A stretch of DNA of 64,000 bases from Cymodocea nodosa (taxonomy: Eukaryota; Streptophyta; Magnoliopsida; Alismatales; Cymodoceaceae), in assembly GCA_036874045.1 (NCBI GenBank), contig CM072343.1, positions 14,466,001 through 14,530,000 on the forward strand, given 5' to 3'. A model generated the notes under the pieces. It saw nothing but the letters and a program-made list of their open reading frames with translations. It did not search any database and was not told the DNA's origin. A program made the translations under genes and the position numbers. Shown here piece by piece: positions 1-64,000 of the stretch; position 1 is the stretch's first letter, and each line of letters begins with the position of its first letter.

Positions 1-75
1 CATGTTATCAAAGTCTTGAGAAGTTTGAATAAAGACTAGAAAGCTAAGGCTACCTCCCTGCAAGATTCAAAGGAT

Positions 76-1020
76 ATGATGACTTTCACTATTGAAGATC
101 TCACTAGCAATCTGTTAGCCAATGAGACTCAACTGAAGGACTGGAAAGAAGAGGAAGGAGAAACCTCAAGGAAAGTTGAAAAGAAAAAGGAGCTTGCACT
201 GAAGGCTCAACAACCATCTAAGGAGTCTGTTAATGAGTTTCCAGAAGAATTGGCCTGTATTATCAGAAAATTCCGGAAGAAAGGAAAAAATCATGATAAA
301 GGGAAGCAATCTGCTACAAAATGCTTCAACTGCAATAGATATGAGCATTTTCAGAGCCAATGCATATATCAAAAGAAGGATGAAAGAAAGAATTTTGACA
401 AGAAGAAATCTCATGAAAAACAGAAGTTTCATCAGAAAAGATTTAATCAAGGAAAGAAGAAAGCATTCCAAGTTACTTGGGATGATTCTATAGAATCTGA
501 AGTATCTGAAGGTACCAGTACTGATGGTACATAGACTGAGTCTGAGTCTCAAGAGCTAGCCATTGTCTATTTTATGGCTAACACTAATGAGGTACATTCT
601 GATTCTAATATAGCTAAGGAAATCATTTCTGATAATGATTCTGATGTGTCTGATATAAATCAAGATGATTATAATGAATTATTGGAAGAACTAAAAAATG
701 TTAGTTTGGAAAATTCTATGTTAAAAAGAAAATTATCAAATAGTAATAAAATTGCTGCTAAGTTAGAAAAGGAAATTACTGCATTAAAAATTGAAAATTC
801 TACATTAAAGAAAAATAAATTTGTTGCTGATAGTTCTGATATGCATGATAAAATTTCTGAACTTGAAAAATATAATTCAGAACTTATTAAGGAATTGAAG
901 GATAAATTTTTAGAAAACAAAAGGCTACAAGATGAAACTGAAAAATTGAATGAAAAACTTAAAAATCAGTGTGTAGAAAATTCTAGCTCTAATAATGATA
1001 TAGAAAAATTAGAATAAGAA
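76..1020 (+). pseudogene. gag C-terminal half of element A (zinc knuckle and coiled coil)
   Basis: Gag forms the virus-like particle and binds the element RNA. A CCHC zinc knuckle (CFNCNRYEHFQSQC, bases 322-363) sits after a Lys/Glu-rich stretch and before a Lys-rich stretch. It is followed by a long Leu/Lys/Glu/Asn-rich segment (about 660-1010) with the heptad look of a coiled coil. A zinc knuckle followed by a long coiled coil is typical of SIRE gag. The N-terminal half lies left of the window. It is a broken fossil. Confidence 0.8.
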
Positions 1021-1182
1021 ATTGGTAGACTGAAATTTAAACTAGGAGCTTTTACTAAAGGAGATAAGAAACTGACAAATATTATTAATAGTTATAAAGT
1101 CTTTAGTGATAGAACTGGTATAGGTTTTATCTATGAACCACCAAAAACATATACTTTCGTTAATTTTTCAAACAGCTATAAA

Positions 1183-1838
1183 ATGGACTATGGAAGTGGC
1201 TATTTGAAAACAATTAATAAAGAGAAAGTTCTCTATGTGTTAAAAAGAAATACTACTAATCGAAATAACACATGGATTTCAAAACAAAATAGATTTCAAA
1301 TATTCTCCATTGACAAAAATGGACTAAAGAAAATATGGGTACCAAAGGATGTGATTATGACTATCCTTGCAGGTCAAAACTAAAAGATCCCGATGGGTGA
1401 TGGACAGTGGTGCTTCAAAGCATATGATTGGAGATAAATCTGTCCTAAAAGACCTGAAGAAGATCGATAGAGGAAATGTCAGATTTGGCAATGATCAAAA
1501 AGGTAAGATTATTGGTATTAGATCTGTCTATGTAAATGATAAAATGGTTATAGATAATGTCTTACTAGTTGAAAATTTAGAGCATAATTTAATTAGTATT
1601 ACTCAGTTAGAAGATAAAGGTTATATGGTTTTGTTTAAATCTAAGAAGTGCCTTGTTATTGATGAAAACTCTAATGAAGTTAAATTTATTGCTCATAGAA
1701 GAAATGATGTATGTTTTCTAAATTTACCTAATGATGTTTCTTCAACTGATTCCTATTTAATTGCTAATAATTTAGACAATGCATGGTTATGGCGTCATAG
1801 ACTAGGTCATATTCATATGAAACAACTAGATAAGTTAG
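1183..1838 (+). pseudogene. Protease and GAG-pre-integrase region of element A
   Basis: The aspartic protease signature VMDSGASKHMIGD is encoded at 1397-1435. The following beta-rich stretch is typical of copia proteases. The GAG-pre-integrase zinc region begins near 1785 with WLWRHRLGHIHMKQLDKLV. The region is then interrupted by the solo LTR starting at 1839 and resumes after 3973. The protease would cut Gag-Pol, and the pre-integrase segment carries the His half of the integrase HHCC zinc site. It is a broken fossil. Confidence 0.85.
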
Positions 1839-3968
1839 TGTTTGTGTTTGGCCAGCACGACACTAGAAAACTTGTATTGTATCTCCAACAATGCATCAAA
1901 AAAACTTGGATTTGTTAACTTCTATTTTTACTTAGTTAATTTATCTTTATGCCTATTCTTTTTTTAAAAGAAAATAAACAACCTTTCACACAATATCTAA
2001 TTTGTATTTTAACTGCAAGTGCACAGTGTCTATTGTATTAGTATGCAAGTATAGGTCGATCCCATAGGAAATTGCTTAAGAATTGAGAACTGTTCCATTT
2101 TTTCAATAATCAAATTTATATATTCAATAAGCTCTCCGTTGAGTTACAGTTATCTCAACGGACAAAGTTTGTTTAGTTATGGCTAACTCAACGGACTAAC
2201 CTTGTGGACTTAAGTTAACTCCACGAGCCTGCATTTCCTAGTTAATACTACTATTTACAGAGGAATTCGACCAACCATTGGGCGGTTCCACAGATTGTAA
2301 ATAACATCAATTAAACTCTTTAATATTAGTAAACACTGGATTTATCATTAGGCAATACTAACATTCAGATAATTCAAACAGTAATCATTAAAACCTTTAA
2401 GTCTTTTGAACGAACCAATTTCAGTAAACTGTAAAACTAAAACAAACATAAAACAATCACAATATTGACAAAGATAACATTAATCACGATACAACACAAA
2501 CAATACAACACTCAAATACAAAATACAATCACAGATAAGTTGTTTTCGGTATTTTTGTTTTAATATGAACATAGAAATGGGCGAAAGGTGAAATGTAAAG
2601 TAATCTCAGTTGATAGTAAATACTTCCGTTACTACATATGACGCGATTACACTACTAAAAATTAAACCACTTACAATTCTGTCTCCTCTCCTTATAGAAT
2701 CGTCAGTCCATAATTGCAAGATGATCTCCTCTTCAGCATACAGGCATCAACCCGAAGCCAAGGCTAGAAGCTTTACGATCTCCTGAAATATGAGTCGGCA
2801 CTTGGTGAAAATGGCTTCCCTTCCTGCGACGCGATCACTCCTCACAGTGGTTGTAAGGCACTGTGTTTGGCTCGAAATCGACCCGACATTAGGAAAGTAT
2901 CCTCACAGACCTTCGATGGTTGGTGATAAGGTGGTGATAATGTGGTGGTGGTGATAATGGTTGGTGTGGTACTTCAGAGAATTGCCGACACTGTCTACAG
3001 AAAGCTCGGTGCTCCTTCTCTGTACACACTGGCCATGCCCATCGATCACACACCCTTTACTTCTTTTTCTTCTTTTCTTTTATATTTCTTTAGTGGTAAT
3101 TGCTTCTGCTTGAATGGTTAGTTGGATTTCCTTCATTCATATCAACGACGATGCTTTCTTCTCCCTTCGACAAGTGAATTCTTGCGTGATACAGATAGTG
3201 CGATCGTGGTTTTTCCTTCTAACTGTCCTATTTCTGCAACCGCTATAGTGGCATATTAGAAAATAAATAGTCCGTGGAGTTACAGATAACTCAACGGACT
3301 TACCTCGTTGATTTAACTATAAAACACATGCATAAATTTAACTATCCGATGCTCAGGTGCATTTCGGATACTTATAAACTTAACTATCTGATACCTAGAT
3401 GCATTTCGGATAGTTACAGATAACTCACCGATATATAACTTAAGTAAATCTACCATATCTCAACACATGTCAACAGCAGTTTAATAATAAAAGAAACATT
3501 TCATAGAGTTACAGGTCTAACTTTCCGATGCTCAGCTACAATTTCGGATAGTTATAGATAACTCACCGAAAGTTCACTTAAGACATGCATTATGGTTTCG
3601 ACACGTGTACTTCAGGAAATAATAAAATATTCTTTTAAAGCATAACTGTTCGGTAGTTTAAAACATAACTATCTGATACATGTTCGGTATGTTAAACATA
3701 ATTGTCTGAAATATGTTTGATATGTTAAACATAACTGTCCTAAATATCAAAAAATTCGGATACTTAAGAATTTCATAGCATGCAACTTACCGACAGTTCA
3801 GAAATGTACTAAATTAACATTAATTCACCGAAATTAAGTAGATTCTTTAATTAAAGCATATAACAGTGCAATTATAACATAATGGCTTAATTCTCATATG
3901 ATAAGCTAAATATTATGTAATTAACCATCATTCAAACGTTAATATTATGCACTTTTTCATTGTAAATA
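1839..3968 (-). repeat. Solo Athila-type LTR in element A
   Basis: This 2130-bp LTR lies in minus orientation and is flanked by the 5-bp target duplication GTTAG (1834-1838 and 3969-3973). Its plus-strand right end (about 3930-3968) matches the ends of the related LTRs near 28383, 50185 and 56229. Its left part matches the LTR at 26620-28383. No internal region is present, so it is a solo LTR, presumably left by LTR-LTR recombination. It holds many copies of the YTCGNNNAGTTA word and ACACGTGT G-box cores, especially at 3280-3600. Confidence 0.88.
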
Positions 3969-4990
3969 GTTAGCTAAGAAGAACCTAGTAGATGGTTTAC
4001 CCAATTTGAAATATAAAAAGGATAAAATTTGTGATGTATGTGAATTGGGAAAACAGAAAAAGGGTTCTTTTAAATCAGGAAAGCAAATTATATCTAGAAG
4101 AATTTTGGAATTAATTCACATGGATTTATTTGGCCCTACTAGAACAGAAAGTTTAGGTGGTAAGAGATATGTATTTGTTCTAGTTGATGATTTTTCAAGA
4201 TATACTTGGGTAATATTTCTAAGACATAAGAGTGAAGTATTTGAGGAGTTTAAAATTTTTCTGAATATGATTCAAAATGGAAAGCAATTGAAAGTTCAGA
4301 AAATTAAGAGTGATCATGGAGGGGAATTTGAAAATGAAAATATGGAAAGACTTTGCCAAGATCTAGGAATAGAACATAGATTTGCCTTTCCTAGAGCCCC
4401 TTCTCAGAATGGAGTTGTAGAGAGAAAGAATAAATCTCTTCAAGAAATGACTAGAACTATGTTGAATGAAAACAACGTTGCTTATTATTTTTGGGCTGAG
4501 GTAGTTAGTACTGCATGCTATATTTTAAATAGAGTAACCCTAAGAAGAGACATGAATAAGACTCCTTTTGAGCTATGGATGGGAAGAATTCCTAAAGTAT
4601 ATTATTTTAAAGCTTTTGGATCTAAATGTTTTATTCTGAATATAAAAGAGAATAAAGATAAATTTGAAGCAAAATCTGATGAAGGTATATTTTTGAGATA
4701 TTCTTCAAGATGTAAAGCATATAGAATTTATAACAAAATTTCTTTGGCTATTGAAGAATCTATGCATGTAAATTTTGATGAAGAGTCAAGTAATATTTCA
4801 AAAGAAATTACTGATACTTTGGATTATGAATGTGATGAATCAAATATTGGAGAATCTAGTTCCATGGGTCAAGAAAGAAATGATAACCCTTTGACTCATA
4901 AATTCTTGCCTCAACACCCTAACGAGTTTATTATTGGTGATATTTCTAAAGGTGTGCAAACAAGATCTAGATTAATGTATCTAGGTGCTA
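3969..4990 (+). pseudogene. Integrase of element A
   Basis: Integrase inserts the element cDNA into the genome. The CC half of the HHCC zinc site (CDVCELGKQK) is encoded near 4030. The core then carries the D,D-35-E triad in IHMDLFGPTRTES, SDHGGEFENE and APSQNGVVERKN. The C-terminal part includes KAFGSKCFIL and a VNFDE block typical of copia. A variable, acidic linker towards RT starts near 4770. It lies directly after the GTTAG repeat that closes the LTR insertion. It is a fossil. Confidence 0.87.
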
Positions 4991-5009
4991 TGCTTTTCTA
5001 TCTGAAATA

Positions 5010-6476
5010 GAACCTAAAAACATTGATGAGGCATTAAATGATGAATTTTGGATTAGTGCCATGAAGGAAGAACTTAATCAATTTAGAAGAAATGAAGTTT
5101 GGGACTTAGTTCCTAAACCTCTAGATCATTCAATTATTTGCACTAAATGGATATTTAAGAATAAATCTGATGAATCAGGACATGTAATTAGAAATAAGGC
5201 TAGACTAGTAGCCCAAGGGTATAACCAATAGGAGGGAATAGATTTTGAAGAAACCTTTGCACCTGTAGCTAGATTTGAATCTATTAGAATTTTTCTAGCT
5301 TTTGTTGCTCATATGAATTTTAAACTATATCAAATCGATGTTAAAAGTGCATTTTTAAATGGTTTCATTAAAGAAGAAGTTTATGTTAGGCAACCACCTA
5401 GTTTTGCTGATGTTGATTTTCCTGAGCATGTTTTCAAATTGAAGAAGGCATTGTATGGTTTGAAACAAGCTCCGAGAGCTTGGTATGATAGGCTGAAATC
5501 CTTTCTGCTAGATAATGGTTTTTCTATTGGTAAGGTTGACAATACCTTATTCTTTAAGAAAAATCATCTAGGTTTGTTAGTTGTTCAAATTTATGTAGAT
5601 GATATCATTTTTGGAGCAACTAATGAGATTTTAAGTAATAAGTTTGCAGATCAGATGAAAAATCAGTTTGAGATGAGTCTAATGGGTGAGTTGACATTCT
5701 TTCTAGGATTGCAGATTAAACAAGTTGAAAAAGGAATTTTTGTATATCAAGAGAAATATACAAAGCAACTTTTAGAAAAATTTCGAATGAGTAACTGCAA
5801 ATCCTCAGGCACTCCTATGAGTTTATTAATTAAATTGGATAAAGATGAATCTGGACCAGTTGTTGATATTACTAAATATAGAGGAATGATAGGTTCTCTT
5901 TTTTATTTAACTACTTCTAGACTTGATGTCATGTTTAGTGTTTGTGCCTGTGCTCGTTTTCAAACTCAACTAAAAGAATCTCATTTATCTGCAGTTAAAA
6001 GGATAATGAAATACCTACAAGGAACTTCAAATTTTGGTTTAATGTATTTCAAAGATAGCAGTTTGGATCTAATTGGATACAGTGATGCTGATTATGTTGG
6101 ATGCAAATCTGATAGAAAGAGTACTAGTGGAACTTGCCAACTGTTTGGTAGTTCATTAATTTCTTGGTTCAGTAAGAAGCAGAATTGTGTTGCCCTATCA
6201 ACTACTGAAGCTGAATATGTTGTCGTTGCCTTATGTTGTGCACAAATTCTTTGGATGAAACAAACTATGAAAGATTATGGAATTACATATGGAAAAACTC
6301 CTATTAATTGTGACAGTAATAGTGCAATAAGTTTGTCAAAGAACCCTATGTTGCACTCTCGGGCAAAACATATTGAAATAAGACACCATTTTTTGAGAGA
6401 TAATGTTATGAAGGATAACATTAAGCTGAATTTTGTATCTACTCATGAGCAGTTGGCAGATATTTTCACAAAGCAT
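5010..6476 (+). pseudogene. Reverse transcriptase and RNase H of element A
   Basis: The RT opens with the copia block W-x-L-V-P near 5100, followed by KNKSDESGHVIRNKARLV and [11 protein letters not shown]. The catalytic [10 protein letters not shown] lies near 5590. RNase H follows, with [30 protein letters not shown] and ADIFTK, ending near 6476. The sequence departs from the family consensus just after ADIFTK, and what follows is annotated separately. It is a broken fossil. Confidence 0.88.
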
Positions 6477-7724
6477 TGTATCTTTTATCTTTTACTTTTT
6501 CAATATTTACTTCACCATCTCTTTTTCTATTATTTATTTATACTGCGTTATTTTGATGATCTACTTCAGTGTAATTCTAATATTGAGTTATTTTTTGAGA
6601 ATATTTACAAATTTTTTTTCAAACCTTAAAACAACAACAAAACAGACAACTATCTTCATTGGATTTTCTACTAAGTTTATAAGTTACAATGATTCCTTAC
6701 ATCTATATTAAAATCAACTTAGAGTAATTCATCAAAATTACTGATGGCTTCTACTCCACAAATAGAATAATGCCCACATGACACTTAGAATGGGGATCTA
6801 AATCTGAAAAATAGCCAAGTTGCCTTATTATTTCAGTAATTGTATTCCTCTTTGCTAGACATGATTAGATAATTTAGAGGTATTTAATATGTGAGGGTGA
6901 AAAATAAGGAAAATTGGTTGGAAGCAATAAGACTCAAGATATTTAACCTAACATTGTCCAAATGTTTTTAACTTTCTACACTTTCCCATTTTCAGTGCTG
7001 TCAAAATGATTGCCATTGTTAAAAAAAAATGGAATGTTTGTTGCAAAGAGCAACCAACACCAAATAAATAAATAAAAACCTTTGATTATTGGTTATGTAG
7101 TACTAACAGTTTCATAATTCTCAAAGATCTTCTTTTCCTCTTAGTTAATTACATAACAGACATGGTTAAGGGAAAATGTACCTTGGGGTTGCTTCATGGA
7201 AATTTCAAACTAGCTAGAGAGAACATATTAAATGTGTCTGAATTTTTCTATTCTGAAAACATTAAGTTCTAGCACTAAAGTTTATAAAAACTGATTTTTT
7301 AAGGTTAATAAGGTGAACCATAGGATCAAGTTCTTATCCTAAGTGAAATGTGTTCTTTATCCTACTATGGAGTCTTGAATATTTCAGTAATTCTCACAAA
7401 ATTAAAATTTAAATGAAAACAAAAAAACAAAAAATTTCTTTTTCCTAGTAAAGAACTACTTATATATATTTTTATATCTATATATCTAATCAAAAAATAA
7501 AAATAAAAATAGAAACAAAAAAAAACATAAAATAAAATAAAATAAAAAAACACTATAAAAATACAAATACCACGACAAATTTTTTTTGTGCTAATTTCTT
7601 TTATTCAAAAATTCAGGGGGAGTTTATTCTTTTTCATATGTCTGATTTTCTCAATTTTAAGATCTCTTCCTTTCTTAGTCAGCATATTTTTAAGGGGAGT
7701 TATTTTTTATTTACCTAGATAGGT
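6477..7724 (+). other. Unclassified AT-rich tail after element A
   Basis: I see no coding similarity here. The stretch 6640-7350 contains none of the hairpin words that fill the surrounding LTRs and is the least repeat-like sequence in the window. Runs of A and T lie at 7490-7560. A GGGGGAG polypurine-like tract lies near 7615 and AGGGGAG near 7693, as expected close to the 3' end of a SIRE-type element. It may therefore be the untranslated tail of element A, or unique host sequence. Element D begins at 7725. Confidence 0.4.
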
Positions 7725-8097
7725 TGTGATGCGTGTGTCTTCCATCAAGTATATGTATGTGTCATTGAATATGGTTGTATTTCTTTGATAATTTGTACAG
7801 GGGCAAACTTGTCTTTTCGGTATCACCAACCGTTGCCCCTATATATGTAAGGCGTCATCCACGTCCAAGGGATGTCATGTCAAATCATCCCTTGATTTTG
7901 TACTCCCCCTTCTTTGTACCAGCAACCATACAGCAGAGAATCACGATAGATTGATCACCCATGGACGTACCCGTGTTGGGGAACCACGTAAATTTGTTGT
8001 TCTTCGAATTCTCCACTCGCAATCCTCTCTTCCATGTAGATCTCTTCTCCACGCCGCCCCTAGATGCTCCACATTTGTTTGATCTTTCCACACAACA
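7725..8097 (+). repeat. 5' LTR of element D
   Basis: This 373-bp LTR begins TGTGATGCG and ends CACAACA. A TATA-like box lies at 7839-7847. It lacks the YTCGNNNAGTTA words and CACGTG boxes that fill the other LTRs of the window, so it serves as an internal contrast. Confidence 0.93.
7839..7847 (+). promoter_or_regulatory. TATA-like box in the 5' LTR of D
   Basis: CTATATATG follows a GC-richer stretch and lies about 115 bp into the LTR, a usual place for the U3 promoter of a short copia LTR. The same sequence occurs in the 3' LTR near 12929. Confidence 0.6.
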
Positions 8098-8099
8098 AC

Positions 8100-8111
8100 T
8101 GGTATCAGAGC
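8100..8111 (+). other. Primer binding site of D (initiator tRNA-Met)
   Basis: TGGTATCAGAGC starts two bases after the LTR end. It is the standard plant copia site complementary to the 3' end of initiator tRNA-Met and primes minus-strand cDNA synthesis. Confidence 0.93.
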
Positions 8112-8143
8112 CAGGTTGGACATCTCTGGGTTTGCATCTGAAG

Positions 8144-8515
8144 TTTTGAAGAGTTTCATCAAGGTTCAAGCCATTTCCGTAAGGGATCTCTCCAATGTTG
8201 TAACTGCCGTCGTCGCCGACGCCAATCTGCACACTCCAACGCCAAGTCGTGTGCCTTCCTCGTCTGTGCTCCATTGCGTCTCAAATTTTGAGGGCGTGTA
8301 GTAAGCTTCGATCTTCCTTCCTTTAAAATTTTGAAGAGATTGATCGAGGTTCAAGTCATTTCCACAAGGATATCCCCCATTTCCGTAACTGCCGTCGTCG
8401 CCGGCGCCAATCTACACACTCTGACGCCAAGTCGTGTGCCATCCTCATCCGTGCTCCGTTGCATCTCAAATTTTGAGGACGTGTAATAAGCTTCCTGAAA
8501 TTCCTTCCTTTAAAA
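8144..8515 (+). repeat. 185-bp tandem duplication in the leader of D
   Basis: Two consecutive diverged copies of about 185 bp begin at 8144 and 8329, each opening with TTTTGAAGAG. Each contains GTAACTGCCGTCGTCGCC and a CGCCAAGTCGTGTGCC block. They lie in the untranslated leader between the primer site and gag. The leader runs to the gag start at 8848 and is otherwise T-rich. Confidence 0.85.
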
Positions 8516-8847
8516 TTTCATCATCAGAAGTTTCGTATTTAGAGAGATACAGCTAGAGGCGTCTGGCTAGGGCACAATAGTTTTCTAGACGAGTGATTCT
8601 TTGATTGTCGGATTTTGGGCATTTTGTGATTGTGGTTTTGTGCTTGGTTTGTGCAAGTATTTACTAGTATTTTGTGCTAAGTAGTGTGCTTGGCTTGTGG
8701 CTGATTGCATTTCGTTGAAATCAGTAGTTTCAGTAGCATATTGTTGTTGAGATATTGCTTGCTATTGTGTACCTTGCCGTAGAATTGTGTTTGTTGAAAT
8801 CACATTGTATCTCGTGTGTATTGCTGGTTGTTTGTTGTTTTGAAAAC

Positions 8848-9650
8848 ATGAATACTTCAGGGTTGAAGATAGAAAACTTTGATGGTAAAAATAGCTTCAA
8901 CTTATGGCAAATTAAGATGAAAGCACTTCTAAAGCAACAAGGTATTTAGGCTCCTTTAAATAAGGAAACTACTTTGAACAGAAATTCGCCAGAGTTTGAA
9001 TTGCAGGAGGAGAAAGCTCACTCCACCATCTTGTTGTGTTTGTCTAATGAAGTTATAATAGAAGTTGCTGATGAATCTACCTCATTAGGTCTTTGGCAGA
9101 AACTTGAGTCATTGTATATGACTAAGTCTTTAACAAACAAATTGTTGTTAAAGCAGAGACTGTTCTCTTTAAAGATGATAGAAGGTGTACCTCTTAAGCA
9201 GTATTTAGATCAGCTAAATGCTATTCTGATGGAACTCAAGAATATTAGAGTAATCATAGAAGATGAAGATGCAGCTCTTATCTTGCTTTGTTCACTCCCA
9301 TTGAGTTATGAAAACTTTGTTCAGTATTGTGTAGTTGGAAGAGATTCAATTACACTGGAAGAAGTGAGGTCCAACCTTCATTCCAAGGAGCTCAGGCTCA
9401 TGGTGCTTGGTAGAAACGAGGCAAGTGGTGTTGGCCTCTCAGCTCAGCAGCAAGAGAACAGGGGAAGAAGCTAGAGACAAGGTGGAGGGAAGAATAGAAG
9501 TAGAAGCAAGTCGAAAGGCAAGTACTCTAGGGATACTTGCCATTACTTAAAGGAGAAAGGACACTAGAAATCACATTGTCCCAAGCTTATGAACAAAGGA
9601 AAGGCTGCTATGGCAGAAACCAGTTCTGCGTTAGGTGATGACTTTTCTCT
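8848..9650 (+). pseudogene. gag of element D
   Basis: The ATG at 8848 opens MNTSGLKIENFDGKNSFNLW, the typical N-terminus of Tnt1/Tork-like Gag. The UBN2-type central domain follows (LWQKLESLYMTKSLTNKLLL, LNAILMELKNI). A Ser/Arg/Lys-rich stretch and a degenerate zinc-knuckle region lie near 9530. It forms the particle shell. It is a broken fossil. Confidence 0.85.
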
Positions 9651-9679
9651 TACAGTTTGTTGCGGTGCCTATTCTGATG

Positions 9680-10755
9680 ATCAATGGATTATGGACTTAG
9701 GAGCTTCACATCATATGACTCCTACTAGGGAGTATTTTGACACCTACAAGTAGGTGGAGGGTGGTCAAGTGACTTTGACCAATGATGATGTGTGTTCTAG
9801 AGTTGGTGTGGGCACTATAAAATTTAAACTACATGATGGCACAGTTAGAATTCTGGAGGACATTTGGCACATCCCAAAGCTTAGAAATTTAAACTGCATG
9901 ATGGCACAGTTAGAATTCTGGAGGACATTTGGCACGTCCCAAAGCTTAGAAAAGGTCTGATCTCATTGATGGCCCTTGATGCTAAGGGTTATAGATATAC
10001 AGGTGGTGAGGGGAAGATCAGCATACTGAAAGGCTCGTTAGTTGTTATGAAGGGAACCAAATCTGGTCCCTTATACATTTTGCAAGGCAGCTACATCAGC
10101 TATATTTGGTCAATAGGATTTTTCTATCATGTGGCACTCAAGGATGGGTCATTTGGGGCAGAAAGGGATGCAGAAATTGAGTAGTCTGGGCAAGTTTGAT
10201 GGGCACAAGGTTGCTTGTATTGACATGTGCAAGCATTGTGTCTTTGGCAAACAGAAAAGAGTGTCATTTGCATATAGTCAGCATAGCTCCAAAGGAGTTC
10301 TTGATTATATTCATGTTGATTGTTGGGGGCCTTCACGTCAGCCTTCTATTGCAGGTTCCAGATATTTTCTTTCTATCATTGAATATCATTCAAGGATGAA
10401 CTGGGTTTTCTTTTTGACACACAAAAGTGAAGCTTTTTCTTACTTCAAGCATTGGAAGAAGCAGGTAGAAAACCAAACAGACAGAAAGGTAAAATATCTT
10501 AGAATTGATAATGGTCTTGAGTTTTGTTCTCAAGAATTTGATAACTTTTGTAAAGATGAAGGCATTACACGGCATAACACCGTTAGGTATACCCCTCAGC
10601 AGAATGGAGTGGCTGAAAGATTGAACAGAACACTCCTAGAAAAGGCACGTTGTATGCTATCTCATGCAGGTTTGAGCAAGAAGTTTTGGGTAGAGGCTGT
10701 TAACATAACTTCCTATCTAGTGAATAGGTCCCCTTCTAGTGCCTTAGGGGAATAA
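9680..10755 (+). pseudogene. Protease and integrase of element D
   Basis: The protease-like signature MDLGASHHMT is encoded near 9690. The GAG-pre-integrase HHCC site shows WHSRMGHLGQKGMQKL and CKHCVFGKQKR. The integrase core carries YIHVDCWGP, RIDNGLEFCSQ and TPQQNGVAERLNRTLLEKAR, the D,D-35-E pattern. The region ends in the LVNRSPSSAL block typical of Tork elements. It is a broken fossil. Confidence 0.85.
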
Positions 10756-10759
10756 TGAC

Positions 10760-12746
10760 AAGCTGGAACCACGTGCCAAGAAAGGCATATTTGTGGGCTA
10801 TGGTGTTGGTGTAAAGGGATACAGGATATATGATATTGAATCTCACAAAGTAATATATAGCCGTGATGTTACTTTTGATGAGAATTCTCTTTTGCAGGCA
10901 ACAGATAAACTAGCAAGTGAAACACCAGAAATTGAGCACACCCTTCCTGAACAGATGGATATAGATGACGTACAGCAGTTGCCTATCACTGATCAAGTTG
11001 AAATTAAAGAAATCTTATCTGAAACTCAAGAATATGAAGTTGAGGAGGAAGAGGTGGAGCAACCACCACCAAGAACCATTAGCAAATATCGTCCTAGAAG
11101 AGACGTTAGACCTCCGATTAGATATGGCTACGACAGTTTGATTGCTTTTGCCTTACAAGTAGCAGTTGAGGTGGAGGATTCTGTTGATCCACCTACATAT
11201 GAAGCTGCAATGAAAGATTCAGAAGCTGGTCTTTGGATGTCTGCTATGGAGGAGGATATTCAATCTCTCCATAAGAACAAGACTTGGGAACTAGTGAAAC
11301 GTCCAAAGAACACAAATATTGTTGGTTGCAAATGGGTCTATAAGAAGAAGATTGGGACTCAAGGCAACGTAGGTGTGTAGCATAAGGCAAGATTAGTCGC
11401 CAAAGGTTATTCACAGCGAGAAGGAGTTGACTTCAATGAGGTATTTGCTCTTGCTGTACGTCATACATCTATTAGAATTTTGTTATCCACTGCTGCATCA
11501 CAAAATTTAGAATTGGAACAACTAGATGTAAAGACAGCCTTCTTGCATGGTGAGTTGGAAGAAAATATTTGGATGGAACAACCAACAGGGTTTGTGGTGA
11601 AAGGTAAATCTGATTGGGTGTGCAAATTAAATAAGTCCTTATATGGATTTAAACAGTCACCACGCCAATGGTACAAAAGGTTTGATGCCTTTATAGTTAA
11701 AATTGGTTTTAGACGCAGCAACTATGATTCATGTGTATATGTTAAAACTCTTGATAAGAGTACACATGTTTATTTGTTATTGTATGTTGATGATATTCTT
11801 ATAGCTGCGAAGAATATCGAAGTGATATAGGAGCTGAATGACATATTAAAATTAAAAAATTGATATGAAGGATCTTGGTCCAGCTGGCAGAATTCTTAGA
11901 ATGGAGATTAGGCGTGAAAGAAATTCTGGTAAGCTGTTTTTGAATCAACAAAAGTATATTGAGAAGGTCCTTAGCAGATTTGGTATGGCTTCATGCAAAG
12001 CCATTAGCACGCCTTATGATAGAAATGTCAAATTGTCATCTGCGATGTGTCCTCAAATTGATTCTGAAAAGCTTGATATGCAGCGAGTTCCTTATGCATA
12101 GGCAGTTGGAAGTCTTATGTATGCTGTGGTATGCACTAGGCCTGATCTAGCATATCCTTTGAGTGTTGTTAGTAGGTTCATGTCCAATCCGGGCAGGGAA
12201 CATTGGAAAGCAGTTAAAAGGATATTGAGATATTTGAAAGGAACTCCAAGTGTTGCCTTGATGTATGCAGCAGATCAGGGTTGTACTATGGCTGGTTATA
12301 CAGACTCAAACTATGCAGGTGATGTTGACAGAAGGAGATCATTATCTAGTTATGTCTTTACATTTGCAGGTTCTATTGTGAGTTGGAAATCAACTCTTCA
12401 GCCTACGGTATCTCTGTCCACAATTGAGGCTGAATATGTGGCTATGACAGAAGCTGCAAAGGAAGGGATTTGGTTGAAAGGCTTACTTGGAGACTTTGGT
12501 TGGCGCATTGATAAAGCTGATATCTTCTATGATAGTCTTAGCGCTATTTGTCTCTCCAAAGATAATGTCTTTCATGATAGAACTAAACATGTTGATGTTA
12601 AGTATCACTTCCTTAGGAATGAAGATAGGATAAAGATTATGAAGGTCAACACAAAGGACAATTCGACTGATATGCTTACAAAGGGCGTTGTTGAAAGCAA
12701 GTTCAAGCATTGCTTGGACTTACTCAACGTCTGTTGTTGTTGCTAA
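10760..12746 (+). pseudogene. Integrase tail, RT and RNase H of element D
   Basis: The integrase C-terminal block (GYRIYDIESHKVIYSRDVTF) is followed by an acidic, Pro-rich linker and the RT. Visible RT motifs are WELVKRPKN, LDVKTAFLHGELEE, SLYGFKQSPRQWYKRFD and the catalytic YVDDILIAA near 11785. RNase H shows YTDSNYAGDVDRRRS, SLSTIEAEYVAM and DMLTKGV, ending at 12746. These wordings are Tork/Tnt1-like. It is a broken fossil. Confidence 0.87.
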
Positions 12747-12797
12747 CCCAAGTTGGGTCTTGGTGATCCATCACCTGTTTGTGGTGAAGATTGATGA

Positions 12798-12814
12798 AGG
12801 ACAAGGTGGAGATC
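12798..12814 (+). other. Polypurine tract of D
   Basis: GGACAAGGTGGAGATC lies directly before the 3' LTR. A purine tract here primes plus-strand cDNA synthesis, and AAGGTGGAGATC followed by TG is the usual Tork form. Confidence 0.8.
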
Positions 12815-13187
12815 TGTGATGCGTGTGTCTTCCATCAAGTATATGTATGTGTCATTGAATATGGTTGTATTTCTTTGATAATTTGTACAAGGGCAAACTT
12901 GTCTTTTGGATATCACCAACTGTTGCCCCTATATATGTAAGGGGTCATCCACGTCCAAGGGATGTCATGTCAAACCATCCCTTGATTTTGTTCTCCCCCT
13001 TCTTTGTACCAGCAACCATATAGCAAGGAATCATGATAGATTGATCACCTGTGGACGTACCTGTGTTGGGGAACCATGTAAAATTATTGTTCTTCGAATT
13101 CTCCACTCGCAATCCTCTCTTCCACGTAGATCTCTTCTCCACGCCACCCCTAGATGCTCCACGTTTGTTTGATCTTTCCGCACAACA
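12815..13187 (+). repeat. 3' LTR of element D
   Basis: This 373-bp LTR is co-linear with 7725-8097 without a net length change. Most differences from the 5' LTR look like C/T or A/G transitions, as expected from decay of methylated cytosines. Confidence 0.93.
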
Positions 13188-13215
13188 TCGGTGTTGGAAG
13201 TTTTCGGAGAGTTAG

Positions 13216-14406
13216 TGTTAGCAATTTTGTTTTGATGATATATGCTTTATTAAAGTTTTTAAATAAGTCTAAATAATATTCTCTAAGTATAATAGTTAAC
13301 AGATTATTAGAAAGTTTCATTTTTATGTTGAATAAGTTAAGTTTTCCGAAGAGTTAGATTTTTGATAGTTAAACTTTCGGATAGTTAACATTTCATTTTT
13401 GTCGAATAGTTTATGTTAAAAACTCGTATAGTTAAGTTATCTACACGTGTGTTTTTAATGTTTTAAGTTGTCACGTGTTTTCCATGTGCGTTCGGTAATG
13501 AAAATCGAATAGTTAGATAACTGTTCGAGTTTTTATACGCATGGATAGATAAGTCTTCGAGTTTTATAAAATGACTAACGAACAGATAAGTTTGCTATGT
13601 TTAGTCACGTGTTTTGCAAGTGCAAAAACTTGAAGAGTTACAGATAAGTATTCAAGTTTTCACAGGACTTAAAGGATAAGTGTTCGACTAAATCGAAGAC
13701 TTAGATGATATTCCACAAGACTCTAGGAAGATAAAGTCTCGGTGAATCTACGAGTGAAGATCGTGGAAATTCAAAATGATAGTGGAGAAAGTGGAAACTC
13801 AAACAGATAGTAATTTGGATTAAAGAAAAAATTAGTACGTAGATTATGGATTAAGTGGATGAACATGTTGAACGTGATGACATAGCTCGACTACTAATAG
13901 AGAGTACGAACTACATTACAACAGAGGATCTCAATCTCAAAAACTAAGACCGAATATTCAATCTGGATCCCTAACTGAAAAGTTAAGTTTGAATATTCAT
14001 ATTCTAAAAAATTCTCCAACATTAGAAGAAGTTCGAAATTCTAACCAATTTCAGAAAAGGAGCTGCAAATGCAAGAAGTCTAGAAATTCGACAATTAGAG
14101 AAGAAGAGATATAAAAGCTGAGCAAAGAGAAGGAAAGAAGCTGTGTGCATAAAGATCAGGTTTTATACAATTCGAAATTAGTTTTGAATAAGAGCTTTAT
14201 TTTCTATTTGAATTGTATATCGAACATTACTATATCAAAACTTTCAAGAAGGGAAATGAGATAAAAAGATATTGTAAATTCTGTCTTTAAAGATTATAAA
14301 GAATAGAATTTCGTTTACGAGTGTTTTGTGCTCGTATTTTATCCGCTGGTATTTTAATTACTAAAGACACAATTCACCCACCTCTTGTGATACAAACGAT
14401 CCTACA
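13216..14406 (+). repeat. Family C LTR, 5' LTR of element H
   Basis: This 1191-bp LTR begins TGTTAGCAATTTTG and ends GATCCTACA. It matches the reverse complement of 58854-60095 and 42179-43448. It contains words of the class CTCGAATAGTTA and TTCGGATAGTTA (13320-13700), a TATAAAAG box at 14110-14117 and the conserved AATTCACCCACCTCTTGTG block near its end. The stretch 13368-13702 recurs inside a gypsy-type LTR at 53614-53949. Confidence 0.88.
14110..14117 (+). promoter_or_regulatory. TATA box in the family C LTR of H
   Basis: TATAAAAG lies about 300 bp before the LTR end, downstream of the hairpin-word region. The equivalent box in G is less clear. Confidence 0.65.
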
Positions 14407-14408
14407 AT

Positions 14409-14420
14409 TGGTATCAGAGC
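14409..14420 (+). other. Primer binding site of H (initiator tRNA-Met)
   Basis: TGGTATCAGAGC lies two bases after the LTR end (14406), which confirms that this LTR is a 5' LTR in plus orientation. Confidence 0.92.
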
Positions 14421-14501
14421 ATCTTAACTTAATTAAGAGCTTTTATTTCTCTATTTAGGAATCAATTTTTCTTATCATTTACTTAGGATCATCTGTTTAA
14501 A

Positions 14502-15510
14502 ATGGATAATACTGAAGTCTTAGTTATGACTGAGGGACAGACCACTAATCGTCCTCCTATATATGAAGGTAGCAATTATGGCTACTGGAAATATAGGATG
14601 AAAGTATTCTTTCAGTCAATCGATTTGAAACTATGGCATATAATTAGCAATCCTATAGTGTTAGTTACGACTCTATATGATACTTGGACTTTTGATGAAA
14701 AGGAGTGAATGATACTGAATGCTAAAGGTTTAAACATCTTTTTTTGTGCTTTATCTCATGATCAATTTAATAAAGTTTCTACATATCAAACAGCATATGA
14801 GATATGGCATGCATTAGAGGTTGCCAATGAAGGTACTAACCAAGTCAATTAATTTAAGATTAATATGTTAGTACATAAATATTAGCTTTTTAAAATGCAC
14901 GAAAATGAATGTATCTCTGACATCTTTTCTCATTTTCTTGAGATTGTAAATTCATTAAAATCTTAGTAGTAAAATATCAAATGTAGAAAAACATGGTATT
15001 GGTTTACACGATGCATCTTCTGAAAATTATATATTGCATGATGGTACTACTAAAAATAATGTCTTTATTTCTAGTACTAAGAATAGTAAGAGAAAAACTA
15101 TTCCGTGTGTAATTAGAAAGGGAGATAAATATGTGTAAATTGATAAAATGCAGCATATAAATAATAGCACACGATACAACAATTTCAAAAGAAATTTTTA
15201 AAAAAATCAAGCTAAGTCATTTGAGAATCTTAATATTCTTGATCAATTTTCTTCATATTTAAAGAATATCGGATATTGGAAATCAAATAATGTCAGAAAT
15301 GAAAATTTCAACTCTGGTTTACATAGAGATAAATGTTCTGATAATTATAACACTAAGAGAAAGAAACGCAAAAATAATTATCAGAAAATAAATAAGTCGA
15401 AGTTTAAAAATACGGATTATTTTGATGACTCTCTCTAAAATTCTTGGACCCACTCAAAAATGGGTTCCAAGAGATAAAATCTCTTTTTGACTGTTTTGTT
15501 ATAAAGGTAG
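14502..15510 (+). pseudogene. gag region of element H
   Basis: The ATG at 14502 opens MDNTEVLVMTEGQTTNRPP, followed by YEGSNYGYWKYRMKVFFQSI, the SIRE gag N-terminus. Later blocks (CALSHDQFNKVSTYQ, INMLVHKY, CISDIFSHFLEI) and a Lys/Asn-rich stretch agree with the gag of element G on the other strand (58790-56800). It is a broken fossil. Confidence 0.82.
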
Positions 15511-16431
15511 TTTTAGAATCTAATGTCTTTATTATTTTAATATATATATATATATCTATTTTCAAATTACCGTTTTATGGTAGTTAAGAATTTATGAATT
15601 TTTGATTTTTATTGAAGTCAATTTATTTAAGAAAAATTCAGAAAATATTACTTAAGGAAAGTTAATTTAATTCAATGTGAGTGCCAACTGTATTTTTGTT
15701 ATTTATGTATATGCTATTATAGAGATTTTCACAAAAAAATACATAGAAAGTATGTACTGTTTATTAAAGGAAAGTTATTAACATTCTGTTAGAAAAATTA
15801 AGTATTGCGGTTGCCTCTAATTTAATTTACTATCATGTTTCATTTTTTTTTGTCTGTAATTAGTTGAGTAATTAAGTCCGTTGGGGGATCTTAAACCCTA
15901 GTCACTTAAACCAACTAGTTTGGGATGTGCTGACTAAAAACTCATTTTGCAAGTAATTTGGATTATATTAAAATAAAAATAAAAATTTACCTGTTCTCAC
16001 TTGTCATTGAGTAATTGGTTATCTTTCCCCTAAGCAAAGGATTGTGATCACATAAAAAGATGATATTATGGGAGGTAATACATAATATATATATTTATAT
16101 AAATATAAACAAAAAAAAGTGGGGTAATGTACTCAAGCTTAATTTATTTTCAAGGTGTTATAACAATCTTGCCATAATCTGTGCATATAATCTTTGTTAT
16201 TTTTCCATGCTATTATCTACTATTTACACATAATGTACGATATTTATTGTCTTAAGTTCGTGTACTCATTATTGAATTCTTTTAAGTTCCTGAAGGTATA
16301 TCTCTATGAATTATCTTTTGTAAACTGAATAAGATAAAAGTTAGAAAGTCTAAATTGTTAAATCTACTACTTATTTCTGTATTTAATTAATATTTAAATA
16401 AATATATATATATATATTAATAAATCGAGAG
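15511..16431 (+). other. Unclassified AT-rich stretch
   Basis: I see no coding similarity. A TA dinucleotide run lies near 15540-15556 and another at 16402-16418. The stretch does not align by eye to the other elements of the window. It may be decayed retroelement tail or host spacer. The solo family B LTR begins at 16432. Confidence 0.4.
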
Positions 16432-17962
16432 TGTTGAGTATTTTTGTTTTGATGATGTGTGCTGAATGAAAATAATCATATTTATTCAATTACTATTGCT
16501 TGTGAAAAGAAATTAAAATCATCAATTAATACAGAAAAAGCTTACTAATTTAAATACTTGTCTATATTGGATCTGAAGTTAATAACTAGTCGTTTCGTTT
16601 CTCATTTAGCTAAACGTTAAGTTAACATGTGTTTTTATTAAAAAACATCATATGTTTTAAAGTTATATCTTCTGTATCATGAACAGTGCACATTTAGACA
16701 ACTCGTTAAGTTAGAGTTTTCTTTGTATAGAGGTCACATGAGAACTCATTAAGTTAGAGACTTAAAGGTTAAAATAGGTCACGTGATAACTCGTTAAGTT
16801 AGTGAGTAAAAGAAGAGACAAACTCATTAAGTTAGTGTTATACACGTGGTGAAATTATAAGTTACGAATGTTATATTGTATCACGTGTGGTGCACATGTT
16901 TAACTCGTTAAGTTAACATAACTAAATGTGTTGAGTTGCTATATTGAACAATAAGGCAACGCGTTAGGTTAGCGTTATAAAACTTAAGTTGTTAATTTTG
17001 CACATGGTAAAATTCTTATTATAAAAACATTTGTTTATTACTGGTTCGTTGAGTTATATGTAACACAACAGAGATGGTTCGTTGAGTTATCGTAACACCA
17101 CAGAGATAGTTCGTTGAGTTAGCTACAGTACTTGTCACGTGAAATGGCACATGAGGAACTCGTTAAGAGAGAAACGTTAAGTTATATATATATACTTGTG
17201 TTACTTGTTTAGTTAACATTAAAGTAACGACTTCTTATTACACTGATGAAAAATTTTGGACGAGAAAGTTTATTTTGCAGGAAATTTTTCAGAGATCCAG
17301 GACTGATGATTAAAGAAAATTCAAAATATAAATGTGGGTTAAAACGTGTGTGTTTTGATGAAGGAAAAAGAAAAGATGTGGAGAAGTGGAAAACTAGTAG
17401 TGGTTAAATGTGAAGGATATGCATGAAATGAAGATATAGTGTAAAAGACATAGAATTCTTGTTGATCAAGCCATCCCTGCACACCAAAAGAAAAATCTTT
17501 TTCAAGGATCAAAAACACCTCTTCGGGCAAAATCTCACAAGTGGAAGAAAATTCAGTGAAGCATAAAAAGGTAAGATTTTCGTCATTGAAGATTTGAAGT
17601 ATTAGAAGAAAGCAAATTCGGTGAAGCATAAAAAGACAAGATATTCGTCACTGAAGAATTGCTGAAGAAGAAAGAAGAAGAAGAAAGATCGCAAACAGGG
17701 AGAAATGTTTTAAATTCCGTAACTTAGTTTTCTCTGTTTGTAGTTATGAAATTGTATAGATGAAACATGGTATCGAAATATAATTGCATCTACAATTTCT
17801 AAGGAGAATTGAATTGTATATTGTAATCGAAACCTTGAATAAAAATGATTTTACGAAAACAATGTCTTGACTTGTTTTTGAGTTTTACAGTTTCAATTAT
17901 ATTTTAGAAAATACTAAAAATACACAATTCACCCCTCTCTTGTGTAGCCATACGATCCTACA
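16432..17962 (+). repeat. Solo family B LTR
   Basis: This 1531-bp LTR begins TGTTGAGTATTTTTG and ends GTAGCCATACGATCCTACA. The flanking 5-mers GAGAG (16427-16431) and AAGAG (17963-17967) differ by one base, which fits a solo LTR. Exact CTCGTTAAGTTA words lie near 16786 and 16903, and TTCGTTGAGTTA words at 17045-17120, mixed with CACGTG boxes. It belongs to the short B subfamily, like 47983-49581. Near 17040 it lacks the CGGTGAGTTAAAG block that the long subfamily carries. Confidence 0.85.
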
Positions 17963-18147
17963 AAGAGACTCAAATCTATTTAAGGCTTAGTAACCAACTT
18001 AAGTAAGCTATTTTGACCTGTTAAAGTCAAATCAATTAAGGGCTTGGCAACCCAGTTTAAGTACGCCATAGATTCTTTAGACTACATTTATGTAGGGGGA
18101 GCAATTTCTCATATAATAATTCAACTCTTATGAACTATTATATGTTT
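17963..18147 (+). other. Short unclassified segment with a polypurine-like tract
   Basis: There is no coding similarity. GTAGGGGGAGC near 18091 resembles the polypurine-like tract at 33622 inside element F. The segment may be a small part of a SIRE-type post-pol region. Confidence 0.4.
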
Positions 18148-18505
18148 TCATGAAAGAATTTGCATAATTTCAGGAAATTAACATTAATTTAGTACATTTC
18201 TGAATTGTCGGTGAAATACAAGCTTTTTAATTCTTAAGTGTCTGAACTTTCTATGATTTCGGAAGACAATATTGTATATATATCGGACAATTATGTTTTA
18301 AACGATCAATAGAATATTTTATTATTTCCTGAAGTACACGTGTCGAAGCCTACATGCATATCTTAAGTGAACGTTTGGTAAGTTATCTGGTCACTCTCTG
18401 AAATGCATCTAAGCATCGGATAGTTAGGTTTATAAGTATCCGAAAATATTTGAACACCTTAAGTTAGAATTATGCACATGTCGAATTTCATTGCTTTATT
18501 ATGTC
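18148..18505 (+). repeat. Athila-type LTR fragment
   Basis: This aligns by eye with 53150-53510 and 50300-50600 in the same orientation, from ATGAAAGAATTTGCATAA through the GTACACGTGTCGA block to GGATAGTTAGGTTTATAAG. It carries neither LTR end, so it is an internal LTR fragment. Confidence 0.75.
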
Positions 18506-18992
18506 TCAGTTGAAACTCGAACAGTTATGTTTAACTCTTCGTCTTTCACACCTATCCATTCGAGAAACTTGAATAGTTAACTTAATATTCTTATATTTTT
18601 CTGAAAAATTTAATCTCTAACAATAACTATTCTCGTTTGTCATATAGTTATGTGCTTTACTACTCGCAAAACTCGAATAGTTATCATAAGTTTTTGAGTT
18701 TTCTCACTTTTCACTTAGCCCAAAGTTTTTTTTTTTACACGAATAGTTACACTAAGTATTCTGCTTTTGTCGATTGTAAAACTCGTAAAGTTATTGTAAG
18801 CACTCGAGTTATTTATCAGTAACGGATCTTATATTTATGATTTCAATGATTGAATCTGTTTATTCATTTATAAACTTGAAGAGTTATAAATGTTTTACTG
18901 ACATCCTTTCGTGTTTCTACCTTGGTAAAACCCTAGTTTCACAATCTTTACTTCCACTAAGTTCTACAGTTCACAGCAAAGATTAATCGACA
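18506..18992 (+). promoter_or_regulatory. Upstream region of the extra-ORF piece, rich in hairpin words
   Basis: The segment holds CTCGAACAGTTA (near 18516), CTCGAATAGTTA (near 18672), CACGAATAGTTA and CTCGTAAAGTTA, each followed or preceded by near-complementary TAA(C/G)T..TCGAG wording. The part from about 18770 to the ATG at 18993 matches the reverse complement of 49659-49880 in element G. It is therefore an upstream region that travels with this ORF. A promoter role is inference. Confidence 0.5.
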
Positions 18993-19610
18993 ATGTCAGG
19001 ACGTAGTAGAATGACAAAAGTGCAGAAAAGAGAGCTAGAACTTCAGAAAATGCAAAGTGAAATCAGCGACATCTACTCAAGGTACACTTTTACAAATGAA
19101 ATACTACATGAAATTAGAAAAGTTGTTCAAGATGAGAAAAATTTCTGTTGGAAGTTTATTCGCATTTATGCTGAAACATAGTTTAGACTAAAACAGACTG
19201 AACTTTCTGCATTACAACTATGGAAACAAACTTTACAACCTAACCCTGTGGTTGTTACAAGTTCTAGACATATACCTGAAAAATCGATACAGTCTATCAC
19301 TTACTATGGAAAGAAATGGGGACCAATGATAGAAAATGCAAACAGGGAATTAGAATCTTTGTATTCCCAACATTATTTTCCCTCGGCTGTTTTAGATGAC
19401 ATTCAATAGTATATAGATGAACATAAAACTGCCATTAGGAAAATAGGTCTTCGAAGTGAAGGACAAAAAGTTTATCAACTAAAAATGGCAGAGGTTGAGA
19501 GCTTAAAACTCTATATTCCATTATTACCACCTAGGCATCATGGTGAAGGACCATCACGACCACAAAAGCCTTTAACAGGGGAAATTAAGAAATTTTAGAA
19601 TCTCTTGAAC
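18993..19610 (+). pseudogene. Extra post-pol ORF, N-terminal part (MSGRSRM type)
   Basis: The ATG at 18993 opens MSGRSRMTKVQKRELELQKM, a basic start followed by a helical stretch. Later blocks include YFPSAVLDD, IGLRSEG and KMAEVESLKLYIPLLPP. The same protein is encoded on the minus strand in element G (from 49658 leftwards). It is a distant relative of the MVSKFYKGRGRG-type protein of element F, whose equivalent blocks read YFFPQDILDE and MGIRSKFD. Function is unknown. It is a broken fossil. Confidence 0.65.
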
Positions 19611-19664
19611 AATCAGAAACACTATAGACATATAGTCGGAAAAAGAAAAAGACATTAGAATATT

Positions 19665-20562
19665 TTGGAATGAGATGAGTAGTCAGTTTGAAATGAGTAT
19701 GTTAGGAGAATTTTCATATTTTCTAAGACTTCAAATTAAGCAAATGGATAAAGGTATATTTTTAAATCAGGAAAAATATGCAGATGAAATGCTTAAGAAA
19801 TTTAATTTTAATGATACAAGGATTTAAGAAACTCCTATGAGTACTTCTTTAAAGTTAGATGTTGATGACATAGGAAAATCAATAGATCAAAGAAAATACA
19901 GAAGTATGATTAGTTCTTTACTTTACTTGACTGCTAATAGACCTGATGTTATGTTTGTTGTGTGTGTTTGTGCTAGATTTCAATCTAATCCTAAAGAATC
20001 ACACTCAATTGTAGTTAAAAGAATATTTAGATATATACAAGGAACTAAAAATTTCAGACTGTATTATTCTAAGGATAGTTCAATAGATCTTATAGGATAT
20101 ACTGATGCTGATTATGTAGGATCTAAATCTGATAGGAAGAGTACTAGTGGTACATGTCAATTATTGGGAAATAATTTGGTGTCATGGTTTAGTAAAAAGC
20201 AAAACTGTGTAGCACTTTCTACTACAGAAGCTGAATATGTTGCTGCTGCACTGTGTTGCACACAGATTTTGTGGATAAGGCAAACTTTAGAAGATTTTGG
20301 ATTATCTTATGATACAACTGAGATTTATTGTGATAGTAGTTCTGCAATAAATCTTTCCAAAAATCCTGTATTACATTCAAGAGCAAAGCATATAGAGGTT
20401 AGACATCATTTTCTAAGAGATAACGTAATTAAAGGAAAATTTAAATTAGAATTTGTGTCTAGTAAAAATCAATTAGTTGATATATTTACAAAACTTCTAC
20501 ACGAAAATAAATTCTGCAACATACGATTAAATTTGGGTATTTATAGGCTATGTGATGTGTAA
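19665..20562 (+). pseudogene. SIRE-type RT end and RNase H fragment
   Basis: The end of the RT (SQFEMSMLGEFSYFL, GIFLNQEKYADEMLKKFN) is followed by a nearly complete RNase [64 protein letters not shown] and VDIFTKLL, ending in IRLNLGIYRLCDV. It is a close relative of 31680-32556 in element F. Much of it stays open, but it is an isolated fragment and a fossil. Confidence 0.87.
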
Positions 20563-21507
20563 AATGCTTAAACTCTACAAAAAGATAAATATTATTGATG
20601 ATGTTGTTCACCTCATAGATATTATATACTTATCATAAATATCTAAGTAATATCTAAATTGCTGCTTAAGATACTATGTATTTATTGTAAAATCATAGTA
20701 GTATCTTATTGATTTTAAGTAGTTTATCAATTTTAATGGTTTTTACGATTTTAAATGAAAGTGTAAATGAAAAACATTAAATACTTCTAAAATTCTAAAA
20801 TTTTGATTAAGTGTTTTCTTTGAATCGAGGAAAGTGCATATGATCATGCATAAATTTGACTTAACTGATTAAACTTGTAGAATAATTTATATGTAACTCA
20901 TCTTAAACTATTAATCAAAAGTATAAGCTTATTGAAACTGATTCATATTTTTCAGTAAAATCATAGAAGTAAAAATTGTATGAGATTTGTGTTTTACTAC
21001 ATCTGTATTAATGAAATACATATATATTGTGCTTAAAATGAAAAGTGCTTACAAAGTGAAAATCTTTGAGAGTTTATTGATCAGTTTGATTATGAGCCTT
21101 TTACACTTGAGTAAGTAGGTACGTAAGGATTGTTGTCCCAAAAAAGGATTCTTTAAATCTGGCAACCTAAGGTCTTGATCAGATCTAGGATTGTTGACTG
21201 AAAGCTCATTACACAGGTACATTAGAAAGCTCTTGTATGATTCAAGCTTTTCAAACTAACTTTTAAAGAAAATTATCAATAGTTACCGTTTTGAAAAGAA
21301 AAAGTTGTTTCATTAATTACAGATATCTTTGAATCGAATATAGTTTGTACCAATATGACTACTGATTTATTGAATCAACATTAGTACTTTTGAAAACGTT
21401 TATTTGAGATACATTCTTTTATTTTCCTTGAATTAATCATATTGAGTTCAAAGTTATGTATTGGATCTGTATCATGAAAACTGTTGTACGAATATAGTTT
21501 GAGATAC
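20563..21507 (+). repeat. Post-RNase H region shared with element F
   Basis: This non-coding segment matches 32557-33450 nearly base for base, with scattered differences and small length changes. It starts right after the RNase H stop in both copies. It shows that 19665-21507 and 31680-33450 derive from the same element family. Confidence 0.8.
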
Positions 21508-23161
21508 ATAAATACTTGTCTGTATTGGATCTGAAGTTAATAACTAGTCGTTTCATTGCATTAATTTCTCATTTAACTAAACGTTAAGTTAACGTGTGTT
21601 TTTATTGAATAGCATAATATGTTTTAAAGTTATATCTTCTATATCATGAACAGTGCACGTTTAGACAAGCCGTTAAGTTAGAGTTTTCTTTGTATAGAGG
21701 TCACGTGAGAACTCGTTAAGTTAGAGGCTTAAAGGTTAAAATAGGTCACGTGATAACTCGTTAAGTTAGTGAGTAAAAGAAGAAACAAACTCGTTAAGTT
21801 AGTGTTATACACGTGGTGAAATTAAAAGTTACGAATGTTGTATTGTATTACGTGAGGTGCACATGTTTAACTCGTTAAGTTAACATAACTAAACGTGTTG
21901 AGTTGCTATATTGAACACTAAGGCAACGCGTTAGGTTAGCGTTATAAACTTAAGTTGTTATTTTTGCACGTGGTAAAATTCTTATTATAAAAATATTTGT
22001 TTATTACTAAATCGGTGAGTTAAAGTTTTTTCGGAGACTTACAGTCGTAACTATCCGAAAGGTAACTTAAGTCATGGTTACAGGTCTTGACACGTGTCTC
22101 GCTAGTTTTATGGTAAAAAGAGTTTTTTGGAGACTTACAACTGTAACTATCCGAAACTTAAACTGTTTTTAGTGAGTTATCGTTTAACCTCCCGAAAGAA
22201 AGGTTAATCTAGTTCGTTGAGTTAGTGTAATACCACGGACTTAGTTCGTTGAGTTAGCTATAGTACTTGTCACGTGAAATGGCACATGAGGAACTCGTTA
22301 AGTTAGAAACGTTAAGTTATATATATATATACTTATGTTACTCGTTTACTTAACATTAAAGTAACGACTTTTTATTACACTTGATGGAAAAAATTTTGGA
22401 TGAGAAAGTTTATTTCGTAGGAAATTTTTCAGAGATCCAGGACTAATGATTAAAGAAAATTTGTAATGTAAACGTGGGTTAGAACGTTTGTGTTTCGATG
22501 AAGGAAAAAGAAAAGACGTGGAGAAGTAGAAAACTGGTAGTGGTTAAATGTGAAGGTTATGCATGAAATGATGATACAGTATAAAAGGCATAGAGTTCTT
22601 GTTGATCAAACCATCCTTGCACACAAAAAGAAAAATCTTTTCAAGGATCAAACTATCCCTGCACACCAAAAGAAAAATCTTTTTTAAGGATCAAAAACAC
22701 CTCTTCGGGGAAAATTTCTCAGGTGGAGGAAAATTCAATGAAGAAGAAAACGGTAAGATATATGTCATTGAAGATTTGAAGTATCAAGTGGAAGAAAATT
22801 TAGTGAAGCAAAAAAAGGTATTATTTATGTCACTGAAGAATTGCTGAAGAAGAAAAAGAAGAAGAAGAAAAAGAAGAAGAAGAAAGATCTCAAACAGGGA
22901 GAAATGTTTTAAATTCCGTAAATTAGTTTTCTATGTTTGTAGTTATGAAATTGTTTAGATGATACATGGTATCGAGATATAATTGCATCTACAATTTCTG
23001 AGGAGAATTGAATTGTATATTGCAATTGAAACCTTGAATAAAAATGATTTTATGAAAACAATGTCTCGACTTGTTTTTAAGTTTTAAAGTTTCAATTATA
23101 TTTCAGAAAATACTAAAAATACACAATTCACCCCTCTCTTGTGTAGCCATACGATCCTACA
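21508..23161 (+). repeat. Family B LTR, long subfamily
   Basis: This runs from the AAATACTTGTCTGTATTGG block to GATCCTACA at 23161. It belongs to the long B subfamily with the block at 22015-22210 (CGGTGAGTTAAAG, two CGTAACTATCCGAAA-type hairpin arms, ACACGTGTCTC). A GAA-rich run lies at 22845-22890. After its end the extra ORF upstream sequence continues, as in element F near 34096, so the LTR was inserted into an F-like element. Confidence 0.8.
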
Positions 23162-23530
23162 CTTTGTCAAGAAATTCTTTCTCGCTTGTTGTTGTTACAA
23201 CCTATGACGATGGTCTCCAAGTTCTACAAAAGTCGTGGTAGAGGAAAAGGCAAAAGCAGAGGAGATGCAAAAGGAAAAGAAATAGATACTAATGAAGTTC
23301 CACACACTTGGTTTAAGAAATTACTTCGAGTGGACAAAAGGTTAGTAGAAATTTATAGAAATTACTTCATTCCTCAAGGTATACTAGATGAAGTTAGACA
23401 AGAGCTTCAAAATACTGATGAAAATATTACATATATGGGTATTCGAAGTAAATATGATAGAGAATACAGAATCAAATGTGTTGAGATTGTATTTCTCGAG
23501 CAGTATGCAAAATATTTGGAGCAGTATGCG
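23162..23530 (+). pseudogene. Extra post-pol ORF, N-terminal fragment (MVSKFYK type)
   Basis: The ATG at 23210 opens MVSKFYKSRGRGKGKSRGDA, a Lys/Arg/Gly-rich N-terminus. HTWFKKLLRVDKRLVEIYRN and MGIRSKYDREYRIKC follow. It is a close relative of the N-terminus of the ORF at 34144 in element F. It abuts the minus-strand Athila element at 23530/23531. It is a fossil of unknown function. Confidence 0.75.
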
Positions 23531-24930
23531 ATCACACTAGGAGATTTTTCTATCTTTTGTCCCAACACTGCTCCTACAGCAAAATAAGATGCATCGCACA
23601 TTAATTCAAATGGATGGCTCCAATCTGGTGCTTGAATTATAATGATGGAAATTAAGCTAGTTTTAAGTCTGAAAAATGCTTCCTTGCAATTTTTATCAAA
23701 GTTGAATGAGACATCTTTTAATAGATTAGTTAAAGGTTTAGCTCTTTTGCTAAAGTCTTTAATAAATCTTCTATAAAAACCAGCATGTCCAAGAAATGAT
23801 CTAATATCTTTTACAGATTTAGGTTCTCGTAGATTAGAAATTACTTCTATTTTAGCTTTATCTACTTCCAACCCTTTCTTAAAAACAACATGCCCTAAGA
23901 CTATTCCTTATTTAACCATGAAGTGACAATTTTCCCAATTTAAAACCAAATTTTTTTCCACATAGCATTTTAATATTTGGTCTAAATTTTTTAAACAAAC
24001 TTCATATGAGTTACCATACATAGTAAAATCATACATAAATATTTCTAAAAAATCTTCAGTCATTCAAGTAAATATGCCTTGCATACATCTTTGAAAGGTG
24101 GCTGGTGCATTGCATAATCTGAATGGCATTCTCTTAAAAGTATAAGTTTCATTAGGACAGGTCAAAGTTGTTTTCTCTTGATCCTCTAATGCTACTGGAA
24201 TTCGATTATAACTTGAATACCCGTCTAGGAAACAAAAATATTCTTGCCCTACTAATCTCTCCAACATTTGATCTATAAAAGGTAAGGGAAAATGACCTTT
24301 CCTAGTCACAGCATTCAACTTTCTATAGTCTATACATACTCTCCAGCCTGATTGAATTCTAGTAGGTATCAAGTCTTGACTTTCATTCCTAATAATTGTT
24401 AATCTTGATTTCTTGGGAACTACATAGATTGGGCTAACCCACAAGCTATCAGAAATCGGATAAATTATGTCATTATCTAACCATTTCATTATTTCCTTCC
24501 TAACTACTTCTTTAAGGTTTGGATTTAATATCCTCTCAGGAATTCTAACAGGTTTAGCATTCTCTTCTAAATATATGTGGTGACAGCATAAAGTTGAACT
24601 TAACCCTTTTATATTAGTCATAGTCCATCCTATTGCTTCTTTATAACTTTTTACAACATTTTTTAATTTAGCTATTTGATCCTCTTTTAAATCTAAAGCA
24701 ATAATGATTGAACATGTTCGTTTCTCTTCCAGAAATATATAGGTTAAATCAGGAGGTAAAGATTTTAATTCTAAATGTTGTCCATCAGAAGCTAGAGCTC
24801 CTAATTGAACATCATCATTTTCTAAATTAATTTCTTTTAGATCTCCTTCTATATTTATGCTTTCACTTTCCTCTAAAGTTTTAGAATTGATTTGCCTATT
24901 TAATTCTTCTTGAATCACATCCTCTAACAT
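23531..24930 (-). pseudogene. RT and RNase H start of the Athila-type element
   Basis: On the minus strand RT motifs are VCIDYRKLNAVTRKGHFPLP, YFCFLDGYSSYNRIPVALED and MPFRLCNAPATFQRCM. Towards 23531 come IRSFLGHAGFYRRFIKDFSK and WSHPFELMCDASYFAVGAVL, the thumb and RNase H start of Ty3/gypsy enzymes. Upstream (24600-24930) is an acidic linker with an LEEN-K-P-VR block. It is a broken fossil. Confidence 0.88.
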
Positions 24931-24933
24931 ATC

Positions 24934-25400
24934 TCATTCATCCTCTAAAAAGTCTATGGTATGTAAGGACATTTCTAACTCCTCAAACCTTTCTGGTTTG
25001 AAAATGTTTAATTGAGTATCCTCATTGCCATATGATAACTTCATTACTCCACTTTTACAATTTATAATAGCCCCTGATGTTGCTAAAAATGGCCTTCCCA
25101 AATTTAAAGATGTATCACTATTTTTATGCTTAATTTGTTGGGAATCCAAAATTACAATATCAATAGGATATATAAAGTTTTTGATTTTAATTAAGACATC
25201 CTCTATTTTTCCTCTAGGGTATCTTATACTTCTATCAGCTAATTGAATAACCGTACTAGTAGGAGTTAAGCCTTCTAATCCTAAGGATGAAAATATATCA
25301 CTTGGCATAACATTTATACCTACACCTAAGTCTATTAAGATTCTTTCTAGAATGGTATTTCCTATGGTGCATGATATAACAGGGATTCCAGGATTATATA
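24934..25400 (-). pseudogene. Aspartic protease of the Athila-type element
   Basis: The retropepsin-like region is read on the minus strand. The signature LIDLG-x2-INVMPSDIF is followed by LADRSIRYPRGKIEDVLIK, and by GRPFLATSGAIINCKSG near its end. This wording is characteristic of Athila/Tat proteases. The domain would cut Gag-Pol. It is a broken fossil. Confidence 0.83.
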
Positions 25401-26599
25401 ACTTTTTAAGAATTTTGGGTAGAAATAGAGAACTACTTTACTCAACTAAAAGGACCTTTCTAAGAACTTTTCGCTCTCTTTTATTAGTACACCAATCTTT
25501 CAGAAATTTAGCACAATGTGGCATTTTCTACAATAGATCTAACAAAGGAATGTTAACTTGTACTTTTTCAAAAATTTCTCTGATTTTTTCTTGTTTTTCA
25601 AGTATTGTTTGTTGTAATCTTTCAGGATAGGGTGCTAAAGATTGTGATTTAAAATATTCTTTTTCTTTCAATTGATTTGTTTGATCATTTTTAGCCTCAT
25701 TAGCAGATTCAGATTGTTCTTTAGTGATTTTTAGATTTTCAACTATTACATTTTCATTATCATTTTGATTTTTACTCTTATCCACCTTCATATTATTTTC
25801 ATTTTAAGTTCTTGGTGGTATATCAGTTCTAGATCTTAATGTTATACATACATCTTCCAGATTTTAGTTACTCTCATGATCTTGTATATCATTTTCGTGA
25901 TTATGATCTTCAATTGTTTTTAGTTTTAAAGTGCATTCTTTAAATTCTCTTGCATTAGTATTTTCTTTTGGTTGTGTATTTTGCAAATTATGCAGATCTA
26001 TAACATTATAATTTTCATTGTCCTATTGCATAACTTGTATTTTCATTGTATATTCGTCCAATGCTTTTAGTTTCCTTTCCAAATCATCTAATCTCGTTAC
26101 ATTCAATTTTTGATCAATTTTCATTATGGTTTTTTCAGTTTCATAAATTATATCTATTTTAGGTTCTAAATATGCTTCCATATAGTTTAATTGGTTAACT
26201 TCTTGTTGCTGACACATAAAATGTTCTAGTTTGTCCATGTTTTGCTCTATACTACGCTTCAATTTGTTATACCTATCCCAAACTTTTGTGTCTCTCAACA
26301 TATTACACATTCTATACTAACCATCAGTTGGGTAAACTATAGGATTCTCATACTCGACTCTATTATATTGAGGATAATTCATTTGTTGTTCATGAGATCT
26401 AGCCATCTACAAACGTCTCAGTTTCAAACAGTTAGAAATGTTGTGTCCTTCAGAATTGCAGAATTAAGATATGCTAACTACAGGTTTCAGAAATCTTTGA
26501 GCATAAGCATATGTCATATTCTCAATTACAGAAGAAAACACACAACACACTAGCTATTAAAACAAAACAGCTCTAACAGTTGCTTATATAAAATTCCCC
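25401..26599 (-). pseudogene. gag region and leader of the Athila-type element
   Basis: On the minus strand a leader from 26599 is followed by a zinc-knuckle-like SEGHNISNCLKL block near 26450. A Tyr/Gln/Asn-rich helical stretch follows (YNKLKRSIEQNMDKLEHFMC, IDQKLNVTRLDDLERKLKAL), then a Lys/Asn/Glu-rich C-terminal part reaching APYPERLQQ and VNIPLLDLL. The same C-terminal wording is found at 63340-64000 in element X. It is a broken fossil. Confidence 0.72.
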
Positions 26600-26619
26600 A
26601 ACAATGGCGCTAGAAAACT
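26600..26619 (-). other. Primer binding site of the Athila-type element (tRNA-Asp-like)
   Basis: On the minus strand, just inside the LTR end, AGCGCCATTGTTGGGGAA resembles the plant tRNA-Asp site TGGCGCCGTTGCCGGGGA used by Athila elements. A second similar block (CTGGCGCGTTGCTGGG) lies at about 26662-26678 inside the LTR end region. Confidence 0.7.
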
Positions 26620-28383
26620 TGTATGGATCTCCAGCACGGTACTAGAAAACTTGATTAGTTACCCAGCAACGCGCCAGAAAAACTTGGATTTGTTAACTTC
26701 TATTTTTACTTAGTCAATTTATCTTTATGCCTATATCACTGAATTCCTTTTTAGAAGTAAACAATCAACCTTTCACACAAATTAGATATTAATTCCAATT
26801 TGTATTTTAACTGCAAGTGCACAGTGTCTATTGTATCAGTGTGCAAGTAAAGGTCGATCCCATAGGGTATTTCTTAACAATTGCAAACTATTCCGTTTTT
26901 AACAATCAAATTTATATATTCAAATTTATATATTTGGTAACAGCTCTCCGTTGACTTACAGTTAACTAACGGACTAACCTCGTGGACTTAAGTTAACTCC
27001 ACAAGCCTGCCTTTTCTATTTAATACTGCTATTTACAGAGGAATTCAGCCAACCATTGGGCGGTTCCACAGATTGTAAATAACATCAATTAAGCTCTTTA
27101 ATGTTAGTAAACACTGGATTTATCATTAGGCAATACTAACATTCAGATAATTCAAACAATAACCATTAAAATCTTTTAAGTCTTTTGAACGAACCAATTT
27201 CTATAAACTGTAAAACTAAAACAAACATAAAACAACCACAACATTGACAAAGATAACATTAATCACGATACAAAACAAACAATACAACACTCAAATACAA
27301 AATATAAACACAGATAAGTTGTTTTAGGTATTTCTGTTTTGATATGAGCATGGAAATGGGTGAAAGGTGAAGTGTAAAGTAATCTCAGTCGCTTTACGAT
27401 GATCTCCTCTTCAGCATACAGACATCAACCCGAAGCCAAGGCTAGAAGCTTTACGATATCCTGAGATATGAGTCAGTGCTTGGTGAAAATGGTTTCCTTT
27501 CCCGTGACACGATCACTCCTCACAATGGTTGTCAGGCACTATGTTTGGCTCAGAATCAACCCGACATTAGGAAAGTATCCTCACAGACTTCCGATGGTTA
27601 GTGTGGTACTTCAAAGAATTGCCGACGCCTCCTGCAGAAAGCTCAGTGATCCTCCTCTACATACACTAGTCATACCCGTCGACCATACTCTACTTCTTTT
27701 TCTTCTTTTCTTTTATATTTCTTCAATGGTAATTGCTTTTGCTTGAATAGTCGGTTGGATTTCCTTCATTCATATCAACGACGATGATTTCTTCTCCCTT
27801 CGACGAATGAATTCCTACGTGATACGTGTGATCGTGGTTTTTTTCTTGCAACTATCATATTTCTGCAACTGCTATAGTGACATATTAGAAAATAAATGGT
27901 TCATGGAGTCACAGATAACTCAACGGACTTGCTTCGTTGATTTAACTATAAAACACGTGCAATAAAGAAATAAGCCGCTAACATAACATGTTACCTTAGT
28001 GTGTATTCATGTAACTCAACGTGTACAGTTATGCTAACTTAACGAGTTAAACATGTGCATCTCACATGATATACTAAAGCATTTAAATTCAACATGTGCA
28101 TAATTCTATCTTAACAAGTTCAAATATTTCGGATACTTAAGAACTTAACTACCCGAAAATTAGATGCATTTCGAATACTTAAGAATTTCACAGCCTGCAA
28201 TTTACCGATAGTTCAGAAATGTACTAAATTAACATTAATTCCCTGGAATTATGCAGATTCTTTCATTAAAGCATATAACAGTGCAATTATACCATAATGG
28301 CTTAATTCTCATATGATCAGCTAAATATTATGCAATTAACCATCATTTAACCGTTAATATTATACACTTTTTCATTCTAAACA
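26620..28383 (-). repeat. 5' LTR of the Athila-type element
   Basis: This 1764-bp LTR is read from 28383 (TGTTTAGAATGAAAAAG) to 26620. It is shorter than the solo copies at 1839-3968 and 50185-52385 because it has fewer hairpin/G-box modules in its first third. TATA-like wording (AAATATAAAAGAAAAG) lies near 27712. The region 27890-28150 retains ACTCAACGGACT and ACTTAACGAGTT words. Confidence 0.85.
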
Positions 28384-29150
28384 GTAACTGACCACGTTAA
28401 TGAGCTAAATACTATTCTAAATCAATTGCACTCAGTAGATATAGTATTTGATGATGAAGTCAGGGCCTTGATTTTATTATCCTCATTACCAGAAAGTTGG
28501 TCTCCTGTCGTGAATGGTGTAAGTAGTTCACTAGGTCATGAGAAGCTCAAGATGAGTGACATGCGGGATTTATTTTTGAGTGAGGACATTCGTACAAAAA
28601 GTAAATTGTCATCTTCAACTTCTGCCCTTAGTGTTGAAATTAGAAGGAGAAGTAAGTCAAAACAATTTAAATCCAAAGGAAGGTCAAAGTCCAGAGGTAC
28701 TAATAAAATGAGAGCAGATATCAAATGCTGGAACTGCAATCAATGGGGGTACTTCAAGTTACAATGTAAGGCTCCCAAGGAAGACAACAGAGGGAAGGAA
28801 TCAAAAGGAGCAGTTGCAAATGTTGTCTCCTACGATTTAGATGATGCCCTAGTATGCTGTGTTGACAATTCAATTGACTCATGGGTACTGGACTCAGGAG
28901 CTTCTTTCCACACTACCTATAGGAAGGATTTGTTGCACAGTTATCGTGCAACTCCTGTGAAAAAGGTGTACCTAGCTAACAACACAAGTCTAGATGTGTT
29001 GGGAATAGGAGAGGTACACATAAAAATAAAGCAAGGGATATGGAAATTGCAAGAAGTCAGATATATTCCAGATCTTGCAAAGCAATTAATTTCAATAAGT
29101 TCCCTAGACAATGATGGTTATTAGATTGCCCTTAGTGCAGGAAAATGGAA
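28384..29150 (+). pseudogene. gag C-terminal part and protease of element C
   Basis: The gag UBN2-type end reads DDEVRALILLSSLPESW. A Ser/Lys/Arg-rich stretch precedes the CCHC zinc knuckle CWNCNQWGYFKLQC (28726-28767). The protease signature WVLDSGASFHTT lies near 28882, followed by VYLANNTSLDVLGIGEVHIK and IPDLAKQLISISSLD. This is the Tork/Tnt1 arrangement. It is a fossil. Confidence 0.87.
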
Positions 29151-29199
29151 GGTAACCAAAGGTGCAAGAATTATTGCCTCAAGATAGAGGACAAACACC

Positions 29200-29723
29200 T
29201 TATATTTAACATCGGATCAAGATGACTCTATTGCAACAGTCAGTGATACTAAAGACATTGACTTATGGCATAAAAGATTGGGACACCTTAATGAGAATGG
29301 ACTGAAAGTTTTAGTGGCAGAAGGGAAAATTCCTAAGCTGAAGAATGTCAATTTAGGGATATGTGAGGACTGCATTGAGGGAAACAGAAGAAAGTCAACT
29401 TTGCCAGGAATCCTCATGATCCTAAGTCATAGAAATTGGAGCTAGTTCACACAGATGTGTGGGGGCCCACTCCTATCAATTCTTTAGGAGGTGCTCTCTA
29501 TTATGTCACCTTCATTGATGATAGTACAAGGAAGGTATGAGTTTATTTTTTGAAACAGAAGTCTGAAGTTTACCAAGTCTTCAAGAAATGGAAGGTAGAA
29601 GTGGAAAATCAAAGTAGAAAAAAAATCAAATCCATCAGGTCAGATAGTGGAGGAGAATATGATAGCCATGAATTTATAGTTTACTGTAAGGAGCAAGGAA
29701 TTAGAAGGAAGAGAACTATAGCT
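29200..29723 (+). pseudogene. Integrase first half of element C
   Basis: The pre-integrase zinc region (DLWHKRLGHLNENGLKVL, CEDCIEGNRRKS) and the start of the core ([33 protein letters not shown]) hold the first two acidic catalytic positions. Element F interrupts it at 29724. The TAGCT repeat lies at 29719-29723. It is a fossil. Confidence 0.85.
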
Positions 29724-30393
29724 TGTTGAGTATTTTTGTTTTGATGATGTGTGCTGAATGAAAATAATCATATTTACTCAGATACTATTGCTTGTGAAAA
29801 GAAATTAAAATCATCAATTAATACAGAAAAAGCTTACTGATATAAATACTTGTCTGTATTGGATCTGAAGTTAATAACTAGTTGTTTCGTTGCATTAATT
29901 TCTCATTTAACTAAATGTTAAGTTAACGTGTGTTTTTTGAATAGCATGATATGTTTTAAAGTTATATCTTTTCTATCATGAATAGTGCACGTTTAGACAA
30001 CTTATTAAGTTAGAGGCTTAAAGGTTAAAATAAGTCACATGATAACTCGTTAAGTTAGTGAGTAAAAGAAGAGACAAACTCGTTAAGTTAGTGTTATACA
30101 CGTGGTGAAATTATAACTTACGAATGTTGTATTGTATCACATGAGGTGCACATGTTTAACTCGTTAAGTTAACATAACTCAACGTGTTGAGTTGCTATAT
30201 TGAACACTAAGGCAACTCGTTAGGTTAGCGTTATAAACTTAAGTTGTTATTTTTGCACATGGTAAAATTCTTATTATAAAAACAATTGTTTATTACTGAA
30301 TCGTTGGGTTAAAGTTTTTTCGGAGACTTATAGTCGTAACTCTCCGAAAGGTAACTTAAGTCATGTTTTCAGGTCTTGACGCGTGTCTCACTA
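29724..30393 (+). repeat. 5' LTR sequence of element F (family B)
   Basis: It begins TGTTGAGTATTTTTG. It contains CTCGTTAAGTTA words near 30046, 30078 and 30159, CACGTGG near 30101, and the long-subfamily block with CGTAACTCTCCGAAAG near 30336. It continues into pol sequence at about 30394. Confidence 0.85.
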
Positions 30394-32556
30394 TGTTGAA
30401 TGAACATAAGGTACCTCAAAATCTTTGGGCTGAAGCAGTAAATACAGCTTGTTATGTTATTAACATAAGTCATTTAAGACCACATGTTAATAAAACTCCT
30501 TTTGAAATTATGTTTAATAGGGTTCCAAAAAATTTCCTATATGAAACCATTTGGCTTCAAGTGTTTTATTCTTAATGCTAAGGATAAAAGGGATAAATTT
30601 CAAGTCAAATCGGATGAAAGAATTTTTGTAGGTTACTCTACTAGAAGTAAAGCCTATAGAGTATATAACAAGACTTCTAGGACTATTGAAGAAACCCTCC
30701 ATGTAAGCTTCAATGAAAATTCTCTTAGAGAATCTCAATCTAAAGCTAATAATGATGATATGATTAATTTTCCAAATGAGTTAGAGATCAATAGAGAGAT
30801 TGATGATTTATCTGAGAAAATCAAAAATATGAACTTAAATGATCAAACTAATGATGAAAGTGATGGACTTTCAGATGTTGATGAGAATATTGAGGAAAAT
30901 CAGAGAAATTGGCGTTATTCTTCATCACATCCCATTACTAAAGTCATTGATGATATTAATGAGGGAGTTAAAACTAGAGCTTCAGTAAATTTAAATAGTA
31001 TGTGTATGTTTGTTTCTATGGTGGAACCAAGGAATATACAAGAAGCATTATCTGATGAAAATTGGATAGTGGCAATGCAAGAAGAACTAAATCAATTCAT
31101 CAGAAATGATGTATGGGAATTAGTGTCTCCACCAGAAAATCAGTCCATAATAGGTACAAAGTGGATCTTTAGAAACAAAACTAACGAAACTGGTCAAATT
31201 ATAAGGAATAAAGCTAGATTAGTTGCACAAGGGTATACATAGGAAGAAGGATTAGATTATGATGAAACATTTGCTCCTATGGCTAGGTTAGAAAGTATTA
31301 GAATATTATTGGCCTATGCTTGTTATATGGATTTTAAATTATATCAAATGGATGTAAAGAGTGCATTTCTAAATGGTTTAATTAATAAAGAAGTCTATGT
31401 AAAACAACCACCTGGATTTGAAGATATTAAAAATCCTGACTTTGTGTATAAATTGAATAAAGCCTTATATGGTTTGAAGCAAGCACCTAGATCATGGTAT
31501 GAAAGATTGTCTACTTTTTTAATAGAAAAAGGCTATATCATGGGAAAAGTGGATCATACTCTATTTATTAAGAGAGATGGTAAAGATCAGATTGTTGTTC
31601 AAATATACGTGGATGATATAATCTTTGGAGCAACCTCTCATAAGTTGATAGAAATATTCTCTGAAGAGATGACTAATCAGTTTGAAATGAGTATGATAGG
31701 AGAACTTTCATATTTTCTAGGACTTCAAATTAAATAAATGGATAAAGGTATATTTTTAAATCAGGAAAAATATGCAAATGAAATGCTTAAGAAATTTAAT
31801 TTTAATGATACAAGGATTCGAGGAACTCCTATGAGTACTACTTTAAGGTTAGATATTGATGACATAGGAAAATCTATAGATCAAAGAAAATACAGAAGTA
31901 TGATTGATTCTTTACTTTATTTGATTGCTAGTAGACCTGATATTATGTTTGCTGTGTGTATTTGTGCTAGATTTCAATCTAATCCTAAAGAATCACACTT
32001 AATTGTAGTTAAAAGAATATTTAGATATATACAAGGAACTAAAAATTTGAGACTGCATTATTCTAGGGATAGTTCAATAGATCTTATAGGATATACTGAT
32101 GCTGATTATGTAGGATCTAAATCTGATAGGAAGAGTACCAATGGCACATGTCAATTATTGGGAAATAATTTGGTGTCATGGTTTAGTAAAAAGCAAAACT
32201 GTGTAGCACTTTCTACTATAGAAGTTGAATATGTTGCTGCTGCACTGAGTTGCACTCAGATTTTGTGGATAAGACAAACTTTAGAAGATTTTGGATTATC
32301 TTATGATACAATTGAGATTTATTGTGACAGTAGTTCTGCAATAAATCTTTCCAAAAATCATATATTACATTCAAGAGCAAAGCATATAGAGGTTAGACAT
32401 CATTTTCTAAGAGATAATGTAATTAAAGGAAAAATTAAATTAGAATTTGTGTCTAGTAAAAATCAATTAGTTGATATATTTACAAAACCTCTAAACGAAA
32501 ATACATTCTGCAACATAAGATTAAATTTAGGTATTTGTAGGCTATGTGATGTGTAA
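30394..32556 (+). pseudogene. Integrase end, RT and RNase H of element F
   Basis: The integrase C-terminal wording (MLNEHKVPQNLWAEAVNTAC, DERIFVGYSTRSKAYRVYNK) leads into an acidic linker and the RT. RT motifs are [52 protein letters not shown] and [10 protein letters not shown] near 31610. RNase H follows, with [30 protein letters not shown] and DIFTKPLNENTFCNIRLNLG, ending at 32556. The SIRE affinity is clear. It is largely open but broken as a whole. Confidence 0.9.
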
Positions 32557-33840
32557 AATGCTTAAACTCCACATAAAAAGATAAATATTATTGATGATGT
32601 TGTTCACCTCATAGATATTATATACTTATCATAAATATCTAAAGTAATATCTAAACTACTGCTTAAGGTACTATGTATTTATTGTAAAATCATAGTAGTA
32701 TCTTATTGATTTTAAGTAGTTTATCAATTTTAATGGTTTTTACGATTTTAAGTGGAAATGTAAATGAAAAACATTAAATACTTCTGACATTCTGAAATTT
32801 TGATGAAATGTTTTCTTTGAATCAAGGAAAATGCATATGATCATGCATAAATTTGACTTAATTGATTAAACTTGTAGAATAAGTTATATGTAATTCATCT
32901 TAAACTGTTAATCAAAAGTATAAGCTTATTGAAACTGATTCATATTCTTAGTACAATCATAGAAGTAAAAATTGTATGAGATTTGTGTTTTATTGCATCT
33001 GTATTAATGGAATACATATATACTGTGCTTAAAATGAAAAGTACTTACAAAATGAAAATCATTGAGAGTTTATTGATCAGTTTGATCACGAGCCTTTTGT
33101 ACTTGAGCAGATAGGTATGTAAGGATTGTTGTCCTGAAAAGGATTCTTTAAATCTGGCAACTTAAGGTCCTGATCAGATCTGAGATTGTTGACTGAAAGC
33201 TCATTACACGGGTACATTAGAAAGCTCTTGTATGATTCAAGCTTTTCAAACTAACTTTTAAAGAAAAATATTAATATTTACTGTTTTGAAAAGAAAAAGT
33301 TGTTTCATTAATTACAGATATCTTTGACTCACATATAGTTTCTACTAATATGACTACTAATTTATTGAATCAACATTAGTACTTTTGGAAACGTTTATTT
33401 GAGATACATTCTTTTATTCTCCTTGAATTAATCACATTGAGTTCAAAGTTGTGTTTTGATTCATATACAGTAGGAATTGATTCTGGAAATCATTTTTGAT
33501 GAAGTCAGAATAACAGAAGTCTCTAAAAAGAAAATTTAAAAGTATAGTTATACTTAACGTCTATTGTCACTACAAGTATATTTTATATGTTGATTGAATA
33601 TATTTGAAGTATAGTTGTAGGGGGAGCATTAACAATGTCAAAAGCAGATTAATATAATTTAGAATACAAATCTTAGTTAATCTGAATTAATGTCCTCTTA
33701 AAATTTTGATGAAATAACTTAAAACGACAAATAAACTATTTTAGATTCAAAAGACAAAATGTTCAAATAGTTTACAATGTTCTTAAGATAATGTTAAGTT
33801 TAGCATATGTGTGGTTTTCAGAACGTTTCAGTTGGAAGCA
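32557..33840 (+). other. Non-coding post-pol region of element F
   Basis: The first part (to about 33450) is shared with 20563-21507. GTAGGGGGAGC at about 33622 is a polypurine-like tract far upstream of the one at 36585, reminiscent of a second plus-strand primer site. No ORF is recognised. Confidence 0.6.
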
Positions 33841-34143
33841 TCCAAAAATTGTTTTAAGTGTACTAACTAAACGTTATGTTAGATAAGGTAACGTGTAAAA
33901 CTGCCTCTATATAGCGTTTTACTCGTTAGGTTAGTTAACTCAACGAGTTATACTTGAATATTTCGGGTACTTTGATTGAATAAACTTTATTCAATATTTA
34001 TTTTATTTCTAAACCCGACTTTTCTTCATGTTGAGTTATACGCCTAAAAACCCTATTTAAACACTTATTACACAAGCGCTTAGGTTATTTGTAAACTTTG
34101 TTAAGAAAATCTTTCTTGCTTGTTGCTGTTACAACCTGCGACG
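33841..34143 (+). promoter_or_regulatory. Promoter-like region upstream of the extra ORF of F
   Basis: An inverted repeat ACTCGTTAGGTTA (33921-33933) and TAACTCAACGAGT (33936-33948) has the same wording as the LTR hairpins. CTATATAG near 33907 and CTATTTAAAC at 34053-34062 are TATA-like. The ATG of the extra ORF follows at 34144. This region is outside the LTRs but LTR-like. A separate promoter for the ORF is inference. Confidence 0.5.
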
Positions 34144-36411
34144 ATGGTCTCCAAATTCTACAAAGGTCGTGGCAGAGGAAAAGGCAAAAGCAGAAGAGAT
34201 GCAAAAGGAAAAGAAATAGAGAATGATGAAGTTCCACATACTTGGTTCAAGAAAATACTTCGTGTCAATAGAAGGTTAGCTGAAATTTATAAAGATTACT
34301 TCTTTCCTCAAGATATATTAGATGAAGTTAGACAAGAACTTCAACATACTGATGCAAATATTACATACATGGGTATTCGTAGTAAATTTGATAGAGAATA
34401 CAGAATGAAATGTGTTGAGATTGCATTTTTGGAACAGTATGCAAAATATTTGGAAAAAGATGTAGGTTCATCAAATAGAACTCCTCAAACTCCTATAAAC
34501 GGTACAAGATTACATGCATTTAAGGAAGAGCATGAATTAGCAATCCCTACTCCTTTATATTCAAAACAAGTAGAATCAGATATTGCTGTAGACAAAACAA
34601 AAGTTGACAGTCTTCGAAAGGCCGTTGCAATAGAAAGTGCCTTAGAAGAATTAAAGTAGAAAACTTTTATGGAGCAATTTCAGAAGAAAACAACAATACT
34701 TGAAAAGGAGAAACAAAACTGGTATAGAAGAAGGAAAGTCAGAAAAATTATGTCTAAGGAAACAAAGTCTATTGAAAAAGGAAAATCAGATGAAAATTTA
34801 TTTCCAAAGGACAATGTATGTCTAGACATTGTTCCTTATTGTGCATCTGATAAACTCATCAGTTCTGAGCACACTGAAACAGATGAAGATAATGAGACTT
34901 TATTTTCCCTTGCTAGAAAGCTTTAGAAGAAATACAAGTCAAATATGAGCTCAAGTTTTTCTATTAGTACAAGTCCTGATGATGTAGAAATTAACAAATC
35001 AGAGCATCAGGCACTTCACATTGAACAAGTTATTACATATATAATTGACAATGTTGAAGAAGTAACTAGTTCACAGGCTGAATTGTCTGGAGTAGCAGAT
35101 ATTGAAAATGTTAAGACTCTACAAGAGTTAAAAGTTAACCAACCTTCTTCAGAATCTATAGAAGCAGAGTCTGAGAATTCACAGCATGAATCAATGGAAT
35201 TATCTGTTGAACAAAATGAACAATTACAGACAGATACACCGGTTGTAGAATTTGTGGAAAAATTGAACTCTGAACATTCTATAGAGATTGAACAGATAAA
35301 TGTTGAGCATATTGACAATGTTCCTAACACTGTTGAAGCTGAAGAATCAAGCTTACCTAAGCAGCTTCATGATAATATTTTGGAAGAGGAACAACATAAC
35401 ATTCATTTTGAAGATGAGGTTCCTGAAGATGAATTAAACTCTGAATCACAGCTTCAGGTATCACCCTCTTTGTATACAATATTAAAAATTCAAGGTAATG
35501 CAATTCATTTTAGATCTGAAGAAGCATTGCAGAAATACAATAATCTGATTACATGTCAGATTCTACATGCTCGTCCAATAAAATTCAAAAATTTGATGGA
35601 AATAAGAGATCTGTTTGAGTTTCAAGGCCTCATTAAATTCTTGCCAGTAGGAACGAAATGGAAGCAATACACAGAGTTTATTGCAGCTTTTTATAGCAAT
35701 CTAGTCAAGAATGGAAATTTTCTGAAAACTCAAATAAATGAACAGGAGTTTATATTGTCTCCTGAGTTAATTTTTGAAGTTTTAGGATTAAAGAATGAAG
35801 GTGTTGTTGTTACCAACAGATTTGACATGATTAGACAACTGGAATGGAACATTCAGTCCTTATCAAAAATTCCAGATGTATATTCTGAAATGAGATTAAT
35901 GGAAAATCTAAATGCAAAGGCAAGGTTTATTGCAAATATATTGCATGCCAATTTATTTCAAAGAGTTGGACACAATTTGGAAGTCAGCTGAAGCTGTTTA
36001 TATGCAACTTATGACTTGCTGAATAGAATTCAAATAAATTGGTTTGATGTATTTATGTCTCAACTACAGCATATGAGTTCAAAGTTATTTTATGGTGATG
36101 TTGTATATAGAATCCTTGCAAACCGATTGACTTTATCTAACTAGCCCTCTGAAACTAAAGGTATGAGAGCATTTAGTGTCAAAGATTTGCAAAAATTCCA
36201 GGCCATGCATAAACCTCAACGACAACAACAACAACAACCTGTTACAGACTGTATAAAACAACAACAACAAAGTTATTCAGTTCAAGCAGAACAGCAAACC
36301 CAGCTACCTCCTGACTTAGATACAATGCTTAACGACATCAGAAATGATATTAGGCATCTAGGAGATAAAATATGTAATGCTATAAGTGATATACTTAGGA
36401 GGGGTCGATAA
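34144..36411 (+). pseudogene. Extra sense ORF downstream of pol in element F
   Basis: The ATG at 34144 opens a Lys/Arg/Gly-rich N-terminus (MVSKFYKGRGRGKGKSRRDA). Next comes a helical block (HTWFKKILRVNRRLAEIYKD, MGIRSKFDREYRMKC), then an acidic Ser/Glu/Asn-rich linker (about 34945-35450). A globular block (35460-36150) includes TKWKQYTEFIAAFYSNL and FILSPELIFEVLGL. A Gln-rich stretch (36210-36300) and a short helical tail ending near 36411 complete it. The FYSNL and SPE-x-I-x2-VLGL wording resembles the putative plant transposon protein domain known from plant retroelements. No signal peptide or membrane segment is visible, so it does not look like an envelope protein. It occupies the env position of SIRE elements. 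It is broken, and its function is unknown. Confidence 0.72.
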
Positions 36412-36826
36412 CTGTTTTTGTTTGTTTCTGAATACAAAATGTAATGTTTGTATTACTTGTTTGATTCATTGAACAATACATTTTTCTGTAAATGTGTTCA
36501 ATTATTATTCTTGTTTATAGAAATCGTTGTTGTAATTCTCTTATATATATATATATTCTCTGTAATTATCTTTTTGATTAATGACAAAAAGGGGGAGAAA
36601 TATTATAAAAAGATGATTATGATCTTAATTGCATATATATATTATAAAAGGAGATGCTATTTAAATGGTTATTGACAGATGATAATTAGAAAACTAATAC
36701 TTATATAATTATTGACATCTGAGAGTTTTAGTTCTAAGAGGTAAAATTTACACAAACAATAGAAATAAGCTTAAGTGAACTTAAGTCAACAAACAAGTTT
36801 GTTGAATTAAAAGTTAACTCAACAAA
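36412..36826 (+). other. 3' non-coding region of element F with polypurine tract
   Basis: A TA run lies at 36541-36555. The polypurine tract ACAAAAAGGGGGAGAAA lies at about 36584-36600, the SIRE form also seen in element G. The 226 bp after it are AT-rich and hold the AACAAATAAGTTACG transition into family B LTR sequence near 36827. Confidence 0.65.
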
Positions 36827-38143
36827 TAAGTTACGAATGTTGTATTGTATCACGTGAGGTACACATGTTTAACTCGTTAAGTTAACATAACTAAACGCGT
36901 TGAGTTGCTGTATTGAACACTAAGGCAACGCGTTAGGTTAGCGTTATAAACTTAAGTTGTTATTTTTGCACGTGATAAAATTCTTATTATAAAAACATTT
37001 GTTTATTACTGAATCGGTGAGTTAAAGTTTTTTCGAAGACTTACAATCGTAACTATCCGAAAGGTAACTTAAGTCATGTTTTCAGGTCTTGACATGTGTC
37101 TCACTAGTTTTATCATATAAAGAGTTTTTCGGTGACTTACATCCATAACTTTCCAAAACTTAAACTATTTTCGGTGAGTTATCGTTTAACCTTCCGAAAG
37201 AAAGGTTAAGCTGGTTCGTTGAGATAGCATAACACCATGGACTTAGTTCATTGAGTTAGTTACAGTACTTGTCACGTGAAATGGCACATGGTGAACTCGT
37301 TAAGTTCGAAACGTTAAGTTATATATATATACTTGTGTTACTCGTTTAGTTAACATTAAAGTAACGACTTCTTATTACACTAATGATAAACTTTTGGACG
37401 AGAAAGTTTATTTTGCAGGAAAATTTTCAGAGATCCAAGACTGATGATTAAAGGAAATTCGAAATATAAACGTGGGTTGCAATGTGTGTGTTTCGATGAA
37501 GGAAAAAGAAAAGACGTGGAGAAGTGGAAAATTGGTAGTGATTAAACGTGGAGGATATGCATGAAATGAAGATACAATATAAAAGGCATAGAGTTCTCAT
37601 TGATCAAACCATCCTTGCACTGAAAAAGAAAAATCTTTTCAATGATCAAACCATCCCTGCACACCAAAAGAAAAATCTTTTTCAGGGATCAAAAACACCT
37701 TCTCGGGGAAAATCTCTTAAGTGGATGAAAATTCAGTGAAGCAGAAATGGTCAAATTTATGTCACTGAAGATTTGAAGTATTAGAAGAAAGCAAATTCGG
37801 TGAAGCAGAGAAAGACAAGATATTCGTCACTAAAGAATTGCTGCAGAAGAAAAAGAAGAAGAAGAAAGATCTCAAACAGGGAGAAATGTTTTAAATTCCG
37901 CAAATTAATTTTCTCTGTTTGTTGTTATGAAATTGTTTAGATGATACATGGTATCGAGATATAATTGCATCTACAATTTCTGAGGAGAATTGAATTGTAT
38001 ATTGTAATTGAAACCTTGAATAAAAATGATTTTATGAAAACAATGTCTCGACTTGTTTTTGAGTTTTAAAGTTTCAATTATATTTCAGAAAATAGTAAAG
38101 ATACACAATTCACCCCCCTCTTGTGTAGCCATACGATCCTACA
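36827..38143 (+). repeat. 3' LTR sequence of element F (family B, long subfamily)
   Basis: From GTTACGAATGTTGTATTG to GATCCTACA at 38143. It has the long-subfamily block at 37015-37210 with CGTAACTATCCGAAAG and CATAACTTTCCAAAAC arms, ACATGTGTCTC, and TTCGTTGAG words. A TATAAAAGG box lies at 37578-37586. The CACCCCCCTCTTGTGTAGCC block precedes the end. Confidence 0.87.
37578..37586 (+). promoter_or_regulatory. TATA box in the family B LTR of F
   Basis: TATAAAAGG lies about 560 bp before the LTR end. It is conserved in the other family B copies (near 22579 and 49008), with a decayed form in the solo LTR near 17436. Confidence 0.7.
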
Positions 38144-38148
38144 TAGCT

Positions 38149-40484
38149 GAAACTCCACAACAAAATGGAGTTGTTGAAAGGATGAACAAGACCTTGAATG
38201 AACGAGCAAGATGCATGAGACTACATGCAGGTTTTCCTAAAACATTTTGGGCAGAAGATATTAATACAACTGCTTATCTAATAAATAGAGGACCATCCAT
38301 CCCAAAGGGGCTTAAGAACCCTAAAGAGTTGTGGACCGGGAAAGAGGTCAACTATGCTCACTTGAAAGTCTTTGGATCTAAGTCATTTGTCCACTTGAAT
38401 AGTGACAAAAGAGACAAGTTGGATTCAAAATCACAGAAATGTTTTTTCATTGGCTATGGTAAGGATTATTTTGATTGCAGATTCTAGGTAGAAGAAACCA
38501 AGAAAATAATCCGTGCAAAAGATGTCATATTCATTGAATCCAAGATGTTTAAGCACAAAGAAAGTGCAGAAGAATAGCAGTTAGAGCTTTAGTCTAGAAG
38601 TACTGTTGAGATCACTCTAGATAATGATTTTGAACAACCTTAGAAGGAACCTGTAGAAGAAATTCAGCTTCCAAAGGCTGAACATCAAGAACATCTAGAT
38701 GACCAAGAAGATGAAGTTGTCACTAGACAACTTAAAAGATCTAGAAGGGTTTCTAGACAACCAAAAAGGTATGTACTATTATTCAATTATCTGTTATTGA
38801 CAGATGATGGTGAACCTGAAACATATCAGGAAGCAATCTATGCAAGTGACGCACACAAATGAGAGTTAGCAATGAAAGAAGAAATGAGATCCCTAGAGAA
38901 GAATAATACTTAGGAGCTAACTTCTTTACTAGAAGGAAAGAAAATCCTAGGAAACAAGTGGGCGTTCAAGATGAAAGAACAGCTAGATGGCAATAAGAAA
39001 TATAAAGTCAAACTTGTCGTCAAGGATTTTCAGCAAATTCAAGATATAGACTATACAGAAGTATTCTCTCCTGTTGTGAAGATGAATACTATTAGAATAG
39101 TCTTAAGCATTGTTGCTGCAAGAAATTTACTCTTGGAGCAAATGGATGTAAAGACAGCATTCCTACATGGTGACTTGCAAGAAGAACTTTACATGATGCA
39201 GCCAGAAGGATTTGCAGTCACTGGCAAGAAAAGAAAGATAGTTTGTAGATTGCTGAAAAGTCTGTATGGTTTGAAGCAAGCACCACGACAATTGTACAAG
39301 AGATTTGATACCTTTATCTATACCCTAGGCTTCAAAAGATGTGATATAGACTATTGGTACTACATAAAACTGCTAGATGATTGCTTCATTATTTTACTGA
39401 TTTATGTAGATGATATGTTAATTGCTTGTTCCAGTATGGAATAGATTAACCAATTGAAGAGACAACTGTCAAAAGAATTTGACATGAAGGATATGGGAGA
39501 AGCCAAGAAAATCTTGGATATGAGAATTATTTGAGATAGAGTGGCAGGCACTTTGAGATTAAATCAGAAGAAGTATTTAGAAAAGGTACTAAGGAGATTT
39601 AATATCTCAAATGAGAGGAAGACTGAACTACCTCTCGGACCCTACTTCATGTTGTCTAAAGATTAGTCAGCTAAGATTGAAGAAGAAAGGACAAGAATGT
39701 CTAGAATACCATATACTTCAGTAGTGGGAAGTTTAATGTATGCCATGATATGCACAAGACCTGATATATCTCATGCAGTAGGAGTGGTCAGTAGATATAT
39801 GGTAGAACCAGGAGCTGAGCATTGGTCTGCAGTACTGTGGATACTTAGATATCTCAGATATTCCCTAGATGTAGATCTGAATTTCAAGAAAGGACTAGTT
39901 GAATTGATTAACTACTGTGATGCTGATTTAGGAAGAGAGTTGGACAAAAGCAGAAGTACTTCAGGTTATGTTTTCTGCATAGGAAGTACTGCAATTAGCT
40001 GGAGATCTAAGCTGCAAAGTATTGTTGCACTCTCGACCATAGAAGCTGAATTTGTTGCAGTAGTAGAGGCAGCTAAAGAAAGAATCTAGCTAGAGAATGT
40101 ACTAGTCGAATTAGAGCACAAACAGAACAAAAGCATTCTATTCTGCAATAATCAAAGTGCAATTTATTTAGCTAAGAATCTGAAGTTCCATTCAAGATCC
40201 AAGCATATGAGAATGAGATTTCATTTCATAAGGGAAGAGATAAAGCAAAATAGGTTAAATCTTCAGGAGATTGCTGGATTTGAAAATGCATCAGATATGC
40301 TAACCAAAGTTCTGAATCTGCAGAAATTAAGGCTATATATGGCCTTATTTGGTCTCATGAAAAACTAAAAAAAGAAGGAGATGAAGAGTTGATGATTATT
40401 TGAGTAGCTGTTGCAATAATTTGTAAGCTGAGTGTAGAGATTGATTTTTCTTTCGATCATTGGGACAAACTCCAAGTGGAAGAT
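38149..40484 (+). pseudogene. Integrase second half, RT and RNase H of element C
   Basis: After the TAGCT repeat the integrase core resumes with TPQQNGVVERMNKTLNERAR, which holds the catalytic Glu, followed by LKVFGSKSFVHLNSD. An acidic linker leads to RT ([49 protein letters not shown] near 39405). RNase H shows DADLGRELDKSRSTSGYVF and ALSTIEAEFVAV. The polypurine tract CCAAGTGGAAGAT lies at about 40472-40484. This is a Tork-like set. It is a broken fossil. Confidence 0.87.
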
Positions 40485-40636
40485 TGTTAGGGCAAGTAGT
40501 ACAAGTGTGGAGTATGCCACAAGAAGTCTAGGTTCAATCAGAAGCTTGTTAACAGTAAGTATCCGGCAATTTTATATTTTCGGTAGGTTGCAGACTTAAG
40601 TATCTGAAAATAAAGGTTCAGTCGGAGGCTTTGAGT

Positions 40637-41170
40637 TAACTATCCGAAAGTCAAAAGATTTCGGAGAGTTACTAGCTGTAACTATCTGAAATGACTTAAA
40701 GGACACTTAAGTGGACGTTCGGATAGTTATGAAGCTAAGTATCCGAAAGTCAAACACTTAAGTTGATCTTCGGATAGTTAAGAAGCCAAGTATCCGTAAA
40801 GCAATGACTTAAGTGGATCTTCAAATAGTTAGGCAGTAACTATCCGAAGTTCATAAGTTTTCGGAAGGTTATCGGCAGAACCTTCTGAAATGCCTGAAAA
40901 GACACTTAAGTGAGTTTTCGGATAGTTAAGATGTAACTATCCAAAAGACATGCAATTTTCAAAGAGTTATCAGCAGAACCTTCCGAAAGGATAGAGAGAG
41001 AGAAGTAAGTGACTTTTCGGACAGTTAAGTCAGTAATTGTCCGAAATATCGAATCTCTCCAAACAGTTAGCCTCGAAATACCGAATCTCTTCAAATAGTT
41101 AGCTTGCTACAGTACCGCCCGTTCAGAAAGAAGTTTCTCTTCGGATAGTTAAGTCTATAACTATCCGAAA
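40637..41170 (+). repeat. Array of about nine hairpins of the YTCGNNNAGTTA class
   Basis: Left arms such as TTCGGAGAGTTA (40660), TTCGGATAGTTA (40718, 40769, 40917, 41140), TTCGGAAGGTTA (40859) and TTCGGACAGTTA (41016) are each followed after 5-9 bases by a near-complementary arm. Examples are TAACTATCCGAAA (41158), GAACCTTCTGAAA (40878) and TAATTGTCCGAAA (41033). Where the left arm changes the right arm usually changes with it. Short CTTAAGTG spacers separate several units. Confidence 0.85.
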
Positions 41171-41295
41171 TGTTGCAGATTTCAGAAAAATAAGAAGATA
41201 AGGCTCCGATAATAAGAGTCTCTTCTCTGAAGCATTATTTCTCTACTGTAATGGCTTGTATGTAATTAAAGATTTATAAACCTTAAGTTGGGTAG

Positions 41296-41303
41296 TATAT
41301 AAA
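41296..41303 (+). promoter_or_regulatory. TATA box in the 3' LTR of element C
   Basis: TATATAAA lies about 130 bp after the hairpin array ends and about 220 bp before the inferred LTR end, which places the array in U3, upstream of transcription start. Confidence 0.6.
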
Positions 41304-41525
41304 CCTTTATGATGTTGTAAAACATTGCGGTTGATTGTGTCGAAGCTCATAAAGGAACCCTTAACTCTCTATGGACGTAGGCTATTGCTGAACCACGTAA
41401 ATCTTGTTTCTTCTTTGTATTATTTCTTCCCTTACTCTTCACTCCTAGCTTCGGTGAGTTTAAAGCTGAGTGTTTTAGTATTGTGCCATAGAAGGTTAAC
41501 TGAATGATCCATTCCATCTATAACA

Positions 41526-42178
41526 GTTAGGTCATAACTCAACGGACTAAGTTCGTTGAGTTAAGTAATAACTCTACGGTACTACTAACTATAATTAAAC
41601 TTTCATTTTTTATGTTTTCTTTTTTCTATATTTTTCTACTTACTATCTTATACGTAGTGGTTAATAATTATGCTACTTCATTCAGCTTCCCTCCCATAGG
41701 AGGTATTAATTTCATTAACAGTTCAGTTCAAAGGGTTAAGTACTGCTTGCATTGATAGTCCTCTAGTAGGTCTAACTTCTATTGATTCCTTCTATCAAAG
41801 GGTTATATTTCTATTCATATTTTGATTAGCAGCACTTCCAAATACATGATCTAGATGATTGTTTAATTGTTGAATTATTTTTTCTAATTTCTCTATTCTA
41901 GATCCTTGTTCAATTAATGCTTCATAACTTATGTTTTTGTCATTTATATTTTCTCCTCCCAAGAAATTATTATTTCTCCAAGATAAATTCGGGTGATTTC
42001 TCCAATTAGGGTTATAAGAATTTTCAAAGTTATCTTTTCGATTTCTAGCATAAATAATATCTAAGTGATTAATATTTGCATTCTTTTCTGCTAGTTTTTG
42101 ATTTAATGATAACTCCTCTATTTTTTTTATTAACTCGATTAATCTAACTTCAAGCATAGTGTTTGAATCTATTTCATG
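41526..42178 (-). pseudogene. Athila-type remnant Y, gag C-terminal part
   Basis: On the minus strand NPNWRNHPNLSWRNNNF is the strongly conserved C-terminal gag wording of Athila elements, with a coiled-coil-like ALIEQGSRIEKLEKIIQQLN stretch after it. The reading region fades near 41700. The stretch 41526-41700 holds ACTCAACGGACT and TTCGTTGAGTTA words and no coding signal. The TCATG repeat at 42174-42178 marks the insertion of element G, and the other side of Y lies at 60096-60895. It is a fossil. Confidence 0.78.
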
Positions 42179-43448
42179 TGTAGGATCGTAGTATTACAAG
42201 AGGGGGGGGTGAATTGTGTCTTTAATAATTAAAATTACCAATAGATAAAACAAGAGTACAAAACAGTCGTAAATAAAACTCTAATCTTTATATACTTTAA
42301 AGAAAGAATTTACAATCTCTTTTCAACTCAATTCCCTTCTTGTCGGTTCTGATACAATAAAGTCCGATATACAATTCAAAAAGAAAATAAAATCTTTATT
42401 CTAAGATAATTTTGAATTGTATAAAACCTAATCTTTATGCACGTAGCTCTTTTTCCTTCTTTTAACTTCTGTATCTCTTCTTCTCTAGTTGTCAAATTTC
42501 CAAACTTCTTGAGTTGCAGCTCTTTTTCTGAAATTGCTTGGAATTCCGAACTTCTTCTAATCTTGAAGAATTTTTCTGGATTTGAATAAGATTGAATATT
42601 CAGACTTGATATTTGAGATTGTGATGATTGTAATGCAGCTTGTACCCTCTATTTATAGTAGTCGAACTATGACTTCACGTTCAGCATGTTCATCAACTTA
42701 ATCCATAATCCATAATCTCATGTACTAATTTCAAATTCAAATTATCCACGATTTCCACTATCTTTTTGAATTTCCACTATGTCCACTGTTTATTTTGAAT
42801 TTCCACTATATTATTTTGAATGTCCGTTATCTCCATAATTATCTTGAATTTCTACGATTTCATATCGTAGATCCACCGAAAATTTAACTTCCTGGAGATT
42901 TGTAGAATATCTTCTAAGTCACCACTTTAGTCGAACACTTATCCTTTAAATCTTGTAAAAACTCGAACACTTATCTATAACTCTTCAAGTTCTTGCACCT
43001 ACAAAACACATGACTAAATAAGAAAACTTATCTGTTCGCTAGCCATTTTATAAAACTCGAATAGTTATCTATCCATGCATATAAAAACTCGAACAGTTAT
43101 TTAACTCTTCGATTTTTCATTACCGAATGCACATGAAAAACACGTGAAAACTTAAAACATTAAAAATACACGTGTAGATAACTTAACTATATGAGTTTTT
43201 TAACATAACTCTTCGACTAAATCGAAGCGTTAACTATCTGAAAGTTTAACTATCTAAAGCTTAACTATCCAAAAACTTTAACTATCCGAAAATCTTAACT
43301 ATCCAAGAGTTAACTATCCGAAATTTTAAATGAAACTTTTCGATAACTTGTCAACATTTAATTACGTGACTATTATACTTAGAAAAATTTATTTAGACTT
43401 ATTTATAAACTTTAATGAAATATTCATCATCAAAAAAAATTCCTAACA
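42179..43448 (-). repeat. 3' LTR of element G (family C)
   Basis: This 1270-bp LTR is read from 43448 (TGTTAGGAATTTTTTTTG) to 42179 (GATCCTACA). CTCGAACAGTTA and TAACTCTTCGA words lie at 43010-43110, and TAACTATCCGAAA-type words at 43220-43330. Its partner is 58854-60095 and its relative is 13216-14406. Confidence 0.9.
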
Positions 43449-43466
43449 ATCTCCCCCTTTTTGATG
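43449..43466 (-). other. Polypurine tract of element G
   Basis: On the minus strand CATCAAAAAGGGGGAGAT lies directly before the TG of the 3' LTR. This is the SIRE-type polypurine tract, also seen at 36584-36600 in element F. A second GGGGGAG copy lies near 43503. Confidence 0.82.
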
Positions 43467-43720
43467 ATGTCAAATCCTAATAAGTCAAATAATCTTTCTT
43501 CTCCCCCTTTTTGGCATTATAAAAATGTAAATAATATGTAAGGAAGAAAAAATATGCTAAGTATATATTTTTCAAAAAGAAATTTTTAAGCATGCATAAC
43601 TTACTCGTGGATAATAAAAATTGTTTTAAACAAGAATTGTTGAAAACAAGTATATGACATTAAATTTTCTAAACAGTTTATATAATTTTCGTAACAAATT
43701 ACAATGAATAAATCATGTAA
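43467..43720 (-). other. Non-coding spacer between extra ORF and 3' LTR of G
   Basis: This is AT-rich sequence with no recognised gene. A second polypurine-like AAAAAGGGGGAGAAG (minus strand) lies near 43500-43513. Confidence 0.5.
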
Positions 43721-46700
43721 TACATAATTTGTTTATTTTCACAAGCCTCTTTGTCTTCAAAAAATATCCAACAAAGTATCTAAAATTTTCTATGCAATTT
43801 CTGTACTTACTCTATTTATTTGATCAATTACTACTTGATTTAAATCTGAATGTCAAGCTTGTGGTTGTTGCTGTAAGAAATCTGTTTGTTGTTCATATGC
43901 TATATGTTGTTGTTCTGTTGTACACTGCATTGACTATTGTTGTTGCTATTCTTGCTGATTTTGCTGATCCTGTTATTGTTGTTGCTGTCGAATCACAGGT
44001 GTATCTGTTTCTTAGTATTTTTGAAGTTCTTTTGCAGAGAAAGATCGTGACTTTAATCTTTTCTGTGGTTAAGATGTAATATCTGTTTGACTTGCCACAA
44101 GTCTTAAAAGTGTATCACCATAAAATAATTTACTCTGCAAATTTAAAATATGATAAACAAAAATATCATACATGTTCACTTGTATATAGTTAATCAATGC
44201 ATACGTCGCATAAAGACAACATCTGACAACTTCTACTCCATGACCAAACCTTTGAAGTATTCAATATCTTTGCAATAAATCGTGCTTGGCCATTTAAATC
44301 ATTTAATAACCTTATTTGATTGTTAGCAGTTGGATCTTTGGCTAAATGTTTGATGTCCCATCCCAACTAATAGACTTATTTTCTTTCTGATAATTTAACT
44401 CCATTTTTAGTCCAAGTACTTCATAAAGTAGTTTTGGAGTTAAATATTTATCTGATTCTTGTATATTTGAAACAGTAATACTATCTTCTACTGTTAAGTT
44501 TAAATAAAAACAACTTACAATGTCTAGTATAATAAGATGGCTTGGCTATTGTGGAAGTAGAGTCAACAAGCCTTGAAATTCAAACATTTCTTTAATGTTC
44601 GCCATCCTTTCAAACTTAACTGGTCTTGAATATAAAATTGTAAAAGTTTTATATGTTTGAAATTTTTCATAACAGGATCTATTTCTGAACCACAAAAGTG
44701 TACTTTCTTTTAAATTCTATTTAAGATTAGGTATTTTCCTGTCATGAGTTTCTAACCTAGGACTTGTTTCAATATTTTGAGCAGCATCTATATTTTCAGA
44801 TCTTTCAAAACTGGTGGAATTTTTGTCAAAGCTAATATAAATGTCTAAAATATTTGTTATTGTCATATCAATAATCTACTAAGCTTCCTTTGTTTGATCT
44901 TTGTGAAACATATCAACAACTGATATTTGTATATCAATATCAACAATCTGTGTAATATTCTCTCTATCAACAACATTTATTTCTATAAGTGGTCTATAGA
45001 ACAATTGTCTTTGTATTAAAGAATATTCTATATCTATCTATACTATAGAATTATTCTATAATTCTATAATTTCTATATGTGAGACGTCAGCAATGTCATA
45101 TTCTATTTGTAATTATGTATTTTGCTGGGTATATACATTTATCAACAAATAATATGTATACTGTAACAGATATAACTAGATATATACAATGTAATATAAG
45201 TAACTATACCAAAAATTCTCAATTCGAGAAATAGTAAGAGGAAGAATATCTATACATTCCTCTTCAGATGAAATATCTTTAAAATTCATAGACTCAATGT
45301 CTATGTCATCAAAATTGATATCATCTATATATATATCATCAAAATTTCCTACATTTTCTGTTTCCGTAGGAAAAGAATGTTGTGTTGCAGCATGATGTGA
45401 AAAACTGTCCATTGTATTGAAAGAAACATTATGAACTAATGTGATATAATATCTTAATGTATATGCTTGGAATCTGATATTTGTCACATCTACTAGGATT
45501 CCTAAAACAAAATCTTGTCCAACTTGTGCAATGGAACATAGTTCTCCATTTTTCAAAGATTCTACTCTTTACTGCAATATACCTTGTACACCTACAGTTA
45601 ATCTAAAATATTCTAAGATCTTTTTCATCCGACTGTGCCTGTAGTGTCTCAAATTTTTCAAGAAGATCTAATGTTTTCTTAATTTCTCTTATTAAAGGCA
45701 CCTATGGTCTTGATGGTCCTTCACCATGTTGCCTAGGTTGTAATAATGGAATATAGAGTTTTAAGCTCTCAACCTCAGCCATTTTCAACTGATAAACTCT
45801 CTATCCTTCACTTCGAATGCCCATTTACTGCAATATACCTTGTACACCTACAGTTAATCTAAAATATTCTAAGATCTTTTTCATCCGATTGTGTCTGTAG
45901 TGTCTCAGATTTTTCAAGAAGATCTAATGTTTTCTTAATTTCTCTTATTAAAGGCACCTATGGTCTTGATGGTCCTTCACCATGTTGCCTAGGTTGTAAT
46001 AATGGAATATAGAGTTTTAAGCTCTCAACCTCAGCCATTTTCAACTGATAAACTCTCTATCCTTCACTTCGAATGCCCATTTACTACAATATACCTTGTA
46101 CACCTACAATTAATCTAAAATATTCTAAGATCTTTTTCATCCGATTGTGTCTGTAGTGTCTCAGCTTTTTCAAGAAGATCTAATGTTTTCTTAATTTCTC
46201 TTATTAAAGGCACCTATGGTCTTGATGGTCCTTCACCATGTTGCCTAGGTTGTAATAATGGAATATAGAGTTTTAAGCTCTCAACCTTAGCCATTTTCAA
46301 CTGATAAACTCTCTATCCTTCACTTCGAATGCCCATTTTCCAAATAGAAGTTTTCTATTCATTAATAAATTTTTGTATTTCATCTAAAACAGCTAAGGGA
46401 AAATAATGTTGGGAATATAAATTTTCTAATTCCCTATTGGCATTTTCTATCATTGGTTCCCATTTATTTCTGTAATAAGTGATAGACTATACCAATTTTT
46501 CTAGTACTTGTCGAGAACTAGTAACAACCTTAGGGTTAGGTTGTAACGTTCTTTTTCATGTTTGTAATGTAGAAAGTTCAGTTAGTTTTAGTCTAAACTG
46601 TGTTTCAACATAATTTCTAATAAACTTCCAATAGAAATTTTTCTCATCTTAAACATATTTTCAAATTTCAAGCAATACTTCATTGGAAAACGTATACCTA

Positions 46701-46726
46701 GAGTAAATATCTTTGATCTCACTATC
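43721..46726 (-). pseudogene. Extra post-pol ORF of element G, main part
   Basis: On the minus strand the order mirrors the ORF of element F. N-terminal helical blocks lie left of 46726 and an acidic linker at about 45200-45570. A globular part (44100-44480) has VLGL and FGHGVEVVRCCLYATYALI, comparable to VGHNLEVS and SLYATYDLLNRI in F. Gln-rich wording follows near 43860-43990. It contains the 256-bp triplication 45571-46338. The N-terminus lies beyond the insertion, at 49582-49658. It is a heavily decayed fossil of unknown function. Confidence 0.65.
45571..46338 (-). repeat. 256-bp tandem triplication
   Basis: Three head-to-tail copies begin at 45571, 45827 and 46083, each opening ACT(G/A)CAATATACCTTGTAC. 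They are nearly identical to one another (a few substitutions), much closer than the two LTRs of G, so the amplification is recent relative to the element. An assembly artefact is possible. Confidence 0.92.
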
Positions 46727-47440
46727 TGTTGAGTATTTTGTTTTGATGATGTGTGCTAAATGAAAATAATCATATTTGCTCAATTACTATTACTTGTAAA
46801 AAGAAATTAAAAACATCAATTAATAAAGAAAAAGCTTACTGATATAAATATGTATTTGTATTGGATCTGAAATTATACTATTAAATAACTAGTCGTTTCA
46901 TTGCATTAATTTCTCATGTAACTAAAAGTTAAGTTAACGTGTGTTTTTTATTGAAAAGCATAATATGTTTTAAAGTTATATCTTCTATATCATAAACAGT
47001 GCACGTTTAGACAACTCTTTAAGTTAGAGTGTTATTTGTATAGAGGTCACGTGAGAACTCATTGAATTAGAGGCTTAAAGGTTAAAATAGGTCACGTGAG
47101 AACTCGTTGAGTTAGTGAGTAAAAGAAGAGACGAACTTGTTAAGTTAGTATTGTACACGTGGTGAAATTATAAGTTACGAATATTATATTATATCACGTG
47201 AGGTGCACATGTTTAACTCGTTAAGTTAACATAACTAAACACGTTGAGTTGCTATATTGAACACTAAGGCAACGCGTTAGGTTAGCATTATAAACTTAAG
47301 TTGTTATTTTTGCACGTGATAAAATTCTTATTATAAAAACATTTGTTTATTACTGGTTCGTTGAGTTATCTGTAACACAACGGAGATGGTTCGTTGAGTT
47401 ATCGTAACACCATGGAGATGGTTCGTTGAGTTAGCTTAAT
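46727..47440 (+). repeat. Left LTR sequence of the family B derivative
   Basis: It begins TGTTGAGTATTTTG. It is collinear with 47983-48690, including the series of CACGTGAGAACTCGTT blocks and the TTCGTTGAGTTA words near 47355-47425. Confidence 0.85.
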
Positions 47441-47982
47441 CCACGAACTAACCTCGTTGGGTTATAGTTAACTCAACGGAGTGACCTTATATTTTATTAT
47501 TGACTTCGTGGAGTTAATGTTAACTCAACGAACTTACTTCGTTGAGTTAACACTTAGCAAGTTTTTCTAAAACTTACTTCTCGTATTAACTTCTTTATTT
47601 TTCTCCTCCAGCATTTTGTCAACTTAAATAAAGTTAAATACATGTTATTAATGCAATGTTCTAATTTAACTCATTTAAATTTGAACATTATATGCATATT
47701 TAACTTACAATTCATTTTCTGTTATGTGGAATTTACATTTTACTTTTTAGTATATAGATATATTCAAGCTTTAACCAATCATCGTGCATTTAATCATGTC
47801 ATTCATAAAATTATAAAACTTTTTAAACAATCTTGCACATCCTTAAATAGTTATATAATATACAATACAGTTCTCAATTAAATCATTCATTTGCAATCAC
47901 ATAATTTCAGAAATAAATTGATGTTCAAACATTAATATATATATATCATTTACAGTACAATCAAAAATTTACAATACAAGTA
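47441..47982 (+). other. Interior of the family B derivative
   Basis: The first 130 bp hold near-perfect hairpins: CGTTGGGTTA/TAACTCAACG (about 47456-47480), and GTGGAGTTA/TAACTCAACGAAC (about 47510-47533) followed by TTCGTTGAGTTAAC (47539). The rest (47571-47982) is AT-rich and not recognised. Confidence 0.6.
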
Positions 47983-49581
47983 TGTTGAGTATTTTGTTTT
48001 GATGATGTGTGTTGAATGAAAATAACCATATTTGCTCAATTACTATTGTTCGTCAAAAGAAATTGAAATCATCAATTAATATAGAAAAAGTTTACTGAGA
48101 TAAATACTTGTCTGTATTGGATCTGGAATTATACTAAGTTAATAACTAGTCATTTCATTGCATTAATTTCTCATTTAACTAAACGTTAAGTTAACGTGTG
48201 TTTTTATTGAAAAGCATGATATATTTTAAAGTTATATTTTTCTGTATCATGAACAGTGCACGTTTAGACAACTCGTTAAGTTAGAATGTTATTTGTATAG
48301 AGGTCACGTGAGAACTCGTTGAGTTAGAGGCTTAAAGGTTAAAATAGGTCACGTGAGAACTCGTTAAGTTAGTGAGTAAAAGAAGAGATGAACTCGTTAA
48401 ATTTGTGTTGTACACGTGGTGAAATTATAAGTTACGAATGTTATATTGTATCACGTGAGGTGCACATGTTTAACTCGTTAAGTTAACATAACTAAACGCG
48501 TTGAGTTGCTATATTGAACACTAAGGCAACACGTTAGGTTAGCGTTATAAACTTAAGTTATTATTTTTGTATATGGTAAAATTCTTATTATAAAAACATT
48601 TGTTTATTACTAGTTCGTTGAGTTATCTGTAATACAACGGAGATGGTTCGTTGAGTTATCATAACACCACGGACATAGTTCGTTGAGTTAGCTACAGTAC
48701 TTGTCACGTGAAATGGCACATGAGAAACTCGTTAAGTTAGAAACGTTAAGTTAATATCTACTTATGTTACTCATTTAGTTAACATTAAAGTAACGACTTC
48801 TTATTACACTTGATGAAAAATTTTGGAAGAGAAAGTTTATTTTGTAGGTAATTTTTTAGAGATCCAAGATTGATGATTAAAGAAAATTTGAAATGTAAAC
48901 GTGGGTCAGAACATGTGTGCTTTGATGAAGGAAAAAGCAAAGATGTGAAGAAGTGGAAAACTGGTAGTGATTAAACGTGGAGGATATGCATGAAATTAAC
49001 ATATAGTATAAAAGGTATAGAGTTCTCATTGATCAAACTATCCCTGTACACCAAAAGAAAAATATTTTCAGAGATCAAAAACACTCTTCGGGGAAAAGCT
49101 CTCAGGTGAAAGAAAATTTAGTGAAGCAGAAAAAGGTGAGATTTATGTCGTTGAAGATTTGAAGTATCAGTTGGAAGAAAGTTCAGTGAAGCAGAAAAAG
49201 GTAATATATACGTCACTGAAGATTTAAAATATCAAAAGAAAGTAAATTTGGTGAAGTAGAGAAAGACAAGATATTCGTCACTGAAGAAGAAAAAGAAGAA
49301 GAAGAAAGATCTCAAACAGGGAGAAATGTTTTAAATTCTGAAAATTAGTTTTCTCTGTTTGTAGTTATGAAATTGTAAAGATGAAATATGGTATTGAAAT
49401 ATAATTGCATCTATAATTTCTGAGGAGAATTGAATTGTATATTGTAATTGAAACCTTGAATAAAAATGATTTTATAAAAATAGTGTCTCGACTTGTTTTT
49501 AAGTATTGAAGTTTCAATTATAATCGGAAAAAGTTGAAAAACGCAATTCACCCCCCTCTTGTGTAGCCATATGATCCTACA
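47983..49581 (+). repeat. Complete family B LTR, short subfamily
   Basis: This 1599-bp LTR begins TGTTGAGTATTTTG and ends GATCCTACA. It has the CACGTG/CTCGTTAAGTTA region at 48240-48540 and TTCGTTGAGTTA words at 48613-48690. A TATAAAAGG box lies near 49008 and a GAAGAA run near 49290. Confidence 0.88.
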
Positions 49582-49880
49582 CTATCTATTTTCTAAAGTT
49601 CTATCTCCTTTTTCTACACTTTTGTCATTCTACCACGTCTTGTTCCACGTCTTGACATTGTCGATTAATCTCTGCTTTTCACTATAGAACTTGATGGAAG
49701 TAAAGATTTTCAATCTAGGTTTTTATAAAGGTAGAAACACAAAAGGTTATTAGTAAAACATTTACAACTCTTCGAGTTTATAAATGGATAAACAGATTCA
49801 ATCATTGAAATCATAAATATAAGATCTATTTTTCATAAATAACTCGAAACCTTACAATAACTGTACGAGTTTTACAACCT
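49582..49880 (-). pseudogene. Extra ORF of G, N-terminus and upstream region
   Basis: The ATG at 49658 (minus) opens MSRRGTRRGRMTKV, the Arg-rich start shared with 18993. The upstream stretch 49659-49880 matches 18770-18992, including ACTCGTACAGTTATTG and the ATTTATGATTTCAATGATTG block. It shows that the ORF and its upstream region move as a unit. It is a fossil. Confidence 0.65.
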
Positions 49881-50184
49881 ATCAAAGTAGAAGACTTAGC
49901 ATAACAAGCATATGCTAACAAAATTCGTATTGATTCTAGTCTAACAATAGGAGTAAATGTTTCATCGTAGTCAATTCCTTCCTCTTGCCTGTAACCTTGA
50001 GCAACTAACCTAGCTTTATTTTTAACCATATGTCCATCCTGATCGACTTTGTTTCTGAATACCCACCTTGTTCCTATTATAGACTATTTTTTAAGGGGTG
50101 GAATTAGATCTCATACCTCATTTCTTATAAATTGATTTAGCTCATCTTGCATAGCTAAATACCAAAATTCATCTTCTAAGACAT
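49881..50184 (-). pseudogene. RT part of element G, left of the solo LTR
   Basis: On the minus strand NKARLVAQGYRQEEGIDYDE, TFTPIVRLESIRILLAYAC and EFWYLAMQDELNQFIRNEV are the N-terminal RT blocks of a SIRE-type copia. The part continues across the solo LTR at 52386. It is a fossil. Confidence 0.82.
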
Positions 50185-50541
50185 TGTTTAGAATGAAAAA
50201 GTGCATATTATTAACAGTTAAATGATGGTTAATTGCATAATATTTAGCTTATTATATGAGAATTAAGCCATTATGTTATAATTGCACTATTATATGCTTT
50301 AATTAAAGAATCTGCTTAATTTTAGGGAATTAATGTTAATTTAGTACATTTCTGAACTGTCGGTAAGTTGCAGGCTGTGAAATTCTTAAGTATCCGAATT
50401 TTCTGATATTTCAGACAATTATGTTTAACATACCGAACATATTTCGGACAGTTATGTTTAATTGACCGAACATGTCGGATAGTTATGTTTTTATTGCCGA
50501 ATAGTTATGTTTTGAAAGAATATTTTATTATTTCCTGAAGT

Positions 50542-50960
50542 ACACGTGTCAAAACCATAATGCATGACTTAAGTGAACTTTCGGTGAGTTATCTCTAACT
50601 ATCCGAAATTGCAGCTGGGCATCGAATAGTTATATGTGTAACTCTCTGAAATATCTTTTTATTTATAAAATAGCTGTGAACACGTGTCATGTTCTGGGAA
50701 AGTGACTTAAGTGGATTTTCGGTGAGTTATCTGTAACTATCCGAAATGCATCTGAGCATTGGATAGTTAGACCTGTAACTCTTCGAAATGTGTATTTTAT
50801 TATTAAACTGCTGCTGACACGTGTCGAGATCTAGTAGATTTACTTAAGTTATATATCGGTGAGTTATCTTTAACAATCTGAAATGCATCAGAGCATCAGA
50901 TAATTAAGTTTATAAGAATCTGAAATGCACCTGAGCATCGAATAGTTAAATTTATGCACG
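50542..50960 (+). repeat. Three tandem 137-138-bp modules in the Athila LTR
   Basis: Units start at 50542, 50680 and 50817, each opening ACACGTGTC. Each then carries ACTTAAGT, the arm pair TCGGTGAGTTA/TAACTATCCGAAA (or its decayed form), and a GCATCGGATAGTTA-type word followed by TAACTCTTCGAAATG-type wording. The unit lies upstream of the TATA box, so enhancer-like tandem repeats in U3 are the simplest reading. Confidence 0.83.
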
Positions 50961-51179
50961 TGTTTTATAGTTAAATTAACAAAAAAAGTTCGTTCAGTTA
51001 TTTGTAACTCCATGGACTATTTATTTTCTAATATGCCACTATAGCGGTTGCAGAAACAGGACAGTTGGAAGAAAAACCACGTTTGCACATATCACGTAGG
51101 GAGAAGAAAGCATCGTCGTTGATATGAATGAAGAAAACCCAACCGACCATTCAAGCAGAAGCAGTTACTACTGAAGAAA

Positions 51180-51187
51180 TATAAAAG
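51180..51187 (+). promoter_or_regulatory. TATA box in the solo Athila-type LTR
   Basis: TATAAAAG lies about 995 bp into the LTR, and the same box is found near 27712 (minus) and 54115 (plus) in related LTRs. It separates the hairpin-rich U3 from the R/U5 side. Confidence 0.68.
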
Positions 51188-52385
51188 AAAAGAAGAAAAA
51201 AGGAAGAGTGTGTGTGATCGATGGGTGAACAGTGTGTGTAGAGGAGGATCGACGACACAATTCTCTAAAGTACCTCACCAACCATCATCATCACCATCAC
51301 CATCACCACACCATAATCACCAACCATCGGAGGTCTGTGAGAATACTTGCCTGATGTCGAGTTGATTCCGAGCCAAACACAGTGCCTGACAACCATTGTG
51401 AGGAGTGATCGCGTCATGGGAAGGGAAGCCATTTTCACCAAGCGCCGACTCATATTTCAGGAGATCGTAAAGCTTTTAGCCTTGGCTTCGGGTTGATGCT
51501 TGTATGCTGAAGAGGAGATCATCTTGCAATTCTGGACTCGCAATTCTATAGGGAGAGGAGACAGAATTGTAAGTGGTTTAATTTTCAGTGGTGTAATCGC
51601 GTTGCAAGTAGTGTCGGAAGTATTTACTGTCAAGTGAGATTAGTTTACATTTCACCTGTCGCCCATTTCCATGTTCATATTAAAACAAAAATACAAAAAG
51701 AAACAGTTTATCTTTGTTTGTATGTTGTATTTGAGTGTTGTATTGTTTGTGTTGTATCGTGATTAATGTTACATTTATCAGTGTTGTGATTGTTTTATAT
51801 TAGTTTTAGTTTTACAGTTTACTGAAATTAGTTCGTTCAAAAGACTTAAAGATTTTAATGGTTACTACTTGAATTATCTGAATGTTAGTATGCTTAATGA
51901 TAAATCCAGTGTTTACTAACATTAAAGAGCTTAATTGATGTTATTTACAATCTGTGGAATCGCCCAATGGTTGGCTGAATTCCTTTGTAAATAGCAGTAT
52001 TAAAAAGAAAAGACAGGCTCGTGGAGTTAAACTTAAGTCCACAAGGTTAGTCCATTGAGTTAGCCATAACTCAACGAACTTTGTCCGTTGAGTTAACTGT
52101 AATTCAACAAAGAGCTTATTGAATATATAAATTTGATTGTTAACAAACGAACAGTTCTCAAGTTCTTTAGCAATTCCTTGTGGGATCAACTTGTACTTGC
52201 ACACTGATACAATAGACATTATATACTTGCATTTAAAGTACAAATTGGAATTAATATCTAAATTGTATTAAAGGTTGTTTGTTTACTTCTAAAAGAAAAA
52301 GAATAGGCATAAAGCTAAATTAACTAAGTAAAAATAGAAGTAACAAATCAAAGTTTTTCTGGTGTCATGTTGGAAAAGACAAACA

Positions 52386-53037
52386 GGCATCTTTAGTTTT
52401 CTTAGGTCCTTGTAACGAAACAAATGAATAAGCACTACAAATGTTGACTATTGATGACCTAGTCCTAACTCCTTGATTAGGATCGCCTATTATCTGATAA
52501 ATAGGATGAGATGAAGCATAACGCCAATTTCTATGTTGTTCCACATTTTCTATAGGCATGACATTATTTTCTTCTAAATCTTCATCATTCAAGTTTATAT
52601 TTCTTAGTTCGTTAGATAATCTCTCAATTTCTCTGTCAACATCATTTGATACCATTTCTGGGAGAATTTCTGAATCAATATTTTCAGCATGTCTAAAATC
52701 CAAATGAGAATTTCATGAAATTTCACATATAGGGTTTCCTCAATGGTTTTTGTTGATTTATTATATACTCTATACGCTTTACTTCTAATGGAATAACCAA
52801 CAAAAATACCCTCATCTAATTTGGCTCTAAATTTGTCACTACATTCTTTAGTATTCAAAATAAAATACTTACAACCAAACAATTTTAAATAACTAATTTT
52901 GGAAACTCTATTATACCATATCTCATAAGGAGTTTTATCCAAAATGGGTCTTAAATGCACCCTATTTATAACATAACTTGCTGCATGAACTGCTTCTGCC
53001 TAGAGAAATAAGGGTGACTTATTTTCATTTAACATGG
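52386..53037 (-). pseudogene. Integrase end and RT start of element G
   Basis: On the minus strand, MHLRPILDKTPYEIWYNRV, LFGCKYFILNTKE and FVGYSIRSKAYRVYNKSTK are the integrase C-terminal blocks of a SIRE element. An acidic linker (EIERLSNELRNINLNDEDLE, NWRYASSHPIYQIIGD) leads to the RT. It is a fossil bounded on both sides by Athila-type LTR insertions. Confidence 0.83.
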
Positions 53038-54550
53038 TGTTAAAAATGAAAAAGTGCATAATATTAAGGGTTAAATGATGGTTAATTGCATAATATTTAG
53101 CTTATCATATAAGAATTAAGCCATTATGTTATAATTACACTATTATATGCTTTAATGAAAGAATCTACATAATTTTAGGAAATTAACATTAATTAAGTAT
53201 ATTTCTGAACTATCAGTAAGTTGCAGATTTTTAATTCTTAAGTATCCGAATTTTCTGTTATTTCGAAGAGTTATATTGCATGTATCGAACAGTTATGTTT
53301 TAAATGCTTAAAGAATATTTTATTATTTCTTAGAGTACACGTGTTGTAACCATAATGCATGGCTTAAGTAAATGCTCGGTAAGTTATTGTTAACTATCTG
53401 AAATGCATCTAAACATCGGATAGTTAGGTTCGTAAGTATTCGAAATATCTGAACTTGTTAAGTTTGAATTATGCACGTGTTGAATTTAAATGCTTTATTA
53501 TGTCACATGAGTTGCACATGTATAACTCGTCAAGTTAGAATAACTATATATGTTGAGTTACTTGAATATACACTAAACTAACGTATTGTGTTAGTGTTAT
53601 GTAGAAATAGGAAAAGTAAACTTTTGGATAGTTAACGTTTCGTTTTAGTCATAGAGTTATGTTAAAAACTTGTATAGTTAATTTATCCACATATGTGTTT
53701 TTAATGTTTTAAGTTGTCACATGTTTTCCATGTGCATTCAGTAAGGAAAATCGAAGAGTTAGATAACTGTTTGAGTTTTTATACGCATAGATAGATAACT
53801 GTTCGAGTTTTATAAAATGACTAACAAACAGATAAGTTTTCTATGTTCAGTCACATATTTTGTAGGAGCAAAAACTTGAAGAGTTATAGATAAGTGTTCG
53901 AGATTTTATAGGACTTAAAGGACAAGTGTTCGGCTAAAATGAAGACTTACAAGAATTAGAAGAGTTACAAGAAGATACAATACGAAGGAAAACCATGATT
54001 GCACGTATCACGTAGGAATTCACTCATGGAAGGAAGAAGAAATCACCATTGTCGATATGTATGAAGGAAATCCAACTGATCATCTAAGTAGAAGCAGTTA
54101 CTACAGAAAGAAATATAAAAGAAGAGGAGAAAGACGAAGAAAGTGTGTGTGCAGAGGTGGAGGACCGCGCTAACTACAGACAACGTTGGAAGCTCCCTGA
54201 AGCTCCACACCACCACCAAAATCACCAACCATTGGAGGTCTGTGAGGATACTTTCCTGATGTCAGGTCGATTTCGAGCCAAACACGGTGACTGACAACCA
54301 TTGTGAGGAGTGATCGCATCGTGGGAAGGAAAGTCATTTTCACCAAGCACCGACTCATATATCAGGAGATCGTAAAGCTTCTAGCTTTGGTTTTGGGTTG
54401 ATGCTAGTATGCTGAAGAGGAGATCATCTTACAATTTTGGATTCGCGATTCTATAGAGAGAGGAGGCAAGATTGTAAGTGATTAAGTTTCCAATGATGTA
54501 ATCGCCTCGCATGTAGTGACAGAAGTTTTTACTATCGATAGAGATTTTTA
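53038..54550 (+). repeat. Athila-type LTR, left arm of an inverted pair, chimeric
   Basis: It begins TGTTAAAAATGAAAAAG in plus orientation and runs through a TATAAAAG box near 54115 to the GATAGAGATTTTT block at the centre. Its segment 53614-53949 is not Athila-like but matches the family C copia LTR (13368-13702). It faces the minus-orientation arm that starts at 54551. Confidence 0.82.
53614..53949 (+). repeat. Copia family C LTR segment inside a gypsy-type LTR
   Basis: About 335 bp align collinearly with 13368-13702. Shared landmarks are TATGTTAAAAACT, GTGTTTTTAATGTTTTAAG, GATAACTGTTTGAG, ATAAAATGACTAAC and GACTTAAAGGA. Athila-type sequence resumes at about 53975 with ATACGAAGGAAAACC. The other Athila LTRs of the window have a different sequence at this place. 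Confidence 0.82.
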
Positions 54551-56229
54551 ACTCGACGAGCCTATCTTTCCAATTAAATACTACTATTTACAAAGGAATT
54601 CAGCCAACCATTGGGCAGTTCCACAGATTATAAATAACATCAATTAAGTTATTTAATGCTAGTTAATATTAGATTTATCATTAAGTAACACTAACATTCA
54701 GATATTTCAAACAGTAGCCATTAAAATCTTTAAGTATATGGAACAAATCAATTTCAGTAAATCGTAAAACTATTTTCTATTTTCTGAATCAAACAACATA
54801 AAACATTCACAATAATGACAATGATAACATTACTCACGATACAAAACAAACAATACAACACTTAAATACTAAATATAAACATAGATAAGTTATTGTTTTT
54901 GGTATTTTTGTTTTGATGTGTTCATGAAAATGGGCGAAAGGTGAAATGTAAAAATCTCTATCGACAATAAAAACTTCTGTCACTACATGTGATGCGATTA
55001 CACCACTGAAAACTTAATCACTTACAATCCTGCCTCCTCTCTCTATAGAATCATGAGTCTAGAATTGCAAGATGATCTTCTCTTCAGCATACTGGCATCA
55101 ACCTGAAACCAAGGCTAGAAGCTTTACGATCTCCTGAGATATGAGTCGGTGCTTGGTGAAAATGGCTTCCCTCCCTACGACGCGATCACTCCTCACAATG
55201 GTTGTTAGGCGCCATGTTTGGCTCGGAATCGACCCGACATCAGGAAAGTATCCTCATAGACCTTCGATGGTTGGTGACTTTGGTGATTTTAATGGTTTTG
55301 GTGGTGAGGTAGAGCTTTAGGGAACTTCCGATGTTGCCTACAGTTAGCACATTCCTCCACCTCTACACACATTGCCAACCATACTTTCTTCATTTTTCTC
55401 CTTTTCTTTTATATTTCTTCAGTAGTAACTACTTCTACTTAGATGATCGGTTGGATTTCCTTCATTCCTATCAACGATGGTGATTTCTTCTTCCTTCCAC
55501 GAGTGAATTCCTACGTGATATGTGCAATCGTGGTTTTCCTTTGAATGTCCTATTTCTATAACCGCTATAGTGAAATATTAGAAAATAAATGGTCCATGGA
55601 GATACAGATAACTCAACGGACTTACTTCGTTGATTTAACTATAAAACACGTACAATAAAGAAATAAGGTGCTAACATAACGTGTTACCTTAGTGTGTATT
55701 CACGTAACTCAATGCGTACAATTATGCTAACTTAACGAGTTAAACATGTGCATCTCACGTGATATACTAAAGCATTTAAATTCAACACGTGCATAATTCT
55801 AACTTAATGAGTTCAGATATTTCAGACACTTACGAACCTAACTATCCAATGCCTAGATGCATTTCAGATAGTTAATAGATAACTTACCGAAAATCCACTT
55901 AAGTCATGCATTAAGGTTTCAACACGTGTACTCCAAGAAATAATAAAATATTCTTCTATCATTAAAAACATAACTGTCCGGTACATGCAATATAACTCTC
56001 TAAAATAACAAAAAATTTGAATACTTAAGAATTTCACAGCCTGTAATTTATCAACAGTTCAGAAATGTACTAAATTAACATTAATTCCCTGAAATTATGT
56101 AGATTCTTTCATTAAAGCTTATAACAGTGCAATAATAACATAATGACTTAATTCTTATATGATAAGCTAAATATTATGCAATTAACCATCATTTAACCAT
56201 TAATATTATGCACTTTTTCATTCTAAACA
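54551..56229 (-). repeat. Athila-type LTR, right arm of an inverted pair
   Basis: Read from 56229 (TGTTTAGAATGAAAAAG) leftwards to 54551. It matches 1839-3968 and 26620-28383. The two arms together form a long inverted repeat centred near 54550. ACATG lies directly right of it (56230-56234) and also at 53032-53036, one base before the left arm. Confidence 0.83.
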
Positions 56230-56815
56230 ACATGCATCACACATAACCTCTTTCGAGTAATTAATACTACGTAAACCTCTAACCAGATTCTTTTTAGACA
56301 ACTTTTGTAATAATTTTAAGTTTGAATGTCCTAGCCTTCTATGCCATAAAATAACTTCATTTGATTTTGCAATTAACTAAGCATCGTCTTTAATAATATT
56401 AGTAGGCAAATTCAGAATACAAATGGATCCTTTCTTATATGTAGTGAATAAAATTTCGTTTGTATACATGTCCATAATTTTACAGGAATCTTTTTCACAA
56501 ATTACTCTATAAAACTTCATTAAAATAGGGACACTTAATAAATTAAAACCTAAGTTTTCTACTAATAATACACCATTTATAAAACACTTTTCAATTACCT
56601 GAACCTTGCCAAACCCAAGGATTTTTGTTTTACTTTTATTTCCAAAGGTAACTTGTTGTTCTTTGTTTTTGTTACTTCTGTAAGTAATCGTATGTCTCCA
56701 ATCATGTGGTTGGATGCTCCACTGTCCATTATTCATTTTGATTTGTGTACCTGCAAAATAGTTAAGAAGAGATTTTATTTCTTGGAACCCATTTCTAAGT
56801 GGGTCCAAGAATTTT
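56230..56815 (-). pseudogene. Protease and GAG-pre-integrase region of element G
   Basis: On the minus strand, QQVTFGNKSKTKILGFGKVQ, INGVLLVENLGFNLLSV and GSICILNLPTN are the copia protease C-terminal and linker blocks. The pre-integrase wording (LWHRRLGHSNLKLL) ends at CDAC near 56232. It is similar to 1430-1838 in element A. It is a broken fossil. Confidence 0.82.
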
Positions 56816-58800
56816 AGAGTGAGTCATATGAAAATAATCAATATTTTTAAACTTCAACTTATTTATTTTCTGATAATTATTCCTACGTTTATTACTCTTA
56901 GTGTTGTAATTATCAGAACATTTATCTCTATGTAAAATAGAGTTGAAATTTTCATTTCTGATATTATTTAATTGCTCTTTCTAATTTCTGATATTTTTCA
57001 AATATAAAGAAAATTGATCAAAGATATTAATGTTTTCAAATGACTTAGCCCGATTTTTCTGAAAATTTCTTTTGGGACTCTTGCATCGTGTGCTATTATC
57101 TATGTGTTGTATTTTATTAATTTGCACATATTTATCTCCCTTTTTAATCACATACAGAATAGTTTTTCTTTTACTATTCTTAGTACTAGAAATAAAGACA
57201 TTATTTTTAGTAGTACCATCACGCAACATATAATTTTTAGAAGATGCATCATGTAAACCAATATCATGTTTTTCTACATTTGATATTTTACTACTAAGTT
57301 CATTTGTTATAGTCTAACTATTATTCTATTTACTTAAGGTAGTCTTTTGATCGCAAACCTTAATTTTTAACATATCAATTTCTAAATTTAAATTAGTAAT
57401 AGTCAATTTCAGTTCTTCAACTTCACAAATCGTTTTCTTTTTATCAACAATTAAATTTTCACAATCAACATGTAATTTTCTTTCTATTACAGTAAACTTT
57501 AAAATTTCCTATGCATGCTTTTGATTTTTTTCTTTAAATTTATTCAACGTAGAATTTAGAAAATCAATCTTATTTTTAGATTCATCTAGCATTTCCCTAA
57601 TGTTCTTTCCTTCTATTTTTACTTTCTTATATTTTCTAGCTAGTTTATTGTATTCAACAAGTAATTTGTCAAAACTATCATAACTAGCATTTGAATCATA
57701 AGATACCTCACTAAAATTTGCCATGAAGTACACGTTCGCTAGATTTTCTTCTAAATCTGATTTTGATGAGGATTCACAATCTGATGTTGAATCCTTTGTT
57801 TCTTTACTTTGTAAAGCTAAATAGTCATCCCATGTCACTTTAAGTGTCTTTCTCTTTTTAAATTTCTTATTCCTGAAATTTCTCCTCGAATTCTTCTTAT
57901 TTTTGTTGAAAGGACAATCAGTTTAAAAGTGACCCAACCTGTTGCACTTGTAGCATATGATTTTGTCCTTCATAAATGACTTCTTATCCATATCTCCGGA
58001 TGTCTTTGCTGACCTGAAGTTCCTGCGTTTCTTCAACAAATCTCTAAATTTTTTGGTCAACAAAAGTAAATCATCATTAGAATCACTAGTGATTTTTGAG
58101 ACTTTATCATCCTCAAAAGTCAGATCCCTACTAGGATTCTTTCCTTTTGGATCTAAATGTTGTACTTCATAGGCTGACAGATTGCCTATGAGATCATCAA
58201 GAGTATATCTATTTAAATCTATGGACTCTTCAATAGATGTTGTCTTTTGAGCCCAAATTTTAGTTAAAGATCTAAGGATCTTTCTTACCTAGTCTTTTTC
58301 CTCGAATTTCTTGCCTAAAGATTTTAATAAATTTACAATCTCAAGAAAATGGTAAAACATATCAGAGATACATTCATTTTCGTGCATTCTAAAAAGCTCA
58401 TATTTATGTACTAACATATTAATCTTAGATTTCTTGACCAGGTTAGTACCTTTGTTGGCAACCTCTAATGCATGCAATATCTCCTATGTAGTTGATATGT
58501 AGAAACTTTATTAAATTGATCATGAGATAAAGCACAAAATAAGATGTTTAAACCTTTAGCATTCAATGTCATTTGCTCCTTTTCATTAAAATTCCAAGTA
58601 TCATATGGAGTTGTAATTAACACTATAGGATTGCTAATTACATGTCATAATTTGAAATGAATTGACTGAAAGAATACTTTCATCCTATATTTCTAATAAC
58701 CATAATTGCTACCTTCAAACATAGGAGGATGAGTAGTGGTCTATCCTTCAGTCATAACTAAAATCTTAGTATTATCCATTTAAACAGATGATCCTAAATA
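56816..58800 (-). pseudogene. gag region of element G
   Basis: On the minus strand from near 58780: the SIRE gag N-terminus (SNYGYWKYRMKVFFQSI), INMLVHKYELFRMHENECIS, and a zinc knuckle opening CYKCNRLGHF near 57955. A long coiled coil follows (57500-57700, KLARKYKKVKIEGKNIREML and similar). A Lys/Asn-rich stretch reaches MDPLRNGFQEIKSLL near 56800. It parallels element A (76-1020) and element H. It is broken in several places. Confidence 0.83.
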
Positions 58801-58839
58801 AATGACAGGAAAAATCGATTCCTAAATAGAAAAATGAAA

Positions 58840-58852
58840 GCTTTGATACCAA
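58840..58852 (-). other. Primer binding site of element G (initiator tRNA-Met)
   Basis: On the minus strand TTGGTATCAAAGC follows the 5' LTR end by one base. It is a slightly changed form of TGGTATCAGAGC and sets the orientation of G. Confidence 0.85.
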
Positions 58853-58853
58853 T

Positions 58854-60095
58854 TGTAGGATCGTAGTATCACAAGAGGGGAGGTGAATTGTGTCTTTAGC
58901 AATTAAAATTACTAGCAATTAAAACAAGAGCAGAAAACACATGTAAATAAAATTCTAATCTTTATATACTTTAAAGAAAAAATTTACAATCTCTTTTCAA
59001 CTCATTTCCTTCTTGTTGGTTCTGATACAATAAAGTCTGAAATATAATTCAAAAAGAAAATAAAATCCTTATTCTAAGATAATTTCGAATTATATAAAAT
59101 CTGATCATTATGCACATAGCTCTTTTTCCTTCTTTTAGCTTCTATATCTTTTCTTCTCGAGTTGCCGAATTTCCAGACTTCTTGAATTGCAACCCCTTTT
59201 CTGAAATTGCTTGGAATTCCGGACTTCTTCTGATGTTGGAGAATTTTTCAGGATTTGAATATTCAGACTTGATATTTGAGATTAGGATGATCGTAATGTA
59301 GCTTGTACCCTCTATTTATAGTAGTCAAACTATGACTTCACGTTCAGCATGTTCATCCACTTAATCCATAATCCATAATCTCACATACTAATTTCAAATT
59401 CAAATTATCCACGATTTCCACTATCTTTTTGAATTTCCACTATGTCCACTCTTTATTTTGAATTTCCACTATCTTATTTTGAATGTCCATTATCTCCACT
59501 ATTATTTTGAATTTCCACGATTTCATATCGTAGATCCACTGAAACTTTAACTTCCTAGAGATTTGTAGAATATCTTCTAAGTCACTACTTTAATCGAACA
59601 CTTATCCTTTAAGTCCTATAAAAACTCGAACACTTATTTGTAACTCTTCGAATTCTTACACCTGCAAAACATGTGACTGAACATGAAAACTTATCTATTC
59701 GTTAGTTATTTTATAAAACTCGAACAGTTATCCATCCATGTATATAAAAACTTGAATAGTTATCTAACTCTTCGATTTTTCATTACCGAATGCACATGGA
59801 AAACACGTGAAAACTTAAAACATTAAAAACACACGTGTAGATAACTTAACTATACAAGTTTTTTAACATAACTCTTCGACTAAATTGAAATGTTAACTAT
59901 CCAAAAGTTTAACTATCCAAAGCTTAACTATCCAAAAACTTTAACTATCCGAAAGTTAACTATCCGAAATTTTAAATGAAACTTTCCAGTAACTTGTCAA
60001 CATTTAATTACATGACTATTATACTTAGAAAAATTTATTTAGACTTATTTATAAACTTTAATGAAATATTCATCATCAAAACAAAATTCCTAACA
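58854..60095 (-). repeat. 5' LTR of element G (family C)
   Basis: This 1242-bp LTR is read from 60095 (TGTTAGGAATTTTG) to 58854 (GATCCTACA). CTCGAACAGTTA lies near 59719 (plus-strand reading), TAACTCTTCGA near 59641, 59767 and 59870, and TAACTATCCGAAA-type words at 59895-59970. Confidence 0.9.
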
Positions 60096-60895
60096 TCATG
60101 CATTCCCCTTGGCAATATTCTTTTATCTGTAATAACTTCAACCGAGTTTTCCCACTAAATAGTTTTTTTTGCAAAGTTTTCTAAGTATGTCCATACTTCT
60201 TCACTACACTATTTCAAAAATCTATTCTGACAAGTAGATTCTAATAAAGATTTAGTTGAAACATCTATGCCTTCACAAATTATAGCTATTAATTGTGTTT
60301 TACTCATTACATGATGTGGATATTGAGTTAGTAAATCTTTAAATTGTTCAAAATATTTCCAAAATGATTCTCCTTGTTTTTTGCTACACATTAATATTTC
60401 CTTTTTCTTTTTAATCGTTTGATGTGTTGGATAATATTTTTCCAGAAAAACAAAGTAAAATTCAGTTCATGCAGAAATTGAATCAGGCGATAGAGCACAT
60501 AACCATCTCTTAGTTGTGCCTTTTAAAGCAAAAGAAATTTATCTAAGTTTAATAGCATCAATACTCATGTTCGACATTTTCATCATTTAACAAACTTCGT
60601 TAAATTCTCTAAGGAAATAATAGGCATCTTCTCTTTCTAATCCATGAAAGGGTAGCAATTGACTAATATAATTAGATTTCAGTTCAAACCTATCTCCCTC
60701 AAAGTTTGGCAATTGAATACATAAAGGTTCATCAAATAATTCAGGATACAGAATTTTCCCTAATGGTTTTTCTATTGGAGTAGCTACATCTTCGTTCTCC
60801 TTTAAAGAAAGGTTAGCTACACCCCTAAGGATTTTGTTAAAGTTTAATTCAGAAAATATTTCAGTATGCCTCTATGTTGAATAATCCTATGTAGA
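60096..60895 (-). pseudogene. Athila-type remnant Y, gag N-terminal part
   Basis: On the minus strand, LPNFEGDRFELKSNYISQLL, PFHGLEREDAYYFLREFNEV, LKGTTKRWLCALSPDSI and GESFWKYFEQFKDLLTQYPH are the core gag blocks of Athila-type elements. The TCATG repeat (60096-60100) marks the insertion of G. The gag continues on the other side of G at 42173. It abuts the pol remnant X near 60895. It is a broken fossil. Confidence 0.82.
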
Positions 60896-61320
60896 TGTTC
60901 TTACTAATCATTTAATGCTAGGAGAACGAGTCCATATTTTTGTAGGAATAGCTTCTATCCATTTAGATACATAGTCCACCCCTAATAATATATAATTAAA
61001 TTGATTAGACGTAGGAAATGGACTCATAAAATCTATTCCCCACACATCAAAGATTTCAACCTTAACAATAAGATTGAGAGGCATCATATTCCTCTTTGAT
61101 ATCCTTCCTATTTGTTAACATCTCAAACAACTTAAGCAGTATTTATGAGGATTTTTAAATAATGTTAGCCAATAGAATCCACACTATAGAATTTTAGCAG
61201 TAGTTTTCCCTAAACCAAAATGTCCTTCACATACTTGGTCATGGCAGAAAGACAATATGCCCTAATATTCAATTTTTAGAATAAACCTCCTTAAAACTAG
61301 ATTAGGACATTTCTTAAATA
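60896..61320 (-). pseudogene. Integrase of remnant X
   Basis: On the minus strand the HHCC zinc site is visible as CHDQVCEGHFGLGKTTAKIL and a following YCLSCLRC. The core opens with [20 protein letters not shown] and [17 protein letters not shown], which hold the first catalytic Asp. The recognisable sequence ends near 60896. It is a fossil. Confidence 0.82.
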
Positions 61321-62420
61321 AGTATGGGTCTTCCCAATAGTAATATTTAACTCTTGAAAAGAACAATTTCTTATCCTATCTATTCCAATCTTTAGGTGTT
61401 AAATCTGTAACTAAATAGTTAACTATGTCTACATATCAAGGTATTGTGATTATGGTCATTAATTGTTCATTAGGAAAATTATCCTTAATTTCAATGTTTG
61501 ATTTTCCTATTTATAATCTTGATAAATGGTCTACTACTACTTTCTCACATCCTTTTTTATCTTTAATTTCTAAATCAAATTCTTGCAATAACAATATCCA
61601 CTGGATCAACCTAGGTTTAGTCTATTTCTTTGTTATTAGGTGTTTTAAAGTTGAATGATCTATGTATACTATCACTTTAGCTCCTATCAAATATGATCTA
61701 AACTTTTCTAAGATAAATACAATAACTAATAATTCTTTTTTAGTAGTTGTATAATTAACTTGTGCATCATTTAAAGTTTTGCTTGCGTAATGAATCACTC
61801 TAGGAGATTTTTCTATCTTCTATCCCAACACTGCTCCTACAGCAAAATCAGATGCATCGCACATTAATTCAAATGGATGGCTCCAATTAGGTGCTTGTAT
61901 TATAGGAGTTGAAATTAAGCTAGTTTTAAGCTTAAAAGCATATATTCCATTAGGACATATGAAAGTTATTTTCTCTTGATCCTCTAATGCTACTAGAACT
62001 TGGTTATATCTTGAATACTGGTCTAGGAAAGAAAAATATTCTAGCCCTACTAATTTCTCTAGCATTTGATTTATAAAAGGTAAGGGAAAATGATATTTCT
62101 TAGTCACAGCATTCAGTTTTCTATTGTCTATACACACTCTCCTACCTAATTGAATTTTAGTAGGTATCAAGTCTTGACTTTCATTCCTAATAACTATTAA
62201 TCTTTATTTGTTGGGAAGTACATGGATTGAACTAACCCATGAGCAATGCGAAATCGGATAAATTATGTTATTATATAACCATTTTACTATTTCCTTCCTA
62301 ACTACTTCTTTAAGGTTTGGATTTAATCTCCTCTCAGGAATTCTAACTAGTTTAGCATTCTCTTCTAAATATATATGGTGACAGCATAAAGTTGCACTTA
62401 ACCTTTTTATATCAGTCATA
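61321..62420 (-). pseudogene. RT and RNase H of remnant X
   Basis: On the minus strand, RT blocks VCIDNRKLNAVTKKYHFPLP, YFSFLDQYSRYNQVLVALED and WSHPFELMCDASDFAVGAVL are followed by the Ty3 RNase H wording HYASKTLNDAQVNYTTTKKE, FRSYLIGAKVIVYIDHSTLK and [19 protein letters not shown]. The lineage is the same as 23531-24930. It is a broken fossil. Confidence 0.85.
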
Positions 62421-63343
62421 GTCCATCCTATTGCTACTTTATAAGTTTTTACTACATCCTTTAATTTAGATATTTGATCCTCCTTTAAATCTGATGCAAT
62501 AATGATTGGATATGTTCATTTTTCTTCCAGAAATATATAGGTTAATTCAAGAGGTAAAGGTTTTAAATCTAAATGCTGACCATCAGAAGCTAGAGCTCCT
62601 AATTTAACATTTTCATCTTCGATATTAAGCTCTTCTTGATCTCCTTCTACATCTATGTTTTCACTTACTTCTAAAGTTTCAAAATCTAATTACCTATTTA
62701 ATTCTTCTTGAATCACATCTTCTAGCATATCTCATTCATCCTCTAGAAAGTCACTAGTATGTAAGGACATTTCTAACTCCTCATCCCTTTCCGATTTGAA
62801 AATATTTAATTGAGTATCCTCATTACCATATGCTAATTTCATCATTCCATTTTTACAATTTATAACAACCTTTGATGTTGCTAAAAATGGTCTTACCAAA
62901 ATTAAAGGTGTATTATGATTCTAATGCTTAATTTGTTGGAAATCCAAAATCACGATACGAATAGGATATTTGAAGTTCTTTACTTTAATTAAGACATCTT
63001 CTATTTTTCCTCTAGGGTATCTTATACTTCTATCTGCTAATTAAATAACAGTCCTAGTAGGGATTAAGCATTCTAATCCTAAGGATGCAAATATATCACT
63101 AGGCATAACATTTATACATGTACCTAGGTCTATTAAGGTTCTTTCTAGAATGATATTTCCTATGGTGCATGATATAACAGGAATTCCTAGATCAGATAAC
63201 TTTTTAGGAATTTGTGGCAGAAATAGAGAACTACTTTGCTTAGTTAAAAAGACTTTTCTCAAAAATTTTCGCTTTATTTTCTTAGTACACCAATCCATAA
63301 GAAAGTTAGCACAAAGTGGCATTTTCTGTAATAAGTCTAACAA
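62421..63343 (-). pseudogene. Protease and linker of remnant X
   Basis: On the minus strand, LIDLGTCINVMPSDIFASLG is the protease signature, followed by ILPRGK-like wording and an acidic linker with AYGNEDTQLNIFKSERDEEL near 62800. The block is parallel to 24600-25310. It is a fossil. Confidence 0.78.
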
Positions 63344-64000
63344 AGGAATGTTAACTTGTACTTTTTCAAAAATTTCTCTAATTTTTTCTTATTTTTCAGG
63401 AAATGTTTGTTGTAATCTTTCAAAATAAGGTGCTAATGATTGTGATTTACAAGATTCTTTTTCTTTCATTTCATTCTTTTGATCATTTTTAGTCTCATTT
63501 TAAGTTTCAGATTTTCTTTCATTGATTTCTAAGTTTTCGGATATTACATGTTCATTTTCATTTTGAATTTCTTTCTTACCTACCTCCATTTTGCTTTCTT
63601 TTTGAATTATTGGTGGTACATTAGTTCCAAATCTTAATATTATACATACATCCTCTAGATTTTCATTACTTTCATGATGTTCTTGTGCTTCATTTTTATG
63701 ATTTTGATTTTCTATTGTTTCCACTTTTAAATTACATTGTTTAACTCTTATTTCATTGGTATTTTCTCTTGTTTCTATGTTTTACAAATTATGCAACTCT
63801 TTAACATTAAAATTTTCCTTTGTATTCTCATTTTGCATAACTTGTAATTTCATTGTAAATTCATCTAATGCTTTTAGCTATCTTTCCAAATCATCTAATC
63901 TCATTGCATTCAATTTTTGATCAATTTTTATTATGGTTTTCTCAATTTCATAGATGATATCGATTTTAGGTTCTGAATAATCTTCCTTATAATTTATTTG
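63344..64000 (-). pseudogene. gag C-terminal part of remnant X
   Basis: On the minus strand this is a Lys/Glu/Asn/Gln-rich low-complexity region (NLEDVCIILRFGTNVPP, VGKKEIQNENEHVISENLEI) followed by LQKMPLCANFLMDW near the protease. It is parallel to 25311-26310. It runs off the window at 64000. It is a fossil. Confidence 0.72.

Follow-up and report, generated by a model that had tools for sequence, protein, structure and literature searches.

As far as the passages of Bousios et al. (2010, PMC2829016) considered here describe them, the RM boxes of Sirevirus retrotransposons are the closest known system: repeated, mostly CpG-containing motifs in the 5′ half of the LTR, upstream of the TATA box. 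In these passages RM boxes number at least eight per element, occupy the upper LTR half starting 200–400 bp from the LTR start, and recur in the linker that precedes ENV in envelope-bearing elements; the units are palindromic with a CGG-CCG core in all but Tnd-1 (rice Osr9 reads TTTTCGGACWTRTCCGAAAA), and they are reported as Sirevirus-specific (PMC2829016). The word analysed here is likewise repeated, contains a CpG and clusters in the upper LTR half, where the cluster of family C begins earlier. It differs in that its single sites are asymmetric and paired with variable spacers, whereas RM boxes are palindromic per unit; in that it also occurs in LTRs of a gypsy family, A; and in sequence, YCGNNNASTTA appearing in 0 of the 13 RMs listed in Table 3 of that paper, read by eye.

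Two further systems invite comparison. According to the sections of PMC5735166 considered, the VANC protein of VANDAL transposons is encoded by the element and binds its targets (motifs YAGTATTAY and AGTTGTMC) with loss of methylation. Like the word, these motifs are short and piled up by tandem repeats in non-coding DNA, and one is common to an unrelated family; the motifs themselves differ, and their element-encoded binder is known, whereas here the sites lie in LTRs and the binder is a candidate only. In ONSEN and other COPIA families, as for the word, a site cluster of one factor was gained repeatedly in several LTR families (PMC5059998, in the passages considered). The heat-responsive elements of ONSEN, however, concern COPIA only, with few sites per LTR and a known factor, HSFA2, and module exchange with gypsy was not found in those passages.

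The word and its carriers

The window, the whole stretch of 64,000 nt of Cymodocea nodosa DNA analysed here, contains 88 exact copies of YTCGNNNAGTTA on both strands, and the 375-Mb assembly, searched genome-wide, contains 206,217. A preliminary description had claimed that LTRs of two superfamilies contain one degenerate 12-mer, with sub-types, much more often than chance would give; this observation is confirmed and is stronger than first claimed. Markov controls of order 0–5 (20 simulations each) gave means of 0.7–3.7 and a maximum of 7 copies, and pieces of YTCGNNNAGTTA held the top ranks in an unbiased scan of gapped 4-mers. The spacer is rigid: 88 copies with a gap of 3 compare with 0, 2, 0 and 1 for gaps of 1, 2, 4 and 5 in the window, and in the whole assembly a spacer one base longer (gap 4) occurs 1,428 times, a 144-fold difference. 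Chance, composition and low complexity are ruled out as the source of the word by these controls, scan and variants; neither models up to order 5, the kind of prediction that might have undone the claim, nor the longer spacer yield it. The features of the window are as follows.

1839–3968, minus strand: solo LTR of family A (Ty3/gypsy), target-site duplication GTTAG at 1834–1838 and 3969–3973; 14 broad sites, facing pairs at 3271, 3405 and 3543
7725–13187, plus strand: element D (copia), 373-bp LTRs at 7725–8097 and 12815–13187; no site, a natural negative
13216–14406, plus strand: family C LTR (copia, Sirevirus-type ends), then TTGGTATCAGAGC; 8 broad sites
16432–17962, plus strand: family B LTR, Sirevirus-type ends; 6 broad sites at offsets 271–679, G-boxes, TATATAT at offset 752
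21508–23162, plus strand: family B LTR, 5′-truncated; 13 broad sites, A-like module at 22029–22154
24933–23410, minus strand: gypsy RT/RNase H, same strand as the family A LTR that follows
26631–28383, minus strand: family A LTR, primer-binding-site-like sequence at about 26600; B-like module at 27976–28120
29724–30420, plus strand: partial family B LTR; 5 broad sites, short A-like piece at 30318–30386
36826–38143, plus strand: family B LTR, 5′-truncated, adjoining copia integrase sequence; 7 broad sites
40500–41700, plus strand: internal cluster after copia RT, the interval being drawn around the cluster itself; 15 broad sites, own 51- and 97-bp tandem repeats
42179–43448, minus strand: family C LTR, one end of an insertion at 42179–60095 with duplication CATGA; 8 broad sites
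46727–49582, plus strand: two family B LTR copies head to tail, CTATC flanks; 17 broad sites, facing and back-to-back sites alternating at 47505–47549
50185–52385, plus strand: solo LTR of family A, flanks GACAT/GGCAT; facing pairs at 50580–50607 and 50718–50745
53038–56230, both strands: family A LTR pieces (53038–53600 and 53985–54550 plus, 54548–56230 minus); B-like modules at 53452–53600 and 55670–55813
53617–53949, within the plus A copy: C-like U3 piece (C offsets 155–488, 88%)
58854–60095, minus strand: family C LTR, other end of the insertion at 42179–60095 (CATGA; then TTGGTATCAAAGC); 8 broad sites

Exact words lie mainly in A, B or C LTR intervals (72/88), with 10 in the one internal cluster; near the latter, at 40.5–41.7 kb, no envelope gene was identified. 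The LTR copies of A, B and C in the window, some of which are truncated, carry 5–16 broad sites each, and sites are concentrated in LTRs together with G-boxes. In 20 genomic loci (197,500 bp), segments matching the A, B or C LTRs of the window make up 28,626 bp and hold 81 of 103 words. The eight loci that lack the exact word held 2 broad sites versus 2.95 expected, a comparison that says nothing about use or avoidance at genes.

Family A, which we take to be Athila, is joined to gypsy pol in the same orientation (window 23.4–28.4 kb, minus strand); at locus L025, an integrase (3–1313) and an A LTR (7249–9906) also share a strand. Family C is copia, since at locus L022 its LTR is followed, on one strand, by TTGGTATCAGAGC and then by gag (PF14223) and integrase (PF00665). 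B and C LTRs carry the C-rich integrase signal CACCCCCCTCTTGTG or close variants about 20–30 bp before the 3′ end, as in Sirevirus; by its LTR ends alone B would be of copia/Sirevirus type, with no primer-binding site among the B copies seen. Pfam matches of 34 distinct ORFs, mostly broken element copies, comprise gag, protease, RT, RNase H, integrase and F-box domains and one transposase (PF13359), besides PF20167, zinc knuckle and others below threshold. Rfam gave no match in the window at gathering thresholds.

At least four LTR families had been proposed; the window shows three, A, B and C. The ‘Tork-like LTR of C’, counted as a separate family, dissolves into C, its words at 43279 and 43311 (both TTCGGATAGTTA) lying in the same LTR as CTCGAACAGTTA at 43088. 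The named places were recovered (TTCGGTGAGTTA at 50580 and 50718, CTCGTTAAGTTA and TTCGTTGAGTTA at 16702–17110, CTCGAATAGTTA at 43056), as was the absence of the word from the 373-bp LTR of element D. The clusters span offsets 271–746 in B (untruncated copies B1 and B2), 203–805 in A (main cluster) and 128–509 in C. They may lie upstream of TATA boxes, as proposed; TATA-like words, judged by sequence, occur downstream of the clusters in all three families but equally within them, and in A a further cluster is found close to the 3′ end.

Shared modules and common descent

The word might be merely what remains of one ancestral segment that was copied and exchanged. B-like segments occur in 7/7 A-type pieces chosen for testing (74–79% identical outside the word), a 334-bp C-like piece of 88% identity lies within an A LTR, and B LTRs contain A-like modules that are also similar outside the word; many sites, moreover, lie in tandem repeats, with neighbours alike in sub-type. 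Judging from these alignments, sharing of the word across superfamilies is partly a matter of exchanged U3 modules. However, neutral descent is expected to erode the word as fast as its flanks, and the 88 window sites represent 49 contexts with dissimilar flanks (<60% identity) in which all 9 defined positions are kept. C LTRs show no match to A1 or A3, and they match B at the LTR ends only. Whole-LTR descent does not appear to account for either the 49 contexts or the C LTRs, so the earlier reservation that descent might explain the sharing applies to the exchanged modules and stops there. As the sole explanation, pure common descent is already weakened, and we regard it as very unlikely.

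Decay of the word is about the same as that of control blocks in the same family (A 6.8 versus 5.7%, B 2.0 versus 2.6%, C 3.9 versus 7.0%), and purifying selection on standing copies is therefore not seen. Constraint on the word would instead be read from independent contexts.

Grammar and pairing of the sites

Broad sites total 351 in 90 flank-distinct contexts. The site is bipartite, NYCGNNNASTTA, with an invariant 3-bp spacer and a middle that prefers D-W-K; ACTTA replaces AGTTA in 20/90 contexts. Five single mismatches are conspicuous, with 43–57 occurrences each: 1T>C, 0Y>A, 8G>C and both transitions at the CpG. Changes in the final TTA number 1–3 each, near expectation. Both C>T and G>A decay of the CpG is present among copies, which suggests that sites have been methylated, at least after insertion. 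R2R3-MYB sites read CNGTTR. The word does not fit this pattern, which requires a C two bases before GTTA: C stands there in 7/90 contexts, and the ACTTA contexts depart from it as well.

Sub-types are set by the base after CG, and CGG is confined to one of them. The idea that each family favours its own NNN survives as far as sub-types exist; a GAT middle, however, occurs in A, B and C, TTCGGATAGTTA is common to all three, and single LTRs carry at least two types. Element family goes with sub-type less closely than do the base after CG and the sub-type of the adjacent site.

The asymmetric single sites form face-to-face pairs, mostly with 2–6 bp between partners. All 52 facing pairs (44 distinct) measure 14–18 bp start to start; of 13 facing pairs no more than 60 bp apart in hold-out loci, 11 do so, 10 of them with like partners. 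Genome-wide, the facing-pair pattern occurs 11,635 times forward and 11,703 times in reverse, versus 0 and 0 for the reversed pattern. Its occurrences outside plants (8 stretches in a prokaryote collection, 4 in IMG/VR) are taken as chance. The base after CG is alike in 45/52 distinct facing pairs (shuffled 18.7) and in 54 of 63 listed genome places (30.4 when shuffled). Neighbours in tandem or back-to-back arrangement are also alike at this base (30/39, 25/29 and 20/27), the NNN letters of facing partners agree beyond the shuffled level too, and partner likeness may stem from local duplication.

Being inverted repeats with 2–6-nt loops, facing pairs could be stems of RNA hairpins in the LTR transcript, and their NNN letters do agree at 87/132 positions versus 52.6 shuffled. 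A perfect stem, though, needs all three N alike, which is the case in 11/44 distinct pairs and 11 of the 63 listed genome places, and many sites are unpaired or tandem. Since partners agree at the base after CG but in most cases not across the whole NNN, a DNA-binding protein is favoured, and hairpins are extremely improbable.

Same-direction sites show a 10.5-bp periodicity that 0/66 decoy words matched in strength, an earlier comparison having had 3 decoys only. Four hold-out loci did not reproduce it (21 pairs; nR2 1.3 at 10.5 and 4.2 at 10.0), and, given this small hold-out, helical phasing at 10.5 bp is suggestive.

Candidate readers of the word

On the basis of these patterns, we consider it probable, with considerable room for doubt, that a family of sequence-specific proteins, in all likelihood transcription factors of the host, binds the word and that the arrays are U3 enhancers in A, B and C which have multiplied locally and passed from one superfamily to the other. 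We infer that a host factor may bind the word; no match to a known plant factor was found. The putative protein would bind as a dimer and activate element transcription. Elements with more or better sites would out-transcribe others; tandem duplication would thus multiply the sites, and recombination or gene conversion would carry them from LTR to LTR. Once inserted, sites would become methylated and decay.

The reader could instead be an element-encoded, VANC-like anti-silencing protein that strips methylation, with other families parasitising it through its sites. Some internal ORFs, among them one with an F-box close to A-type LTRs, have sites upstream, which would fit such a protein, but none of the 34 distinct ORFs has a transcription-factor-type DNA-binding domain in Pfam, and the CpG decay points to past methylation; we think this origin rather unlikely. 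Conversely, the arrays might be targets of an LTR-recognising host silencing factor. CENP-B homologues act on the Tf2 LTRs of fission yeast, and the sites here hold a CpG and decay as methylated DNA does. Elements should, however, lose silencing sites, whereas these arrays are amplified and shared, which leaves this role highly doubtful.

The enhancer reading has a more elaborate relative, a cross-superfamily code in which paralogous proteins, host or element-encoded, would each read a CGT or CGR sub-type as like-with-like dimers while gypsy and copia compete for, copy and exchange arrays. We regard such a code as a tentative, unlikely possibility; if it held and the reader were element-encoded, unrelated retrotransposons would share one trans-acting anti-silencing or activation system.

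Six common 12-mers of the word occur in 8 papers, all on unrelated subjects by title, and, cited papers apart, no title or abstract start among the matches listed describes one such word in both superfamilies. Sharing between gypsy and copia sets the word apart from RM boxes, the closest known system, which are reported as Sirevirus-specific in the passages considered. For the general question of how elements escape silencing and secure a niche in which they are expressed, a word of about 200,000 copies with a 144-fold spacer control is an unusually clean handle. Identifying its binder could account for the expression of a large part of the repeats in this genome and could show whether unrelated retrotransposons converge on, or trade, one switch. 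If the word is the binding site of one protein family, competing genomic parasites would use, and partly trade, the same switch.

Abundance and tolerance of the word

In its exact form, YTCGNNNAGTTA, the word occurs 88 times in the window (both strands counted), whereas Markov simulations of the window at orders 0-5 gave means of 0.7-3.7 and a maximum of 7. An unbiased scan of the window for gapped 4-mer pairs is headed by its fragments (TAAC..AACG, 75 versus 1.6 expected; TCGG...GTTA, 45 versus 1.0), with TCACGTGA and ACTTAAGT further down the ranking. Across all 374.6 Mb of the assembly (28 contigs) there are 206,217 words and 5,537 copies of the reversed pattern; since the latter lacks the CpG, the version with a 4-base spacer is the better control, and its 1,428 copies represent a 144-fold drop, confirming the preliminary description in that the word lies far above chance. 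From each of 20 contigs a single 10-kb locus was picked blind to content; 12 of these 20 loci carry the word (103 copies, versus 7 reversed and 2, 4, 1 and 0 with spacers of 1, 2, 4 and 5). All four later hold-out loci contain it (36 copies), together with one gap-2 version and no gap-4 or reversed word.

Intact words number 191 in the window and the 20 loci, versus 1.3 expected from order-3 simulations, and single mismatches are unevenly distributed across the defined positions. Three substitutions are enriched (1T>C, 45 versus 0.7; 0Y>A, 45 versus 2.0; 8G>C, 43 versus 0.7), as are 2C>T (55 versus 10.3) and 3G>A (57 versus 11.7), the transitions expected if a methylated CpG were to decay. All remaining changes occur at most 12 times each, some in modest excess (7A>G, 10 versus 1.7; 1T>G, 9 versus 0.7), and each change in the final TTA only 1-3 times, near expectation. 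The broad word, NYCGNNNASTTA, which allows the tolerated substitutions, yields 351 sites in 90 contexts (greedy clustering, 55% flank identity) in this same material. At the N positions, D-W-K describes preferences, not rules: the first N is never C among 384 sites and the second is C in 6, and a first-position C is seen at least once in the genome listing (TTCGCGGAGTTA).

Carrier LTRs and exchange of U3 pieces

The window words fall in LTRs of families B (39), A (21) and C (12), in a cluster at 40.5-41.7 kb (10) and elsewhere (6); as that interval was drawn round the cluster itself, the fair location count is the 72 LTR sites only. Of the 103 words from the 20 loci, 81 fall within the 28,626 of 197,500 bp resembling window A, B or C LTRs (E 1e-8). 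The copia element D (7725-13187) has no site, in line with the absence from its 373-bp LTR described previously. Counted from the beginning of the LTR, the main clusters span 203-805 (A), 271-746 (B) and 128-509 (C). They may lie upstream of TATA boxes, as described: TATA-like words follow the clusters of all three families and also occur inside them. G-boxes (CACGTG) co-locate with the word, 43 of 44 in the window lying in repeat intervals. The palindrome ACTTAAGT occupies the same LTR and repeat intervals in 22 of 24 cases (1839-60095).

Family A is identified as Ty3/gypsy by the LTR at 26.6-28.4 kb, after which a primer-binding-site-like sequence, gypsy RT and RNase H lie on the same strand; we take it to be Athila. 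Family C is identified as copia by a sampled locus (L022) with LTR, TTGGTATCAGAGC, gag (PF14223) and integrase. The C-rich, Sirevirus-type LTR end of B is common to B and C, and no B copy seen has internal sequence. The A copy A1 is a solo LTR with an exact 5-bp duplication, GTTAG. Both C1 (42179-43448) and C2 (58854-60095) are flanked by CATGA and thus bound one insertion, 42179-60095. At 46727-49582, two B LTR copies stand head to tail, separated by little or no sequence, with CTATC at both flanks. Three near-identical 256-bp tandem copies (97-99%) occupy 45568-46338; part of this repeat resembles 19441-19669, inverted (~82%).

Common descent alone, considered in the preliminary description, explains the sharing incompletely: U3 modules were exchanged, but the 88 window words fall into 49 contexts with flank identity below 60%. 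By sequence comparison, the word is shared both through common descent and otherwise, and flank similarities indicate that U3 pieces have moved between superfamilies.

Exchanged pieces (L numbers, 10-kb loci elsewhere in the assembly)
Window 27976-28120: B-like piece in A-type LTR
Window 53452-53600: B-like piece in A-type LTR
Window 55670-55813: B-like piece in A-type LTR
L011, L020, L023, L024: B-like pieces in A-type LTRs
L023 7956-8081: ~126-bp A-like piece in B, 74-75% identity outside the word
Window 22029-22154: ~126-bp A-like piece in B, 74-75% identity outside the word

Seven A-type pieces, picked because earlier comparisons pointed there, are 74-79% identical to the B LTR outside the word, with matching orientation wherever compared. 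The A copies A1 and A3 match B only in short stretches of 26-61 bp that bear the word, none of them over the segment shared by the seven. Five tested B copies contain A-like pieces, two of ~126 bp and three of 40-69 bp. A 334-bp C LTR middle (offsets 155-488, 88%) lies between A LTR halves at 53617-53949, and a 67-bp piece of the C LTR middle inside an A LTR of L024. Otherwise C1, C2 and C3 showed no match to A1 or A3 (five comparisons), and they match B at LTR ends only.

Within families, sites and control blocks diverge by 0.068 versus 0.057 (A), 0.020 versus 0.026 (B) and 0.039 versus 0.070 (C), where sites intact in two copies were scored in a third and triplets are not independent. No protection of standing copies was seen, sites differing about as often as control blocks; together with retention of the word across dissimilar contexts, this points to the word probably having been selected in source elements or gained repeatedly.

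L015:3354-4548 and L042:2363-2959, ~70% alike over 1.8 kb and both of the CGTAAAGTTA sub-type, represent a further carrier family of unassigned type. By eye, many neighbouring sites in L015 are apparently CpG-decayed, and the L042 carrier adjoins a kinase-like ORF. L041:4661-5636, with 24 broad sites in 1 kb, is another dense carrier, type unassigned; it has no ORF of 120 aa across the sites, no window match at E 1e-15 and one match to L024 (622 bp, 73%).

Pairing geometry

The window and 20 loci together contain 52 facing pairs (TCGNNNAGTTA then TAACTNNNCGA), of which 44 are distinct; in every pair the two starts are 14-18 bp apart, leaving 2-6 bp between the sites. With L041 and L042 included there are 52 distinct pairs at 14-19 bp. 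Genome-wide, TTCGNNNAGTTA-N2-6-TAACTNNNCGAR occurs 11,635 times forward and 11,703 reverse (pairs ending CGAA counted on both strands), and the reversed pattern 0 and 0 times. Outside plants, in collections of different composition, the facing-pair pattern was found in 8 stretches of 257 Gb of prokaryotes and 4 of IMG/VR.

The base after CG is alike in 45 of 52 distinct pairs (18.7 shuffled). The same holds for 54 of the 63 places listed from the genome, which lie on one contig (shuffled 30.4, maximum 44 in 5,000), and neither set pairs CGT with CGG or CGA. Agreement at all three N is rare (11/44 distinct pairs, 11/63 places), so perfect hairpins are the exception. Counting against a purely dimeric reading, 87 of 132 NNN letters agree within facing pairs (52.6 shuffled) and tandem and back-to-back neighbours are alike too (30/39, 25/29, 20/27); local duplication thus accounts for some of the likeness. 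The hold-out loci have 13 facing pairs within 60 bp; 11 of these are 14-18 bp apart, and like partners occur in 10 of the 11.

Same-direction spacings in 120 flank-dissimilar pairs, of which those sharing an array are not independent, show a 10.5-bp period (nR2 17.0, against at most 7.0 for any of 66 decoy words), which 21 hold-out pairs did not reproduce (nR2 1.3 at 10.5, 4.2 at 10.0). In L013:4896-5009, L025:2303-2416 and L043:8297-8358, sites alternate between facing and back-to-back in 16-17 bp steps as a near-regular lattice of ~33 bp period, which L013 and L025 each interrupt with a single 36-bp step.

Internal ORFs, known systems and the putative binder

F-box ORFs (PF00646; E 1e-10 in L013, 2.5e-10 in L021) lie upstream of an A-type LTR.

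F-box ORFs
L013:6911-7516 (+)
L021:7077-8030 (-)
L025:4339-5277
L011:6932-5997

In L013 and L025 they follow gypsy pol and a gag-like ORF, the latter itself downstream of gypsy pol. The L013, L025 and L011 copies have 2-3 stops and dN/dS of 0.35-0.73 versus the L021 ORF, for which none of 555 candidates from 5.8 billion proteins scored at E 0.001; among the matches listed, the term F-box is absent from related literature. The word lies upstream of the gag-like ORF in L013 and L025 and ~130 bp or less before the F-box ORF in L013, L025 and L011, which would fit use as a putative internal promoter.

The closest known system is the RM boxes of Sireviruses, which resemble the word in position, high copy number and CpG and, as the word does internal ORFs, precede ENV; PMC2829016 reports them as Sirevirus-specific with each unit palindromic, and by eye none of the 13 boxes listed there contains the word. 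As far as the literature found shows, four things are new: the word, its occurrence at ~200,000 copies in both gypsy and copia elements of one genome, sub-type pairing and U3 module exchange.

A predicted DNA-binding protein, probably dimerising, that would work on the LTR promoter is suggested by the invariant spacer, the selective tolerance of substitutions, the geometry of the pairs and the location in U3 alongside G-boxes. An element-encoded anti-silencer is a less likely candidate for the binder; VANC6 motifs are found also in the unrelated AT9TSD1 (PMC5735166). From sequence, activation by a host transcription-factor family would be most likely, because the elements have amplified and traded the arrays; were these the targets of a silencer, such behaviour would be difficult to account for.
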